NCBI GenBank assembly: GCA_947377865.1
Contig: CANCHK010000004.1
Location: forward strand, 1-64,000
Length of the DNA: 64,000 nucleotides
Origin: Opitutia bacterium
GTDB lineage: Bacteria > Verrucomicrobiota > Verrucomicrobiia > Opitutales > UBA953
Reading direction: 5' to 3'
Position 1 is the first letter of the stretch. Each line of letters begins with the position of its first letter. The notes under the pieces were generated by a model. That model did no database searches. It was not told where the DNA came from and saw only the letters and a program-made list of their open reading frames with translations. Below are positions 1 to 64,000 of the stretch, in pieces. The translations under genes were made by a program, and so were the position numbers.

Positions 1-697
1 CATCCCTACCCAATACATCACCCGAAACCTGTACCCGAACCTGAACACCTGAACCTGATACCCGACGGCCGAGACCTGGGACCTAAAATTGTATCTCCCG
101 CAGCATCCTTCCCGGTCTCCCTTTGATTTCATGCCTCTGCCTTGGGTAGGGGCGCGACGGCGTCGCGTCCATTCGCAGTGAGATCAACGACAGCCGGGCA
201 AGTCATCGGATCCCACAACCTCTGTCCGCCCACGGACGCCACGCCGTGGCGCCCCTACCTCCTGAACGAATGCGATGTCATCGCATCCCTACCCAATACA
301 TCACCCGAAACCTGTACCCGAACCTGAACACCTGAACCTGATACCCGACGGCCGAGACCTGGGACCTAAAATTGTATCTCCCGCAGCATCCTCCCGGTTT
401 CCGGTTTCCCTTTGAGCCATGTGTCTGGCGCTGAACGGATGCGATGTCATCGCATCCCTACCCCGCCACCTGAAGTCTGGTTGAATGGTTGGATAGTTGA
501 ATCGTTGAATCGAAAAGGAGGCAAAGCCCGCAGGGTGCCACACTCCCTCCAATCAACCATCCAACGATTCAACCAATCAACGGGGCAGCCGCCACCCGTC
601 CTTTGCACCTAGGTCAGCACGCAGTGCTGACCCTACCCAAGGCATCCTCCGTTCAGCCCTCGATTCAGTCCTCAATGCAGTCCTCCATTCAGTCCTC
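1..697. repeat. Intergenic repeat block 1
   Basis: No gene is seen here. Bases 1-109 recur almost exactly at 284-392 (module G, degenerate ACCTGAA-like units, beginning with the right half of an A hairpin). A head-to-head pair of GGTAGGG-foot hairpins fills 145-259: forward at 145-170, reverse at 234-259. Further A hairpins lie at 270-293 and 437-462, both with the CCTACC foot on the right. Module F (AAAGGGAAACCGG on the minus strand) is near 107-123 and 390-412. A C element spans 479-590 and a B hairpin 613-637. From about 650 to 697 there are four imperfect copies of a 12-13-bp CATTCAGTCCTC-like unit running up to the stop codon of the next gene. All are direct readings of the sequence. Confidence 0.85.
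145..259. repeat. Head-to-head GGTAGGG hairpin pair (BIME-like)
   Basis: The left hairpin (145-170) has the foot GGTAGGG and the arms GCGACG/CGTCGC; the right one (234-259) is inverted and ends in CCTACC, with arms built on CGCCACG/CGTGGCG. The spacer contains GCCGGGCAAGTCATCGGA. The same composite, including the spacer word GCCGGGCAAGT, recurs at 58730-58845, and a version with a shorter spacer lies at 19498-19566. The arrangement resembles bacterial interspersed mosaic elements. Confidence 0.8.
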
Positions 698-3241
698 TTA
701 CTTGGCTTTGAACTCCCCCTCCGTCCACGCATCGGTCCGGCCCTTGGTCTCGGTGCGGATCTTCTGGACGAGGTCGAGCGGTACGGGCGAAGCCTCGTGG
801 TCCCACTCGCGTCGAATATAGGTTAGGACGCCGGCGATCTGTTCATCGGAAAGGAACCCTGCGGCGGGCATGTCGTAGCTATAGCTAAGTCCCTTCACCT
901 TGATGGGCCCGCGCAAGCCGTGCATGACGACTTTCACGATGCGCTCCTGATCGCCGTTGACCCACTCGGAATCAGCCAACGGCGGCGCGAGGCCCTCAAG
1001 GCCCCGGCCCGTCGGCTGGTGACAGGCGGCACAGAGACCGGCGAAGGTCTGCTTGCCTGAATCGAAGAGAATCTGCTGCTCATTGGTGAGCGGCTTCACG
1101 ACCGAGACGACGACGCCGGGCTTACCGGGCCAGACGACGGTGCTCTTGAACCAAGCCAAAGCCTTGACCATGGCGGCGTCCTTGCTCTTGGAAAATTTAG
1201 CCAACGAAGCCGGCTCGGCGGCGAGCTTGACGGGGCGCTTGGCGGTGACGGTCGGGTGCGTGGTCAGCGAACCCAGCAAGGTGACCTGCTGTGACTTGAG
1301 CGGGAGCGCGGCGATGATCGCCAGGGCCTTCTCGACCTGCGCGGGCTTACGCGTCGAGAAGACGCAACGAAGCAAGGCGGCCGGCAGGGTCTTGGCGTAG
1401 GCGGCGGGCTTCTTCAGCACGGCTTCGAAGAGGTCGATCTCCCGCCCTTCCAATCCGCTCACGAAGGCGTCTTGGATGAAGGCGACGTCCCCCGCGCGCG
1501 TGACGAGCGCGGCGCCGGCGAGGTCGGCAGCGAGCGACTTGGCTTCGCCGATCGAGAGTGCCAGCTGCTGCTGAACCTCAGTGACGGCTTCGGTGGCGGT
1601 GAGCTCGGTCCAGCGGGCGACGATCGCATCGCGGTCCGGGGTGGCCATAAGGGACTCGGAGACGCGGATAGCAGCGGCGCGCACGCGCGGGTCGCTGTGT
1701 GCCATGCCAGCCAGCACGGCCTCGGCCTTCACGGCACCACGGCCTTCGAGCGTCCAAAGCGCATGGACACGTCCCATGGGCGAGGTCGAATCCTTGGCGA
1801 GAGCCACCAAGGCGGCGTCGATCGTTGCGTCCGGGGCGGCCTCCACGAGCAGGCGCTGGGCGGTCTCGCGACGCCAGGAATTTCCGCTAGCCAGCTCGGC
1901 GACGAGTTCGGCCGGGGTCATCACGGAAAGCTTCTTGGCCGGCACGACAGCGGCGCCCTCGGGGGCGATACGCCAGACGCGTCCGAGTGCGAGCGGCTTA
2001 TCGAGGCCACGCTTCACGATCTGCTCGCGCAGGTAGGTGGTCAGCGAGATACGGTGCTGGATGATGCCGCGGTAGAGGTCGATGACGTAGAGCGCGCCAT
2101 CCGGGCCGGTGAGCAGATTGACGGGACGGAAACGCTCATCGGTCGAGGCCAGGAACTCCGTCTGATCATAATACGGCGTGGCCACGAGGGCGCCGCCTTC
2201 GGATTTCACCACGTTGCGCTTGATGAGATTGCCCGCGGGCTCGCACACGAACGCATTGCCATAGGCGTCGCCCGGGAAGAAGTCGGAGCGGTAGATAGTG
2301 GGCGAGCAGGCCGCCGTGAACTCCTTGAGTTTGAACTCGCGGAGCATCTCCGGGCGGTAGCCGCGGTTGATGCCAGGGTTGACGCGGATCGGCCAGACGA
2401 GCTGCTCCTTCGCGACCTTCCAGTTCAGGCCCGTGGTACGACCGAGGTTGGGGTTGCGGTTGAGATAGGACGACGGGATGACGTCGGCGCGCATCTGGTC
2501 GCTGTTGCTGTTGTGGAAGAGATGTCCGTAATCGTCCTGCGAAAGGCCCCACTGCCCGCGGAAGTTGCTCAGCCCGCGCACCCAGCGGCCGTCCTTGAAT
2601 TTGAAGCGGGCCGTGTAGGCGCCGACGTACAGCCAGTTGTCATGACCCCAGAGCAAGGCGTTCGGGGCGCGTTCGGGATTGGCGAGCGCCGGGCGGGCCG
2701 GATCGACGCGCACGCCGAAGTCCGTCGCGACCTCGATCTTCTCGTCGGCCTTGCCGTCGCCGTTCGTGTCGCGGCAGAACCAGAGATGGGGCGGAGCTCC
2801 GACGAGGACGCCGTCGCGATGCAGCGCGAGCGCGCGGGGCATCACGACGTTGTCGAGGAAGACCGTGGACGTCTCGAAGACCCCGTCGCCATCCTTGTCC
2901 TCGAGTACCACCACGCGGCCATGCGGCTGGTCTTCATGAGTACCATCGAGGTCAGGCATGTAGCCCTGCATCTCCACGACCCAGAGGCGTCCGTCCGGAC
3001 CGAACTGCGCGGCCACCGGATCGCCGACCTGCGGGTCGCTGGCGGCCAGCGAGATCTGGTAGCCCTTCGCGATCTGGAACGTCTTCAGCTCTTCCTGCGG
3101 CGTACGCGCCGGAGAAGGCGGGATCAGGCCGTCCGGCACCAGCTGCATCTGGGCTTCGCCGGCCTTATCGCCGATCTGGGCGCAGGCGACGGCCGCCAGG
3201 CAAAGGGCGGCCAGGGACAGGGTGCGGCGGGGCATGCGCAT
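698..3241 (-). CDS. Secreted PVC-type membrane-bound dehydrogenase with C-terminal cytochrome c domain
   Basis: A precursor of 847 aa. Residues 1-21 form a signal peptide (basic MRMPRR, hydrophobic core, AVACA|Q-type cleavage region; a weak lipobox is possible). About residues 50-430 resemble the N-terminal beta-propeller of PVC 'membrane-bound dehydrogenase' proteins, with DGRLWVVEM, EDKDGDGVFE, DTNGDGKADE and GPDGALYVIDLYRG. About 440-700 are Ala/Leu-rich helical HEAT-like repeats. The C-terminal cytochrome c domain carries the haem motif CAACH at 737-741, and a possible axial Met is in YDMPAAG (about residue 791). It probably acts as a periplasmic or surface redox enzyme; the substrate is unknown, though such families are often linked to sugar or polysaccharide oxidation. 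The second Met (MPRR, 3235) is an alternative start. It is divergent from 3421, with 179 bp between. Confidence 0.88.
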   Translation of the reverse strand: MRMPRRTLSLAALCLAAVACAQIGDKAGEAQMQLVPDGLIPPSPARTPQEELKTFQIAKGYQISLAASDPQVGDPVAAQFGPDGRLWVVEMQGYMPDLDGTHEDQPHGRVVVLEDKDGDGVFETSTVFLDNVVMPRALALHRDGVLVGAPPHLWFCRDTNGDGKADEKIEVATDFGVRVDPARPALANPERAPNALLWGHDNWLYVGAYTARFKFKDGRWVRGLSNFRGQWGLSQDDYGHLFHNSNSDQMRADVIPSSYLNRNPNLGRTTGLNWKVAKEQLVWPIRVNPGINRGYRPEMLREFKLKEFTAACSPTIYRSDFFPGDAYGNAFVCEPAGNLIKRNVVKSEGGALVATPYYDQTEFLASTDERFRPVNLLTGPDGALYVIDLYRGIIQHRISLTTYLREQIVKRGLDKPLALGRVWRIAPEGAAVVPAKKLSVMTPAELVAELASGNSWRRETAQRLLVEAAPDATIDAALVALAKDSTSPMGRVHALWTLEGRGAVKAEAVLAGMAHSDPRVRAAAIRVSESLMATPDRDAIVARWTELTATEAVTEVQQQLALSIGEAKSLAADLAGAALVTRAGDVAFIQDAFVSGLEGREIDLFEAVLKKPAAYAKTLPAALLRCVFSTRKPAQVEKALAIIAALPLKSQQVTLLGSLTTHPTVTAKRPVKLAAEPASLAKFSKSKDAAMVKALAWFKSTVVWPGKPGVVVSVVKPLTNEQQILFDSGKQTFAGLCAACHQPTGRGLEGLAPPLADSEWVNGDQERIVKVVMHGLRGPIKVKGLSYSYDMPAAGFLSDEQIAGVLTYIRREWDHEASPVPLDLVQKIRTETKGRTDAWTEGEFKAK

Positions 3242-3420
3242 AAGACACTAGATAACCCCTGCGGTTGCAGGGTCAACCGACCCGATCACTTTCCCCGGCC
3301 TTTATTCGACAGGTCGCGGACATATAGCCAGCCCGGGCACTCCCTAGCTAACTACAAGGGCATCAGCTCATCACAAAATCCTCAGACCAAACGCATTGTT
3401 TTACAGCCGGAGACGCTAAC
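3242..3420. promoter_or_regulatory. Divergent intergenic region with both promoters
   Basis: This 179-bp spacer separates the cytochrome gene (-) and the hydrolase operon (+), so both promoters should lie here. A perfect 6-bp stem with a 4-nt loop (CCCTGC/GCAGGG, 3257-3272) sits just upstream of the minus-strand gene and could be an operator or leader hairpin. It is one of the few spacers free of the dispersed repeats. No convincing -35/-10 pair was identified. Confidence 0.45.
3409..3412 (+). promoter_or_regulatory. Ribosome binding site GGAG that fixes a GTG start
   Basis: GGAG is followed by 8 nt and then GTG at 3421. This favours the GTG over the in-frame ATG at 3433 as the start of the hydrolase gene. 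It is worth noting because most genes in this window lack a clear Shine-Dalgarno sequence. Confidence 0.6.
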
Positions 3421-6063
3421 GTGAATCAGGCCATGCCTGCCCGCTCCCTCCTATGCCTATTCTTCATCCTCCACCTCACCGCTCTGTCACCTTGCGTTGC
3501 CGCATTCAGGGCGACTGAGACGACGTTTGCGTCCATGGGCCTGGACGCGGATGAAGACGGGCTGGATGACGAACTGGAAGAGCAACTGGGGACCAATCCA
3601 CTTTCCGTCGATACCGATGGGGATGGGTGGGACGATCTAGCTGAACTGGTCAACGGGACGGACCCGTGTGACCCACGCGATTTTCCTTCGTCCGTCGTCA
3701 CTGACGGCGGCAACGGCACGCCAAACGGTAATCCGAATCTACGCCTCAAGGTCGCCGAACTGCTTTCCGCTCGACGCCGCATCATTGAACAGTCCCGAAT
3801 GACGCCATCTTCGGAAGCTTCCTTCTCGCTTAGGTATTATTATCTTCCTGGAAACTTACCCGACCTGGCCGTCGAAGTCCGGCGCTCCGATCTCAAGGCA
3901 GGCTCATTCCTGCTGATATGGAAACATCAGGTTCGCTGGAATCCGTTGGAACTGACCCAACGCTACGTCGTCACCGTCCGCCGCGACGATGGCAGCTTGA
4001 TTGCCGAATGGGCGACGCCGGCGACGGTCGATGACGAACCAACCTATGTCGGACTACCGTTCATACTCAAGACGAGCGACGAAGGTAGGCTGATCACACT
4101 CAGCCTGACCCCGGAATCAGGCAATCAGCTCGAATATTCAGTCGCCGATTTCATCGCCGTGCCAGCCGGGGTCGAGGCGGATGTTAATCGCGACGGCATC
4201 ATCCTCGAAAATGAAAGGCCTGCCGGTAAAAAGCCTTTGCGTCACTGGCTGAACGACGATGACGACCAAGGCGAGTATCAGGAGAGAGCCGACCTCCCCG
4301 GCAGGCCAACGGCTCAGTCGGACCATGCCCAACCGGGCATCGACGGATTGCGCGACCTGGTCGACTTCATGCCGATCAATCTAAACCTCCATAAAGTCAC
4401 GAAGCTATTGCGCCCCTCCGACGGATTCCGATACTTCATCGGCAACGAAGATCAGGCCATCCAAGTGGTGCTAACGGGACTGACGCCTGCGACCGCCGGC
4501 GCGATTCACCGCAATCCAGCACTCGCGGTTTTCGGGCCCGATGGTGATGGCCAGCTCAATACAGCGGGGGTGCTGACACCTGATGCGCATGGCCGCATCG
4601 AATTACCAGAATCCTTCCTCAACCGCATCAGTGAGCGAGGCTATGGAGTCGTCCTCCTTGAAGGAGCCAAGTCAACGACCCAACCCCTGCGAATCGAGAT
4701 TGAGCACAAGGATCGGGCGGTGGCCACCGTCGAGCAGCCACTCTGCATAGGGTCGGTAGAGTCGATGTATCGTCATGTGAACCTCTGCGGCGCATCGTTC
4801 GAATATTCCGGACAACCTGCAGGCATTAGGGAGCCCGGACGGCCAAATGCGACGGGGGAGCCTTTCGGCCTTCCAGATGACGATACCATTCCTCGCTGGG
4901 TTGTGATGATCCACGGTTATAATGTGTCGGGTTTAGCCGCAAGAGGATGGCACGCCGAGACGTTCAAGCGTTTGTACGTACTGGGCTGTAATGCGCGCTT
5001 CGTCGGGATTACTTGGAATGGCGATACCGGCCTGGATTACCACAAGGCCGTCTTCCAGGCCTTTCAGGCAGGCGATGCGATTCCACGGGCGCTCGGTTTC
5101 GTCGATTCATCACGCACCCTGCTCATCGGCCACAGCCTCGGGAACGTTGTCGCGGCGCAAGCAGTGCAGGCCGGCTTCACCCCAGCACGGTATTTCATGC
5201 TGAACGCCGCCCTGCCGGTCGAAGCTATCGTCGGGGATGTCGGCCTAACCGAACAATCCACACAGATGACGGAGATCCTTTGGAGGCCTTACGCACGTAG
5301 GCTCTTCGCTTCCGATTGGTCTAAACTCGCGCCGCCAGACGATCGACGTCGCACCTATTCCTGGAGCAACGCCTTCTCTCGGGTGCGCTCCTTGAATATC
5401 GCTACGAACTGCTATTCGCCCGGCGAAGACGTGACTAACTGTCCGGCTGACATGACTTCGGCTTCGATTCTGTCGACGCTTTGGTCGGGCAGGGCGGTCG
5501 ACTATGGAGCATGGAAAACGCAGGAGCTTCTCAAGGGCGTAGGCTGGAGCCGCTCACTTGGGGCGCTCGCCATGGAGCGCAGCCAAGGGGGCTGGGCCTT
5601 CAATCTAGCTTGGCGCGGCCCATACATGCCTAACGGGCCGTTCAAAGGCTCCGGAGGTCACTTTGCGCTGCTCCATCCGTCAGTCGCCGCCCGGCTGTCT
5701 CCGGCCCAACTTCTGAAAGACCCATTCTTCACCCCTTTCAACGAAAGTTGGCTCCATCGTCAGAACCTTCCCGCAACGTCACCGCTGCTGAGTTCAGCCA
5801 ATATCCGTTATGACCTCCTGGCTCGAGCGATTCCGGCGATGACGTTCGCGGCAGGCGCGACCCCTTTGCCCGGCGTCACCTCGCATGGCACTGAGAATTT
5901 TGATTTAGAGACACTCGGACGGATATCCGGACGGTGGCCCAAGGAAGGGCATACGAGCAAGGTGACGATTGGACGCTGGCTCCATAGTGATTTCAAGAAC
6001 GTCGCCCTACCGCTCGTCCATCCGCTTTACACCAAGATGATCTCGGAGTCCTCGCTTCGATGA
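3421..6063 (+). CDS. Secreted alpha/beta-hydrolase (esterase/lipase-like) with calcium-binding DxDxDG repeats
   Basis: A precursor of 880 aa from a GTG start supported by GGAG 8 nt upstream. Residues 1-28 are a signal peptide (LLCLFFILHLTALSPCVAA). Residues 42-84 hold two thrombospondin type-3-like calcium loops (DADEDGLDD, DTDGDGWDD). About 100-480 is of unknown fold. The hydrolase region has HGYN at 498-501 (oxyanion-hole type) and the nucleophile elbow GHSLG with Ser572; His747 in GSGGHF is a candidate catalytic His. An Asp/Glu partner cannot be assigned by eye. The role is inferred as hydrolysis of an ester or lipid outside the cytoplasm. The stop overlaps the next start (ATGA at 6060-6063), so the two genes are translationally coupled. 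Confidence 0.8.
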   Translation: MNQAMPARSLLCLFFILHLTALSPCVAAFRATETTFASMGLDADEDGLDDELEEQLGTNPLSVDTDGDGWDDLAELVNGTDPCDPRDFPSSVVTDGGNGTPNGNPNLRLKVAELLSARRRIIEQSRMTPSSEASFSLRYYYLPGNLPDLAVEVRRSDLKAGSFLLIWKHQVRWNPLELTQRYVVTVRRDDGSLIAEWATPATVDDEPTYVGLPFILKTSDEGRLITLSLTPESGNQLEYSVADFIAVPAGVEADVNRDGIILENERPAGKKPLRHWLNDDDDQGEYQERADLPGRPTAQSDHAQPGIDGLRDLVDFMPINLNLHKVTKLLRPSDGFRYFIGNEDQAIQVVLTGLTPATAGAIHRNPALAVFGPDGDGQLNTAGVLTPDAHGRIELPESFLNRISERGYGVVLLEGAKSTTQPLRIEIEHKDRAVATVEQPLCIGSVESMYRHVNLCGASFEYSGQPAGIREPGRPNATGEPFGLPDDDTIPRWVVMIHGYNVSGLAARGWHAETFKRLYVLGCNARFVGITWNGDTGLDYHKAVFQAFQAGDAIPRALGFVDSSRTLLIGHSLGNVVAAQAVQAGFTPARYFMLNAALPVEAIVGDVGLTEQSTQMTEILWRPYARRLFASDWSKLAPPDDRRRTYSWSNAFSRVRSLNIATNCYSPGEDVTNCPADMTSASILSTLWSGRAVDYGAWKTQELLKGVGWSRSLGALAMERSQGGWAFNLAWRGPYMPNGPFKGSGGHFALLHPSVAARLSPAQLLKDPFFTPFNESWLHRQNLPATSPLLSSANIRYDLLARAIPAMTFAAGATPLPGVTSHGTENFDLETLGRISGRWPKEGHTSKVTIGRWLHSDFKNVALPLVHPLYTKMISESSLR

Positions 6064-7082
6064 AAATCATCCACTTGCTGGTTGGGCTATACCTTGGAGC
6101 CACCACTCTTACTGGCGTAGAGTACACGGTCTTGATCATCAACGAAACTCACCAGCCGATAGCAGGTGCGACCGTTGAGGCCGTCTTCAGCCGTACCAAT
6201 GACCCGCGCACCTCCAGCCTGCGCACCTTCGAGGGAAAGACTTCCGACGAGGGCGTCTTCCGCTGGGATACTGGCGAAGATATGTGCCTGATCCGGCTAC
6301 GTGCACGGAAGGCTGGATACTTCGAGGCGGACGCGGACCATCGTCACGGCCTCGGCGTCGTGCCGTCGATCCCGCAACAGGTCATCACTCTCCCCCATGA
6401 GAACCAAGGCGTCGGCTTATGCTATAAGGATGTCTGGCTCAGTGCCGAATCCGGCACACTCCCCCAAAAAACCTGGGTGAGTTTCGACTTCGAATTGGGT
6501 GAGCCCATGCCACCTTGGGGCAAGGGTAAGACGGCCGATATCAGCATATGGAACGAAGGCGAACAGGTCGGCTGGACCCAGGAGGACGCAACCATTGAGG
6601 CGTTCCGGAAGGACCCGGAGCTCGCCCGATTATCCGAAGCAAAGTTCGCCGAACTTTACGGATGGTTCAAGGGCGCCACGCGCATCCGCTGCGACGAGCC
6701 AGGCGCAGGCATCATGCGCTCGCCCTCTTTCTGGCCTTACTCGCCGCTAAAGATGCCACCCGATGCCCCTGCGGATAGCTGCGCAGCAAGTATGGAGATT
6801 CCTTACAGCACACTCCCCTATCCTACCCACCGAGATGATTATGTCGGATTCTATCTCCGCGTCCGTCCGAAGCTCGGGCCGGATGGCAAAGTGATCTCGG
6901 GCCACTACGCCAAGATCCAAGGGCCGATTCGGAGCGGCTACGGGTGGGTGGCGTTCCGCTATTATTATAATCCGGCGGCGGACGACCGGCGGCTCGTCAT
7001 GGACCTGGGGAAGAACCTGCTGAAGCCGCCCGCGGGCACGCCGGAACGGGAACTACACCGCTATCGACCGTTTGAAAGGTGA
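6060..7082 (+). CDS. Secreted protein with N-terminal carboxypeptidase-regulatory-like beta domain, function unknown
   Basis: A protein of 340 aa, with start overlapping the hydrolase stop by 4 bp. Residues 1-19 (MKIIHLLVGLYLGATTLTG) are a signal peptide. Residues 21-110 fit a transthyretin-like/carboxypeptidase-regulatory fold (VLIINETHQPIAGATVEAVF, then DEGVFRW). The remaining ~230 residues are rich in Trp, Tyr, Pro and Gly and match no family I recognise. It is probably co-exported with, or a binding partner of, the upstream hydrolase; that is inference from coupling only. The stop codon is followed at once by an E repeat. Confidence 0.72.
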   Translation: MKIIHLLVGLYLGATTLTGVEYTVLIINETHQPIAGATVEAVFSRTNDPRTSSLRTFEGKTSDEGVFRWDTGEDMCLIRLRARKAGYFEADADHRHGLGVVPSIPQQVITLPHENQGVGLCYKDVWLSAESGTLPQKTWVSFDFELGEPMPPWGKGKTADISIWNEGEQVGWTQEDATIEAFRKDPELARLSEAKFAELYGWFKGATRIRCDEPGAGIMRSPSFWPYSPLKMPPDAPADSCAASMEIPYSTLPYPTHRDDYVGFYLRVRPKLGPDGKVISGHYAKIQGPIRSGYGWVAFRYYYNPAADDRRLVMDLGKNLLKPPAGTPERELHRYRPFER

Positions 7083-7309
7083 TGGGAGGCGGAAACGGTT
7101 GGCGGTTGGGAAAACCATTTCGGGTGACAGGTGACGGGCACGGGAGCCTGGAGTTCAGGATCCGGCCGCTCGGGAATCAGCCGCGGGAACCCGAAACTAG
7201 TCTCTCACTTTTGCACTTAGGACAGCACGTGGTGCTGTCCCTACCTGTACCCGAACCTGAATACCTGAACCTGATACCCGACGGCCGAGACCTGGGACCT
7301 GAGAATGGA

Positions 7310-7376
7310 GGTAGGGACGGCTCTCCGAGCCGTCCGTCCACAAAAGTGCGGCGGGCTCGGAGAGCCGCGCCCTACC
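7310..7376. repeat. 67-bp GGTAGGG hairpin pair, GGCTC/GAGCC arm type, copy 1
   Basis: This starts GGTAGGG, has a hairpin with GACGGCTC/GAGCCGTC arms, a short spacer with CACAAAAGTGCGG, then an inverted hairpin with GGCTCGG/GAGAGCC, and ends CCTACC. Two other copies of identical length lie at 19849-19915 and 50051-50117. Such identity between unlinked loci implies recent copying or ongoing homogenisation. Confidence 0.85.
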
Positions 7377-7473
7377 TAGAGGGCACCTTGGTCAGCACAC
7401 AGTGCTGACACTACCCAAAGACAGGCGGATGCGATGTCATCGCATCCCTACCCATCCGGCCACCTGAAGCAGC

Positions 7474-7584
7474 GTTGAATCGTTGGATAGTTGAATGGTT
7501 GAATCGAAAAGGAGGAAAAGCCCGCAGGGCGCTGCCCTCCCTCCAGCCAACCATCCAACGATTCAACCAATCAACGGGGCAGCC
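7474..7584 (+). repeat. C element (8-mer-built inverted repeat)
   Basis: The left arm is four near-copies of an 8-mer (GTTGAATC, GTTGGATA, GTTGAATG, GTTGAATC). Then come AAAAGGAGG, a small inner palindrome GCCCGCAGGGC, CTCCCTCC and the right arm with CCAACCATCCAACGATTC, which is the reverse complement of the left arm. The whole could fold into one long hairpin with GGAGG pairing CCTCC inside. Other copies: 479-590, 17915-18003 (inverted), 20013-20108, 49374-49474, 50237-50344, 53116-53223, 56255-56360 (inverted), 62056-62158 and a half copy at 19716-19758. Confidence 0.82.
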
Positions 7585-7749
7585 ACCACCCGTCCTTTGC
7601 ACAGGCCGCAGGCCGATTTACACTTTTGCACCTAGGACAGCACGTGGTGCTGTCCCTACCTCCCATTTGCCTTCCCCCCTCATTCCCCTCACCTTTCCCT
7701 TAGTCAGCCTACCCCAACCCCTGCCCCTACCCCTACCCCTTCTCTCCCC

Positions 7750-8145
7750 ATGTCCTCCCGTCGCCTCTTGATCGCCTACTTCACCCTCGTCCTCGCCGCC
7801 ATGACCTGGGTGTCGTGGTACGCCTGCACGGCCCCGACTATCACCTCGCTCCCGCAATACGCGGCCCTCGCCGGCAAGGAAGGCCTCAACGTGGTCCACG
7901 GCTATGTGACCGTCTGCTCCGAGCCCTGGGGCCTGGCCACGATGTTCGACGCCTACTTCGGCTTCCTCGCCTTCTGGCTCTACGTGGCCTGGCGCGAACG
8001 CACCGTCGCCGCCCGCCTGGGCTGGTTCGTGGCGCTGATGGTCCTCGGTAACTTCGCCATCGCCGGCTACGCCCTGCTCTGCCTCTTCGCCGCCCGGGGC
8101 GAGACCGACCTTGGCAAGGTCTTCTTCACGCGTAAGGTCGCCTGA
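7750..8145 (+). CDS. Small integral membrane protein (DUF1475-like)
   Basis: A protein of 131 aa with four predicted membrane helices: about 7-23, a central segment near 58-78 containing the aromatic stretch FDAYFGFLAFWLYVAW, and two segments around 88-115. The pattern resembles the uncharacterised DUF1475 family, an assignment made from memory and not certain. No catalytic motif is evident. It is first in a tight run: its TGA is followed directly by the ATG of the next gene, so it is likely the lead gene of an operon ending with the lipid methyltransferase. The upstream leader is pyrimidine-rich with CCCCTA repeats and no Shine-Dalgarno sequence. Confidence 0.65.
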   Translation: MSSRRLLIAYFTLVLAAMTWVSWYACTAPTITSLPQYAALAGKEGLNVVHGYVTVCSEPWGLATMFDAYFGFLAFWLYVAWRERTVAARLGWFVALMVLGNFAIAGYALLCLFAARGETDLGKVFFTRKVA

Positions 8146-8625
8146 ATGGGACGTGTCTCCGATTGGCTGCGCCGCAAGGTGCGTGACCCGCTCGTCTCGG
8201 AACTGCGCCAAGGCGCGACCCCGGAGGCCGTCTCCGCCGCCGTCGCAGTCAGCTTCGCCATCGCGATCGTGCCGGTGATCGGTATCACGACGATCGGCTG
8301 TGTCGTCGCGGGCCGCCTCTTCCGCCTCAACCACGTGGTGATGCAGGTGGTCAACCACCTCAGCTACCCACTGCAGATCTTGCTGATCGTGCCGTTCGTC
8401 CGCCTCGGCGAGACGCTGACCGGCGCCGCCCACGTGGCACTCTCGCCCTCGGCGATCGTCGACGAGTTCAACCGCTCGTTCAGCGGCTTCGTCCAGAAAT
8501 TTTGGATGGCCTACGTGCACGGCGTCATCGGCTGGGCGATCACCGTGCCGCTCGCCTGCTGGGTCCTGCATTTCTTCCTCCGCGCGACCTTCCGCAAGGT
8601 CCTGCCCAAACCCGCCCTCCCATGA
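8146..8625 (+). CDS. DUF2062 family membrane protein
   Basis: A protein of 159 aa. A basic N-terminus (WLRRKVRDPL) is followed by GATPEAVSAAVAVSFAIAIVPVIG and a second segment with NHLSYPLQILLIVPFVRLGE, which is the DUF2062 layout of two hydrophobic hairpins around Pro/Gly turns. A final hydrophobic segment (about 125-147) and a basic tail follow. DUF2062 genes are often found next to lipid or glycan transferases and have no defined activity. The start abuts the previous stop with no gap, and the stop overlaps the next ATG (ATGA at 8622-8625). Confidence 0.78.
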   Translation: MGRVSDWLRRKVRDPLVSELRQGATPEAVSAAVAVSFAIAIVPVIGITTIGCVVAGRLFRLNHVVMQVVNHLSYPLQILLIVPFVRLGETLTGAAHVALSPSAIVDEFNRSFSGFVQKFWMAYVHGVIGWAITVPLACWVLHFFLRATFRKVLPKPALP

Positions 8626-9434
8626 ACCCTCTCGCCGAACTCGGCCTCGATTTCCTGATCCTCTTCGCCGAGGCCTGCCTCTATTTCGCGCTCTGCTGGG
8701 TCGTCGCCAAGAAGATCGATAACTGGTCGATCGTCGACGTGGCCTGGTCCTTCGGCTTCGCGCTCGTGGGCCTGCAGATCCTCTCGATCCACTTCCTGGT
8801 GCTGCCCCTCGGCGGCCAAGGCCTGCTGATGGCCGTGGCGACGGTGCTCTGGAGCCTGCGCCTCGGCTCTCACCTCTCGGTCCGCGTGCTGGGCCACCTC
8901 GACCAGGAAGACGGCCGCTACCTCAAGATGAGGGCCGAGCACGGCGACCGCATGCCCGCCCAGATGGCCTATTTCTACTTCGTGCAGGCCGTCGCCCTGA
9001 CCGTCCTCTGCCTGCCCCTGCTGTCCTCCAACCCCACCGGAGCCCATGGCCCGGCCAAGACGATCCATTGGGTCGGCCTCGGCGTGGTCGGCCTCGCCCT
9101 GCTCATCGAGACCCTCGCCGATGCCCAGCTGGCGGCCTTCAAGAAAGACCCCGTCAACAAAGGCCAGGTCTGCGAACGTGGCCTCTGGGCCTGGAGCCGC
9201 CACCCCAACTACTTCGGCGAATGGCTCGTGTGGGTCGGCTTCCTGCTGATGAGCTATAACAGCGCCTACCGCGGCGTCCCCGGCCTGCTCTGTGTCGGGG
9301 TGATGTACTATTTCCTGACGCGCGTGACGGGGATCCCGCTCACGGAGCAGCAGCTCCTGACCTCCAAGGGTCCCGCCTACGCCGACTACCAGGCGCGCGT
9401 GCCGGCCTTCTGGCCCCGCGCTCCCCGCCGCTAA
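8622..9434 (+). CDS. DUF1295 / steroid 5-alpha-reductase-like membrane protein
   Basis: A protein of 270 aa. The ATG at 8622 is chosen because it overlaps the upstream stop (ATGA) and begins MNPLAELGLDF; the reading frame is open further upstream, but that part is a shadow of the DUF2062 gene. Several hydrophobic helices are followed by the family signature RGLWAWSRHPNYFGEWLVWVG and a C-terminal LTSKGPAYADYQ, typical of DUF1295 and related isoprenylcysteine methyltransferase/5-alpha-reductase folds. Known relatives reduce or modify lipids; next to a cyclopropane-synthase-like enzyme a role in acyl-chain modification is a reasonable inference. Confidence 0.85.
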   Translation: MNPLAELGLDFLILFAEACLYFALCWVVAKKIDNWSIVDVAWSFGFALVGLQILSIHFLVLPLGGQGLLMAVATVLWSLRLGSHLSVRVLGHLDQEDGRYLKMRAEHGDRMPAQMAYFYFVQAVALTVLCLPLLSSNPTGAHGPAKTIHWVGLGVVGLALLIETLADAQLAAFKKDPVNKGQVCERGLWAWSRHPNYFGEWLVWVGFLLMSYNSAYRGVPGLLCVGVMYYFLTRVTGIPLTEQQLLTSKGPAYADYQARVPAFWPRAPRR

Positions 9435-9486
9435 TTTTCCGTCACGGCGGATTGCCAGTGCCACGGACGCCGTGCAAGTTGTCGCC

Positions 9487-10527
9487 ATGCCGCTGATCGA
9501 TACGCTCATCGAAAAGGATGTCCTGCCTGACAGCGTCATCCGCTGGGGCATCCGCCGCCTGCTCCGCCAGCGCCTCGCGGACGAGCGTCCGGAGAGCGCC
9601 GCCGCGCGCTTCGCGAAAGTTGACGCCTTTGCGGCCGAAATGCGCACGCTCCCAGTGGCCATCGAGACTCAAGCGGCGAACGAACAGCATTACGAAGTGC
9701 CCGCAGCCTTCTATAAGCTCTGCCTCGGCCCGCGCCTGAAATACTCCTCCTGCTATTACGCGCTCGGCGGCGAGACCATCGGCGAAGCCGAAGAGACCAT
9801 GCTGGCCCGCACGTGCGCCCGCGCGGAACTTAAGGATGGACTCGAAATCCTCGAGCTCGGCTGCGGCTGGGGCTCGCTTACGCTCTGGATGGCCGAGAAA
9901 TACCCGAACGCCCGCATCACCGGCGTCTCGAACTCGGCCTCGCAGCGCGCGCACATCGAAGGCGAATGCGCCAAACGAGGCTTCAAGAACGTCCGCATCA
10001 TCACCTGCGACATGAACGTCTTCGCCGCCGAGGCCTCCCGCTTCGACCGCGTGGTGTCGGTCGAGATGTTCGAGCACATGAAGAATTGGGCTGAGCTCAT
10101 GCGCCGTATCGCCGGCTGGCTCAAGCCCGGCGGCAAGCTGTTCTTCCACGTCTTCACGCACAAGGACATCGCCTACCACTTCGCGGCCAAGGACTCGACC
10201 GACTGGATGTCGCGCCACTTCTTCACCGGCGGCATCATGCCCTCCAACTGCCTCGCCAGTCGCTTCCAGGACGATCTGAAGCTCGAGGCACAGTGGGAGG
10301 TCGAAGGCCGCCACTACGGCCAGACCTCGGAGCATTGGCTCCAAAACACTGACCGCCACCGCGAGGAGATCCTCCGGATTTTTGCGCAGACCTACGGCGA
10401 GCTGCGGGCGAAGGCCTGGCTGGCCAACTGGCGTGTGTTCTTCATGGCCTGTGCCGAGCTCTGGAACTTCAAGGGCGGCTCGGAGTGGATGGTCTGCCAT
10501 TACCGCTTCGCCAAGCGCGCGGGCTAA
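9487..10527 (+). CDS. Cyclopropane-fatty-acyl-phospholipid synthase family SAM methyltransferase
   Basis: A protein of 346 aa from ATG 9487; a GTG five codons upstream (9472) is possible. Domain features: the substrate/active-site entry KYSSCYYALGGETIGEAEE, SAM motif I ELGCGWGS at 123-130, GVSNSASQ, the acidic VVSVEMFEHMKNW motif, LKPGGKLFFHVF, and the family C-terminal part with FFMACAELW. It is expected to transfer a methyl or methylene carbon from SAM to an unsaturated acyl chain of membrane phospholipid. The 52-bp gap after the DUF1295 gene suggests the same operon. DUF1295 plus CFA-like enzymes are also seen in clusters that make unusual fatty acids such as furan or branched types, so the product may not be a cyclopropane. 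Confidence 0.86.
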   Translation: MPLIDTLIEKDVLPDSVIRWGIRRLLRQRLADERPESAAARFAKVDAFAAEMRTLPVAIETQAANEQHYEVPAAFYKLCLGPRLKYSSCYYALGGETIGEAEETMLARTCARAELKDGLEILELGCGWGSLTLWMAEKYPNARITGVSNSASQRAHIEGECAKRGFKNVRIITCDMNVFAAEASRFDRVVSVEMFEHMKNWAELMRRIAGWLKPGGKLFFHVFTHKDIAYHFAAKDSTDWMSRHFFTGGIMPSNCLASRFQDDLKLEAQWEVEGRHYGQTSEHWLQNTDRHREEILRIFAQTYGELRAKAWLANWRVFFMACAELWNFKGGSEWMVCHYRFAKRAG

Positions 10528-10570
10528 GTCCGCGTTTGCCACCGGGCGGTCACCGCGTTTGCTCTGCCTC

Positions 10571-11500
10571 ATGCAGAGCTACGAAGAGAACGGCGTGCCC
10601 ATGGAACGATGGAAGGTCGGCGCCTCGACCTACGAGACTTGCCTGACGCGCGGTGCGCGCCTCCTCCGCTGGAAGCTCGACGTCCCTTCCGGCCACCGCG
10701 AGATCCTGTTCTGGCCTGAAGGCGCGCCGATGGACCTCGACAAGATTGGCTCGGTCCGCGGCGGCAACCCGATCCTTTTCCCGTTCATGGGCCGCAACTA
10801 CACCGACGGCGAGAAGTTCGCCTGGAAGGCCGCCGACGGTGTCAAACGCCCGATGCCGCAGCACGGTTTCGCGCGTGATTCGGCCTTCGAGATCGTCGAG
10901 AGCGGCCCCAAGCACGCGGTGGTACGGATGATCCAGGACCAGCGCGGCCGCGGCTGCTATCCCTTCGCCTACGATTTCCGGATCCGCTTCGACTTCCTCG
11001 AGCTCTTCCTGCGCATCACGTTCGAATTCGAGAACCGCGACGCCCAGCCGCTGCCTTGGTGCGCGGGTCATCACTTCTACTTCACGCTACCGTGGCACAA
11101 GGGCCTCAGCCGCCGCGACTACATCGTGAAGATTCCGTCCAAGAAACAGTGGCGCCACGCGGCCGACGGAAAGCTAATCCCGTTCGCCGAGCTCAAGGGC
11201 TCCGAGGCAATCAGCTTCGATAGCCCGCATCTTTCCGACTGCATCTTCACCAACCTTAAATCGGCGACGCTCAGCTTCGGACCGAAGTCCGGCGAAGAGG
11301 ATATCACCATCAAGGTCGGCGAAGAAGCGATCCCGGGCAGCTGGGCGAGCGTCGTCACTTGGACGCCCGACCCGGAAGCACCGTATTATTGCGTCGAGCC
11401 GTGGATGGGCCCGCCTAATAGCCCTGAACATAAGAACGGGCTCCGTTTTGCGGAGCCCGGTCAGGTCGACACCTTCGTCACCGAAGTGTCGTTGATGTAA
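10571..11500 (+). CDS. Aldose 1-epimerase family protein
   Basis: A protein of 309 aa from ATG 10571; ATG 10601 (MERWKVG) is an equally plausible start. The longer open frame upstream overlaps the methyltransferase gene and is not used. Family motifs: GGNPILFP at 64-71, PQHGFARDSAF around 96-106 with conserved His98, AGHHFYF near 165-171, and CVEPWMGPPN near the C-terminus providing the acidic residue. Predicted to interconvert alpha and beta anomers of a hexose or hexose phosphate in the cytoplasm; the sequence does not show which. The last codons contain a perfect hairpin (11437-11457 region), and the stop lies in a second hairpin shared with the convergent gene. Confidence 0.84.
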   Translation: MQSYEENGVPMERWKVGASTYETCLTRGARLLRWKLDVPSGHREILFWPEGAPMDLDKIGSVRGGNPILFPFMGRNYTDGEKFAWKAADGVKRPMPQHGFARDSAFEIVESGPKHAVVRMIQDQRGRGCYPFAYDFRIRFDFLELFLRITFEFENRDAQPLPWCAGHHFYFTLPWHKGLSRRDYIVKIPSKKQWRHAADGKLIPFAELKGSEAISFDSPHLSDCIFTNLKSATLSFGPKSGEEDITIKVGEEAIPGSWASVVTWTPDPEAPYYCVEPWMGPPNSPEHKNGLRFAEPGQVDTFVTEVSLM

Positions 11501-11514
11501 GCTGGTCGGCTTAC
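11497..11514. terminator. Bidirectional stop-codon hairpin
   Basis: GTAAGC (11497-11502), a 6-nt loop, then GCTTAC (11509-11514). The stem contains the TAA of the epimerase gene (11498-11500) and, on the other strand, the stop of the lipoprotein gene (11511-11513). There is no U-tract. Placement between convergent genes suggests a shared 3'-end structure. Confidence 0.6.
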
Positions 11515-11750
11515 TTGCTGCTCTTGCTGTTGAGAGGCAACTTGCCCTTAGCCTTGGTCGGAGTGGCCTTCTTAGCGGCCGGAGCAGCCTCAGGAGCTAG
11601 GGCCGGAGCCACGGCGACAGGGGTCAGGGCGGCGGGAACGAGGTCGCCGGCGCCGGCACCATCGGTGACAGGGGACGGACCCTTTTCAGGGCCCATGCAG
11701 CCGACGAAACCGAAGGAAAGAAGGGAGAGAACGAACAGATTGCGTACCAT
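11511..11750 (-). CDS. Small lipoprotein with Pro/Ala/Lys-rich tail
   Basis: A precursor of 79 aa starting at MVRNLFVLSLLSFGFVGC. A short hydrophobic h-region ends in the lipobox FVGC, so Cys18 should be lipidated by signal peptidase II. The mature part is an unstructured Ala/Pro-rich linker ending in a Lys/Ser-rich tail (AKKATPTKAKGK, then SKSSK). An upstream in-frame ATG at 11801 would bury the signal sequence and overlap the divergent phosphatase gene, so it is rejected. Function unknown; a cell-envelope tether is possible. It is only 35 bp from the divergent phosphatase start. Confidence 0.7.
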   Translation of the reverse strand: MVRNLFVLSLLSFGFVGCMGPEKGPSPVTDGAGAGDLVPAALTPVAVAPALAPEAAPAAKKATPTKAKGKLPLNSKSSK

Positions 11751-11785
11751 GGCAGTGAGGTTAGGTTGCGGGGACTCTACCCGGC

Positions 11786-12247
11786 ATGTCCCAACGCACA
11801 AGCGCAGATTCTAGCCCCCTCACCCTCTTCGTCTGCACGGGAAACTTCTACCGTAGCCGTCACGCCGAGGCCCTTTTCAACTGGCATGCCTCCCGCATGG
11901 GGCACCCCGCCCGGGCCTTTTCCCGCGGCCTCCTGACATCCCTGGTGGCTGACGAACCCACCCTGATTTCCCGGGACACCGAAAGGCGCCTCCACGAACT
12001 CGGCATCCCCCTTGATCTGACCGGCCCAGCACCCACCCAGCTCCGCCGGGAGGACCTGGAACGAGCCCACCGGACCATCGCCCTCAAGAAGGATGAGCAC
12101 CACGCCATGATGCTCCAGTCGCACCCAGAATGGGCCGACCGCATCGAATACTGGACCGTGCACGACATAGACTTCGCCCATCCTGACGACGCCCTGCCTC
12201 AGATCGAGGCGAAGGTCCTCGAACTGATCCAGGGTCTACGGTCCTAA
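11786..12247 (+). CDS. Low-molecular-weight protein-tyrosine-phosphatase family protein
   Basis: A protein of 153 aa. The P-loop CTGNFYRS at 17-24 fits the Cx5R(S/T) motif with nucleophile Cys17 and Arg23. The general-acid loop seems altered: the usual DPY-type motif is represented only by DIDFAHPDD near residue 129-137. It could dephosphorylate tyrosine or arginine residues or a small molecule. It lacks the second cysteine pair of arsenate reductases, unlike the gene at 49558. It is divergent from the lipoprotein gene and convergent with the desaturase. Confidence 0.8.
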   Translation: MSQRTSADSSPLTLFVCTGNFYRSRHAEALFNWHASRMGHPARAFSRGLLTSLVADEPTLISRDTERRLHELGIPLDLTGPAPTQLRREDLERAHRTIALKKDEHHAMMLQSHPEWADRIEYWTVHDIDFAHPDDALPQIEAKVLELIQGLRS

Positions 12248-12263
12248 GCGATCGACGCTTAGG
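12243..12263. terminator. Bidirectional stop-codon hairpin
   Basis: CCTAAGCG (12243-12250), loop ATCGA, CGCTTAGG (12256-12263): a perfect 8-bp stem containing the TAA of the phosphatase gene (12245-12247) and the stop of the convergent desaturase gene (12259-12261). The design matches 11497-11514. Confidence 0.68.
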
Positions 12264-13446
12264 CAGCTGAACCGGCGTCGGCGCGACGCAGGGTCTCGAG
12301 GTGCGAGGCCGCCTGGTTGAGTAGGCCACGCAGTTCGACCATCGTTTCATGAGCCACTTCGGCCTTGGTCGTAGCGGCTTCCTTGAGGACTTCGGCGCGG
12401 AGCGCGAGTTCCTTGGCGAGCTCGTGGGCGGCGGCAATCGTCTTGGCCTTAAGTTCGCGGCTGCGGACGTCGAGGCGGGCAGCGAGAGAGTCGATATCGC
12501 GTCCGAGCGTGCGGCTCTTTTCTTTGAGCTCGGCGGCCATGATGCGGGAATCGGGCACGCGGCGCAGGTCTTCGGTCATGCCGACCTTGGAGAGCGTCCA
12601 GATGATCCACTTGGTGGGATCAAACTGCCAGGGCTTCACGCCGTTGCGGTAGTCGTGCTGGAACTCGTGGTGATAGTTATGGTAGCCCTCGCCGAAGGTG
12701 AGGAGCGCGACGGCGCCGCTGTCACGGGCGCTGTGGTCGGTGGAGTACGGCTGGCGACCGATCATGTGGCAGAGGGAGTTGATGCAGAAGGTGCCCTGCT
12801 GGACGACGACCGTGCGGAGCAGGCCGGCGATGAGGAAGGCGGCGAGCGCGGTCATGCCCGGGTTGGCGTAGCCCATGAGGCTGGCGTAAGCGTAGCCGAG
12901 GGCGGCCGGCATCACGAAGCCCACGAAGGCGCCGATCCATTGGACGTAGCGGTGCTGCCACATCACCAGGGGGTCGGCTTCGAGGTCCTTGACGTTGGTG
13001 ACGGGCGGCTTCGGCTTGAGGCGGAAGAGGAGCCAGCCGATGTGGGCGTAAAAGAAGCCCTTGGAGATATCGTACGGGTCTTCGTCTTCATCCACGTGCT
13101 TGTGGTGGATGCGGTGATCGGCGGACCAATCCAGGGCCGAATTCTCGAAGGAAGCGGCGCCGAACAGGAGGACGAAGAGCTTCACCGGCCACTTGGCCTT
13201 AAAGGAAATATGCGAAAACAGGCGATGGTAGCCCAGGGTGATACCGAAGCCGGTCGCGTAATAATAGAACACGAACAGGGCCCAGATGAAGGCCCAGCCG
13301 TGTACCTTATTGGCGGCGTCAGCAGCGAGGTGGAACTGGGTCCAGAGGAACCAGGGCACGACGGTCAACGAAAGGAGGGCGGTGCCGATCAGGAAGGAGG
13401 AGGTCACCCATTCGATGCGGTAGATGGGGAAGTTTTTGAACTTCAT
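12259..13446 (-). CDS. Acyl-CoA/acyl-lipid desaturase (delta-9 type) with coiled-coil C-terminal extension
   Basis: A protein of 395 aa. Four hydrophobic helices frame the three di-iron histidine boxes: GYHRLFSH near residue 75, the HxxHH box in DHRIHHKHVDEDEDP near 110, and EGYHNYHHEF near 255. It is expected to introduce a double bond into saturated acyl chains at the membrane, using O2 and an electron donor. The last ~110 residues after SKVGMTEDLRRVPDSRI are charged and Ala/Leu/Glu/Lys-rich and look like a long coiled coil, a tail beyond the usual catalytic core. It may supply unsaturated chains to the CFA-like enzyme at 9487, which is inference. The stop lies in a hairpin shared with the convergent phosphatase. 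Confidence 0.9.
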   Translation of the reverse strand: MKFKNFPIYRIEWVTSSFLIGTALLSLTVVPWFLWTQFHLAADAANKVHGWAFIWALFVFYYYATGFGITLGYHRLFSHISFKAKWPVKLFVLLFGAASFENSALDWSADHRIHHKHVDEDEDPYDISKGFFYAHIGWLLFRLKPKPPVTNVKDLEADPLVMWQHRYVQWIGAFVGFVMPAALGYAYASLMGYANPGMTALAAFLIAGLLRTVVVQQGTFCINSLCHMIGRQPYSTDHSARDSGAVALLTFGEGYHNYHHEFQHDYRNGVKPWQFDPTKWIIWTLSKVGMTEDLRRVPDSRIMAAELKEKSRTLGRDIDSLAARLDVRSRELKAKTIAAAHELAKELALRAEVLKEAATTKAEVAHETMVELRGLLNQAASHLETLRRADAGSAA

Positions 13447-13511
13447 AGTAGGGGGTCAAGTTAGCCCAACCCCCCACTGAGGCGAGAGCAATCAACCGCC
13501 CTAAAACGCCT

Positions 13512-13537
13512 AAAAAGCGGTTCTAAATTCGCTTTTT
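13512..13537 (-). terminator. Terminator-like hairpin after the 145-aa gene
   Basis: AAAAAGCG (13512-13519), a 10-nt loop, CGCTTTTT (13530-13537). In minus orientation the stem ends in a T-run, as in an intrinsic terminator, 41 nt past the stop of the gene at 13578. Confidence 0.65.
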
Positions 13538-13577
13538 CCGTAACCTTATTACCGCAAATGACGCAGAACCGATTCGC

Positions 13578-14015
13578 TTAGTCGCGGCGACGGCGTCCGA
13601 TCGAATTCTTCACCGGGATAATGCGTACGGGCTCACGCGTCTTGATCCAGAGGTCACTCTCCTTGAAAAGTTTTCCGGAGATACTCTGCACGGCATCGCC
13701 AAAGGACTCGACGGGCACGCGCTGTCCCTTGGGCGATTCGTTGAAGGCCTTGGCGACGTCGACAATCTTGGCGGAGACTTCCGTGGGATCGTCGTCCTCA
13801 AGCAGCTGGACGACCCAGCCGGTGAGATCCTTGGGCAAGCCATCCTCAGGCTCGCTGACCAGGACGAGCATCTGCTTCTTGGCCGGCTTCTCGCGCTCGA
13901 CGGCGTCCTCGGCCACGACATCGCGCAGCTGGTTGAGGATCTCGGCGGCAAGGCGTACATCGACGCCATTCGACTTCAGGATCTTCTGGACGACTTCGAG
14001 GTCTACTTTGGCCAT
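13578..14015 (-). CDS. Hypothetical protein, small acidic/basic cytoplasmic protein
   Basis: A protein of 145 aa from ATG 14015 (MAKVDLEVVQ), which has a G-rich stretch (GGGGG) just upstream. The longer frame starting at 14069 has an Ala/Val-rich N-terminus without support. The N-terminal ~40 residues look like a helical DNA- or RNA-binding hairpin (LEVVQKILKSNGVDVRLAAE). The central part is mixed alpha/beta with a conserved-looking SEPEDGLPKDLTGWVVQL. The tail is strongly basic (GRRRRD). No family was recognised. Possibly a small regulator or RNA-associated factor, with low certainty. Confidence 0.65.
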   Translation of the reverse strand: MAKVDLEVVQKILKSNGVDVRLAAEILNQLRDVVAEDAVEREKPAKKQMLVLVSEPEDGLPKDLTGWVVQLLEDDDPTEVSAKIVDVAKAFNESPKGQRVPVESFGDAVQSISGKLFKESDLWIKTREPVRIIPVKNSIGRRRRD

Positions 14016-14490
14016 AGACCCCCAAGAGACTCCAACCACCCCAGCGAGGGAAGCCGGAGTTATTCGCAACCCGGCCGGAGGCCGCCAATCAAAGGGAAAC
14101 CGGAGACCGGATGATTAGCTGGGGGCATATTATCGGGTGCCGGGTGACGGCCACGGGGGCCAGCAGTTCAGGCTCCGGCCGCGCGGGAGCCAGCCGCGGG
14201 AACCCGAAGCCGACGGCCGAAGGCTGAAAGGCCGACCCCTGAGGGGCCGATGCCCCGTGGGCCGTCACCCGTCACCTAAAGCAATAAGCACCCGAAGCAT
14301 TATTTCCGGTTTCCGGTCTCCCCTTGAGTTGAGAATCCACCCCGCCACCTGCCACCCGAGGCCGCCACCCGTCACCCGAAACGTCATCTTCCCCCAATAC
14401 TCCATACTCTATACTCCATACTCTATACTCCATACTCTATTCATTGGCTCTCTATTTGCCTCCCTCCTCCCTTTCCCTCTTATCCCCCTC
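14016..14490. repeat. Intergenic repeat block 3 upstream of trmB
   Basis: No gene in this stretch, although the trmB frame is open through most of it. An F module lies at 14089-14110, an E element at 14129-14276 (arms GGGTGACGGCCAC and GTGGGCCGTCACCCGTCACC), an inverted F near 14305-14330, and CCACCCG-type short units at 14340-14384. A perfect tandem repeat is at 14397-14440, and a pyrimidine-rich leader runs from 14441 to the start codon. Confidence 0.8.
14397..14440 (+). repeat. Tandem heptamer repeat (ATACTCC/ATACTCT)
   Basis: Three perfect copies of the 14-mer ATACTCCATACTCT followed by AT, i.e. six 7-mers. It sits about 50-70 bp before trmB. Degenerate relatives with the same 7-bp periodicity occur at 50423-50450, 62322-62349 and, on the minus strand, 60561-60582, in each case close to a gene start or end. 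Confidence 0.85.
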
Positions 14491-15099
14491 GTGCCGGAAC
14501 ACACCAAAGTCATGGGCAAGGAGTGGGCGGACGCCCGCCGGGCGGCCAACGTGGCCCGCTTGGCCGCGACGCTGGCCTCCGCCTTGGCCGGTCGTACGGG
14601 CATCACGTTCGAGCTCGGTTGCGGCCACGGGCATTGGCTCGCCGCCTACGCCGCGGCGCATCCGGACGAATTCTGCGTGGGCATCGATCTCATCACGCAC
14701 CGCGTCGAACGCTCGGTCCGCAAGCAGACGCTCGGTAAGCTCGACAACGTCATCTTTCTCAAGGCCGAAGCGACGGAGTTCCTCGAAGCGCTGCCGCCCG
14801 CCGTGGTGCTGCGAAAAATTTTCATCCTCTATCCGGATCCGTGGCCGAAGAAGAAGCATCACAAGAACCGCTTCATCCAAGCCTCGAGCTTGGACCTCCT
14901 GGCCCAGCGCGCCGCCGCCGGTGCACGCCTGCACTTCCGCACCGACGACGCGGATTACTTCGAATGGACGCGCACGCACCTCGCCGAACACGCCGCGTGG
15001 AATCTTAAGACGGAAACCACGTGGCCATTTGAGCAAACGACGTTCTTTGAAGAGCGCATGACGGCGAAGCGGGATCTTGAAGCGGAAAGAGTGCCGTAA
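14491..15099 (+). CDS. trmB: tRNA (guanine-N7-)-methyltransferase TrmB
   Basis: A protein of 202 aa from GTG 14491, or 195 aa from ATG 14512. Neither has a Shine-Dalgarno sequence, and the much longer open frame upstream lies in repeats. Key motifs: SAM motif I ELGCGHGHWL near residue 43, GIDLITHRVERS, the acidic KAEATEFLE segment, and the family signature FILYPDPWPKKKHHKNRF followed by the catalytic-pocket part FRTDDADYFEW. It methylates G46 of tRNA variable loops at N7, using SAM. The next gene, pyruvate kinase, follows after 75 bp and may be separately transcribed. Confidence 0.93.
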   Translation: MPEHTKVMGKEWADARRAANVARLAATLASALAGRTGITFELGCGHGHWLAAYAAAHPDEFCVGIDLITHRVERSVRKQTLGKLDNVIFLKAEATEFLEALPPAVVLRKIFILYPDPWPKKKHHKNRFIQASSLDLLAQRAAAGARLHFRTDDADYFEWTRTHLAEHAAWNLKTETTWPFEQTTFFEERMTAKRDLEAERVP

Positions 15100-15174
15100 A
15101 ATCACCATTTCGTGCCGATTGCTAGGGTGTTGTTTCCCTTGCGTCTCCACCTTTCATAAGTTGTCATAAATGCT

Positions 15175-16599
15175 GTGAAGTCCTTCCGTCACACACGCAT
15201 CACGTTTACCATCGGACCGGCCACGGAGTCCGAGGCCCAACTGGAAGCAATCATCAACGCCGGGGCCAACGTGGTCCGCCTCAACATGGCCCACGCCGAC
15301 CATGCCTGGGTCCGCGCCACCGTCGAACGCGTCCGTAAAGTCAGCCTGCGCATGAAGAAGGAGCTCGGCGTGATGATGGATATCAAGGGCCCCGAAATTC
15401 GCACTGGCTCCCGCAAGGAGGCCACCCAGCTCACCGTGGGCCAGCTCGTCGACGTCACGGGCTCCGACACGGCCCTCGCCGACGGCGAGATCCTCGTCAT
15501 CCCCACTAATTACCCGAAGATGATCAGCGCGGTGCCCGTGGGCGGCGTCGTCCTGGTCGACAACGGCCTCATCCAGCTCCGCGTCCTCGAGCAAAAGAAG
15601 GACCGCCTCCGCTGCAAGGTCGAGCAACCCGGACCTCTCGGCAGCCGCCGTCATATCAATCTTCCCGGGGTCAAGGTCGACCTCCCTGCCCTCACCGATA
15701 AAGACCGTGCCGACGTGGCCGTCGGCTGCGAAGTCGGCGTCGATTTCTACGCGCTCTCGTTTGTCCGCGAAGCGGCCGACGTCTACGCCCTCCGCACGCT
15801 CCTTGCCCAGCATGAGTCGAAAGCGCACATCATCTCGAAGATTGAAGACCAGTCCGCCATCGAGCACCTCGGCTCCATCCTCGAAGCCACCGACGCCCTG
15901 ATGGTCGCCCGCGGAGACCTCGGCATCGAAATCCCTTACGAGACCCTGCCGCTCATCCAGCGTCGCGCCGTCGCCATGGCCATCGCCTGCCGCAAGCCGG
16001 TAATCGTCGCCACGCACATGCTGGAGTCGATGATCCAGAACCCGGTGCCGACTCGGGCCGAGGTCACCGACGTCTCCAATGCCGTGCTCGAGATGGCCGA
16101 CTCGGTCATGCTTTCCGGCGAGACCACCACGGGCAAGCACCCCATCCGCTGCGTCGAAGTGATGACCCGCATCGCCAAGACGACCGAGAACGAGCTACCG
16201 CGCAAACTCTCGCCTGAACAGCCCAACGAAACCCCGAAGATCAAGCTCCTGCGCGCCGCCGCCGGCCTCGCCCAGGACCTCGGCAACACCGGCATCATCG
16301 CGTTCACGCGCAATGGCGACGTGCCCCGCACCCTTTCGTCGCTCCGCACCGTGGGTTGCCCGATCTACGCGTTCATGGAAGAGGAGCACGTCCACCGGAA
16401 GATGAGCCTCCTCTGGGGCGTCGAATCCTTCCGCATGAAGTTCGAGCCCAAGGCCGAGGACAATATCACGCTAGCGCTCATCCGCCTCCGCGACGAAGGC
16501 CACTGCGTCCCCGGCCAGATGCTTGTCATCGTGACCAACGTGATCCTCGGCCCGACCGTCATCGATTCCGTCCAGTTGCGCTGCGTCCCGGCGCCTTGA
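15175..16599 (+). CDS. pyk: Pyruvate kinase
   Basis: A protein of 474 aa from GTG 15175; the ATG five bases earlier is followed by a stop in its frame. It catalyses PEP + ADP to pyruvate + ATP. The N-terminus TIGPATES, the substrate region MDIKGPEIRTG, a full B domain (about 70-165), the conserved MVARGDLGIEIP, ATHMLESM, TRAEVTDVSNAV and DSVMLSGETTTGKHP are present. Departures from the common sequence are NMAHAD where most have NFSHG, SKIEDQSA where most have KIEN, and THMLES instead of TQMLES. The C-terminal domain is complete. A GGTAGGG hairpin begins one base after the stop codon. Confidence 0.93.
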   Translation: MKSFRHTRITFTIGPATESEAQLEAIINAGANVVRLNMAHADHAWVRATVERVRKVSLRMKKELGVMMDIKGPEIRTGSRKEATQLTVGQLVDVTGSDTALADGEILVIPTNYPKMISAVPVGGVVLVDNGLIQLRVLEQKKDRLRCKVEQPGPLGSRRHINLPGVKVDLPALTDKDRADVAVGCEVGVDFYALSFVREAADVYALRTLLAQHESKAHIISKIEDQSAIEHLGSILEATDALMVARGDLGIEIPYETLPLIQRRAVAMAIACRKPVIVATHMLESMIQNPVPTRAEVTDVSNAVLEMADSVMLSGETTTGKHPIRCVEVMTRIAKTTENELPRKLSPEQPNETPKIKLLRAAAGLAQDLGNTGIIAFTRNGDVPRTLSSLRTVGCPIYAFMEEEHVHRKMSLLWGVESFRMKFEPKAEDNITLALIRLRDEGHCVPGQMLVIVTNVILGPTVIDSVQLRCVPAP

Positions 16600-16998
16600 A
16601 GGTAGGGATGCGATGACATCGCATCCGCCTGCATCGAGGTAGGGGCAGCACCGCGTGCTGCCCTAGCTGCATCGAGGTAGGGCGGCGATTGCCATCGCCG
16701 CCGTTCGAGACCGCACGAGGGATGTCATCGGCTCTTAGATAAGCTCGCTTATATCTTACGTCCGATTGCGAACGGACGTGATGGCAATCACGTCCCTACC
16801 TGCTGCAAACTCAAAGGGAAACCGGTGACCGGGATTTCATCCCCAGGTGCCGGGTGACGGCCACCAGGGCAACGGCCCCGCAGGAGTCAGCGTTTCAGCC
16901 ATCGGCCATCGGCTTCGGGACCCCGGCGGCCGACCCCCGAACGGCCGGAGCCTGAACTCCGGGCTCCCGTGCCCGTCACCCGTCACCCGAATTGTCGA
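16600..16998. repeat. Intergenic repeat block 4 (GGTAGGG hairpin array plus inverted E element)
   Basis: No gene. Three GGTAGGG hairpins in the same direction with three different arm sets lie at 16601-16627 (GATGCGATG/CATCGCATC), 16638-16663 (GCAGCAC/GTGCTGC) and 16676-16702 (GGCGGCGAT/ATCGCCGCC). An inverted one at 16774-16800 has GTGATGGCAATCAC and ends CCTACC. The first two are joined by GCATCGA, as are the second and third. An F module is at 16810-16830 and an inverted E element at 16841-16992 reaches the end of the next gene. Confidence 0.87.
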
Positions 16999-17862
16999 TC
17001 ACACCTGAAAATACCTTCGCGCCAACGCCTGCGTACCCGAATCGCCTTCGCCCGCGGCGACGACATCGCCGTATAACTTCGCGGCGAGTTCGAGGCCGGG
17101 CAGCTTGATGCCCTGCTCCTTGCAGACGTCGAGCGAGAGGCCGATGTCCTTCACGAAATGCTTCACGTAGAAGCCCGGGGCGAAGTCGCCCTTGAGCACG
17201 CGCGGCGCGAGATTCAGTAAGGCCCAGCTCGAAGCGCCGCCACCCGAGATCGAACGCAGCGTGGTCTCGAGGTTCAGGCCCGTCGCATGCGCGAACGCCA
17301 GCGCTTCGGACATCGCGATCATGCCCGAGGCGATGCCAATCTGGTTGGCGAGTTTGCAGAGCTGCCCGGTACCAGGACCGCCTTGGAGGACGATTGTCTT
17401 GCCCATCGCCGCGAAAAGCGGCTGGGCGAAATCAAAATCCTTCTGCGACCCACCGACCATGATGGTGAGCGTGCCTTCGCGCGCTCCGCGATCGCCGCCC
17501 GAGACTGGAGCATCGAGCGGACCGAAGCCCTTGGCCGAAGCCGCCGTAGCCAGCGACCGCGCCAGCGCAGGGCTCGAAGTGGTCATGTCGATGAGCACGC
17601 AGCCAGCCTTGGCGGTGGACATGAAGCCCTGCGGGCCGCGCCAGACTTCTTCGACATCGTTCGGGTAGCCCACCATCGAGATCACCGCGTCGACGCCTTT
17701 GGCCGCGTCAGCCGGCGAGGCGGCCCACTTGGCACCCAGCGCAAACAGGTCGTCGGCCTTGGCCTTCGTGCGCGTGTAGACCGTGACCTCATGGCCAGCC
17801 TTCAGCAGGTTCGCCACCATGCTCTTTCCCATCACCCCGGTGCCGACGAATGCGATTTTCAT
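16999..17862 (-). CDS. NAD(P)-dependent beta-hydroxyacid dehydrogenase (3-hydroxyisobutyrate dehydrogenase / tartronate-semialdehyde reductase family)
   Basis: A protein of 287 aa, full family length. N-terminal Rossmann fold: KIAFVGTGVMGKSM (GxGxxG at 7-12). The substrate motif DAPVSGGDRGAREGTLTIMVGG is near 118-139, and the catalytic Lys lies in GTGQLCKLANQ near 168-178. The C-terminal helical domain ends ALARRYFQV. It reduces or oxidises a small beta-hydroxyacid such as tartronate semialdehyde or hydroxyisobutyrate; cofactor and substrate cannot be fixed from sequence by eye. It stands alone, with repeats on both sides. Confidence 0.9.
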   Translation of the reverse strand: MKIAFVGTGVMGKSMVANLLKAGHEVTVYTRTKAKADDLFALGAKWAASPADAAKGVDAVISMVGYPNDVEEVWRGPQGFMSTAKAGCVLIDMTTSSPALARSLATAASAKGFGPLDAPVSGGDRGAREGTLTIMVGGSQKDFDFAQPLFAAMGKTIVLQGGPGTGQLCKLANQIGIASGMIAMSEALAFAHATGLNLETTLRSISGGGASSWALLNLAPRVLKGDFAPGFYVKHFVKDIGLSLDVCKEQGIKLPGLELAAKLYGDVVAAGEGDSGTQALARRYFQV

Positions 17863-18229
17863 GAGGAGAGTGAAGGCACTAATCCCCTTTTGGCAAATGG
17901 GGAGGTTAGCGCCAGTTGAATGGTTGAATCGTTAATTGGAGGGAGTGCGCGCCCTGCGGGCTTTGGTCTCAATCTATCCAACCATTCAACAATCCAACGA
18001 TTCCTCTCGCCCTCACCGCAGGTAGGGGCAGCACCGCGTGCTGCCCTAGTTCGCCGCAGGGCGAACCCTGGTAGGGGCACGATTCATCGTGCACTCCTTT
18101 TTCAGGAGGGCGCGGCGTAGCCTCGCCCCTACCTTCGGCCGCCGTATGGCGGCCTAGATACAACTAGGGCAGCACGCGGTGCTGCCCCTACCCTGCTTCG
18201 CAGCATGCCAGCGTGCCAGCAGTTCCCCC
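17863..18229. repeat. Intergenic repeat block 5
   Basis: No gene. An inverted C element lies at 17915-18003. A compact array of GGTAGGG-type hairpins fills 18021-18192: GCAGCAC/GTGCTGC (18021-18046), a TTCGCC hairpin, CACGAT/ATCGTG and a GGCGAGGC/GCCGCGCC-like pair with CCTACC, GGCCGCC/GGCGGCC, and a terminal inverted GCAGCAC hairpin ending CCTACC at 18192. A J module (CTGCTTCGCAG, then GCCAGCGTGCCAGC) follows at 18194-18222. Confidence 0.83.
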
Positions 18230-18246
18230 AGCGCGCTTCGCGCGCT
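18230..18246 (-). terminator. Stop-overlapping hairpin of xseA
   Basis: AGCGCGC (18230-18236), loop TTC, GCGCGCT (18240-18246). It overlaps the TAG stop of the xseA gene (18245-18247). In gene orientation the loop reads GAA, as at 59113, 62354 and others. There is no U-tract. Confidence 0.6.
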
Positions 18247-19429
18247 ATCCCCCCGTCGCATCCGCTTCGCCGTCGCTGAACTTCAGGCGTAACTTGCGGC
18301 CCTTGGTCACGTCCTTGCTCGCAGAAATCACCGAGCCATCCGCATCACGCACAATCGAGTAACCGCGGGAAAGGATGGATTCGAAACCGGCCGAGCGCAG
18401 GCGATGGCCGAGCTGGTTGAGCTTTTCGCGCGTCACACCAAGGCGGGCCTTAGGCGAGAGGCGGTGCAACTCGCTGCCAAGCTCGGAGAGGCGATGGCGG
18501 TATTCCGCGACGACTTCCTGGGCGGCTCCATCGAGGCGTTCGTTCAGCAGGTCGAGGTCCTGGTAGAGCGATTGCAGCTTCGCTTTGGGGGAATGCTGGG
18601 CGAGTTCCGAGGCCAGGAGTTTAAGCCGCTCGCGTAGTTTAGTCTGACCCGAGGCAATAAGCTCGGCGGCGGCCGTCGGAGTTTCCGCACGCTTGTCGGC
18701 GGCGAAATCGCACAATGTGAAGTCAGTCTGGTGGCCGACGGCCGAGATGACCGGGGTCCGACTGGCGCGGACGGCGCGCACGAGGGCTTCGTCGTTGAAG
18801 CCCCAAAGGTCTTCCATCGAGCCTCCGCCCCGGCCGACGACGATGAGGTCGATGCCCGGGATACCGTTTGCCTGCTTAAGTCCGCTGATGACCGAACCCG
18901 GGCAGGTATCGCCCTGGACACGCGCGGGTACGAGCCAAGCCGTTCCGCTCCAGCCGCGGGTCTTGAGGACCTCGATAAAGTCATGCCAAACCGCCCCGAT
19001 CTCAGACGTCACGAACGCGACGACTTTGGGAAATTCCGGCAGCGGGCGTTTGAGTTCGTCCTCGAACAGCCCCTCGGCCTTCAGCTTCGCCTGGAGCTCC
19101 TTAAACTTCTGGAAGAGATCGCCCTCCCCTGCCGGCTTGATCGAGTCGACGACCAAGGAGAACTTGCCGGACTTCCCGTAGAAATCTGCCTTCACCTTCG
19201 CGATGACCTTCATCCCGTCGCGCAGCGGCGACTTCAGCCAGCGGGCCTGGAAGGAATAGAGTACACAATCCACCTTCGCCTCGCTGTCCTTGAGCGCGAA
19301 ATAGTGATGGCCCGAGGGATAGGTCTTATAGCCGGAAATCTCACCCGTCACCTCCAGCGTCCCCATCCCGTTCAGATGCCCCTTCAGGACATCCGCTAGG
19401 TCGGAGATAGTGAGCGGAGCCGAATCCAT
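18245..19429 (-). CDS. xseA: Exodeoxyribonuclease VII large subunit
   Basis: A protein of 394 aa from ATG 19429 (MDSAPLTISD). The frame is open for 40 more codons upstream, but that part is repeat DNA. An N-terminal OB domain (LEVTGEISGYKTYPSGHHYFALKD, about 24-47) is followed by the nuclease core with VAFVTSEIGAVWHDF, DLIVVGRGGGSMEDLWGFNDE, and SAVGHQTDFTLCDFAADKRAETPTAAAE, then a long coiled-coil region and the C-terminal GYSIVRDADG segment. With XseB it degrades single-stranded DNA from both ends. No xseB was seen within the window. Confidence 0.93.
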   Translation of the reverse strand: MDSAPLTISDLADVLKGHLNGMGTLEVTGEISGYKTYPSGHHYFALKDSEAKVDCVLYSFQARWLKSPLRDGMKVIAKVKADFYGKSGKFSLVVDSIKPAGEGDLFQKFKELQAKLKAEGLFEDELKRPLPEFPKVVAFVTSEIGAVWHDFIEVLKTRGWSGTAWLVPARVQGDTCPGSVISGLKQANGIPGIDLIVVGRGGGSMEDLWGFNDEALVRAVRASRTPVISAVGHQTDFTLCDFAADKRAETPTAAAELIASGQTKLRERLKLLASELAQHSPKAKLQSLYQDLDLLNERLDGAAQEVVAEYRHRLSELGSELHRLSPKARLGVTREKLNQLGHRLRSAGFESILSRGYSIVRDADGSVISASKDVTKGRKLRLKFSDGEADATGG

Positions 19430-20112
19430 GACGGCAGGTTCGGCGATTGGGCGACCGAGCGCAAGCGGTCTCCGGTCTCCCTCTGAGTTGGTATCCAGGT
19501 AGAGACGCGACCGCGTCGCGTCCGTTCGCCGCGAAGACACGGACGCCACGCCGTGGCGCCCCTACCCAAGGCAAGTGGAAGCGGTTAGCGGTGGGCGGTT
19601 GGGAAAACCCTATCGGGAATCAGCCGCCGGGGACCTGGAGCCGATCGCCGAAGGCTGAAAAGCCGACTCCCGAATGGCCGATGCCCCGGTGGCCGTCACC
19701 CGTCACCTGAAGTTATGTTGAATGGTTGGATCGTTGAATGGTTGAATCGAAAAGGAGGTTCGACCGTATGAAAGGTGATGAGAGGTGGAATCGGTTGGCG
19801 GTTGGGGAGGCAGCTCACTCAAAGGGAGACCTGGGACCTGAGAATGGAGGTAGGGACGGCTCTCCGAGCCGTCCGTCCACAAAAGTGCGGCGGGCTCGGA
19901 GAGCCGCGCCCTACCTAGAGGGCACCTTGGTCAGCACACAGTGCTGACCCTACCCAAAGACAGGCGGATGCGATGTCATCGCATCCCTACCCATCCGGCC
20001 ACCTGAAGCAGCGTTGAATCGTTGGATCGTTGAATCTAAATGGAGGCAAAGCCCGCAGGGCGCCGCACTCCCTCCAGCCAACCATCCAACGATTCCACCA
20101 ATCAACCGGCCG
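19430..20112. repeat. Intergenic repeat block 6
   Basis: No gene. An inverted F is at 19467-19487, a GGTAGAG/CCTACC hairpin pair at 19498-19566, an E element at 19573-19710, and a half C element at 19716-19758 that breaks off after AAAAGGAGG. A fragment with an E head (CGGTTGGCGGTTGGG) and an F fragment (CTCAAAGGG) reaches 19825. Bases 19826-20027 repeat 7287-7488 almost perfectly, including the hairpin pair 19849-19915, a B hairpin and an A hairpin. A C element at 20013-20108 ends just before the terminator of the giant gene. Confidence 0.86.
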
Positions 20113-20139
20113 AAAAAATCAGGCCTTAGGCTGATTTTT
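20113..20139 (-). terminator. Intrinsic terminator overlapping the stop of the giant gene
   Basis: In gene orientation the last codons read into AAAAATCAGCC, a short loop, GGCCTGATTTTTT: an 8-bp A/T-rich stem plus 3 G-C pairs with one bulged base, ending in a T-run. The TGA stop (20119-20121) lies inside the right arm, so transcription should stop within a few bases of the last codon. Confidence 0.72.
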
Positions 20140-23100
20140 CCGCCTGCGCCTCATCGCCGCTGCGGCGAGAGCCAGCGCACCGATTCCGAAGCCGTAAGTG
20201 GAAGGCTCGGGCACGGCGGTTACCGTGATCAGGGTGCTGCCGGTAGTCCAATTGATCGACCAGAGGGAGCTGTTCACTACCCGACTACCGTCAGAGTAAT
20301 AGAAGTCGTCGAAATTAAACTGGAATACGTCGCTGATACTCGAGTTGGTGCCAAGATTAACACCACCCACAATCGCCAGATTGAACGTGATCGGACGAGA
20401 ATCGGCATTGCCGGGAGCCAGGAAGTGGTCCGGATTCCCGAGCGCCGTGCCGTCACCGCCGGTAAGCGCGCCCTTGAGCGAGACGACCTTGAAGACGATG
20501 GGATGGCTCGCACTGGCGTGGCTTAGGTCAAAGGTATTGTTGACCTTGATCTTATCATAGCCGCTCGTGGAATTCGTCGCATCCTGGACCTGCCAGAGGA
20601 AGTTGGAGTCGCCGAACATCGTGAGGGTGTCCTGCTCGAGCGTGCCCGGCGAATTGCCTGGAGAGAGAGTCGAGCCAGCGGCGGCCACGACAGCCTTAAC
20701 CTTACCGCTGCCACCCAGGACACCGCCGGAGCTCAGGGTGACATTACCCACCGAGCCGTTAATCGAAAGCTGGCCAGAGGTGTTGTCGAAATTGAGCCCA
20801 GGGCTGGCGACCGTGGTGCCGATCTTGAGTTTGCCCCCGATCACGGAAATCGAGCCGCCCGTGCCGACGGTGGGAGCCTCAGCGAACTCCACCACATTGC
20901 TTCCCATATCCAGCTTGGCCGTGGCGTTCGCCGGAACTTGAAGGCGATGGGAGATATCGTCCGTGTTATTGCTTCCAGACCAGACCAGGACGGTATTATT
21001 GCCGACCTGAATCACCGAGTCCTTGTAGCCATCACCCGTACCGAGCGAGCCGGAGGCGAAGCCGAGGGAGCCGCCATTGACCTCGACGCGCACGTCGCCA
21101 CGGAAGCGGTTGGCGGAACCGCCGATGACCCACTGTCCCGTTCCATCGATAGTGAGAACCGCCATGGCTGGACTGTTGGTGTCCAGAGTGGCCTCGAAGC
21201 GATTCACGCCCGCATTGCTGGCAGACAAGGTGAGCGCGGGATCGGTACCAGTGAGCTTGATAATCGAACTCGAGTTGAAGGTAAGCGCGCCGGTGCCCGA
21301 GGCGGCGATGGTGCCGGAGTCGGCGATGGTGAAGCTGCGAGAAGAGCTGGTGTTAGTATCACCTGTGAACTCGAGCTTCGCACCGGCTCCGATGACGAGC
21401 TTGGACGGGTCGCTCAGAGTGCCGACGCCCAAGGAGCTGCTGGTGTCAGCGAGGAACGACGCCTTGATGACCGCGCCAGCGACATTGGCGACCGTGGCGC
21501 CTTCATAGAAGTTCGGGGTCGAAAGGGTGAGCGTACCCCCGTCGGCTTTCGATAGGCCGCCGGTGCCAGTCAGCACGGTATTGATGACGGCAGTGGCACC
21601 CGAAGTGTTCGCATCGGCGGCCGACGGGCCACCGGTAATGTGTCCGCCCGTCTGTACAGTGATGGCGTTCGAGACGCCGTAACCGGCGAGATTGAGCGTG
21701 GCATCAGCAGCGACAGTGACAGCGCCAGATCCGAGAGACCCAAGGTTACCGAGAATCAGCGTACCGGCGTTGACGGAAGTGCCGCCGCCGAAGCTGTTGG
21801 CACCGGAAAGGGTCAGCGTGCCGCCGGTCGCCTTGATCAAGCTGCCCTTGGCGCCGGCAATGAGGCCAGCGAAGGTGCCGTCGTTGACCGTCAGGATAGT
21901 GGATAGAGTGGACGTACCCAGGTTGACCGTACCGTTCGTGAGCGTGCCAATCGTAGCCGTGGCTCCCTGAAGGTTAACCGTACCGGAAGTGAGCGTCGTG
22001 ATCTCTGCCACACCGGAGACGGTGGTCGTGCCGCCGGATACCTCGATTGATGTCAGCGAACCTGCGGTGTTGGTACCGGCGGTGATGGCACCGGTGAGCA
22101 GGCCGGTCACCGATACCGAGCTTCCAACCGAGCCCGTCATCGAACCCGCCGAAATCGTGCCCGCACCAGAGTAGACATTGCCCGTGAGCAGGCCGACGAC
22201 CGTGACGTCGCCCTCGGAAATTCCGCCCGTGATCGTGGCGGCTCCGCCGAAGCGGGTCTTGCCGGCGCCGGTCAGGCTCGCGACGGTGATGGCGCCCGTT
22301 CCCGAGAAGTTAAGCGCATTGGTTGCCGTACCCGCGTTGGACACGGCACCGACGGAAGACGGAGCGGCCGTGAACTCAGCGGTGGAGGTGGCGTCGGAAA
22401 GGGTAATCGTCGCACCCGACTTGAAATTAGCGGCGGACACTACGGCGCCCACGCCTACGGTGATACCGGAAGTTCCTGCCAGCGCACCAGAGGAAGCGTT
22501 CAGCGTACCGGCGGACACATTGGTGGCCCCGGTGTAGGTGTTCGCTCCGCTCAGCGTAAGGATGCCGTTGCCCGACTTAGAAAGACCAGCGGAACCATTG
22601 ACCAAGAGATTGGCGGAGACGGTCGCCGTGCCGGTGGTCAGGCTGGCGGCGTACGAAGAGCCGGTCAGGCTGCCGCCGGAAATGGTCGAAGCCGCGGTGA
22701 TGCTGACTGTGCCAACCGTCTGGGAAGTGGATCCCAGCGTCAGCGTGCCGCCGCTCATCAGCAGGTTCGAGCCGGAGCCCAGAGTGCCGCTACCGGAGAT
22801 GGCGACGGTACCTGCGGCGATTTCCGTGGTGCCGGCGTAGGTATTGGCACCCGAGAGGGTCAAGGTGCCGTTACCGGTCTTGGTGAGGCCGGCGGAGCCG
22901 TTGACCAAGAGGTTGGCCGACACGGTCGCCGTGCCGGTGGTCAGGCTGGCGGCATAGGAGGAGCCAGTGAGGCTACCTCCGGAGATGGTCGAGGCGGCGG
23001 TGATGCTCACCGTACCGACGCTCTGGGAAGTGGAGCCAAGCGTAAGGGTTCCGCCGCTCATCAGAAGAGCGGAGCCAGAGCCCAGCGTGCCGCTGCCGGA

Positions 23101-26100
23101 GATCGCCACGGTGCCCGCGGCGATTTCCGTGGTGCCGGCGTAGGTGTTCGCACCGGTGAGGGACAAGGTGCCGTTACCGGTCTTGGCAAGGCCGGCGGAA
23201 CCATTGGCCAGGAGGTTGGCGGAGACCGTTGCGGTGCCCGTGGTCAGGCTGGCCGCGTAGGACGAACCGGTGAGGCTGCCTCCGGAGATGGTCGACGGCG
23301 CGGTGATGCTCACCGCGCCGACGCTCTGGGAAGTGGAGCCAAGCGTGAGCGTTCCGCCGCTCATCAGAAGAGCGGAGCCAGAGCCCAGCGTGCCGCTGCC
23401 GGAGATCGCCACGGTGCCGGCGGCGACCTCCGTCGTACCAGTGTAGGTGTTCGCGACGGAAAGCGTCGTCGTGCTGGAACCCTGGAACTTGATACCGCCG
23501 CTGGTGTTGGCGCTGTTCAACGTGGCCGAGGCCGTCGCGGCCGTACCGGTGGTGCCGCCAACCAAGGTTGCCGTGGGGGCGGTGGTGTAGCCGGTTCCTG
23601 GGTTGGTGATGACGATACTGATCGTGCCGTCGTTATTGAGGACCGCGACCGCGGTGGCATCGCCGTTACCGCCGCCGCCCGTCAGCTTGACGAGGGGAGC
23701 TGTGAAGTAACCCGAGGCGCCAGTGACAGAGACGGAAGCCACGCCATTGCCGGCAGGAGCGACCAAGGACTTCGCGAGGGTGATCGCAAAGCCGCCGTTA
23801 TCAATCGTGCCGCCGCCGGAATAGACTGTCGCGGAAGTGAGGTTGGCGCTCAGGAAGGTGGTGCTGGCTGCTCCGGCCTTCAGGGTACCGCCGTTCAGGT
23901 TGAACTGAGCGAGGCCAGTGACACCGCTAATGCTTGAGATCGAGCCAGCCGTCAGCGTGCCGCCCAAGAGGTTGATGATGCCTTGGCTGGTGACGGTAGC
24001 TCCGACGGCATTAAGCGTCTTCGTACCGGCGTTGAAGGTGCCCCCGGTGTTTGAACCTCCCAGGTTGGCCCCAAGATTGACTTCGAAACGACCCGCCCAA
24101 GCACCTGACCCAGTTGCCAGGCTTGTCAAATCGAGCGTGCCTCCGGCGACGGTAGCCACGCCGGTGTTGGTCGAACTGGTCCGGCCACCGATGAAGTAAC
24201 TCGTCAGCTTGAGCGTGCCTCCATTGAGGACGGAGATTATGCCTGAGGTATTGCTCCCGCCGGTGCCCGCAGCCTGAAGACGAGGGGCTTGGAAGGAGCC
24301 TCCCGATATCGTGAAGGACCCGAAGGAGTTGTTGCCGTTGCCGACGCTGACGGTATCGCCATCAGCCTGTCCGAGCACGGACGTTCCCCCGGTCTGGACG
24401 AACGCCGCATTGGCACCGGTCCCGTTGCCCACATAGAAAGCGCCACCTGTGGAATTGGTCAGACCATTTGGCAGAACCAAAGTGCCCGCATTGACGTTGA
24501 GCGTATTGGCGCCCATGGCCAGGGTATTGGTCACGTCGAGACGACCCGCGCCGGACTTGGTGAAAGCTCCGGCGGCCGTGATCGCGGAGACGCCAAGGGT
24601 GAAGGTGTTAGCCGAGTCGGCGATATCGAAGGTCATCCCCCCGCTCGGGGTGAAGGTTCGGCTGGCATTCCACGAAGTGTAGGAGGTTCCAGTCACCTGC
24701 AGGCCGCCGCCATTCATGACGAAGGGCCCGGAGGTGGCGCCCAGCTTGGCATCAGACGAGACCGAGATCAGGCCGCCGGTGACGGTGACGCCGCCGGTGA
24801 AATCATTGGTTCCGGTCAGGATCTGGGTACCGCTGCCGGATTTAATGATGGCACCGCCACTACCAGTGATGGCGCCGGCATAGGTCGCCGTGCCAGTCGA
24901 GCTGATCGTCAGGGTGTTCGCCCCGAGGTTCAGGTTGCCGCTGCTCACCGTCGTCAAGGCGCCCAAGGTCTGCGAGGCGCCAAGGGTGATATTGCTTCCG
25001 CTGAAGGAGATCGCTCCCAGCACGTTGGCGCCAGACAGCGTATAGGTTCCGCCGCCGGTGACAGTGAGCGCACCACCGCCGGTGATCGCGGCGCTTATCG
25101 CCACGTCGTCGCTACGATTGAGGATAAGCGTGGCGGAGTTCGAGACGGCGGCGTTAGTGCCGAGCGTACCGGTGGTTCCGCCCGTGCCGACCTGCAAGGT
25201 TCCGCCCGACACGGTGATGAGTCCGCTGTAGCTGGGGTTCGAGGCCGCCAAGATCATCGTGCCCGTGCCAGACTTGTTCAATGCACCGGAACCGGTGAGC
25301 GCTCCGTTGACGTTCGTGGCGGCATTACTGGACACCGTCCAGACGCCGGCTCCGGAATTGACGGTGGAATTGAAGGTGGTCGCGGCCACGCCGGAGAGCG
25401 ACACGGCGCCTCCGTTGGTGGTGACTGCGCCTCCGAAGGTCGTCGTGCCTGCACCGGAGATGGTCAAAGTGCCCGTCGCGTTGATCGTGACAGTGCTTCC
25501 GAAGGTGGTCGTTCCTCCCGTTGTTGTGACGCTGATGCCACCGGCCGCACCACTGACGGTGACAGCGCCGTTGAGGGTATTGGTACCGTTATTGGAAACC
25601 TGGACGCCATTGCTCGTGGAAGAACTGGTCACGCTTCCGCTGATCGTGGTCGCTCCGCTTCCGTTGATGATAAGGGCGCTCGTACCGACGGAGACATTGG
25701 GCGCTATCGTGGCCGTCCCCCCGAACATCGTCACGGTGAAGTTGGCGTTGGTCAGGTTGAGGGTGCTACCCGTCAGCTCTAAATCCCCTCCGTTGCCCAA
25801 CAAGCTCAAGGCGAGCGAGGAGGAGGCAATATTGCCAGCGAGGGTCAACTTTCCGGCATCGGAAGAGAAGGACGTGGCGGCGGTGAAGTTCGCGGACGGG
25901 AGGGTGGCGCTGTTGTTGCCGGCGACGTTGTAGATGGCCGAGGGACCACCGTAGGCGGTGATGCGGGTACTGAGGGCGATGTCACCGCTGCCATCGTTGT
26001 TCAGGCGCAGGGAACTGTTGGAAATGGAGATTGAGCCCGAGCCGAGGGCCGAGGGATCCTTCATTTCGATTTCGCCGCCGGTGAGGGTGACATTGCCGCT

Positions 26101-29100
26101 GAAATCGTTGGCGGCATCAATGGTCAACCTGCCTGCGAGGGATTTCGCGATCCCAGTGCTACCGGTAATCTTGCCAGCCCCCTGGATAAGATAGTCGTTT
26201 GCGGCGCTGACGGTGATCGACGACGGTGAGACAGTGCCCGGCAGGTTCACCGTGAAGCCCGTGGCCGTATCGTCAAAGGTGGCACCCAGACCGTCTTGGT
26301 TCTTCAGTCCGGTCACGCTGCCGGCCGACCAGTTAGCTGCGCCGGAAGTTCCCGTATTCCAGACTGTCCCGGATACGTTGCCCTTCCAGGTCAGGTTGCC
26401 AGTGGTAGCGACGTTGATGGCCCCAGTAGCATTGACCAGGTAGGCGTAATAAGTGTTCGCGCCAAAAGTGACCAATTCTGAACCCGAAGCTAAGGAGAGG
26501 CCACTAAAGCCGCTACCGCCGAGCGTGCCAGAATAGGTGATGAGGCTGTAGGTTCCACCCGTCAGTCCGGATATGCCGGCGAGCGTGATTTCGCCGCCGC
26601 TGGCGGCGAAACCGGACGACCCAACGGCGACCTTGTCGCTGGACGCGGTCGCTCCGAGCTGGAAGTTAAGCTTGGAGTCGGAGGAAAGGGTAAGTCCACC
26701 GAGGGTGATCGTGCCGGCCGTGTTTGTGCCGCCCGGGCTCAAGGTCGAACCGGTGCCGATCGTGACGGCGCCGTCAATTCGGCCCGCGCCGCCAAGAATC
26801 GTGGAGGAGCCGCTGACGATCACCGCGCCAGTACCCGTCGCCGAACCAGAAGCATTGGTGACATTAAGGATACCAGCGGTAACGTTCGTTCCGCCGGTGT
26901 AGGTGTTGCCCGTACCCGAAAGCTCGAGCACGCCGTTGCCGGACTTGGTCAGGGCGCCTGACTGCGAGCCGTCGACAATCGTGCCGCTGATGGCGAAGGT
27001 CTTGGCGCTATCGACGGTGATGACGGAGGCCGCGCTGCCGACGGTGAAGTTGCGGGTCGTGGTGATGTCGGCCGTGGCCTGCAGGGTGATGTCCTTGAGC
27101 GCGGCTGCACCGGTCTGGGCGCCAAGGGAAGTAGCGGTGTTGACCTTCACCGTGCCGCCGCCGGAAAGGACGGAGCCGCTGGCGTAGATGTTCGCTTGGG
27201 CCGAGTCGTCGAGGACGAGTGTGCCGGCAACGTCGGCGTTGAGCTTGCCAGAGCCGGTAATCTTGGTGCCCGAGACGTTGGCGATGCTCAAGGTCACGTC
27301 GGAGGGAACCGTGAGGGCGCTAGCGGCGTTACCAAAGACAAAGGCCTGTCCGGAATACGAAAGCGAGGCAGTGGGCTGGAGCGTCGCGTCGTTGATCGTG
27401 ATGCTGCCAGCGGTGGTGCCGAGGGACGTGACCTTGGCGACCTTGACGGTGCCGCGGCCGGAGAGGACGGCGCCGCCGGTGAAGTCGTTGGCCAGAGCGG
27501 TGTCGTCGAGGACGAGCGTGCCCGCGCCGGTGGCGTTAAGCGTGCCGGAGCCTGTGAGCTTACCGGTCAGCGTGAGCGTGTTGCCGCTGTCGACCGAGAG
27601 GACGGAGGCGGCGTTACCAACGGTAAGCAGGCGGGTGTCGTTGAAACTGCCCGAGACGCGCAAGGTCGCATCATTGAGGGTGATGTTGCCGGAACCGAGT
27701 CCGCTGAGACGGTAGACCTGCACGATGCCACCGCCGGAGAGGACGGAACCGCCGGAGAAGTTATTGTTCGAGGCGGAGTCGTCGAGGACGAGCGTGCCCG
27801 CACCGGTGGCGTTGAGCATGCCGGAGCCGGTGAGCTTGCCGGAAAGCGTGAGCGTGCGGGTGGCATCGACCAAGACCGTGCTATTCGCATTGCCCAAGGT
27901 GACGCCGCGCGTGTCGGCGAGGCTGGCCGTGGCCTGAAGGGTGGCGTTGCCGAGCGTCAGGGAGCCGGTCGAGGCGCCAAGGCTGTTGGCGTTGCTGATC
28001 TTCACCGTGCCTCCGGTGACGGAGACGCCGTCGGTGAAGCTGTTCGTACCGGAGAGCACGAGGACGCCGTTACCCGTCTTGGTCAGCAGGCCGGAACCAG
28101 AGATGTCTCCACTGACGGTGAGAAGCTGGGTCAGGTCGGCGACGTTCCAAGATTGGGCCGATCCTAGGACGACGTTGGCGCCAATCGTGTGTCCGGTGGA
28201 AGCGGCACCGGTGGCGACGCTGATGCCGCCGGAGCCGAGGGTGAGGACGCCGTCGCCGCTGCCGGCGTTAATGGTGACGTTGCCGGCGCCTGAAAGGAAA
28301 AGTCCGGTCAGCGAGTAAGGCTGGTCGAGCGTGGTGACCGCGGCGGAAGCTCCCGTGAAGTAAACGTCGATAACGCCAGGGGTCGCGCCGGCGTCTGAGC
28401 CGGCGGCGCTGCCGGTAGCCCAGTTGCTCGCGGCGCCATTGCTTGCCAGCGTCGCCCATGAATTCGTGCTACGCGCGCCCGTCCAGTAATAAGGACCAGC
28501 GGCGGCGGCCGAGGCGTTGAGCTTCAGCTGTCCGCTCGTCGAAGACGCATCCAGGGAGTAGCTGTAACCGCCGGTGAGCACGCCGAGCGTGAAGTTGCTG
28601 AGGGTGCCGTTGAGGGTTCCGGCGGTGGTGTCGATGAGCGTGTAGCTGGAGGCGGTCGCCGCCGACAATACGCGTGCGTTGATGATGCCGCCGGCGGTGC
28701 CGACGGTGAGCGTGCCGGTGGAGGGAAGGATGATGCTGTCCGAGGTGTTGCCGCTCAGATTGAAGCCGAGGCCACCCGCAGCGGCGGTGCCGCCGACCTT
28801 GAGGGTGGCGTTGGCCGCGAGGGTGAGCGAGTTGACGACGCCGTCAGCATAGAGGTCGAGGGAGCCGGTGGTACCGTTGGTGCCGACGTTGATGGTCGAA
28901 CTATAGGCAATCGACCTGGGATAGACGCTGAGCTTGCCGCCATCGACGCTGGTGGTGCCGAGGAAGCCGGTGTTGTCGCCGGTAAGGACGAGCGTGCCAT
29001 TGCCGGTCTTGGTCAGGCCGTTGGCGAAGGTCGAAGCGACGCCGCCCGCGTCGGCGATGACGGCGGAAACGGTGAGGTCCGCGCCGGTGGCTGCGGCGCT

Positions 29101-32100
29101 GGAGCCGACGGCGAACGTACGGCTAATCGAGACGGTGGCATCCGAGGCGCCGCCGAGGTCGAGGGTGCCCGTACCGCTGCCGGAGATCGTGGCGCCGCGG
29201 GGGTTGTTCGCGGCGGAATAGGTGACGTCGCCCGTGAGCGTGGCGGTGGCGGAAGCACCCAGGTCGAGGGTGCCTGCGGAGCGGGCGAGTCCGCCCAAGG
29301 TGAGGCTGCCCAAGCTCTGGTTCGCGCCCAGCAGGAGCGTGCCGTTGAGGATGGAAGTCGTACCGGTATAGGTGTTGGCGGAGGAAAGACTCCAGACGCC
29401 GCTGCCGGTCTTGACGAGGCTCAGTCCGGTCGAGGAAGCATCCGAAATGGCACCGATGGAATTAGGAGCGAGCAGCGTGCCACCGGTCCCCGCAAGGGTG
29501 AGCGTCTTCGCGCCGACTCCGGAGGCTTCGACCGCGCTGGAAAGGGTCAGGCCGGCGCTGCCGGAAGCCTCGATGACGGCGCCTCCGGTGGTTCCGGCCA
29601 GGTCGATGACGCGGTCGGAAATCTCGTTCGTCGATCCGGTCCAGCGCAGGGTGCCCGATGAGGTCAGGTTGCCGAGGGCGATGGTACCGGCGGCGGCGTC
29701 CGCCGCGGTGCCGAGGCCGCCGGCCGTGCCGACGGAGCCGATCTTGGATACGCTCAGCGTGCCGCTCTTGACGGTGGTCTTGCCGGCGAAGGTGTTAGCC
29801 TCGTTCGAAAGCGTGACGACACCCGTGCCGTCGACCACGAGGCCGCCCGCGCCGCTGATGACGCCGGAGACGGCAATGTCCCCTGCCCCGCCGAAAGTCA
29901 GCAGGTTGGCGGCGTTATTGATGGCTCCGGAAAGGATCAGGCTACCGGCGTCGGAGTTAATGCGGGCGGCGCCACCGAGCGTAATCGCACCAGAATAACT
30001 GTTGGCGCCGCTGATGCTGCGCAGGGCGCCACCGGAGGCGTCGCCCGCGCCGGAGAGCGTCAGCGCCTTGGCACCGACGGCGATGCCGCCGTTCAGGCGC
30101 AGCGTGCCGGCGTTGACGATGATGCCGCCCGCGGTCGTGCCGAGCGCCGAGGCGTGGCGCATCTCGACGTAGCCACCGTTGATGATTGTGATGCCAGTAA
30201 AGGCGTTGGCGTTGGAAATCGTGAGGCCGCGAGTACCGCTCTTGGTCAGATCTGTCGAACCACCGATTTGGCCGGCGCCTTGGATGACATAATCAATCAG
30301 CGAGTTGTTGAAAGTCAGGGCAGCCGGCGTCGCGTAAGTACCAAGGGGCAACTCCACCGTTGAATTCACGACGGGGATATCGTTCGCCCCAGACGGGTAG
30401 GTGTCCTGGAAGAGGACCTTGTCATTATTACGGAAGAACTGCGCCGGAGACCAGTTGGCGAACTGCTGCGAAGCATCCCAGGTCTTGCCGACGGAGCCGG
30501 ACCAGAAGCGGGCGTTGTCGACGATGAGCTTGACGACTTTGTTCGTCGCATCGTTCTGGAGCTTCACATAAAGGTTGTTGGCGCCGAGGACGCTCGAGGT
30601 AAGACCGAGGCTGGAGAGACTCGAACCGGCTAAGGTGGCGCCGTTGTAGTCGATCAGGTTATAAGATCCGACAGCCAAGCCAGAGGTCTCGCTGAGGGAC
30701 AGGTTGCCGCCGTTGAAGGTGAAAGTGCCGCCGGTGATTCGGAGCAGGTCCTTGGTCGTGCCGACCTGAAGGGCGATCAGCGAGCCGGCGGACATCGTCA
30801 GTCCGCCATTGAGCACCAAGGTGGCCGTATCGGTCGCGGCGGTTGCGCCGAGAGACAATGTGCCACCGGAGCCGAGGGACACCAACCCCGTCAAATCCTG
30901 GGCGGTGATGACCGTGCCGGAGGACGCACCGCCGACGACCAAAGCCGAGCTGGCCAAAGCCGAGGATAAGATCAGGGTGCTGCCACCTAATACGGTCGTA
31001 GTTCCAGTAAGGGTGTTCGAGCCGCTCAAGATCAGCGTGCCACCGCCCTGCAGCGTGAAGCTGAGCTTGTTCTGGTTCGCGCCGGCGCCACCGAGCGCGC
31101 CGGAATAGGTCGCCGCGCCTGACTGATTGAGGATCAGCGAAGAATTTCCATCGGCGTTGCCGCCTACCACGGCGTTCGAGCTGCCGCTGCCGCTCGTTGT
31201 CAATCCGGCGACGGTCTGGGAGACCGCGGCGGCGCCATCCCCGAGTTGGAGCACACCACTGTTAGCGCTATTACCGAGGGTGAGTTGCGTGGAAGAAGGC
31301 AGTCGGTTAGAGCCTCCAGAGAGGATGAGCTTGCCGTTCTGAACCGCAGTGCTGCCGCCAAAGACATTGGCACCAGATAGGGTCTGCGTGTTACTGCCCG
31401 TCTTGACCAAGTCGATGGCGCCGACGTAAGCCACCGTGACCGCTCCAGGCGCCACGCTATAGCCGTCACGGATGACGCCGCTGAAGGAAGCGTCCAGCCC
31501 GTCGGTGTTGCCGATTGTAAGCGTCTTCGTGCCCCGGACGGCCGTTGCGACCGCCCAAGCGCCGTCAGCGTAGGCCAACGTGGGATTGTTCGTGACGAAG
31601 CCACCCGTGGTCGAGACAAGGCCGTTGATGGCCTGGCTGAAGCCGCCCATGTCGAGCGTACCCGGGGCGAGAAGAAGCCCGGAGCCTCCGACGGCCACGC
31701 CGTACTGGTTGCCCTGGATACTGACGAGGGACTTGCCCGTGCCAGAAGGCAAGGCGTTGGCGATGCCGAGTTTCAGGGTGCCAGCGGTAATCGTGGTTGC
31801 TCCCGAATAAGTGTTATTCCCGGCGAGAATCTGCGTGCCCGAACCAACCTTGGTCAAGGAGATGGCGCTGGTGCCGTCAGAGATGACGCCGGAGAAGCTG
31901 TTAAGGCCCGCGGCATTAACGCCCGCGGCGGCGGCGCCGAGAGTGTAGGCGGAAAGACCGGCGCTATTGTTACCTCCCACGGAAAGGGTCGAAGCTGAGG
32001 CTGCGCTATTGGTGACCGAGCCACCGCCGGCGAGACCGTCGATGGTCTCGGTGCTGCCAAAGAGATCGAGGACGCCGTTGACCGTGCCCGCATTAACGAC

Positions 32101-35100
32101 GACGGAGCTCGCATCGGAGATCTGATTGCCACCCGTGCCTGAAATCTTGACCGTGGCGGCGTCACCCGAAGCGACGGCGGAGATGATGAGAGCAGCTCCA
32201 CAAGAAAGGTCGACAGCCGAAATCGCCGCGGTCGTCGTCTTGTTGAGCAACAACGTGCCAGCGGAGACGCGGATGCTGAGATAGGCGTTGTTGGCGTTGG
32301 TGGCTAGGTCCTTGAGTTCGAGGACACCGCTGCCGGTCTTGGTCAGCAGGCCGGCGTTAAGGGTGATGTTATGCGCATTAGCCGTGGCCACGCCCACCAG
32401 GGTGGTGTTGAGCGTCAAGGTGTTAGCGACGACCTCGATCGTGCTAGGCGCATTGACCGTGAAACCATGGTCGGTGGCCGAGTTGACCGAAAGATTTGCC
32501 TGGAAGGTGCCACCGTTGAGGATGATATCGCCCGAAGACGCGGTCTTCTGGCCGAGCGGACCGGCGACGGACGAAGCGTTGACGGAATCCACCCTAAGGA
32601 CGCCGCTGTTAACGATCAGCGAGCCGGCCGTCCAGGTGTTTGCCCCAGCCAAAAGCACGGTGCCGCTACCGGACACGGAGACGGCTCCCAAGGTTCCCGA
32701 ACCGGCTGCGGTGTTATTCGTGATGGCAGAATTAACCGTCAGAAGATTGGCCGAATTATTGATGAAGATCAGGTCGCCCGCGGAGTTAGCGGTTGCGCTT
32801 CCTGCCGTGATCGAGCCGGCGCTTCCCGAGACACCGATCGTGACCGCCCCGCTGGTGGAGGCCATCAGGATGCCGCCCGCCTCGGTAACACCAGTCGTGG
32901 CGGAACCAGCGCCGAGGCGAAGCGTTCCTGCAGTCGACCCGTTGCGGATATCGACCGTTCGAGCGTTTGTATCGCTGAATTTGAGGGTGTTGGCGTTGAT
33001 GACACCCGTTGATGCCAAGCTAATGTTGTTAGTCGTGTTGGCATTGACGACGTAGTTGCTAGCTGAACTGTCCGTGATCGTCGGAGCAGACGAACTGGCG
33101 CCCGTTAGGGCTGAATAAGCCGTGAATTGACCGATGTTGGTGCCATCCGCCTTTGCCCAGTCGTCCCCGTTCCAGGTGGTGGCGCCATTGACCAAGCCGG
33201 CGTAACCAGCTGTCACGTAGTTGACGGAACCCGTCGGCACGGAGAAATTAAGCCTGCTGCCGGCGGTGCGGGTGATGGCGCCCAATGTCAGCGCCATGTT
33301 GTCAGTCAGGTTGATGACGTTGGCCCTGGCGTTGACCGTCACGGCTCCAAAGGTCTGGCCATAGGTGCCGGTAATCTGCAGGGTGCCTCCATTGCCGTAG
33401 TTGCTGCTGCTAACGCCCAACACAAGGGGGGCAGAGGCGACCCAGACGGTTCCGCCCGCGTTCGCCGCATCGAGCGTCAGCTTACCGGCGTAGACCGTCA
33501 GCGCGGCTGCCGTCGTCGTGGCGTTCAGCGACTGAGCCTTCAGCGTGAGGGTGCCCAGACCAGTCTTGATCAGACGGCTGTTGGCAAAGTTCGTTCCCGT
33601 GATGACGCCCGAGAGCGTCAGCTCCGAGCCGTCCGGCGTATTGAAATTCGCGTCAATGACGACGGCGGCGGTCGAAGATCCGCTCGTGATCGAGACCGGA
33701 CGGGTCCCTAGGTTCACCGAAGCCACCCCCGGCTGAATCTGGACCGTCTCGCTGGCTGCGCTCGTCCCGGAACCCAGGGTGAGAGGACCACCGACCGAAC
33801 CGAAGGAGGCGTTGGAATCGATCACATAGGTGCCATTGACCTGAATAGTGGCGCCGCCGGTGAACGTCTTGGCCACGCCACCGTTGGCGGACGTCGTCAA
33901 CATGGAGAGATAGCCACCAGTACTTTGGGCGTAGCTGAGGGCCTGGACATTCGTGAAATCGCCGAAGAAGAGGCCGCGCGACCGTCCCGTCATCGTGATG
34001 GACGCACGACCACCGAAATCGAAGGTTCCAAGATAGGAAAGCGTGTTCTGCAACGCATTGGCGAGGAGGCTGCCGGTGCCGGCGTCAGCCGAGAATTCAA
34101 TGCCGCCGCTAGCGGTGCCGGCATTGATATTGTTTACGAAAGCGTGGTCTCCGTTGACCGCGCCGAAGTGCGTGGTCTGAGTTCCGGCCAGGGTGATGTC
34201 TCCGGTGCCGAAGGCGGCGTCGCTACCCACGCCGATGCGCACGGAGGAAATGGCGTTGCCGTTGATGGCCGTTCCCCCCGAGAAGTTGTTCGTCGCGGTG
34301 ATCGAGGTGATTCCGAAAGTGAAGTCCGCCGAATTCGCGCCCGTAAGGACGTTCTTACCGGAAAGAACCAAGGTATTGGCGCCGGAAATGGTACCTCCGG
34401 AGGACGCCAACTGTCCGCCGAAACGGTAGGTGGCCAAGTAAGGAGTGATCGTGCCGCTGAAGTTGACGGCCTTGACCGCGGTCGGAGCGCTGCCGCTCGC
34501 GGTGGACACAAAGTTGAAGCCTGCCAACCTCATGTTGGGGAAAGCAGTGAAGTCGAGAGCGGCGGTGCTATCCGCACCGAGCAGGAAGGCCGACGTGGCA
34601 GTGGAAGCGTTGGTGATCCGGCCGCTGAAAGTGGACGTCGGATTGGTATCGCCGATGACGCCGATGGAGGAGTTCGTGACCGAATTCGTCGAAAGGGTGA
34701 TATTGGAACCCGAACCGATCAGCGCTCCCGCGCTCGCGAATACAAGGCCACCTGTCGTGAGGCTGACAGTGGCTCCCGCCGTGTTCGTGGAGTTCGAGTC
34801 ATTGGAGATCACCAAGGTGCCTGTTCCGATCTTCGAGATGCCGCCGCTCGTTCCGGCGCTCAGGAGTCCGCTGAGCTCGGCCTGATAGGCCGGCCCCGCC
34901 GATTCAACGGTATCGACCCCGATGGTCCGCGCTGCCGTCCCGAGCTGGATAGCGTTCTTGAATTCAATCGCCCCACTCAATGCGACGGAGTTACTACTGC
35001 CTGCAGCCGTGCCGAACTGGAGAGTGGAGTTGGTCGGAACGAATCCTCCTGACCCCCAGGTGAGCTGAGCAGCTGAACCACCGAGATTGACCGCCCTGGT

Positions 35101-38100
35101 GGCGATGACCGCCGCATTACTCCCTCCGAGGCCGTTGCTGAATCCGCCGTTGCCTTCCCAGTGCACTTGACCCTGACCGTATCCCAGGGATCTGGTAAAG
35201 TCACCGGAGATCGTACCTAGGCTGAGAATCGCGCGAGTGGTACCGCCGGAAGTCGCCCCGAAGATGATGTTGCCGGTCGTTGCCGTCGAAGTGAAACCGC
35301 TTGAACCGTAGATCGCGTTGGCTACGTTGTTGACGTCCAAGACGCCCTGCGTGATGCGGGTATAACCTGTGTAGGTGCTAACCGAAGCCATGCGGACGAT
35401 ACGTGTGGCGCCTCCTTCGTAGATCACCACGCTGGTCACGCCACCCGTCGGGTCGCCCAGAATAGGCGAGAACTGGACGACGCGCGAGTCGGTGCCGCCC
35501 GTGAAGGTCAGGGTACGCGAACCGACGCCACTCATCGTGGCGGCCGTGGTCTGGAAATAAGTGTGCGTGCCGGTCGCGCCGTAAGTGTATAAAGTGCCTC
35601 CGGCGGGCCCGAGAGTCAGAAGAGATGTGGTGGCGATGCTGCCCCCGATCTGCCAATTGAGGGTGCCGCCATTCAATACGTAGCCGGTCGGCGAGCTGGC
35701 CTGAGCGGTGGTGCTGACGTCATAGGTGGCGTTATTGATGGTGACCACCCCGGTGAAGGTGTTCGTGGAGCCGGTCGGCACGCGAAGCTGGACGAGTCCG
35801 GTCCCGTTGACGGTGATGTTCGTCTTGGTGCCGCCGTTATCTGCGATGATACTGGTGATCGACAGCGCATTGGCGGTGGAGTCAAAGTGATTGATGATCA
35901 GCTCGGCGCCGGCCCCCGGTATCAGGGTGCCGCCGGCGATGGTTGACGTATTGGTGCCGACCGTGGAGGTCACCAAGATGCCGCCGGTGTTGATGGTGTT
36001 GACTCCCGTCGCCAGGGTGAGGGTGTTAGCACCGGCGGTATTGAAGCGCAGGCTGTTGAAGGTGACCACGCCGCCCAAGGTGAGCGTGCTGGTGACATCG
36101 ACGTTCGAAGTCGTGAGATAGTTGGCGGCCGTGGTGCCGGCGCTGGTCGTGGTCAGATACGTTCCTAGCCCCGTGATGGCTCCCGACGTGGTGCCATTGC
36201 CCGCGCTCACCGCCCAGGTCGTGGGAGTAGTCGCGCCCTGTACCGCCCAGCCACCCAGGATACTGGTTCCCGTGTTGGCCGTGGTGGTGTTGACTGTTCC
36301 GGTCGGCGAGGTTCCGGCGTTGACCGCCAGTCCTGTGCCAGAAGCACGCGTAATCGCCCCGAGATTAAGGGTCGCCGCCGGAGTGGTGCCTGAGACGGTG
36401 ACCGTCGCGCCACCAGCCAAGGTCGTGCCGGTGAAATTCTGGATGTTTCCGGCCGTCGAGCCGACGAGACCAAGGGTACCGGAGCCGATGGTGAGGGCCG
36501 AGACCGGCAAGATGTTGGCATTGATGTCCGCCGAAGCCGTGCTGAAGCCAAGGGCGAGCGTTCCTTGATTGATCGTGGTACCTCCCGTATAGAGCTGCTG
36601 CCCGGAAATGGTAAGCGTGCCGAGGCCGGTCTTGACCATAGTGACGGCGCCGCCGCCGGTGTTCTGGATCACGCCGGAGAAGGCGTTGGCGACGGTACTG
36701 AGGGTGTTATAGCCGACCGTGAAATTAATCGCAGTAGCCGTGGTGTTATTGACGGTACCGGAGCCAATGAGACCGTAAATCGTCTGGGTCTTTCCGTTAA
36801 GGTCGAGGGTGGCCCCGCCGGAGATGCTGAGGATGCCGGGCTGGAGGACGCCGGGGATGGCGTTGTTCTGGCCGAGCTTAAGGGTGGCCGTACCTGAGAT
36901 ATTGGTACCGCCAGTATAAGCGTTCTTCGTGGAGTTGAGGAGCGTGGTCCCCGTACCGAAGATGCTGAGCAGGTCGCCGTAAGCCGCTGCGGCGAGATAG
37001 CTGGTGGCGGTGACGTTATTAACGACGGTCGCGGTCAGGGTGGCCGTGGAGGAGCTGTAGTTGAAGACATTGAGCTCGCCGTTAGCCGCGGCGAACTGCG
37101 TGCCAGTAAGCGTGCCCGTGCCATCTAAAGTCACCGCGCCGGCACCGCTACCAATAAGCAGGCCGCCGGCGGCGAGGGTGTTCGCGCCGGTGAGGGTAAG
37201 GGTCGGGGTGCCCGTATTGAAGCGCAGGGTATTAAGCGAGGTCCCAGCCCATGCGCCCGTGGTGGTGACGTTGATATTGCTGGCCGAGGTCGTAAACGCG
37301 TCGTCCACGTAGCTGGCGGCGGAGGCCGTGGTGCCGGAAAGATTGGCCCAGTCGGCGCCGCCCAACGTAACATAAGCGGCCGAGGTCGTAGCCGAAGCGA
37401 TGATGCCGTTGGCGGCGACGAGGCCGCTGGTCAAGGTCACCGTGGGGGCGCCGCTGGTGACGATATTGACGGCCGAACTGGCGCCGCGGGTGATCGCACC
37501 CGTGACTACCGTCAGGCCGTTCGCACCCGCCGTAGCGGATAACGTGCTCTGCGTGTTCGCCGCGAGCGACATGGAGGCGAAGGTCTGCGTCGTGGCCGCC
37601 GTGGCGCCGGTGATGGCGAGCGTGCCGCCCGCCAAGGTAAGGGCGCTGGCTGAGCTGATGACGCCGGATGTGGCGGAATTGACCGACGCGTCCAGGGTCA
37701 GCGTGCCGGCATTGACGGTCGTAGAGCCGGTGAAGGTGTTGACGTTGGTCAGCACCCACTGGCCGACGCCCGACTTGGCGAGGCTGGTCTTGCCGGTCGA
37801 AGCGTTCTGGTCCTCCAGCAGAAGTGCGAAGCGATTGATTCCCGTATTCGAACCCGTGAGGGTGAGCGTACGCACGCCCGCCGTGTCGAACAGGTAGGTG
37901 TTCGCGCCAGAGTAGGTGAAACTGAGCGTGCCGCTGCCCGTGCCCGAAGCGTTGATGGAGACCGACGTACTCTGGGCGATACGGATCTGACGATTGGTGC
38001 TCTGCGCGGTCGAACCGGAATAGACCAGCATGCCTCCGGCGGTGCCGGATCCAAGATGGAGGCCGATACCGCTGCCGCTTGCCGTCTCCTGCATGGCGCT

Positions 38101-41100
38101 ACGGGCACCGATGGAGCTGGCCACGCCGTAATCGGATAAACTGGCTACGCTGACCGCGCCAACCACGTCGAGGACACCGGTGAAAGTGCTGCCGGTTCCG
38201 CCGAGGGTCAGCATGCCGGAACCGAGCTTGGCGATACCGGTCGAGAAGCCGGCCTCCGAGATGTTTCCGCCCAAGGTCAGCGGAGAGCCACTGACGGTGA
38301 TCGTAGGAACCGTTCCGGTGGAGGTGAGACCCATGGTGACGGCCCCCGTGCCGAGATTCAGCGCCTGGGTGCCGGCGAAGGTAAAGTTGCCTAAGACCAG
38401 GACAGGGTTGTTCCCCGCGTTCGTGACCGTGGCGGAACTGGAGTTATTGAGAGTTCCGCCGTTGATCGTAAAGGTGCCGGCAGAAGAGCCGAGGGCGTTG
38501 GCGCTGTTAAGGTTAAGGATACCGGCCGAGAGGGTCACGCCGCCGGTCAGGGCGGTATTGCTGCCCGAGAGGGTCAGTTGACCGGCGCCGGCCTTGGTGA
38601 GGGTGCCGCTACCCGTGATGGCCCCGGCCAGGGTAAGGCTGTTTGCCGCCGCACTGGAGGTGATGGTGCGGCTGCCGGTCATCGTGATGGCGCCAGTACC
38701 GAGACTGAGGTTGCCCGTACCCGTGAAGGTGAAGTCGCCGAGGATGCTGACGGGGTTGGCGTTGGCGTTGACGATACCGGCGGCCAAGGTGTCGAGCGTC
38801 GTGCCGGCGAAGATGCTGAACGTGCTGGCAGCGGCGCCGAGGGCGGTCGTGCCCTGGATGTTCAGGGTGCCTTGATTGAGGTTAAGGCCTCCGGTGAAGG
38901 TATTAAGCCCGCTAAGGATGAGCGCACCAGGGCCGAACTTGGTGATGCCGGCGCTGCCCGTGATGATGCTGGCGATGGTGGCGTTGCCGGTCGCGGGAGT
39001 GGTACTTGCGGTGAAGATGACGCCTTCCGCCGCGCCGAAGGCCAACGTGCCGCCCGTGATGGTCGCGGAGGTGGCCGTCGAATTCATGATCAGGCCGGCC
39101 TGGCCGCTGCCGCTGCCGACGGTCGTCGTGCCGGAATTAGTCAAGGTGAAGGCGCCGACCCTCAGGGCATACGGGTTACTGGTGTCGTTGAGCGAAATCG
39201 AGCTGGTGACGTCAGAAATCGTGTTGGCCGCAATCGTGGTCCCAGTGGCCGCGACCGTATAGCTCGAGGTAGCCGTAGCCGCATCCTCGAAGCCTGCGCC
39301 GGCCGTGGCGCTGTAGCGCACGAAGGTACCGATGTTACTCACCTGAGCGACGACCGAAGGATTATAGATGCCGTTGACGTTGGCGGCGCTGGTCAATCCA
39401 TTGACCACGAAGTTTTCGTAGCTGGTGCCCGCGGAGCCAAGGTTGGCGAGGGCGGTGGGCTGCAGGACCAGGGTGCCGCGGCCTCCGCGCACCAAAGCCG
39501 AACTGACGGCCGACGTGCTTCCGACGGTGTAGCTGAGGGTGTTGCCAGCAGTGAGGGTGCGGGTCAGCGTCAGGCTGCCGCCGGGCCCGGTGGAGCTGCC
39601 GTAGGTGAAGGTGCTGGCGGGCAGATGATTCGCTCCGACCATGGCGTAACTGGCGGCGGTGGCTGGCGCCAACACCAGGGTGCCGGCGTTGAGGACGATG
39701 CTACCCGCGCCGAAAGGCGTGGTGAGGGTCGTGGAGTCCGTGCTCGTGAAGGAGCCCGCGCCTTCCTTGGTCAGGGTGAAGACGTTACTGGTGATCGGCG
39801 TGATGGTCTTCAGGGAGCCGCCCGTAAAAGTTCCAATCGTAGAGTCGGATTGCAGGATGATGCCGTTGGTCACCGTCATGGTGCCGCCGGTCGTCGCCGC
39901 ACTCGTAGTGAAAGCGCCGGCGCTGCCGATACCCGAACCATTCAAGAGCAGCGTGCCTAGGGTTTCCGCGCCGGTCTGCTGCCAATCCAGGACGCCGCCC
40001 GCATTGACGGTGATGATGGCAGCGTCCGCAATGGCGGTCGTACCCGCTCCCGTGAGCCTGAAGGTGGCGCCGGAGTTGGCGGTGATGCTCGTGGTGGCGA
40101 GGCCGATCGACGAAGTGACGACGCCCCCGTTGACCACGAGCGCGCCGGTGCCCGTATTGGCTGTGGTGATAATCGACCAAGTGCCAGCGCCGTTCTTGGT
40201 GACGGGACCGGTGAAAACGTTGGCGGCCGAAGTCGTGAAGATGGCGCCATTGGCCACGTTCAAGGTCGAGGCGGTGGCGAAAGTGATTGCGCCGGCCCAA
40301 GAAGCAGAGGCGTCCAAGACGAGGGCACCGTTGCCGCCGACGCCAGTGCCGTTAAGAGATAGCGTCTCGGCACCATAAGTACCTCCCACGCTGAGTTGCA
40401 AGGCGGCACCGGTGCGCACGGTCGTACCAGCGGCCGTCGTGCCGGCACCTGATACGTTGCGCAACTGCAGGATGCCGCCATCGACATACGTGATGCCGGT
40501 ATGGGTGTTAGCGGATAAGAGGATGACCGTGCCGGCACCGGACTTAGTCAGCGCATTGGCACCGTTGGCGAGGATAGGCGTCGCGATGAGCAGCGAATCG
40601 TTGGCACCGTCGGCACGCAGCACCATTTCTACGCCGGAACCAGGCGTGATACCCGTGCCGCCGGAGATGATGGCGCCGCCAGCCTGGTTACCGCTCTTGA
40701 GTATGCCGTTGACGGTGAGGGTCTGGGCGGCAGCGAGGGTGACGTTCTTGTTGCCGACGATGCTCAGGGTGTTGAGCGAGGCGGTCGTCTGGGCCGTGAT
40801 GGCATCCGTGATCTGGCCGTCGTAAAGCGCGTTATTGAAGCCGAGCGTCGCACCGCCGGCGACGGCCGACTGCGCATTGGAGTCGGTACCGTAGACGACG
40901 GCCTGGAAGGTGCCATTGGCGGCGCTGTAACGGGCATAATTGCTGCCAGCGAAGAAGTAACCTTGGTTGTTCGATCCGGAAGCGGCCAGCGGGGCGTTGG
41001 TGGTGCTGGTCAGGACGATCTTGTTCGTCGGGCTGATGAAATTAGCCGTGGCACCGGCTCCGCGCACAGCTAAAGAGGCGAAAGTGAGCGAGCTCGTTCC

Positions 41101-44100
41101 ACCATTATTAATGGATTGAATCGTGCCATCGCCGCTCGTGAACGTCAGTGCGCCCATGCCCTGTGACACGCCAGAAGCTTCGCTGACGATGAAGGATCCG
41201 GTATCGGAGAAGGTGAGCGCGGTCCCGGTGGTGCCGTTGAGGCTGCCCGCGGTACCGTTTCCGACCTGCAGCGTGCCGCCGGAGATCGTGGTCAAGCCGC
41301 TGTAAGTATTAGCGCCTGAGAGCGTCCAGGTGCCGATGCCGTCCTTGGTCAAGGTGCCGGTGGTGGTCGCGATCGGGTCGGTGATGAAGCCAGATCCGGC
41401 GCCGCCCAAAGTAAGGGCAAAAGCACCCGTGATGGCGTTGCCGCTGGCGACATCCAACGTCAGCGTGCCCGTATCGGAATTGATACGGCTTACCGCGGCC
41501 ATCGTCACCAAACCGGTCAGGGTGTTGCTGCCGCTGATATTACGCAGTACGCCGCCGGCGCCGAAGCCCGTGCCGCTGATCGTGATGGCGTCGCCGATCG
41601 AGAGGCCGGAGCCTTGGATCTGCAGGGTGCCGCCGGAAGTCACGGTGGTCGCGCCGGCAGAGGTGCCGAGAGCCGTGCTATTCTGGATATTGACGATGCT
41701 GGTGGCACCGATCGTGGTCAAGCCGGTGTAAGAATTGGCTCCGCTGAGGATGATGGTGCCAGCCCCGGCCGTCGTCAGGGTGCGTCCTGCGGCGCTTTCG
41801 CTGATGGCTCCGCTTACCGTGAAGGTCGTGGTCGCGTCCGTGACGGTCCAGGTGTTGTTGGCACCGAGGATGACCGGGGCGCTAATTGACGTGCCTGTCG
41901 GAGCGCCGGCGGCCAAGGTGATGGCCGCGGTCGTGCCGTTGAGCTGCAGCGTGCCGGACAATCCAGGGGCGATCGAGACGGCGGAGCCGGCCTTACCGCG
42001 GGTATCCGCGAAGGTGAGGTTTCCGATCGAAAAGGCGTTGTCGAGCGTCGTGCTGTAGTTCTGGGCGCCCGAGGTGAGGCTGAAAGTGACCGTCTGGCCG
42101 GTGCCGGGAGAAGCCGTTGCATCCGTATTGGTGCCAGCCGCGGTCGACCAGTTGGTGTTGGTCGAAGCGCCGGTGAAACCGGACCAGCTGCCACTCAGGT
42201 CGCCTGCCCAGTAATAATTCGCGCCAGCGGCGGCTGTCGCGGTGAGGCTGAGCCCGGTCGCGCTCTGCGTAAGGCTGTAGCCGAAACCTCCCGGCAGGGA
42301 GCCCAAGGCGAAAGTCGTGGAATTCGCGGTGGCGCCCGAAACGAGCGTCCAACTGCCGGCCGCGAAGCCGGTCAAGGCCTTTGCATTGATGAGGCCGACG
42401 CCCCCGCTGGCTATCAGGAAGGAACCGCCGCCGGAAAAGGCCAGCTGGTCTCCAGAGCCAGGAGCTGCAAGTTGGAAACCTATGGCACCGGTGAGACCAC
42501 CGGTGCCACCCAAGGTCACGTTCCTACCGCTAGCAAGGCTGGTCGACGCAGCAACGCCGTCGGCATAAAGGTCGAGGACGCTGCCCGTCACCGTAGATCC
42601 CACCGTAACACTCGTTGCGGTAAGGATGGCGCTCGGGTGAACGCTGAGCGTGCCGCCATTCACGATGACGGCGCCGCTGTTGGTGTTCAGCGTATTCGAA
42701 AGGACCAGCGAACCTGCCCCTGTCTTCGTCAGGTCATTGGCTCCGCTGACCGCAGCAGACACAGTGAGTTGCGTACCGGTGATGTTGAAGGTGGCTCCGC
42801 CCGTCCCGATCGCCACGGTGCGGTTGGCGCCGAGATTAACACTGCCTCCGGTGAATGCCAAAGCGCCTCCCGCCAGCGTGAGGGTATTCGTCGCGCTCGC
42901 ATCCCCGAGATTGTTGCTCGCACCGATGCTCAGGGTCCCGCCAGAAATGGTGACAGGTCCGGTGAACGAAGTGTTCGTTCCACTCAAGGTGGTGGTTCCG
43001 GCTCCCACCTTGGTCAGGCTTCCTGAACCAGAGATCGCACCGGACAAGGCAAGGCCATTGGCCCCGCCGACGCTGGAATCCGCGAGCAAACTGATGGAGC
43101 CGGAGAAACTGGCATCGGTGACCGAACTGTTGATTAAGGCACCATTGCTTGACACTCCCGATCCGCTGATGGTGAGCGATTCGTTAACGATGGCGAAGCC
43201 GTTCAGATCCAGCGTAGCTCCGCTGGTGACTGTCGTGCCGGCTCCCGTGCTGCCCAACGCGCCCGCGTTCGCCAGCTGCAAGATGCCGGTCGAGACGTTG
43301 ATCGCACCGGTATAGGTGGAAATGTTGTTTCCATCCAAGGCGACGGTTCCCGTGCCTGCCGTCACCGTAAGCGCAGAAGAACCGGTGATACCACCCGCAC
43401 CGACGGTAAGTTTTCCGGTGCTCGTCTCAGAAAGGGTGAGCGCGTTGTTGAGCGTGATGGCACCGGTTAAGGCGAAGTTCACGGCAGCCGTACCGGCTAT
43501 GGTCAAGGTGCCGGATGAACCCGTGTTGACGATGATCGGATTGGTCGCCGAGAAGGTCGTGCCGCCCAGGTTGAGCGTCGCGCTGGCGGAGCCAGAGGTA
43601 TCACCGAGGTACACCGTGCTCCCATTACCTAGGGACGAGGCCGAAGTGCTGGCTGCCAGGGTGCCGGAGTTGATTCGGACGGCGCCGGTGAAAAGATTCG
43701 CCTGATCTAGTGTCGCGGTACCGGTGAACCCCGTGCCGCCGGAAACGCCCAAGATAAGCCCACCGGAAGCTGCCGACATGGCCGCGGACTGCTGATACGA
43801 TCCATTGCCGATCAATGTCAGGTTATAGCCGCCGTTGGCGATCGCGGCCGTCTTCAGGATGGTCGAGCCACTGGCGGGATTTAAGATATTCAGGATCGCC
43901 GCACCGGTCATCGTGACCGTACCAGTCATCGTCAGCTGCGCGGTGCCGCTCGTGACGTTAGTCCCGCCCGTGACCTTCAAAGTATATCCGCCACCGAGCG
44001 TCGCAGCACCGGAGATGATATGGGTCACGCCCGCGCCCGATGCGGCAGGCTCGACATAGATCGCACCGCTCGCCAAGGAAGCATCTACTTTGCTGGTGAA

Positions 44101-47100
44101 GGTCGTCGCGGCCGCCTTAAGGTCCAATATCGCCGAACCACTTCCACCGAAAGTCACGGTGTTGGAAAGTGTACCGAAGGCTCCCGCCGCGGTTCCCACA
44201 AGAGTGCCGCCATTGAGGAAGATGCCGCCCGTCAGGGTATTGGTGCCTTGGAGCGTCGTCGTGCCGGTATAGTTCGAGTCGAGGGTGATGCTCGTGGCCC
44301 CGGCCGGACCCCAGACACCAGTAGCGGTGAAATTACCGTTTCCTTTGATGGTGGTATTGGAATTGGCCGACCAATTGCCGGTCACCGCGCCGACCTGGAA
44401 TAAAGTCGTCGCGCCGCTGGCAGGGTTCGTGATATTGATCGTGGGACTGCCGATCAAGGTCACCGCGCCCAGCGTGATACCTTGGACCCCGGAAATCGCC
44501 GTGGTGCTTGTGACATTAAGGGTGTTCGAACCCAGCACGAGGGTGCCTGCATTCGTATGCTGCACGCCGGCGACTCCGGTCGCCGTCGAAGTGGAAATCG
44601 TCGAATCGGCGCTGACGACCAGCCCGTATGTGCCGAAGGCCGTCAGGGTATCGCTGGTGAAGTTCAGCGTACCTCCGTTGAGGTTCACATAAGAGGCGTT
44701 CGTTCCCAGCGCGGTGGCCGAAGTCAGCTTCAACGTACCCGCATCGACCTGGGTCATGCCGGTACGGGCGCTAGTGGTCGTGAGCGTCAACGTGCCGGCA
44801 CCGACCTTGGTCAGCTGGAATATATTGGCGCCGACAACTGCGGCACTGAGTATGATGTCTCCGGATCCACCGATGGAAGCAGGCGCGTTGAGGGTAACGG
44901 TCCCCGCGACCGTCACGGCGGTACCGCTGGAATTCGTCAAGGCACCGGTGTTATTGACACCCGATCCTGCCAGGCCAATCGCTTCGGCGGTGCCGATGGC
45001 GAAGCCGCCGAGGTCCAACGCTCCTCCGACCTGGACGTTGGTTCCCGCGCCGGTAGTTCCCAGCGGGGTATTGGTCACGCCGCCAGCCGCTCCGAGCTTC
45101 AGGGTGCCGGCATTGATATTGGTGACGCCCGTGTAGGTATTTTGTCCCGAGACGATGAGCGTGCCGTCACCGAGCTTGTTCAGGGTGCCGGCACCGCTGC
45201 TGATCAGGCTGGAAATGGTCAACGCCGCAGTCGTGCTGGTCTGGTTGACGATGACATTGCTCGCGGCAGCGCCCACCTGGCCGCCGGTCAAGGTCAGCGC
45301 GTTGCCCCCCTTGAACAGGATAGCTTCACCTGTGAGCGTCAGGATATTGCCGGCGGCACCCATGTCGATCGTGCCGCCATTGCTGGTGGTATCGATTGTC
45401 AAGGTATTCACCGAGCGCGTCGTCAACGCCCCCGCATTGGTCCAAGTAAGTATGCCGCTAGAATAGGTGCTCCCGCGAGTAGTGAAATTGGTTGTCGACG
45501 TGTTGGAAGAGGTCGTGAGCGTCGTCGCCGCCGTCTCATCAGCGTAGCGGGAGATGGCCACGCTGGAACCGGCAGCGCGCGTGGCGAAACCCGTGACGCC
45601 TGAATTATCCTTCACGAACATCCAGCCGTAGATACCGTTCGCAAGGGCGGTGCCGGTCGTGGCATTAGCCGTCACCACCGAGCGCGTCCCCGTATTCGCG
45701 GAAGAATAATCGATCAGGACGGTGGAACCGGCGCCGCGAGTCCAGGCGTCTCCAAGGGTCAGCGTAGTGCTGGTTCCGCCGTTCGGATCGATGGAAATGA
45801 CGCTGTGCGTGGCGGCGGTGGTCGTCAACGCCCCCATCGTCTGCGTCGAAGTGCCGGTAGAGCTTCCGCGGACGGACAGGATACCGACATTGGAAGTGGA
45901 TCCCAAGGTGAGGGCGGAAGAAGCGCTGACAATCCCCGTCGACAAGCCGGCAAGATTGAGGACCAGGGTGCCAGCCGAGATCGTCGTGGTGCCAGTATAG
46001 GTACTCGCCACGGTTCCGGCCAACTCCATCGAGCCCGTACCGGCCTTGGTGAGACCGAAGGTGAGTCCGGTTATCGGCGCAGAGATGGTAAGCTCCGAGG
46101 CACTGGCAGGAACGGTGAAGCTGTCGCCAATCGTGAAAGTGCGTGCAGCGGACATCGCGATCGAGCCGCCGGTCGTGGAGGTGATCGTGGCAGCCTGTGC
46201 CTGAGTATAGCCGTTGAGCGAGACATTGCCCCCCAAGGTCAGGGTTCCGGCGCCGAGGCTGACCGTGGCCGAAGTGTGGATCTGGCTGGATCCCCCGTAG
46301 AATGACAGGGAGTTCAGTGTCTGGTTATAGCCATTGAGGTCGAGGCCATAGGGTATCGTGCCACCCGTGCTAGCAAATGCAAAACCAGTTATAGGCAGTG
46401 CACCATTGACCCCCAGCTGGATCGTTCCACCCTTGATCGAGGTGCTTCCCGTCCATTGCGGCGAGGCTCCCGAAAGCGTCAGGATGCCGGTGCCGTTCTT
46501 TTCAAGGATAGCACCAAAGGCTCCCGAGAACGTGCCCGAGAACGTCGTGCTGGTGTTATCGTAACCTACCGAAAGAGTCGGGGTGCCAGAACTGACACTC
46601 ACAGAACCGGCGCCAGCCAACGAGCCGATGGACGTGCTGAAGCTGACCAGATTCAAAGTCGCGCCAGTGTCCACCGTGACGGGGACGCTGTTACCTAGGG
46701 TCGTTGTACCGTTTCCGGCGGTGCTTGCCACCCCCATCTGGAGGATGCCTTTTGCAACCCTAACCGGGCCGCTGAAAGTGTTGGTGGCAAGCGACAGGAT
46801 CAAGGTGCCGTCACCATCTTTTTTGAAACCTCCCACACCGCTGATGACTCCCGGGATGGTCAAAGCCTGCCCCAAAGTAGAGACATCGATCGTGGCCTGA
46901 CCGCCGACCAACGTGAAAGTATGGCTATTGGTGGTCGTACCAGCGGCCAGCGAAGCGGTATTGCCGGTATACTGCAACGTCGCCCCGTCGCGCAGGGACA
47001 CGGCGGTAGCGACACCTAAGCCGAGCACGCCGGCTCCGGTTGCACCCGCATTGCTGAAGCTCAGTATCCCGCCGTTGACATAAACCGCACCGGTGAAGGT

Positions 47101-48891
47101 ATTCGCTCCGGAGAGAATCAACTTGCCCGTCCCGGCCTTGGTCAGCACTTGCAAACCGTTTCCGGTTCCGATGATGGCGCTGATGGTCAGCACACCCGAT
47201 CCGTACGTGGTGACGATCAATTCGGAATTGGTGGCTATCCCGCTGTTCAAGGCACCGGTGCTGCTGCTGATCGTGTAATCGTTGGCACCGGTGAAGAGAA
47301 GACCGCCGTTCGTGAGGATGAGGTTATTGGCGCCGAGGGCCAACGTCTGTCCGGTGGCGCCAGCATCAATCTTCAGGGAGTTCGTAATCCAGGCGGCTCC
47401 CCCGGTCGTGGTCTCGCTGGCGGTGGTGGAAGAAATTCTCGAATTGGAGGTATTCGTTCCCGCAGGCGTCGTTCCGGCGATATCCGTGTAGCTAGAATAA
47501 GCCACCGCAGCGGTTGTCGTGCCCGTATTAGCCGCCCAATTATAAGTAGACCCATCGGTGAAAACCGCGCCGCCGCTCAACGTGGTGGCCGTGTTCATCG
47601 CGGTCCCCAGCTTGACGATTGTGTTGGCCGGGGCGTTGATCAGCAAAGCTCCGCCAGCAGACCTCGTATACGTTCCGAGGGTCAAGGTGGTACCCGAAGC
47701 ATCCCCTGCGGTCATGATGATGGAACCGCCGCCAGGCCCTACCGTCAAGTTACCCAATGTCTGGGAGACCGCGAGTCCACTCTTCCCGATCACTTCCAGA
47801 TTACCACCGGAGATGGATGGCGCCGAAGACGCCAACATGCTGGTCAGGGATCCGCCGGTAAAATCGAGTCTGAGCGCGCCGCCGTTGATGATGGTTGCTC
47901 CCGTGTAAGTGCTCGCCGCCGTAGGTGCAAAGATTAAGGTGCCGCCGCCGATCTTGGTGATAGAGATGTTCGCTGCGGTAACCGGGGTAATACGCCCGGT
48001 AAAAGTGGTGTTCCCGGTGGCGTCATTCCGGCCGATCGTGAGCACGCGAGAGGTGTTCAGCAGATTGGTGACATCCCCGGCGCCGGCCAGCGAGCCGATC
48101 GTGATGGCGGCGTTCAGGTCGAGCGCCCCTCCGGAATTCACGGTGACGGCGGAACGAACCGGGAGTCCGGATGTAGAAGAGATTCTCAGCCAACCGCCGT
48201 TGATCGTGGTCGTGCCAGAGTAGGTGTTGGAAGCGTTCAGGACAGTGATTCCTGCGTCGTTCTTGGTCAGGCCGCCACTGGTGGAGATTATCCCGTTCAC
48301 AAGAATGGAGCCCGTGGAGACGGCCCCCGTGCCTGCGAACGTAATGCTGGAATTCAACGACCGGATGCCGCCGTTCAGTGTCAGCGTGCCGAGGGTATCG
48401 CTGTTCGTGATGGTCAGGCTGTCGTTGAACTGGAAACTCGTGTAGATCGAATCGGCAGCGGCGCCGGTCTTCGTGATCGCCGCCGAGCCCGATGCGACGT
48501 CGAAGATGAAGTATGCGCTGTTCGCGAAAGAGCCGCCGTTGCTGGCACCGTAATTAGAACCGCCCGAGTTGAGGGTGAAAGAATTCGAGCCATCGCTGTC
48601 GCCGATGTTCAACGACCCAAGAGTGATCAGCCCGTTGAGGTTGACGCTCACCGAGCCGGAGATATTGTTCGTCAGGTTGGCGGTATCCCCAACGGCGTTG
48701 GGGTAAGCCGAGGTGCTCCAATTGCTGGCGTAATCCCACCCGTAAGCGCCGGTCGCCGTCTGATTCCAGCTGAGATTCGCGGCCTTGGCTTTCGGCGCAG
48801 TCGACACGGCCACGCCGAGCAACGCCGCGGCCACCATAAGGGAGGCGCGCGACAAAGCTCCGCGTGTGGGCTGTCGACGGGGTTCGGACAT
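20119..48891 (-). CDS. Giant exported beta-strand-repeat (PATR-type) protein with PEP-CTERM anchor
   Basis: One uninterrupted frame of 9,590 codons. Residues 1-37 form a signal peptide with a long basic n-region (MSEPRRQPTRGALSRAS), a hydrophobic core (LMVAAALLGVAVS) and the cleavage region AKAA|NLSW. Almost all of the rest consists of dozens of degenerate autotransporter-associated beta-strand repeats of the form LTKxGxGTLxLSGxNTYxGxTxVxxGTL, expected to stack as a Gly/Ser/Thr/Asn-rich beta-helix. It ends with VPEPSTYG, a hydrophobic helix and RRRRKNQPKA, a classic PEP-CTERM signal, so an exosortase encoded elsewhere should process and anchor it; there is no C-terminal autotransporter barrel. 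Trp-rich modules start near residues 39, 2225, 6126, 6800 and 7497. Three near-identical 101-aa repeats lie near 8480-8790. Likely an adhesin or surface-layer/biofilm protein. No Shine-Dalgarno sequence is seen before the ATG. Confidence 0.93.
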   Translation of the reverse strand: MSEPRRQPTRGALSRASLMVAAALLGVAVSTAPKAKAANLSWNQTATGAYGWDYASNWSTSAYPNAVGDTANLTNNISGSVSVNLNGLITLGSLNIGDSDGSNSFTLNSGGSNYGASNGGSFANSAYFIFDVASGSAAITKTGAAADSIYTSFQFNDSLTITNSDTLGTLTLNGGIRSLNSSITFAGTGAVSTGSILVNGIISTSGGLTKNDAGITVLNASNTYSGTTTINGGWLRISSTSGLPVRSAVTVNSGGALDLNAAITIGSLAGAGDVTNLLNTSRVLTIGRNDATGNTTFTGRITPVTAANISITKIGGGTLIFAPTAASTYTGATIINGGALRLDFTGGSLTSMLASSAPSISGGNLEVIGKSGLAVSQTLGNLTVGPGGGSIIMTAGDASGTTLTLGTYTRSAGGALLINAPANTIVKLGTAMNTATTLSGGAVFTDGSTYNWAANTGTTTAAVAYSSYTDIAGTTPAGTNTSNSRISSTTASETTTGGAAWITNSLKIDAGATGQTLALGANNLILTNGGLLFTGANDYTISSSTGALNSGIATNSELIVTTYGSGVLTISAIIGTGNGLQVLTKAGTGKLILSGANTFTGAVYVNGGILSFSNAGATGAGVLGLGVATAVSLRDGATLQYTGNTASLAAGTTTNSHTFTLVGGQATIDVSTLGQALTIPGVISGVGGFKKDGDGTLILSLATNTFSGPVRVAKGILQMGVASTAGNGTTTLGNSVPVTVDTGATLNLVSFSTSIGSLAGAGSVSVSSGTPTLSVGYDNTSTTFSGTFSGAFGAILEKNGTGILTLSGASPQWTGSTSIKGGTIQLGVNGALPITGFAFASTGGTIPYGLDLNGYNQTLNSLSFYGGSSQIHTSATVSLGAGTLTLGGNVSLNGYTQAQAATITSTTGGSIAMSAARTFTIGDSFTVPASASELTISAPITGLTFGLTKAGTGSMELAGTVASTYTGTTTISAGTLVLNLAGLSTGIVSASSALTLGSTSNVGILSVRGSSTGTSTQTMGALTTTAATHSVISIDPNGGTSTTLTLGDAWTRGAGSTVLIDYSSANTGTRSVVTANATTGTALANGIYGWMFVKDNSGVTGFATRAAGSSVAISRYADETAATTLTTSSNTSTTNFTTRGSTYSSGILTWTNAGALTTRSVNTLTIDTTSNGGTIDMGAAGNILTLTGEAILFKGGNALTLTGGQVGAAASNVIVNQTSTTAALTISSLISSGAGTLNKLGDGTLIVSGQNTYTGVTNINAGTLKLGAAGGVTNTPLGTTGAGTNVQVGGALDLGGFAIGTAEAIGLAGSGVNNTGALTNSSGTAVTVAGTVTLNAPASIGGSGDIILSAAVVGANIFQLTKVGAGTLTLTTTSARTGMTQVDAGTLKLTSATALGTNASYVNLNGGTLNFTSDTLTAFGTYGLVVSADSTISTSTATGVAGVQHTNAGTLVLGSNTLNVTSTTAISGVQGITLGAVTLIGSPTINITNPASGATTLFQVGAVTGNWSANSNTTIKGNGNFTATGVWGPAGATSITLDSNYTGTTTLQGTNTLTGGIFLNGGTLVGTAAGAFGTLSNTVTFGGSGSAILDLKAAATTFTSKVDASLASGAIYVEPAASGAGVTHIISGAATLGGGYTLKVTGGTNVTSGTAQLTMTGTVTMTGAAILNILNPASGSTILKTAAIANGGYNLTLIGNGSYQQSAAMSAASGGLILGVSGGTGFTGTATLDQANLFTGAVRINSGTLAASTSASSLGNGSTVYLGDTSGSASATLNLGGTTFSATNPIIVNTGSSGTLTIAGTAAVNFALTGAITLNNALTLSETSTGKLTVGAGGITGSSALTVTAGTGTVALDGNNISTYTGAINVSTGILQLANAGALGSTGAGTTVTSGATLDLNGFAIVNESLTISGSGVSSNGALINSSVTDASFSGSISLLADSSVGGANGLALSGAISGSGSLTKVGAGTTTLSGTNTSFTGPVTISGGTLSIGASNNLGDASATNTLTLAGGALAFTGGSVNLGANRTVAIGTGGATFNITGTQLTVSAAVSGANDLTKTGAGSLVLSNTLNTNSGAVIVNGGTLSVHPSAILTATSVTVGSTVTGSVLDLYADGVAASTSLASGRNVTLGGTGGLTGAIGFQLAAPGSGDQLAFSGGGSFLIASGGVGLINAKALTGFAAGSWTLVSGATANSTTFALGSLPGGFGYSLTQSATGLSLTATAAAGANYYWAGDLSGSWSGFTGASTNTNWSTAAGTNTDATASPGTGQTVTFSLTSGAQNYSTTLDNAFSIGNLTFADTRGKAGSAVSIAPGLSGTLQLNGTTAAITLAAGAPTGTSISAPVILGANNTWTVTDATTTFTVSGAISESAAGRTLTTAGAGTIILSGANSYTGLTTIGATSIVNIQNSTALGTSAGATTVTSGGTLQIQGSGLSIGDAITISGTGFGAGGVLRNISGSNTLTGLVTMAAVSRINSDTGTLTLDVASGNAITGAFALTLGGAGSGFITDPIATTTGTLTKDGIGTWTLSGANTYSGLTTISGGTLQVGNGTAGSLNGTTGTALTFSDTGSFIVSEASGVSQGMGALTFTSGDGTIQSINNGGTSSLTFASLAVRGAGATANFISPTNKIVLTSTTNAPLAASGSNNQGYFFAGSNYARYSAANGTFQAVVYGTDSNAQSAVAGGATLGFNNALYDGQITDAITAQTTASLNTLSIVGNKNVTLAAAQTLTVNGILKSGNQAGGAIISGGTGITPGSGVEMVLRADGANDSLLIATPILANGANALTKSGAGTVILLSANTHTGITYVDGGILQLRNVSGAGTTAAGTTVRTGAALQLSVGGTYGAETLSLNGTGVGGNGALVLDASASWAGAITFATASTLNVANGAIFTTSAANVFTGPVTKNGAGTWSIITTANTGTGALVVNGGVVTSSIGLATTSITANSGATFRLTGAGTTAIADAAIITVNAGGVLDWQQTGAETLGTLLLNGSGIGSAGAFTTSAATTGGTMTVTNGIILQSDSTIGTFTGGSLKTITPITSNVFTLTKEGAGSFTSTDSTTLTTPFGAGSIVLNAGTLVLAPATAASYAMVGANHLPASTFTYGSSTGPGGSLTLTRTLTAGNTLSYTVGSTSAVSSALVRGGRGTLVLQPTALANLGSAGTSYENFVVNGLTSAANVNGIYNPSVVAQVSNIGTFVRYSATAGAGFEDAATATSSYTVAATGTTIAANTISDVTSSISLNDTSNPYALRVGAFTLTNSGTTTVGSGSGQAGLIMNSTATSATITGGTLAFGAAEGVIFTASTTPATGNATIASIITGSAGITKFGPGALILSGLNTFTGGLNLNQGTLNIQGTTALGAAASTFSIFAGTTLDTLAAGIVNANANPVSILGDFTFTGTGNLSLGTGAITMTGSRTITSSAAANSLTLAGAITGSGTLTKAGAGQLTLSGSNTALTGGVTLSAGILNLNSANALGSSAGTFTINGGTLNNSSSATVTNAGNNPVLVLGNFTFAGTQALNLGTGAVTMGLTSTGTVPTITVSGSPLTLGGNISEAGFSTGIAKLGSGMLTLGGTGSTFTGVLDVVGAVSVASLSDYGVASSIGARSAMQETASGSGIGLHLGSGTAGGMLVYSGSTAQSTNRQIRIAQSTSVSINASGTGSGTLSFTYSGANTYLFDTAGVRTLTLTGSNTGINRFALLLEDQNASTGKTSLAKSGVGQWVLTNVNTFTGSTTVNAGTLTLDASVNSATSGVISSASALTLAGGTLAITGATAATTQTFASMSLAANTQSTLSATAGANGLTVVTGAITRGASSAVNIVTSGAPTVTLTSGLVAANGIIASATTSAAYVTLGGADWANLSGTTASAASYVDDAFTTSASNINVTTTGAWAGTSLNTLRFNTGTPTLTLTGANTLAAGGLLIGSGAGAVTLDGTGTLTGTQFAAANGELNVFNYSSSTATLTATVVNNVTATSYLAAAAYGDLLSIFGTGTTLLNSTKNAYTGGTNISGTATLKLGQNNAIPGVLQPGILSISGGATLDLNGKTQTIYGLIGSGTVNNTTATAINFTVGYNTLSTVANAFSGVIQNTGGGAVTMVKTGLGTLTISGQQLYTGGTTINQGTLALGFSTASADINANILPVSALTIGSGTLGLVGSTAGNIQNFTGTTLAGGATVTVSGTTPAATLNLGAITRASGTGLAVNAGTSPTGTVNTTTANTGTSILGGWAVQGATTPTTWAVSAGNGTTSGAITGLGTYLTTTSAGTTAANYLTTSNVDVTSTLTLGGVVTFNSLRFNTAGANTLTLATGVNTINTGGILVTSTVGTNTSTIAGGTLIPGAGAELIINHFDSTANALSITSIIADNGGTKTNITVNGTGLVQLRVPTGSTNTFTGVVTINNATYDVSTTAQASSPTGYVLNGGTLNWQIGGSIATTSLLTLGPAGGTLYTYGATGTHTYFQTTAATMSGVGSRTLTFTGGTDSRVVQFSPILGDPTGGVTSVVIYEGGATRIVRMASVSTYTGYTRITQGVLDVNNVANAIYGSSGFTSTATTGNIIFGATSGGTTRAILSLGTISGDFTRSLGYGQGQVHWEGNGGFSNGLGGSNAAVIATRAVNLGGSAAQLTWGSGGFVPTNSTLQFGTAAGSSNSVALSGAIEFKNAIQLGTAARTIGVDTVESAGPAYQAELSGLLSAGTSGGISKIGTGTLVISNDSNSTNTAGATVSLTTGGLVFASAGALIGSGSNITLSTNSVTNSSIGVIGDTNPTSTFSGRITNASTATSAFLLGADSTAALDFTAFPNMRLAGFNFVSTASGSAPTAVKAVNFSGTITPYLATYRFGGQLASSGGTISGANTLVLSGKNVLTGANSADFTFGITSITATNNFSGGTAINGNAISSVRIGVGSDAAFGTGDITLAGTQTTHFGAVNGDHAFVNNINAGTASGGIEFSADAGTGSLLANALQNTLSYLGTFDFGGRASITMTGRSRGLFFGDFTNVQALSYAQSTGGYLSMLTTSANGGVAKTFTGGATIQVNGTYVIDSNASFGSVGGPLTLGSGTSAASETVQIQPGVASVNLGTRPVSITSGSSTAAVVIDANFNTPDGSELTLSGVITGTNFANSRLIKTGLGTLTLKAQSLNATTTAAALTVYAGKLTLDAANAGGTVWVASAPLVLGVSSSNYGNGGTLQITGTYGQTFGAVTVNARANVINLTDNMALTLGAITRTAGSRLNFSVPTGSVNYVTAGYAGLVNGATTWNGDDWAKADGTNIGQFTAYSALTGASSSAPTITDSSASNYVVNANTTNNISLASTGVINANTLKFSDTNARTVDIRNGSTAGTLRLGAGSATTGVTEAGGILMASTSGAVTIGVSGSAGSITAGSATANSAGDLIFINNSANLLTVNSAITNNTAAGSGTLGAVSVSGSGTVLLAGANTWTAGSLIVNSGVLRVDSVNASSVAGPLGQKTASSGDIILNGGTFQANLSVNSATDHGFTVNAPSTIEVVANTLTLNTTLVGVATANAHNITLNAGLLTKTGSGVLELKDLATNANNAYLSIRVSAGTLLLNKTTTAAISAVDLSCGAALIISAVASGDAATVKISGTGGNQISDASSVVVNAGTVNGVLDLFGSTETIDGLAGGGSVTNSAASASTLSVGGNNSAGLSAYTLGAAAAGVNAAGLNSFSGVISDGTSAISLTKVGSGTQILAGNNTYSGATTITAGTLKLGIANALPSGTGKSLVSIQGNQYGVAVGGSGLLLAPGTLDMGGFSQAINGLVSTTGGFVTNNPTLAYADGAWAVATAVRGTKTLTIGNTDGLDASFSGVIRDGYSVAPGAVTVAYVGAIDLVKTGSNTQTLSGANVFGGSTAVQNGKLILSGGSNRLPSSTQLTLGNSANSGVLQLGDGAAAVSQTVAGLTTSGSGSSNAVVGGNADGNSSLILNQSGAATYSGALGGAGANQNKLSFTLQGGGTLILSGSNTLTGTTTVLGGSTLILSSALASSALVVGGASSGTVITAQDLTGLVSLGSGGTLSLGATAATDTATLVLNGGLTMSAGSLIALQVGTTKDLLRITGGTFTFNGGNLSLSETSGLAVGSYNLIDYNGATLAGSSLSSLGLTSSVLGANNLYVKLQNDATNKVVKLIVDNARFWSGSVGKTWDASQQFANWSPAQFFRNNDKVLFQDTYPSGANDIPVVNSTVELPLGTYATPAALTFNNSLIDYVIQGAGQIGGSTDLTKSGTRGLTISNANAFTGITIINGGYVEMRHASALGTTAGGIIVNAGTLRLNGGIAVGAKALTLSGAGDASGGALRSISGANSYSGAITLGGAARINSDAGSLILSGAINNAANLLTFGGAGDIAVSGVISGAGGLVVDGTGVVTLSNEANTFAGKTTVKSGTLSVSKIGSVGTAGGLGTAADAAAGTIALGNLTSSGTLRWTGSTNEISDRVIDLAGTTGGAVIEASGSAGLTLSSAVEASGVGAKTLTLAGTGGTLLAPNSIGAISDASSTGLSLVKTGSGVWSLSSANTYTGTTSILNGTLLLGANQSLGSLTLGGLARSAGTLDLGASATATLTGDVTYSAANNPRGATISGSGTGTLDLGGASDATVSISRTFAVGSSAAATGADLTVSAVIADAGGVASTFANGLTKTGNGTLVLTGDNTGFLGTTSVDGGKLSVYPRSIAYSSTINVGTNGTTGSLDLYADGVVNSLTLAANATLKVGGTAAAGGLGFNLSGNTSDSIILPSTGTLTVGTAGGIINARVLSAATASSYTLIDTTAGTLNGTLSNFTLGVLTGGYSYSLDASSTSGQLKLNASAAAAGPYYWTGARSTNSWATLASNGAASNWATGSAAGSDAGATPGVIDVYFTGASAAVTTLDQPYSLTGLFLSGAGNVTINAGSGDGVLTLGSGGISVATGAASTGHTIGANVVLGSAQSWNVADLTQLLTVSGDISGSGLLTKTGNGVLVLSGTNSFTDGVSVTGGTVKISNANSLGASTGSLTLGNATLQATASLADTRGVTLGNANSTVLVDATRTLTLSGKLTGSGMLNATGAGTLVLDDSASNNNFSGGSVLSGGGIVQVYRLSGLGSGNITLNDATLRVSGSFNDTRLLTVGNAASVLSVDSGNTLTLTGKLTGSGTLNATGAGTLVLDDTALANDFTGGAVLSGRGTVKVAKVTSLGTTAGSITINDATLQPTASLSYSGQAFVFGNAASALTVPSDVTLSIANVSGTKITGSGKLNADVAGTLVLDDSAQANIYASGSVLSGGGTVKVNTATSLGAQTGAAALKDITLQATADITTTRNFTVGSAASVITVDSAKTFAISGTIVDGSQSGALTKSGNGVLELSGTGNTYTGGTNVTAGILNVTNASGSATGTGAVIVSGSSTILGGAGRIDGAVTIGTGSTLSPGGTNTAGTITLGGLTLSSDSKLNFQLGATASSDKVAVGSSGFAASGGEITLAGISGLTGGTYSLITYSGTLGGSGFSGLSLASGSELVTFGANTYYAYLVNATGAINVATTGNLTWKGNVSGTVWNTGTSGAANWSAGSVTGLKNQDGLGATFDDTATGFTVNLPGTVSPSSITVSAANDYLIQGAGKITGSTGIAKSLAGRLTIDAANDFSGNVTLTGGEIEMKDPSALGSGSISISNSSLRLNNDGSGDIALSTRITAYGGPSAIYNVAGNNSATLPSANFTAATSFSSDAGKLTLAGNIASSSLALSLLGNGGDLELTGSTLNLTNANFTVTMFGGTATIAPNVSVGTSALIINGSGATTISGSVTSSSTSNGVQVSNNGTNTLNGAVTVSGAAGGISVTTTGGTTTFGSTVTINATGTLTISGAGTTTFGGAVTTNGGAVSLSGVAATTFNSTVNSGAGVWTVSSNAATNVNGALTGSGALNKSGTGTMILAASNPSYSGLITVSGGTLQVGTGGTTGTLGTNAAVSNSATLILNRSDDVAISAAITGGGALTVTGGGTYTLSGANVLGAISFSGSNITLGASQTLGALTTVSSGNLNLGANTLTISSTGTATYAGAITGSGGAIIKSGSGTQILTGTNDFTGGVTVTGGLISVSSDAKLGATSGPFVMNGGGLQVTGTSYTSWNASRTFTPSGGMTFDIADSANTFTLGVSAITAAGAFTKSGAGRLDVTNTLAMGANTLNVNAGTLVLPNGLTNSTGGAFYVGNGTGANAAFVQTGGTSVLGQADGDTVSVGNGNNSFGSFTISGGSFQAPRLQAAGTGGSNTSGIISVLNGGTLKLTSYFIGGRTSSTNTGVATVAGGTLDLTSLATGSGAWAGRFEVNLGANLGGSNTGGTFNAGTKTLNAVGATVTSQGIINLLGGTLTAGSISSISGVTGLAQFNLNGGTLKAGAASTTFLSANLTSATVYSGGGTIDNGGFAITLAKSLVAPAGNGVASVSVTGASGYFTAPLVKLTGGGGNGDATAVAVLNNDGTISIVITNPGTGYTTAPTATLVGGTTGTAATASATLNSANTSGGIKFQGSSTTTLSVANTYTGTTEVAAGTVAISGSGTLGSGSALLMSGGTLTLGSTSQSVGAVSITAPSTISGGSLTGSSYAASLTTGTATVSANLLANGSAGLAKTGNGTLSLTGANTYAGTTEIAAGTVAISGSGTLGSGSALLMSGGTLTLGSTSQSVGTVSITAASTISGGSLTGSSYAASLTTGTATVSANLLVNGSAGLTKTGNGTLTLSGANTYAGTTEIAAGTVAISGSGTLGSGSNLLMSGGTLTLGSTSQTVGTVSITAASTISGGSLTGSSYAASLTTGTATVSANLLVNGSAGLSKSGNGILTLSGANTYTGATNVSAGTLNASSGALAGTSGITVGVGAVVSAANFKSGATITLSDATSTAEFTAAPSSVGAVSNAGTATNALNFSGTGAITVASLTGAGKTRFGGAATITGGISEGDVTVVGLLTGNVYSGAGTISAGSMTGSVGSSVSVTGLLTGAITAGTNTAGSLTSIEVSGGTTTVSGVAEITTLTSGTVNLQGATATIGTLTNGTVNLGTSTLSTILTVNDGTFAGLIAGAKGSLIKATGGTLTLSGANSFGGGTSVNAGTLILGNLGSLGSGAVTVAADATLNLAGYGVSNAITVQTGGHITGGPSAADANTSGATAVINTVLTGTGGLSKADGGTLTLSTPNFYEGATVANVAGAVIKASFLADTSSSLGVGTLSDPSKLVIGAGAKLEFTGDTNTSSSRSFTIADSGTIAASGTGALTFNSSSIIKLTGTDPALTLSASNAGVNRFEATLDTNSPAMAVLTIDGTGQWVIGGSANRFRGDVRVEVNGGSLGFASGSLGTGDGYKDSVIQVGNNTVLVWSGSNNTDDISHRLQVPANATAKLDMGSNVVEFAEAPTVGTGGSISVIGGKLKIGTTVASPGLNFDNTSGQLSINGSVGNVTLSSGGVLGGSGKVKAVVAAAGSTLSPGNSPGTLEQDTLTMFGDSNFLWQVQDATNSTSGYDKIKVNNTFDLSHASASHPIVFKVVSLKGALTGGDGTALGNPDHFLAPGNADSRPITFNLAIVGGVNLGTNSSISDVFQFNFDDFYYSDGSRVVNSSLWSINWTTGSTLITVTAVPEPSTYGFGIGALALAAAAMRRRRKNQPKA
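22530..23445 (-). repeat. Three tandem 303-bp repeats inside the giant gene
   Basis: The same sequence recurs with a period of exactly 303 bp (the word GTGCCGGTGGTCAGG or a one-base variant starts at 22628, 22931 and 23234), i.e. 101 codons. Units two and three are the most alike at DNA level, including synonymous positions. They encode SGSGTLGSGSALLMSGGTLT-type PATR units. This is the clearest trace of recent internal duplication in the gene. Confidence 0.88.
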
Positions 48892-49557
48892 TCTACTGTG
48901 TCAGTTTATTAACAAATGGGAAAACTCGGGGCAGGGGCCACGAGTCGAATGGGGTGTAAGGGTACTAGGCGATTCCACCTAATAGATACCCCTCAGGCAA
49001 GGCAGAATCCCGCTAAGGTGCATTTAAAGGTCGGGTTACGGAAAGAGGGTGATCGGAAGGACGACCGACCCCACCCTTCCGGCACCCCCAGGGCCTATCG
49101 AAGGGTGCCATTTTGTCTATTTTTAGACATAATGCGTTTATTTTATGTAAAACTGTGATTGATAAGGTTTTAAGATGAAAAATGAGTGGGTCCGTTGACC
49201 AGCTGGCCAGTTGACAAGGAATGCCATGGGTAGAGGCGGTTAGCGGTTGGCGGATGGGACAACATTTTCTGGGAATCTGCCCGGGAGCCCGAAGCCGATG
49301 GCCGATGGCTGAAACGCCAATTCCTGAGGGGCCGATGCCCTGGTGGCCGTCACCCGACACCCGAGAACGGGTGGAATCGTTGGATAGTTGAATGGTTGAA
49401 TCGAAAAGGAGGCAAAGCCCGCAGGGCGCAGCACTCCCTCCAGCCAACCATCCAACAAATCAACCGATCAACGGCTCCGCCAACCCCACCTTTGCACAAG
49501 CCGCAGGCCGATTTGCACTTTTGCACACTAGGTCAGCACGCAGTGCTGACCCTACCC
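48892..49557. repeat. Upstream region of the giant gene and repeat block 7
   Basis: No gene. 48892-49190 is non-repetitive and should carry the promoter of the giant gene; its distal part (49105-49190) is unusually A/T-rich. From 49226 the usual modules follow in order: an E element 49226-49370 headed by GCGGTTAGCGGTTGGCGG, a C element 49374-49474, a D module 49487-49530 (TTTGCAC units and GCCGCAGGC), and a B hairpin 49532-49556 that ends one base before the arsC stop codon. Confidence 0.82.
49114..49129. promoter_or_regulatory. Perfect hairpin/operator-like palindrome upstream of the giant gene
   Basis: TGTCTA, TTTT, TAGACA: 6-bp perfect arms in the A/T-rich stretch about 225 bp upstream of the giant gene's ATG. 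It could be a regulator binding site or part of an extended promoter region. Only the palindrome is seen; the function is a guess. Confidence 0.35.
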
Positions 49558-50001
49558 CTACCCCACCCTCCCCGTCTCCCTGACCCTGCTGCCGTATTCC
49601 GTAAACTTGGCTTTGATCTCGTCCCGGACCCGGCGGAATTCGGCCAAGACCTGCTCCTCGGTGCCCTGGGCATGCGCAGGATCATCGAAACCCCAATGAA
49701 AACGGGCTAATTGGCCCGGATACATGGGGCAGACCTGGTCGGCATTGCCGCAGACAGTAATGACGGCGTCGATCCGACGCGTCAGGAACTCGTTCATGTG
49801 CTTGGAGGTATGCGCGGAGAGATCCACGCCGGCCTCGGCCATGACTTTGACCGAAAGGGGATGCACATAACCCGCGGGCTTGGAGCCGGCGCTGAAGACG
49901 TCGGCCGCCTCGCCGACCGCGGCTCTCAGAAAACCTTCGGCCATATGGCTCCGACAGGAATTACCGGTGCAGAGGACCAGGATGGCGGGCTTGGAACTCA
50001 T
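49558..50001 (-). CDS. arsC: Arsenate reductase, thioredoxin-coupled type (LMW-PTP fold)
   Basis: A protein of 147 aa from ATG 50001 (MSSKPAILVL); the frame continues 27 codons upstream into a hairpin array and that part is rejected. P-loop CTGNSCRS at 11-18 with catalytic Cys11, plus the second pair Cys84 and Cys91 in VCGNADQVCP. The 7-residue spacing matches the Cys82/Cys89 pair of thioredoxin-dependent ArsC enzymes. FDDPAH supplies the acid residue. It reduces arsenate to arsenite in the cytoplasm. No arsR, arsB/acr3 or arsM lies beside it, so efflux must be encoded elsewhere. The stop codon touches a B hairpin. Confidence 0.9.
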   Translation of the reverse strand: MSSKPAILVLCTGNSCRSHMAEGFLRAAVGEAADVFSAGSKPAGYVHPLSVKVMAEAGVDLSAHTSKHMNEFLTRRIDAVITVCGNADQVCPMYPGQLARFHWGFDDPAHAQGTEEQVLAEFRRVRDEIKAKFTEYGSRVRETGRVG

Positions 50002-50483
50002 CGTGGCGAAGCCACGAGGATTAGGGGACAAGTGGGCACGGGGGCAAGGAGGTAGGGACGGCTCTCCGAGCCGTCCGTCCACAAAAGTGCGGCGGGCTCG
50101 GAGAGCCGCGCCCTACCTAGGGGGCACCTAGGTCAGCACGCAGTGCTGACCCTACCCAAAGACAGGCGGATGCGATGTCATCGCATCCCTACCCCGCCAC
50201 CTGCCACCTGGGGCTGCCACCCGCCACCCGTAGTTCGGTTGAATCGTTGGATGGTTGAATGGTTGGATAGATTAAGACCAAAGCCCGCAGGGCGTCGCAC
50301 TCCCTCCAGCCAACCATCCAACAAATCAACCGATCAACGGCTCCGCCAACCCCACCTTTGCACAAGCCGTAGGCCGATTTGCACTTTTGCACCTAGGTCA
50401 GCACGCGGTGCTGCCCCTACCCGATACTCGATACTCCAAACTCCATACTCGAAAACAACTCCCCCACTGCCACTCTCCCGCCC
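50002..50483. repeat. Intergenic repeat block 8
   Basis: No gene. The 67-bp GGTAGGG pair, copy 3, lies at 50051-50117, a B hairpin at 50131-50156, an A hairpin at 50167-50192, CCACC-type short units to 50230, a C element at 50237-50344, a D module at 50355-50395 and a B hairpin at 50398-50422. Four heptamers of the GATACTC type (50423-50450) and a pyrimidine-rich leader follow up to the yhaM-like ATG. Confidence 0.85.
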
Positions 50484-51476
50484 ATGTCCGAGTCCCTTCT
50501 GACCCTTCGTGAAAGCAAGACCTCCCCGGTCGGCTCTCGTTTCCAGGCCATCTGCGCCCTGGGAGAAATCGCCACCAAGACCGCGAAGACCGGTTCGACC
50601 TATTATGAAGCGGTCATCGCCGACGCGACCGACGACATCAAGATCCGCGTTTTTGGCGATTCACCGGTGAAGCCGGTCCTGACGAGCCTCAAGGCCGGCG
50701 CGATCGTCCGCGTGGGCGGAACGGTCAGCGATTTCAACGGCCGCCCTGACCTGAAGGTCGACTCGCTCACGCCGATCACCGACGCGGAACGCGCCGACCC
50801 AGCGATCATGGGCAAGCTCACGCCGGTGTCGCAACACGACCCGGTGAAGATGAAGGCCGACCTCCTTGACATCGTCTCACGCATCCCGCACGCCGGTCTC
50901 CGCGCGACGGTCGAGTCCGCCCTCGAAGAACACGGCGAACGTTTCTACGAAGCCGTCGCCGCGCTCGGTATGCACCACGCCTACCGCCACGGCCTGCTCG
51001 AGCACACGCTCCGCATGGCTAAGTGCGCCGAAGCCCTCCTGCCCCTCTACCCGAAGGTCGACCACGCGCTCTCCGTCGCCGGCATCGTCCTGCACGACAT
51101 GGGTAAGGTCCAGGAATACTCCCGCCTCGAACCCGGCATGGCCAAGGCCAGCTTCACGCGCGCAGGCAATCTCCACGGCCATCTCGTGCTCGGAGCCTTC
51201 ATGGTGCGCACGCACGGCACGAAGGTCGGCTTGGAAGCTTCGCTGATGGAACGTCTCGAGCACATCCTGCTCAGCCACCACACGATGCGCGAATACGGCG
51301 CCTGCGCCACGCCCTCGACGCCGGAAGCGGTCTTTGTCGCCCGCATCGACGACCTGGACGCGAAACTCTCGGCGGTGGAAGAAGAACTCCGCAAGGCCCC
51401 GCCCGGCGCCGAGTTCATGCCATTGCGCGCGATCGATGGCCAGCTGCTGATCACGCCTCCGAAGACCGGAGCGTAA
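50484..51476 (+). CDS. 3'-5' exoribonuclease YhaM-like protein (OB fold + HD domain)
   Basis: A protein of 330 aa. The N-terminal OB-fold nucleic-acid domain spans about 17-100 (SRFQAICALGEIATKTAKTGS, then IVRVGGTVSDFNGRPDLKV). The HD phosphohydrolase domain spans about 140-310, with His169 in YRHGLLEH, His204-Asp205 in VLHDMGKV, and HGHL and LSHH further along as the remaining metal ligands. The layout is that of the YhaM/CBF1 family, which trims RNA 3' ends. The queA start lies 3 bp after the stop, so the two genes form an operon that may join RNA turnover and tRNA modification. Confidence 0.87.
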   Translation: MSESLLTLRESKTSPVGSRFQAICALGEIATKTAKTGSTYYEAVIADATDDIKIRVFGDSPVKPVLTSLKAGAIVRVGGTVSDFNGRPDLKVDSLTPITDAERADPAIMGKLTPVSQHDPVKMKADLLDIVSRIPHAGLRATVESALEEHGERFYEAVAALGMHHAYRHGLLEHTLRMAKCAEALLPLYPKVDHALSVAGIVLHDMGKVQEYSRLEPGMAKASFTRAGNLHGHLVLGAFMVRTHGTKVGLEASLMERLEHILLSHHTMREYGACATPSTPEAVFVARIDDLDAKLSAVEEELRKAPPGAEFMPLRAIDGQLLITPPKTGA

Positions 51477-51479
51477 GCC

Positions 51480-52547
51480 ATGGACGTCCGGGAGCTGGAT
51501 TTCGACCTCCCGCCCGCACGCATCGCCGCGGAGCCTTCACCGCGTCGCGACGGCTCGCGCCTGCTCGTGGTGCGTCGCGCCACGCGCACAATCGAACACC
51601 GCCTCTTCTCCGAACTGCCTGACCTGCTCCCGCTGGGCACGGTGCTCATCCGGAACAACGTCACGGTGCTCAAGGCCCGCCTCTTCGGCGTGCGCCCGAC
51701 CGGCGGCAAGGTCGAGTGCCTGCTGCTGCGTCCGACTTCCAACCCGCTCGAATGGTGGTGCATGCTGCGCCCGGGCAAACGCGCTTCGGACGCGTCCGGA
51801 TTTTCCATCGAGGGACGTCACGCCGTCGCGGTCGAGACGAAGAACGGTGAATACCGCGTGCGCTTCACGCTGCCCGCGGGCGAGACCGTCGGCCAGCTTG
51901 CGGAACGCGTCGGCGAACTCCCGCTCCCGCCTTACATCGTGGAAGCGCGCAAGGACCGCGGGCTCGCTCCGGCCGATGACGCCGCGCGCTACCAGACAGT
52001 GTATGCCGATCCGTCGTCGGCCCGCGCCGCCGCCGCGCCGACCGCTGGCCTGCACTTCACGCCCGAACTCCTGGCGACGCTGAAAGCCCGCGGACATGAC
52101 GCCTTCGACCTCGTACTGGATGTCGGTCCGGGCACGTTCCAGCCGGTGTCGGTCGCGAACCTGAACGATCACGTCATGCACTCGGAGGCGTATCGCATTC
52201 CAGCGACCACGATGCAGGCGCTACTCACGCGTCGCCCGCGCCTCGCGGTCGGCACGACCTCAGTCCGCGCGAGCGAAGACGCCTTCCGCAAGACACACGG
52301 CTTCGCGCATGAGGGGGATTTTGTTTCGGATGCTTCGCTGTTCATCCGCCCAGGTGATACCGTCGGTTGCTGCGAGCACCTGCTCACGAATTTCCATCTG
52401 CCCCGCTCCACCCTGCTCTGCCTCGTGGCCGCGTTCCTCACGCCCGGCGATCCATCCGGCCTCGCCTGGCTGAAAGAAATCTACGCCGAAGCGATTCGGG
52501 AAGAATATCGGTTTTTCAGTTACGGGGATGCGATGGTCATACTTTAG
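51480..52547 (+). CDS. queA: S-adenosylmethionine:tRNA ribosyltransferase-isomerase
   Basis: A protein of 355 aa, normal length for QueA. Family features: the N-terminus [20 protein letters not shown] followed by [57 protein letters not shown] (the signature segment), [23 protein letters not shown] and HSEAYRIP. It transfers and isomerises the ribosyl part of SAM onto 7-aminomethyl-deazaguanosine in tRNA to make epoxyqueuosine. The SAM demand links it with metK in the same window. The stop is followed at once by an E element. Confidence 0.95.
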
Positions 52548-53338
52548 GTGGTAGCGGTTAGCGGTTAGCGGTTGGGAAAAATATTTCGGGTGGCGGGTGG
52601 CGGGCACGGGAACCGGGAGTTCAGGTGCCAGCCGTCCGGGTGTCGGCCGCAGGATCCTGAAGCCGGCAGCCGATGGCCGAAACGCCGACACCTGAATGGC
52701 CGATGCCCTGGTGGCCGTCACCCGTCACCTGAGAATGAATCCCCCAGCCAATCATCCGGTATCCGGTCTCCCTTTGAGTTCACCCCATGCCTCGGGGTAG
52801 GGACGCGATGACATCGCGTCCGCTTGCGAGCGTAAGCGGGAGGTCGATGTGCCTAGCTAAGGCCCGACGACTTACCCTCCGAGGTTTCGAACGGATGCGA
52901 TGTCATCGCATCCCTACCCGCCACCTGCCACCCGGGGCCGTCACCCGTCACCTGAGAATAGATACAGCTATGTCGTGACGCGGTCCCGACCCTACCCACT
53001 ATAGGTGATAGCGGTTAGCGGTTGGCGGTTAGGAGCACATTTTCCGGGAGTCGGCCGCAGGATCCTGAAGCCGGCAGCCGATGGCCGAAACGCCGACACC
53101 CGTCACCTGAGAACGGGTTGAATCGTTGGATCGTTGAATGGTTGGATAGATTAAGACCAAAGCCCGCAGGGCGCCGCACTCCCTCCGGCCAACCATTCAA
53201 CAAAACAACCGATCAACAGCTCCGCCAACCCCACCTTTGCACAAGCCGTAGGCCGATTTGCACTTTTGCACTTAGGACATCACGCGGTGCTGCCCCTACC
53301 TCCTGCTTCGCAGCAGTTCACCCTGCCAGCGGACCCCC
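52548..53338. repeat. Intergenic repeat block 9 (largest)
   Basis: No gene in about 800 bp. A full E element lies at 52549-52737 (head of GCGGTTA units, arms GGTGGCGGG and GTGGCCGTCACCCGTCACC). An inverted F is at 52750-52778. A mixed hairpin pair at 52796-52918 starts GGTAGGGACGCGATG and ends with an A hairpin and CCTACC. A B-prime hairpin (GTCGTGAC/GTCCCGAC) is at 52972-52996. Then come an E element without its distal half (53007-53115), a C element 53116-53223, a D module 53235-53272, a B-type hairpin 53276-53300, and a J module 53303-53335. Confidence 0.85.
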
Positions 53339-53357
53339 GCGCAAGTTCAGCTTGCGC
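53339..53357 (-). terminator. Stop-abutting hairpin
   Basis: GCGCAAG (53339-53345), a 5-nt loop, CTTGCGC (53351-53357), directly next to the TGA stop of the gene at 53358. A 7-bp perfect stem with no U-tract. Confidence 0.6.
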
Positions 53358-54428
53358 TCACTTCCCATTCACCAACCACCTCATCGCGGCGAGCTCACCT
53401 TCGGATTTCATTTTCTCGAGATACTGCGCCTGCGTGGGCTCATCGGCGGAGGCGAACTTTTCGGTGAAGGCCGTGGTCAAGGAACGCACTTCCATGAGCT
53501 TGGCGTCGAGCGCCTCGAGTCGCTCGCCGGCCGTCTGTCCGCCCGGGCCGGCCTGCGTGAGCGGATCGAGCTGCTGAAGGAATTGACGCTCGATGCTGAC
53601 GCCCATGAGCTGGTCGATGAGATACGGGCCTTGGTCCTGGATCCGCTGGCCGAGCGTGAGGCCGATGATGACCGTGGGCTCGGCGGCGTCGAAGTCGGCC
53701 GTGCGGATGAATTCCTGCTGCAAGGAAAGGAGGCTCTTCGACACTTCCATCAACGGCTGGGCGCGCGGGACGGTGAGCGCGAACATCGCGGCGCCCGCCG
53801 CCGCCGTCGGCTCGTAGCCGGCCTCGAGGTAGGCTTGCTCCGAGCCGGCCACGAGTTGCTGCGAGTAGTCGGCGAAGAGCGGGTTTTCCAATGATTGAAC
53901 GAGCGCCGCGCCCGCCGCCGCGCCGTCACCCGTCAGGAAAGCCTGATGGGCGGCAAGAAAGTCGCCGAGCGAATTACCGGGCGCGGCCTCACGGAAGGCG
54001 GCGACCGCGGCCGACTTCTCCTCGGGCGTCTCACCGCGCAGCGCGAGCTCGAGCTGTGCGGCCGGATTCTTAGGGTCGGCTTTAACGGCCTCACGCGCGA
54101 AGGTGAGGTCGTTCAGTAGCCGCGAGGCGACGAGCAGATTCGTGGTGCTGCGGCCTTGGTTCTTCAGGAATGCTTCGACCTCGAGCTGGTTGAGCTTCGG
54201 CACTTTGCCCGCCAGCAACTCCTTGATCGTGACACCGGTGCGTTTGGGCGGATCTTTCAACTGCGGGATGATGTCCGCCGCGGAGCGCGGCTTGATCGCC
54301 GGCTCAGTTTTGGCCGCGACTTCGACCGGCTTGCGCAGCAGTTCCCACTTCTTGCCGCGCACGACCCAGACGCCCACGGCCACGAGGCCAAGGACGACGG
54401 CATAGGTCAGGACGCGGCGCAGGGGCAT
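53358..54428 (-). CDS. Single-pass membrane protein with large helical exterior domain, function unknown
   Basis: A protein of 356 aa from ATG 54428 (MPLRRVLTYAVVLGLVAVGV); 79 additional open codons upstream are repeat DNA. Residues 8-24 form one membrane helix after a basic MPLRR, so most of the protein should face the periplasm. The rest is alpha-helical and Ala/Glu/Leu-rich, with phrases such as ADPKNPAAQLELALRGETPEEKSAAVAAF that recall TPR-type helical pairs, and an acidic/helical C-terminus. No enzyme motif. It could be a scaffold or a stress/envelope protein; no family assigned. Confidence 0.72.
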   Translation of the reverse strand: MPLRRVLTYAVVLGLVAVGVWVVRGKKWELLRKPVEVAAKTEPAIKPRSAADIIPQLKDPPKRTGVTIKELLAGKVPKLNQLEVEAFLKNQGRSTTNLLVASRLLNDLTFAREAVKADPKNPAAQLELALRGETPEEKSAAVAAFREAAPGNSLGDFLAAHQAFLTGDGAAAGAALVQSLENPLFADYSQQLVAGSEQAYLEAGYEPTAAAGAAMFALTVPRAQPLMEVSKSLLSLQQEFIRTADFDAAEPTVIIGLTLGQRIQDQGPYLIDQLMGVSIERQFLQQLDPLTQAGPGGQTAGERLEALDAKLMEVRSLTTAFTEKFASADEPTQAQYLEKMKSEGELAAMRWLVNGK

Positions 54429-54834
54429 TGGGCTGAGACAGTAGGGGGCAAGTGGACACGGGGGCAAGGGGAACGAAAACAAAGGGGGCATGCTGGCATG
54501 GGGGAACGGCTGCGAAGCAGGACGACATTTCGGGTGACAGGTGACGGGCACGGGAGCCGGGAGTTCAGGCGCCGGCCGTTCGGGGATCAGCCGCGGGATC
54601 CTGAAGCCGATAGCCGAGGGCCGAAACGCCGACACCCGAATGGCCGATGCCCCGGTGGCCGTCACCCGACACCTAAGAATAGATACAGCTATGTCGTGAC
54701 GCGGTCCCGACCCTACCTCGGTACAGGCGGATGCGATGTCATCGCATCCCTACCAAACAAAAAGGACGCCCGCAGGCGCCCTCTTATTTCCCCCATGTCA
54801 CCGTGCCCCCTTGCCCACGTGCCCACGTGACCCT
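54429..54834. repeat. Intergenic repeat block 10
   Basis: No gene. GGGGGCAAGTGGACACGGGG-type units and a J hairpin (GCTGCGAAGCAGG) lie at 54440-54518, an E element at 54533-54675, a B-prime hairpin (GTCGTGAC/GTCCCGAC) with CCTACC at 54693-54717, and an A hairpin at 54729-54754 touching the terminator of the next gene. CACGTGCCCACGTG-type short units fill 54790-54830. Confidence 0.82.
54756..54783 (-). terminator. Intrinsic terminator, shared type, copy 1
   Basis: In minus orientation GGGCGCC, TGCG, GGCGTCC, then TTTTTGTTT. It lies 73 nt past the stop of the Gfo/Idh gene. This is a variant of the terminator found at 57547, 59039 and 62282, here with one G-T pair. Confidence 0.8.
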
Positions 54835-54855
54835 CGCGATCGTTCTACGATCGCG
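54835..54855 (-). terminator. Stop-abutting hairpin
   Basis: CGCGATCGT (54835-54843), loop TCT, ACGATCGCG (54847-54855): a perfect 9-bp stem that touches the TAA stop (54856-54858). No U-tract; an ordinary terminator lies further downstream at 54756-54783. Confidence 0.65.
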
Positions 54856-56145
54856 TTAGATCTTCTCCAACGACCAGGGCTTGCGGAGTTCGCGCGAGAG
54901 CATCGCGGTCGCGCCGGCGTCGTCGACGAACTTGCCCGCGGCACCATCGAACTTGAGCTTACGTCCGGTGAAGATCGCGGCGTTACCGAGGTGGCCGATC
55001 GTCGTGGTGTGATGCGCGGCCATGACGTGCGAGATCGGGCGGCGGCGCGACTGCACGCAGTCGACGAATTCCTGATAATGGTCGGTCGTACCGGGGCAGC
55101 GCCAGGCGTCCGGACCAAGGTCCTTCTCCCAGAGTCCCGGGATGGAGCACTCCTGCTTTCCGCGGGTGACGAAGAGTTCACCCTTCTCGCCGATGAAGCG
55201 CATGCCCATGAAGGAGCTGCTGACCGACATGTGGAAACCGTCGGCGTAGGTGACGGTGTAATCGTATTTCCCGTGGGTGTTCCACGGGGCTTCGCGCAGT
55301 TCGCCCGTGCCTTCGACGGCGACGGGATATTCGGCGTCCTTGCCCATCGCCCAGGCGGCGATGTCGGGATGGTGGCAGACCCAATCCAGCAGCATGCCGC
55401 CGCCGAAGTTGGTGTGCCAGCGCCAATGGAAGTGGAAGACGCGCGGGTCGAAGGCGAACTCGGAGGAAGGGCCGACCCACATGTCGTAATCGACTTCGGC
55501 CGGAGCCTTTTCGCCGGGCTGCGGGGCGGGGGGCATGGTCTGCTTGTTCGGGCCCGTGCCGACCTCAACCTTGAGGATCTTGCCAAGCATGCCATTGCGC
55601 ACGAGTTCGACGCCGCGACGGAAATTAGGGGTGGAGCGCTGCCACATGCCCGTCTGCCAGACGCGGCCGTTCTCCTTCACCGCGTCGGCGATGGCCTTGC
55701 CTTCGGCCCAGGTCTTCGCGAGCGGCTTCTCGCCGTAGACATCAATGCCCGCGCGAAGGAGCGCGCAACTGATGACGCCGTGCCAGTGGTCCGGCAGGCC
55801 GTGGACGGCGGCGTCGGGCTTCTCTTTGGCGAGGAGCTCGCGGAAATCGGTATACTGCTTCGGGGCGGCCATGCCTTTCTTCACGACGTTCTCGGAAGCA
55901 GTCTTCAGCACGCGGCGATCGACGTCGCACACCGCGATGACCTGGACGCCGGCCTTGGACATCAGCTGGCGCATGTCACCGCCGCCTTGGGCCTTGAGGC
56001 CGATTCCCACGAGCTGGAGGCGATTGCTCGGAGCGACCGTGCCATCCTTGCCGAGTGCGGAGGCGGGGATGATGGAGGGGAAACCGAGAACGGCGCCGGC
56101 AAGGGCGGCATTCTTCAGGAAAGAACGGCGGTCGAGTTTGGACAT
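54856..56145 (-). CDS. Tat-exported Gfo/Idh/MocA family oxidoreductase
   Basis: A protein of 429 aa from ATG 56145. The twin-arginine signal MSKLDRRSFLKNAALAGAVL (RR at 6-7) is followed by PSIIPASALGK. A NAD(P)-binding N-terminal domain (NRLQLVGIGLKAQGGGD, VIAVCDVDRR) and the family motif GEKPLAKT at 138-145 are present. HGLPDHWHGV and the C-terminal substrate part HFHWRWHTNFGGGMLLDWVCHH match PVC-type paralogues. The predicted role is oxidation or reduction of a sugar or sugar derivative in the periplasm, the cofactor being carried through Tat. The preceding C-rich leader resembles that of the ThuA gene on the other side of the spacer. Substrate unknown. Confidence 0.88.
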   Translation of the reverse strand: MSKLDRRSFLKNAALAGAVLGFPSIIPASALGKDGTVAPSNRLQLVGIGLKAQGGGDMRQLMSKAGVQVIAVCDVDRRVLKTASENVVKKGMAAPKQYTDFRELLAKEKPDAAVHGLPDHWHGVISCALLRAGIDVYGEKPLAKTWAEGKAIADAVKENGRVWQTGMWQRSTPNFRRGVELVRNGMLGKILKVEVGTGPNKQTMPPAPQPGEKAPAEVDYDMWVGPSSEFAFDPRVFHFHWRWHTNFGGGMLLDWVCHHPDIAAWAMGKDAEYPVAVEGTGELREAPWNTHGKYDYTVTYADGFHMSVSSSFMGMRFIGEKGELFVTRGKQECSIPGLWEKDLGPDAWRCPGTTDHYQEFVDCVQSRRRPISHVMAAHHTTTIGHLGNAAIFTGRKLKFDGAAGKFVDDAGATAMLSRELRKPWSLEKI

Positions 56146-56526
56146 TGAGTCAGGGGTAGGGGTAGGACAGGAGTAACGGGGGAAACGTTCCGAGGAAAGG
56201 AGGGATTGGGATTTCGAGGACACGAGGGCCGGAGGGCAGGAGGGCTAGAATAATGGAGTTGATCGGTTGATCAGTTGAATGGTTGGCCAGAGGGAGTGTG
56301 GCGCCCTGCGGGCTTTGGTCTTAATCTATCCAACCATTCAACGATCCAACGATTCAACCCGTTCTCAGGTGACGGGTGACGGCCATCGGGAAATCGGCCA
56401 TTCGGGTGTCGGCATTCCAGCCATCGGCTACCGGCTCCGGATTCCCGCGGCCGACATCCTAACGACTGGCGCCTGAACTCCCGGCTGCCGTGCCCGTCGC
56501 TTGTCACCCGGAATGGCTTTGTCTTG

Positions 56527-56582
56527 GGTAGGGCCGACCATCCTTGGTCGGGCGCGGCCAAGCAGGGATGCTTGGCCCTACC
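56527..56582. repeat. GGTAGGG hairpin pair, TTGGTCGG/CCAAGC arm type, copy 1
   Basis: GGTAGGG with arms CCGACCA/TGGTCGG, a short GCGC spacer, then CCAAGC/GCTTGG and CCTACC. A near-identical copy lies at 57575-57632 on the far side of the ThuA gene, there with GTGC in the spacer and one extra base pair in the first arm. The two copies flank one gene in the same orientation. Confidence 0.82.
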
Positions 56583-56654
56583 AACAGAATGCCTCTGCCT
56601 CGCAGCAGTTCACCATGCCAGCAGGCCCCCTCTGTCTCTTGTCCCCTTGCCCTC

Positions 56655-56697
56655 TCCTACCCCAACCCCTATCCCTACCCCTACCCCTGATTCACAT
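56655..56697 (+). promoter_or_regulatory. C-rich CCCCTA leader of the ThuA gene
   Basis: This is a run of CCCCAACCCC, TATCCCTA and CCCCTACCCCTGATTCA units ending at the ATG. The same stretch, with few changes, precedes the HEAT gene at 58675 (minus strand, 58676-58720). Shorter versions precede 7750 and 56145. No Shine-Dalgarno sequence is present in any of them, so the element may be a translation enhancer or a promoter-proximal repeat. Confidence 0.6.
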
Positions 56698-57483
56698 ATG
56701 CTCCGCTCCCTCCTCGCTCTCCTCCTCGCTTCGGTGGTCGCCCTCGCCGCCGAACCCAACCGCGCCCTGGTCTTCTCGAAGACCGCCGGCTTCCGCCACA
56801 AGGACTCGATTCCGCTCGGTAATGAACTGCTCGCGAAGCAGTTCAAGGCCGCCGGCCTCGAAGTCGACATCACCGAAGACGCTTCCGTCTTCACCGCCGA
56901 GAATCTCGCGAAATACCGCGCGGTCGCCTTCATGAGCACCACCGGTGACGTCATGGGTGATGTCGTGGCGAAGGACGCTTCCAAAGAAGCCAAGGATGCC
57001 GCTGCACAGGCCGCCCTGCCCCGCCGCGCCGCCTTCCAGGCTTGGCTCGAGAACGGGGGCGCCTTCGTGGGCGTGCACGCCGCCTCCGACGCTGGTGCGG
57101 CCGAGAAATACTGGCCTTGGTTCGCGAACATGATCGGCGGACTCTTCAACGGCCACCCCGCCCAGCAGGTCGCGATCCTGCGTCCGCTCGTCAAGGACCA
57201 CCCCGCCAACCTGCACCTCGGAGCGGAATGGAAGCGTAAGGACGAGTGGTACGGCTTCAAGAATCTCGCCGCCGATAACACGGTGCTTCTCGAGATCGAC
57301 GAGAAGTCCTACTCCCCGGTCAAGGGCAAGGAGATGGGCGACCATCACCCGATGACCTGGTGCAAGGACGTCGGCAAGGGCCGCATGTTCTACACCGCCC
57401 TCGGCCACACCAAGGAATCCTTCTCAGAGCCCGAGTTCATCCAGCACCTCAACGGCGGGGTGGTTTGGGTGCTTAAAAAGTAA
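56698..57483 (+). CDS. Secreted ThuA-domain protein (glutamine-amidotransferase-like fold)
   Basis: A precursor of 261 aa from ATG 56698 (MLRSLLALLLASVVALAAEP), with a signal peptide cleaved near AAEP. The ThuA core has ALVFSKTAGFRHKDSIP, AVAFMSTTGDVM, AFQAWLENGGAFVGVHAASD, a GGLFNGHPAQQ segment, and DHHPMTWCKDVGKGRMFYTALGHTKESF near the C-terminus. Such proteins are common in PVC bacteria beside Gfo/Idh oxidoreductases and sugar hydrolases, and are linked to trehalose or other sugar use; the reaction is not defined. It is divergent from the Gfo/Idh gene. A terminator follows 64 nt after the stop. Confidence 0.87.
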   Translation: MLRSLLALLLASVVALAAEPNRALVFSKTAGFRHKDSIPLGNELLAKQFKAAGLEVDITEDASVFTAENLAKYRAVAFMSTTGDVMGDVVAKDASKEAKDAAAQAALPRRAAFQAWLENGGAFVGVHAASDAGAAEKYWPWFANMIGGLFNGHPAQQVAILRPLVKDHPANLHLGAEWKRKDEWYGFKNLAADNTVLLEIDEKSYSPVKGKEMGDHHPMTWCKDVGKGRMFYTALGHTKESFSEPEFIQHLNGGVVWVLKK

Positions 57484-57880
57484 GCGTCGCGGCGGGGCCG
57501 CGAGGGGACATGCTGGCATGGTGATCTGCTGCGAAGCAGAGTGAAAGGGCGCCTACGGGCGCCCTTTTTGTTTGGGTAGGGCCGACCATCCTTGGTCGGC
57601 CGTGCGGCCAAGCAGGGATGCTTGGCCCTACCTCGATACAGGGACTCAAAGGGAAACCGGAGACCGGATGGTGTGCTGGGGGATTCATTTCAGGTGACAG
57701 GTGACGGCCACCGGGGCATCGGCCATTCGGGGCCCGGCGTTTCAGCCATCAGCCATCGGCTCCAGGGGCCCGCGGACGATCCGAAATTGGGGTTGCTGCT
57801 TCGCAGCGTGCCAGCGTGTCCCCTCGCGGCCTCCGGCCGCGCTTGCTTCGCAGCGGTTCACCCTGCCAGCAGAACCCCAA
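57484..57880. repeat. Intergenic repeat block 12
   Basis: No gene. A J hairpin (CTGCTGCGAAGCAG) is near 57527-57540, a terminator at 57547-57573, a GGTAGGG hairpin pair copy 2 at 57575-57632 directly after the terminator's T-run, an F module at 57651-57672, a shortened inverted E element at 57688-57785, and two J modules at 57798-57878 separated by a GCGGCCTCCGGCCGC hairpin. Confidence 0.82.
57547..57573 (+). terminator. Intrinsic terminator, shared type, copy 2
   Basis: GGGCGCC, TACG, GGCGCCC, then TTTTTGTTT: a perfect 7-bp GC stem and T-run 64 nt after the ThuA stop. Identical in stem, loop and tail to those at 59039 and 62282. Confidence 0.9.
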
Positions 57881-57897
57881 CGCACGCGTAGCGTGCG
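57881..57897 (-). terminator. Stop-proximal hairpin
   Basis: CGCACGC (57881-57887), loop GTA, GCGTGCG (57891-57897), one base from the TAA stop of the HEAT gene. A perfect 7-bp stem, no U-tract. Confidence 0.6.
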
Positions 57898-57898
57898 C

Positions 57899-58675
57899 TT
57901 ACTTCACTCCTTCGAGCTTCTTGATCAGGCGGCCGAGGGCGCCCTTGGTCGTCTCGTTCGTGACGGCTTTCTCGGCGTCGCGCAGGGCGGCGAGATCCGA
58001 CGGCTGGGCGAGCTTGAGCAAGGCCTTCTGGCATTCAAGGCGCATGGGCTCTTCCTTGACCGCGACGCACAGGGCGCCGGCGACGGAGCGGAGATTACGG
58101 CCGACCGCGGCCTTGATGAGCGCACTGCGCGCGGAGACGTCGGCCTTGGTGTCGCTGATACCGGCAACGAACGCGTCCGTCACGCCGGGGCCGGCGACCT
58201 TCACCAGCGCGTCCTGGATGTTTTCCGCAAGGGCCTCGTCCTTCGCCAGCGAAGCGAGCAACGGCACGGCCTTGGCGCCGCCAATCTCGGCAAGGGCGAG
58301 CGCAGCCGGAACGCGAAGCGGGGACTGGGGATTAGAGGCCAGTGCGGCGACCTGCGCGGTCGCGCCGGAGGCCTTTGCTTCGGCGAGCGCGGAGAGGAGG
58401 AGCTTGGCGGTCTCGACGTCGGTCGAGCCAAGCAGCGCGGCGACTTCGCCGGTAAGCGGAGAGGTCGGTTCGTCGACTAGGCGTTCGCGGACATCATCAA
58501 CCGCGGCGAGTCGCACGGCAGCGGAAGCATCGGCCTTCTTCAGCGCATCGATGGACTTCGAGGTGCCTTTGCGGAAATCCTTGAGTGCGGCCGTGTAGGC
58601 GGCGTGATCGACCGCCGGACGTTCGGCAGCGAGCAGCGAAGCGGCGAAGAGGAGGATGAGAAGGGAGCGGAGCAT
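57899..58675 (-). CDS. Secreted HEAT-repeat protein
   Basis: A precursor of 258 aa beginning MLRSLLILLFAASLLAAERP; residues 1-17 are a signal peptide cleaved near LAAE. The mature part is all helical, with five or so HEAT/Armadillo-like pairs (AAVRLAAVDDVRERL, VETAKLLLSALAEAK, LRVPAALALAEIGGAKAVPLLASLAKD, NLRSVAGALCVAVKEE). It resembles the HEAT part of the PVC cytochrome proteins but lacks CxxCH. It probably serves as a periplasmic protein-binding scaffold. Its first six residues and ~45 bp of leader are almost the same as those of the ThuA gene, pointing to a copied 5' end. Confidence 0.8.
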   Translation of the reverse strand: MLRSLLILLFAASLLAAERPAVDHAAYTAALKDFRKGTSKSIDALKKADASAAVRLAAVDDVRERLVDEPTSPLTGEVAALLGSTDVETAKLLLSALAEAKASGATAQVAALASNPQSPLRVPAALALAEIGGAKAVPLLASLAKDEALAENIQDALVKVAGPGVTDAFVAGISDTKADVSARSALIKAAVGRNLRSVAGALCVAVKEEPMRLECQKALLKLAQPSDLAALRDAEKAVTNETTKGALGRLIKKLEGVK

Positions 58676-59112
58676 GTGTCAATCAGGGGTAGGGGTAGGG
58701 ATAGGGGTTGGGATAGGAGAGGGCAAGGAGGCAGGGGCGCGACGGCGTCGCGTCCGTTCGCAAAGAATGCATAGATGTGCCGGGCAAGTTATCGAACTCT
58801 GTCACGTCCATCCGCCCACGGACGCCACGCAGTGGCGCCCCTACCCATGTGAGGTGATAGCGGTTAGCGTTTGGCGGTTAGGAGCACATTTTCCGGGAAT
58901 CAGCCGCAGGATCCTGAAGCCGATGGCTGATGACCTGGAGGCCGACACCCGTCACCTGAGAATGGAGGCAACTAGGTCAGCACGCAGTGCTGACCCTACC
59001 TCGATACAGGCGGATGCGATGTCATCGCATCCCTACCCAAACAAAAAGGGCGCCCGTAGGCGCCCTCTTCACTTCCCCTTGTCACCGTGTCCCCTTGCCC
59101 ACGCGTCCCCTC
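58676..59112. repeat. Intergenic repeat block 13
   Basis: No gene. The CCCCTA leader of the HEAT gene (58676-58730) is followed by a head-to-head hairpin pair 58730-58845 whose left foot is degenerate (GGCAGGG), an E element without its distal half 58853-58962, a B hairpin 58976-59000, an A hairpin 59012-59037, the terminator 59039-59065, and CACCGTGTCCCC-type short units. Confidence 0.83.
59039..59065 (-). terminator. Intrinsic terminator, shared type, copy 3
   Basis: In minus orientation GGGCGCC, TACG, GGCGCCC, TTTTTGTTT. It lies 64 nt past the ahcY stop and directly abuts the CCTACC foot of an A hairpin at 59032-59037. Confidence 0.9.
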
Positions 59113-59127
59113 GCGGGCTTCGCCCGC
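59113..59127 (-). terminator. Stop-proximal hairpin of ahcY
   Basis: GCGGGC (59113-59118), loop TTC, GCCCGC (59122-59127), one base from the TAA stop at 59129-59131. A 6-bp stem with a GAA loop in gene orientation. Confidence 0.58.
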
Positions 59128-59128
59128 A

Positions 59129-60544
59129 TTAGTAACGATAACTATCCGGCTTGAACGGGCCGGACTGCTTCACGCCGATGTAGGCGGCCTGTTCCTTCGA
59201 GAGCTTGGTCAGCTTGGCGCCGAGCTTGCCGAGGTGGAGACGGGCGACTTCTTCGTCGAGGTGCTTCGGGAGGACGACGACGCCAGGCTTGGCCTGCGCG
59301 CGGGTCTCCCAGAGGTGCAGCTGAGCGAGGACCTGGTTGGTGAACGAGGTCGACATCACGTAGCTCGGGTGGCCGGTGGCGCAACCGAGGTTCACGAGGC
59401 GGCCTTCGGCAAGCATGTAGAGCTGGCGGCCGTCCTTGAACGTGTAGCGGTCGACCTGCGGCTTGATGGTGTCCTTCTTCACGCCCTTGAACGAGTTGAG
59501 GCGCGTGACCTGGATCTCGTTGTCGAAGTGGCCGATGTTACAGACGATCGCCTGGTCCTTCATCTTGGTCAGGTGCTCGAGCGTGATGATGTCCTTGTTG
59601 CCCGTGGCGGTGACGTAGATGTCGGCCTTGCCGAGGGTATCCTCGACGGTGACGACGCGGTAGCCTTCCATCGCGGCCTGGAGCGCGCAGATCGGGTCGA
59701 TCTCGGCGATCTGAACGGTGGCACCGAGGCCGCGGAGCGACTGGGCCGAGCCCTTGCCGACGTCGCCGTAACCGATGACGAGGGCCACCTTGCCCGCGAC
59801 CATGACGTCGGTCGCGCGCTTGATGCCGTCGACGAGCGATTCGCGGCAGCCGTAAAGGTTGTCGAACTTCGACTTCGTGGCGGTGTCGTTGACGTTGACC
59901 GTGGGCACGAGGAGGGAGCCCTCTTCGAGCATGCGGTAGAGACGCTTGACGCCGGTGGTGGTCTCTTCCGAGACGCCCTTCCAGCTCTTCACGACCTTAT
60001 GCCAGTGGCCGGGCTTCTGCTTGGCGACCTTCTTGAGGAGGTCCTTGATGATCTGTTCTTCTTCCGATTCGGAAGCGGACCAGGCCCACTTCGAACCGTT
60101 CTCGAGCTCGTAACCCTTATGGATGAGGAGCGTGGCGTCGCCGCCGTCGTCGACGATCAGTTCAGGTCCGTCGCCGGTGGGCCAGGTGAGCGCCTTCATG
60201 GTGCACTCCCAATACTCGACGAGGTTCTCGCCCTTCCAGGCGAAGACCGGGATGCCGGCCTTCGCAATCGCGGCAGCGGCGTGGTCCTGTGTGGAGAAGA
60301 TATTGCACGAGGCCCAGCGCACGTCGGCGCCGAGGTCGACGAGCGTCTCGATGAGGACGGCCGTCTGGATGGTCATGTGCAGCGAACCCGAGATGCGCAC
60401 GCCCTTGAGGGGCTTGCGCTTGCCGTGCTTGGCACGCAGGGCCATCAGGCCCGGCATCTCGTGCTCGGCGACCTGGAGCTCCTTGCGGCCCCATTCGGCG
60501 AGGCCGAGGTCCGCTACTTTGAAATCAGAGAATTTTTTGGGCAT
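59129..60544 (-). CDS. ahcY: Adenosylhomocysteinase
   Basis: A protein of 471 aa from ATG 60544 ([10 protein letters not shown]); the 32 open codons upstream cover the metK stop region and are not used. It hydrolyses S-adenosylhomocysteine to adenosine and homocysteine, relieving product inhibition of the methyltransferases. Seen: [33 protein letters not shown], an inserted segment rich in Glu/Lys (about 150-190), [17 protein letters not shown], the NAD-binding GYGDVGKG at 258-265, and the C-terminus PFKPDSYRY with the conserved Lys-Tyr pair. It lies 44 bp downstream of metK, forming a methyl-cycle operon. Confidence 0.95.
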
Positions 60545-60588
60545 GAGAGTGAGGGACAAGAGTTGGGGTATCGAGTATAGGGGATAAG

Positions 60589-61770
60589 TTACTTGCTGAG
60601 GGCCTTGTGGAAGGCGGCGAGCTTCGAGGTGACTTCCCAAGGCAGACCCTTCTTGCCGAAGTGGCCGTAGTGGGTGGACGCACGGTAGATCGGGCGACGC
60701 AGGTCGAGCTGTCGGATGATCTCGGCCGGATTGAAGAGGAACGTCGCCTTCACCGCGGCGAGGATCTGTTCGTCCGAGATTTCGCCCGTGCCGAAGGTGT
60801 CGAGGTGGATGCTGGTCGGCTCCGGATGGCCAATCGCGTAGGCGACCTGGAGTTCGCAGCGTTCGGCAGCGCCAGACGCGACGATGTGCTTGGCAACCCA
60901 GCGGGCCATGTAGGCCGCGGAACGGTCGACCTTGGTCGGATCCTTGCCCGAGAAAGCACCGCCACCGTGGCGGCCCATGCCTCCGTACGAGTCGACGATG
61001 ATCTTACGGCCGGTGAGGCCGCAATCGCCCTGGGGACCGCCGACGACGAAGCGTCCGGTCGGGTTGATCAGGTATTCGGTCTTCTTGCCGACGAGTTCCT
61101 TCGGGAGGGACTTGCGGATGACCTGCTCGATGCAGAACTTCTCGATCTGGCGATGGGAGACGTCGGCGGTGTGCTGGGTTGAGATAACCACGTTCTCGAT
61201 AGCGACCGGACGGCCGTCTTCGTAGCGTACGGCGACCTGCGACTTGCAATCAGGGCGAATCCACTCGGTGCCCTTCGCGCCGGACTTGCGGAGGCGGGCC
61301 AGCTCGCGGTTGAGGCGGTGGGCGAACATCACCGGGGCCGGCATCAGCTCGGGGGTCTCGGTGGTGGCGTAGCCGAACATGATGCCTTGGTCGCCGGCGC
61401 CCATCTTGGCGTGCTTCTTGCCTTCGGCCTTACGTTCGTCGACGCCTTGGGCGATGTCGGGGGACTGCTTCGTGAGCAGGTTGGTGATGAAGACCTTGTC
61501 GGCGTGGAAGACATCGTCGTCGTTCACGTAGCCAATCTCGCGGATCGCGGCGCGGACGACTTCCTCGAAGTTGACCTTCGCCTTCGTGGTGAGTTCGCCG
61601 GCGATGACGACGTGGTCGCTCTTGACCAAGGTCTCGCACGCGACGCGGGAGAAACGGTCCTGCGCGTAGCAAGCGTCGAGGACGGAATCCGAGATGCTGT
61701 CGGCAACCTTATCAGGGTGGCCCTCGCCGACGGATTCGGACGAGAAGATGTAGGAGGCATGGGAGGCCAT
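60589..61770 (-). CDS. metK: S-adenosylmethionine synthetase
   Basis: A protein of 393 aa from ATG 61770 ([20 protein letters not shown]); the longer frame upstream is not supported. It makes SAM from methionine and ATP. Motifs: [71 protein letters not shown] and [22 protein letters not shown]. Length is normal. It heads the operon with ahcY and supports several SAM users in the window (TrmB, QueA, the CFA-like enzyme). The leader (61771-61868) has a CACCC/GGGTG hairpin, but no SAM riboswitch was recognised. Confidence 0.96.
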
Positions 61771-62353
61771 AAGGTCAGGGAAACAAAAGGGTAACCAAGG
61801 GGAAGGCAAGTAGGTATCCAAGTATCCAGATAGGAGGATATGTCATAGGGCAGCCCAAACCCACCCCTTCGGGTGATGGCGATTAGCGATAGGAAACCCA
61901 TTTCAGGTGACGGGTGACAGGCACGGGAGTCGGGAGCTCAGATACCAGCCGTTCGGGGGTCAGCCGCCGGGATCCCGAAGCCGACAGCCGATGGCTGAAA
62001 CGCCGGTTGCTGAATGGCCGATGCCCCGGCGGCCGTCACCCGGCACCTGAGAACGGGTTGAATCGTTGGATGGTTGAATCAAAAAGGAGGCAAAGCCCGC
62101 AGGGCGCTGCACTCCCTCCAGCCAACCATCCAACGATTCAACCAATCAACGGGGTAGCAACCACCCGCCATTTGCACCTTTGCACAGGCCGCAGGCCGAT
62201 TTGCACTTTTGCACCTAGGTCGTGACGCGGTCCCGACCCTACCTCGATACAGGCGGATGCGATGTCATCGCATCCCTACCCAAACAAAAAGGGCGCCCGT
62301 AGGCGCCCTCTTCACTTCCCCGATACTCTATACTCGGGACTCGATACTCTCAG
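61771..62353. repeat. metK leader and intergenic repeat block 14
   Basis: No gene. 61771-61868 is the metK 5' leader, with a CACCC-loop-GGGTG hairpin (CACCCGAAGGGGTG on the minus strand). Then come a full E element 61869-62055, a C element 62056-62158, a D module 62167-62215, a B-prime hairpin (GTCGTGAC/GTCCCGAC) 62219-62242, an A hairpin 62254-62279, a terminator 62282-62308, and four GATACTC-type heptamers 62322-62349. This block shows the full module order E-C-D-B-A most clearly. Confidence 0.85.
62282..62308 (-). terminator. Intrinsic terminator, shared type, copy 4
   Basis: In minus orientation GGGCGCC, TACG, GGCGCCC, TTTTTGTTT. It lies about 60 nt past the stop of the cytochrome gene and a few bases from the CCTACC foot of an A hairpin. 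Confidence 0.9.
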
Positions 62354-62368
62354 CGCGGCTTCGCCGCG
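62354..62368 (-). terminator. Stop-abutting hairpin
   Basis: CGCGGC (62354-62359), loop TTC, GCCGCG (62363-62368), immediately next to the TAA stop (62369-62371) of the cytochrome gene. The GAA loop in gene orientation matches 59113 and 18230. Confidence 0.6.
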
Positions 62369-64000
62369 TTACCCCCCGATCGACTTGAGCGTGACGAGAT
62401 ACTCGATGAGCGAGGTGAACTCTTCGACGGTGAGACCCGCAGCGAGGCCGACCGGCATCATCGACTGGGGGAGGTGTTTCTCTTCTTTCACGTCGTCGCG
62501 CTTCAGTTTGAAGACCTGACCGGCGATATTGCGGAGGGTAATCACACCGTCGGCTTCGGCGGTGACGAAGCCCATCTGGTCAGGGCCGTTCTTCAACGTG
62601 AACACGACGGTCTGGAAGCCTTGGGCGACGACCTTGTTCGGATCCATCACGGACTCGATGAGGTATTCGCGAGGGAACTTCGCGCCGGCGGCGCCGAGAT
62701 ACGGGCCCTTCTGTTCGGCAGCGAGGTCGACGGCGTGACAGGCGACGCAGCCCTGCTGCGTGAACAGACGCTGACCAGTCTTCACGTTACCGCGCCCGTT
62801 CAGAGCGGCGGCCGCGACGACCTTGGCGTCGAGCTGGGCGATCTTCTTGCCCTTGCTGGCGGCGGCGAGTTTGCCGGCGGCGAGTGCTTCTTGGGCGGCC
62901 TTGATCTGGATGACGTTGTCGCCCTTCATGCCTTCCTTGAGCTGCTTGTCGAAACCCGTCAGGCCGAGGTCGGTGATCGCGTGGAAGAAGCCGATATCAC
63001 GCGGGTTCTTGTCGACGTGGGCACGGACGTCCTTCTTCTGCTTGTCCTTGGTGAGCGGGCTGCTGAGGACGTTAAGAAGCGCCTTCCACAGGATTGTGGA
63101 GGCGGCATCTTCGGCCTTGTTGGCAAGACCGCGGAGCTTGTTCACCTGGTTGCCACGTTCGGCTTCGTAGATGAAGTCGCTGATCGCCTGAGTGGCGGAA
63201 CCTGGCGCCTTGGCGTCCTTGGACCAGTCGGCGAGGACCTTCACGCGGGCTTCGAGCCCGGCGTCGCCTTCGACCTTGAGTAAGGCCTTATAGCAGTCGA
63301 TGCGCTCCTCCCACTTGCGGGAGGACTGGAGGGCGGCGTCGACGAGCAAGGCGATGTCGGCCGGACGCAAGGTCTGCGTGGCCATCGCGAGACGGAGCGG
63401 GTCGAGGCCTTCGAGTTTGAGCTCGGTGATCGCGATGCGGTTCTTGGCGAGGATCTCGAGCGAAGCCATGCGCAGGTTGCCCGGCAGCTTAGCGTAAGCG
63501 GCTTCGATCCCCTGATGGATGCGCGGGGTGGCGGACCAGGCGACGGGCTCGAAGTACGGGCCGCGGTCGTCAGGGCGGGTGCTCCACCAGTCCTTATAGT
63601 TCCAGGGCTTCTCGACGTGATAGAGGCGAGCGAGTGCAGAGACTGCGCCGAAACGCACGGCGTCGTCACCGCTCAGGCTGAGGGCGAGGAGTCCGTCGAC
63701 GGCTTCGTCGGAGTGGATGCCTTGGAGCGCGCGGAAGGCAACGTTGCGCTGGGCCGGATCGGCGATCGCGGCGAGGCAGGCCTTGGCGTTGCCGAGGCGC
63801 GCGAGCGCGGCGATGGCGGTGTGCGGTAGGCGGTAGTGTTCACCTTCGCCGAGCTTGGACTCGTCGGCCGGCCACTTACCGGCGGCGGCGAGGATGGCCG
63901 GAGCGGCGTCCTTCGCGCCGAGGCGCTGGAGGCCGATGATGGCCTGGAGGCGGACGCGCGGGTCGGCGTCGTTGAGCGAATCGACGAAGAGCTGCACCGG
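62369..64000 (-). CDS. PVC-type haem-binding (cytochrome c) HEAT-repeat protein, 5' end outside window
   Basis: At least 543 residues are visible. The frame is open to the window edge and starts inside a HEAT repeat (NDADPRVRLQAIIGLQRLGAKD), so the real start lies beyond 64000. HEAT-like helices continue to about 400. The C-terminal PVC haem-binding domain follows, with GQRLFTQQGCVACHAVD (CVACH), GPYLGAAGAKFPREYLIESVMDPNKVVAQGF, a beta part FVTAEADGVITLRNIAGQV, the probable axial Met in LPQSMMPVGL, and the ending EFTSLIEYLVTLK. Predicted to be a secreted redox protein similar in type to the gene at 698, though with a different cytochrome subclass. Confidence 0.9.
   Translation of the reverse strand, partial: PVQLFVDSLNDADPRVRLQAIIGLQRLGAKDAAPAILAAAGKWPADESKLGEGEHYRLPHTAIAALARLGNAKACLAAIADPAQRNVAFRALQGIHSDEAVDGLLALSLSGDDAVRFGAVSALARLYHVEKPWNYKDWWSTRPDDRGPYFEPVAWSATPRIHQGIEAAYAKLPGNLRMASLEILAKNRIAITELKLEGLDPLRLAMATQTLRPADIALLVDAALQSSRKWEERIDCYKALLKVEGDAGLEARVKVLADWSKDAKAPGSATQAISDFIYEAERGNQVNKLRGLANKAEDAASTILWKALLNVLSSPLTKDKQKKDVRAHVDKNPRDIGFFHAITDLGLTGFDKQLKEGMKGDNVIQIKAAQEALAAGKLAAASKGKKIAQLDAKVVAAAALNGRGNVKTGQRLFTQQGCVACHAVDLAAEQKGPYLGAAGAKFPREYLIESVMDPNKVVAQGFQTVVFTLKNGPDQMGFVTAEADGVITLRNIAGQVFKLKRDDVKEEKHLPQSMMPVGLAAGLTVEEFTSLIEYLVTLKSIGG

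Follow-up and report, generated by a model that had tools for sequence, protein, structure and literature searches.

On the minus strand of the window (the whole 64,000-nucleotide stretch of DNA analysed here, from contig C4 of a UBA953-like freshwater Opitutia MAG of 2.32 Mb in 128 contigs with 76% completeness), positions 20119–48891 carry a giant gene at what we term locus A. It encodes a PATR/PEP-CTERM protein of 9,590 residues, a predicted surface fibre, and the recurrence of similar giants at two fixed sites across the genus shows that the frame is a real gene under selection. The frame extends from ATG to stop over 9,590 codons with no internal stops, and the calculated mass of 922.5 kDa agrees with the approximately 0.9 MDa in a single frame given in the preliminary description. 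Across the same DNA, the remaining five frames contain 69 to 782 stops each, and since even the lowest of these rates gives a stop-free run a probability of about e^-69, this frame did not arise by chance. The gene has a GC3 of 0.77 and the protein a calculated pI of 5.05; Gly, Thr, Ala, and Ser together account for 57% of its composition, whereas Glu, Lys, and Arg contribute less than 1.5% each. Cysteine, noted from the outset as nearly absent, occurs exactly once, at residue 5564 in LSCGAAL (codon at 32200–32202, minus strand). The downstream neighbour is xseA, for the exodeoxyribonuclease VII large subunit (18245–19549, minus strand; PF02601), and the upstream neighbour encodes a low-molecular-weight phosphotyrosine phosphatase (49558–50082, minus strand; PF01451).

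Residues 208–9046 (21754–48270, minus strand) form a region of PATR beta-strand repeats (PF12951/TIGR02601), in which 38 PF12951 matches at E ≤ 1e-3 bear out the earlier impression of dozens of copies. Moreover, TIGR02601 scored 234 and 206 bits on the two halves of the protein, a wider PATR profile built from our analysis gave 53 matches at E < 0.01, and the looser hits (n = 71) lie a median of 106 residues apart. Here, we also noticed an in-frame tandem of three copies of 303 bp, or 101 residues (22558–23454, minus strand; 85% matches). Beyond PATR and PEP-CTERM, a Pfam scan of the protein returned no domain; PF03797 was without a match, as expected from the barrel absence already described, and NCBIfam added just weak autotransporter matches that lie far below cut-off. 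An AlphaFold2 model of residues 573–879 (307 aa), with the internal repeats serving as alignment, gave a pLDDT of 68.7 and a pTM of 0.74 and consists entirely of short beta strands. Its comparison by VIA with parallel beta-helices gave Z scores of up to 15.0, including the SRRP adhesin (14.5), HxuA (12.8), TibA (11.0), and the P22 tailspike (about 11), whereas a Foldseek search with this single 307-aa segment found nothing significant (best E of 0.73). The closest PDB sequence match is the IcsA autotransporter (E = 0.0085), and the C-terminal 466 residues, when modelled alone, gave a pLDDT of 46. If every 0.48-nm turn of the body took up about 22 residues, the full-length rod would measure roughly 0.2 micrometre.

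The two ends of the protein are distinctive. The signal peptide reported in the preliminary description is present by eye at residues 1–37 (48781–48891, minus strand), with a basic n-region, a hydrophobic core, and an AKA^A site, all conserved among relatives, and cleavage is likely at AKA^AN. Within it, the leader core RASLMVAA (residues 15–22; 48827–48849, minus strand) is shared with other giants, whose leaders have SRASLMVAAALL or near variants in common. A degenerate DNA pattern for RA[S/T]LMVAA matched 22 times in 55 congener genomes, against a single match for the reversed control pattern, and at 22 of 22 occurrences a Gly/Thr/Ser/Ala/Asn-rich frame begins. All nine of the frames known to be complete at both ends terminate in PEP-CTERM, the others being cut by a contig end, broken in BS6, or with ends not examined. 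The core is absent from all 10 of the genus barrel autotransporters with a visible start. We also observed that the genus has neighbouring pairs of such barrel autotransporters of 2,400–3,100 aa (L188, L189, L191, and L192), with the distinct conserved leaders MRISKSLLVAAAM and MKLSRKFLVLAS, and that a separate family of PEP-CTERM proteins of about 1,000 aa (L193, L194, L195, and L196) has members throughout the genus and a leader of its own (e.g. ...FAALFAMGVAAS...). As these shorter proteins have different leaders, a motif general to all PEP-CTERM proteins is ruled out. At the C-terminal end, the giants have in common the tail LTAVPEPSTYG.G.GALALAAAA.RRR, and in the window protein the sorting signal is composed of VPEPSTYG, a hydrophobic helix, and RRRRK (20143–20217, minus strand), a canonical PEP-CTERM tail as first described, scoring 31.3 bits with PF07589 (cut-off of 20.7). 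A C-terminal module of 466 residues (20122–21519, minus strand) is shared, at no more than 59% identity, with many PEP-CTERM proteins of the genus and has matches in 43 of the 55 genus genomes; against named genomes, it gave no confirmed relative.

The preliminary description had proposed a search for exosortase genes in the genome, and this revealed one in the MAG (G000:C27; PF09721, E = 1.7e-33), with exosortases likewise in 50 of the 55 genus genomes. Its score with TIGR04178 is 43 bits versus a cut-off of 23, though the specific XrtA model gives 64.2 bits, below the cut-off of 208; judged by sequence and by the NCBI cut-off, the enzyme is thus a general family member of unassigned subtype and not XrtA. 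Identity to the exosortases of freshwater Opitutia MAGs is 66–86%, and to that of 'Opitutia bacterium UBA953' 83%. In this enzyme family, the expected catalytic residues are Cys and Arg, plus His or Arg, and here Cys217 (in ACSG), Arg267, and His304 are invariant in 26 of 26 aligned homologues. The exosortase gene is neighboured by glgA and a lipoyl synthase gene, which is not a polysaccharide locus, and the MAG's one polysaccharide export gene (PF02563, Poly_export; E = 8e-16) is found at G000:C44, with PF02563 in 49 of the 55 genus genomes. The MAG also has one match to the barrel autotransporter domain PF03797 and, on contig C1, a second giant frame with a PEP-CTERM match (8,605 codons). 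Together, these two genes account for about 2.3% of this 2.3-Mb assembly of a lake bacterium, a cost that must be repaid.

Within its own genus, the window giant is not exceptional. Matches to PEP-CTERM occur in 42 of the 55 genomes and PF03797 barrel autotransporters in 44, and the longest giant PEP-CTERM frames among the congeners, all intact, have 12,377, 12,014, 11,897, and 11,590 codons. Locus A, the site in the window, adjoins xseA, a hydroxyisobutyrate-dehydrogenase-like gene, and the pyruvate kinase gene, an arrangement that is also seen in G004, G015, and G016, where xseA (84% identity) stands beside giants on G004:C70, G015:C79, and G016:C1. Locus B, home of the giant on C1, is bounded by an ApbE/ferredoxin/FMN-binding gene on one side and a GDSL lipase/GntP pair on the other, likewise in G004 and G015, and is one-sided or fragmentary in G001, G011, G038, G047, G050, and G051. 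As a separate observation, G046:C15 (L101 and L102) contains two giant frames in tandem, the first with 7,787 codons and the second, truncated by the contig end, with at least 4,388; the first 1,277 residues of the window protein are closest to the second of these frames and the last 1,159 to the first. Among plasmid records, one weak partial match to the giant was found (Cupriavidus).

Comparison of the giants between species shows purifying selection on their coding sequence. In fact, the giants at locus B in G004 and G051, two different species with frames of about 12,000 codons, align end to end over 11,690 codons with 74% identity and a dN/dS of 0.24, and pN is below pS in 11 of 11 windows of 1,000 codons. 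Values of 0.11 and 0.21 were obtained for G038 versus G050 and for G001 versus G038, respectively. For the window gene, residues 3250–6825 compared with G001:C54 gave a dN/dS of 0.21 over 3,493 codons, a rough figure given a dS of 1.6, and one that covers 36% of the gene's length. Across the alignable blocks of the giants, dN/dS ranges from 0.11 to 0.26 and is even over most of the length, which, with congener frames of up to 12,377 codons intact, upholds the earlier claim of strong selection. As judged from these alignments, the ends of the giants are shared and the interiors are mosaic with quick turnover: flanking genes are mostly 84–98% identical between species, yet the window giant aligns with other giants only over an N-terminal stretch of a few hundred to about 1,300 residues, over roughly its last thousand, and in patches. 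The interior of this locus-A giant has a counterpart in G001:C54, which is located upstream at locus B (58% over 3,700 aligned columns), and this suggests exchange between the two loci.

Could the gene nonetheless be an assembly artefact or a decaying pseudogene? The fragmented and incomplete state of the MAG would allow for this, as would the homologues in congener BS6 (G016), which show one frame switch within about 13 kb at locus A and one to three elsewhere. BS6 is probably a long-read assembly, judged from its 'tig...' contig names, and its coding composition carries on in the new frame after each switch; these may be either residual indels or real frame switching. On BS6 contigs C1, C9, and C26 (L103, L204, and L205), we noticed switches every 5–10 kb, with the neighbouring genes on C1 unbroken. 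Against an artefact or a pseudogene are the independent intact frames in several congeners, the 11,690 codons collinear between two species, a dN/dS well under 1, and exact repeats of 68 bp at most. Indeed, exact repeats inside the gene do not exceed 68 bp, and no exact match to the region of the second giant is longer than 18 bp, so collapse in short-read assembly is unlikely and was rejected. We therefore regard an artefact or pseudogene as very unlikely. Of the frameshifts, repeat collapse, and missing exosortase that the preliminary description had set against its own reading, collapse thus falls away, the exosortase is present, and congener frames are intact, though the frame switches in the probably long-read BS6 homologues stand.

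A further repeat in the window is a palindromic intergenic element of about 100 bp with GTTGRATN octamer arms and a G+C-rich core, of which there are about ten copies (470–590, 7464–7584, 17905–18000, 19707–19800, 20003–20110, 49361–49470, 50228–50330, 53107–53210, 56260–56370, and 62047–62160), flanking the giant gene on both sides. It is REP- or MITE-like, and four copies fold much better than their shuffled versions (z values of -4.6 to -9.8). Its motif has 30 hits on C4, two on C8, and none in the other MAG stretches and relatives read. The possibility that this clustering marks C4 as a misbinned contig was rejected because C4 has tetranucleotide correlations of 0.956–0.984 and like GC when set against 14 additional stretches of the MAG, of which 13 lie on different contigs. 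At 698–3241 and 62369–64000 (-), the window also encodes DUF7133/HEAT/cytochrome c proteins, which are of a type that Planctomycetes and Verrucomicrobia commonly have.

On balance, we think it probable that the giant is a rod with a parallel beta-helix fold, processed by the exosortase, and that it links cells to polysaccharide, surfaces, particles, or each other. From the signals at its two ends, the protein would be exported by Sec via the family-specific signal peptide, held in the inner membrane by the hydrophobic C-terminal helix and basic tail, and cut at the PEP motif by the genome's exosortase, with the cleaved body then being passed to an acceptor, probably polysaccharide or a membrane-linked molecule. 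This body may form a right-handed parallel beta-helix, with PATR and similar units as its turns, and would anchor extracellular polysaccharide to the cell, or tie cells to particles or one another, and interior segments would be gained, lost, and exchanged as the two ends stay fixed. Such a scheme follows the working model published for PEP-CTERM proteins, in which Sec exports the protein, the C-terminal helix retains it, and the exosortase cleaves it, and which describes the path across the outer membrane as unknown (PMC12188702). The giants are an extreme case of this barrel-less crossing of the outer membrane, a question common to all PEP-CTERM proteins. As for function, the cohesion of flocs or biofilms in Zoogloea, Aquincola, and Nostoc depends on PEP-CTERM proteins and exosortases (PMC9012009, PMC9850573, PMC12188702), with PEP-CTERM proteins required for flocs in the first two, and a PEP-CTERM set was detected by proteomics in the verrucomicrobial relative Akkermansia (PMC4960237). 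By analogy, a link between the cell surface and polysaccharide, or between cells and particles, seems most likely.

Other roles are conceivable for a protein of this kind. Made and processed likewise, the giant might be released from the cell or built into the extracellular polysaccharide matrix as a scaffold and not an adhesin, a possibility to which we give some weight, as the Nostoc exosortase alters which PEP-CTERM proteins reach the exoproteome, polysaccharide attachment is among the models offered there (PMC12188702), and the MAG has its polysaccharide export gene. It seems improbable that the giant is a cell coat, either S-layer-like or a shield against grazers or phages, with length and sequence turnover under selection; giants that align at their ends and in patches alone between conserved flanks, and a G001 locus-B segment resembling a locus-A interior, would fit this, but the low dN/dS in alignable blocks gives no sign of point-by-point diversifying selection. 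It is scarcely credible that the protein is the passenger of a type Va autotransporter with a lost or overlooked barrel: PATR is named after autotransporter passengers and true barrel proteins are widespread in the genus, but the frame is without a PF03797 barrel, the giant terminates in RRRRKNQPKA and the genus barrels in Phe, and those barrel proteins have different signal peptides. Moreover, a scan of flanking ORFs showed no recognisable gene for a separate, dedicated barrel partner. As to the leader core, RA[S/T]LMVAA could be a dedicated routing signal working with the PEP-CTERM tail, and the two giant loci would in that case be cassettes from which surface proteins can be exchanged, their ends fixed and their interiors shuffled among loci and species; we consider this rather unlikely, and shared ancestry of the N-terminus within the family suffices to account for the distribution of the core. 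Either way, the conserved leader is a concrete and testable handle on export routing.

Among known systems, the adhesive rod that we favour is closest to PEP-CTERM/exosortase (EpsH), first seen in Verrucomicrobium spinosum (Haft et al., 2006; PMC1569441), an outer-membrane bacterium of the same phylum as the giant's host. Both have a signal peptide, a PEP motif, a helix, a basic tail, a genomic exosortase, and a polysaccharide export gene, though the giant differs in its body of about 9,600 aa, its conserved leader core, and an exosortase that is away from polysaccharide genes and below the XrtA cut-off. With PATR proteins (PF12951, TIGR02601), it shares the repeat itself and a predicted parallel beta-helix, but an exosortase-type tail replaces the PF03797 barrel of the autotransporters. 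Annotations that combine PATR repeats with a PEP-CTERM tail are common in Verrucomicrobiota. The barrel autotransporters of the genus (e.g. G041:C2 and G049:C4, 2,600–3,100 aa) similarly have Gly/Thr/Ser/Ala/Asn-rich repeat passengers, yet their leaders are MRISKSLLVAAAM... or MKLSRKFLVLAS..., and each has a C-terminal barrel with a final Phe. Huge bacterial proteins are reviewed in PMC11573180, and sizes up to about 85,800 aa are cited in PMC12057145. Like the giants of the PVC superphylum, the window protein is very long and, by prediction, extracellular, and belongs to the same superphylum, but the described PVC giants stress carbohydrate-active or predation domains, whereas here repeats alone are recognised, along with the exosortase tag. 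The YSIRK signal peptides and LPXTG tails of Gram-positives (PMC5962339) offer an analogy, in that a leader motif is paired with a C-terminal sorting tag; there is no homology, and any location-directing by RA[S/T]LMVAA is hypothetical. PEP-CTERM proteins, PATR proteins, and PVC-superphylum giants are each already known (PMC1569441, PMC11573180, PMC12057145), and in the literature searched no paper had both 'PEP-CTERM' and 'autotransporter-associated beta strand'. As far as this literature shows, what is new by comparison is a genus-wide, two-locus family of PEP-CTERM giants of 8,000–12,400 codons, with fixed ends, mosaic interiors, and a common leader core.
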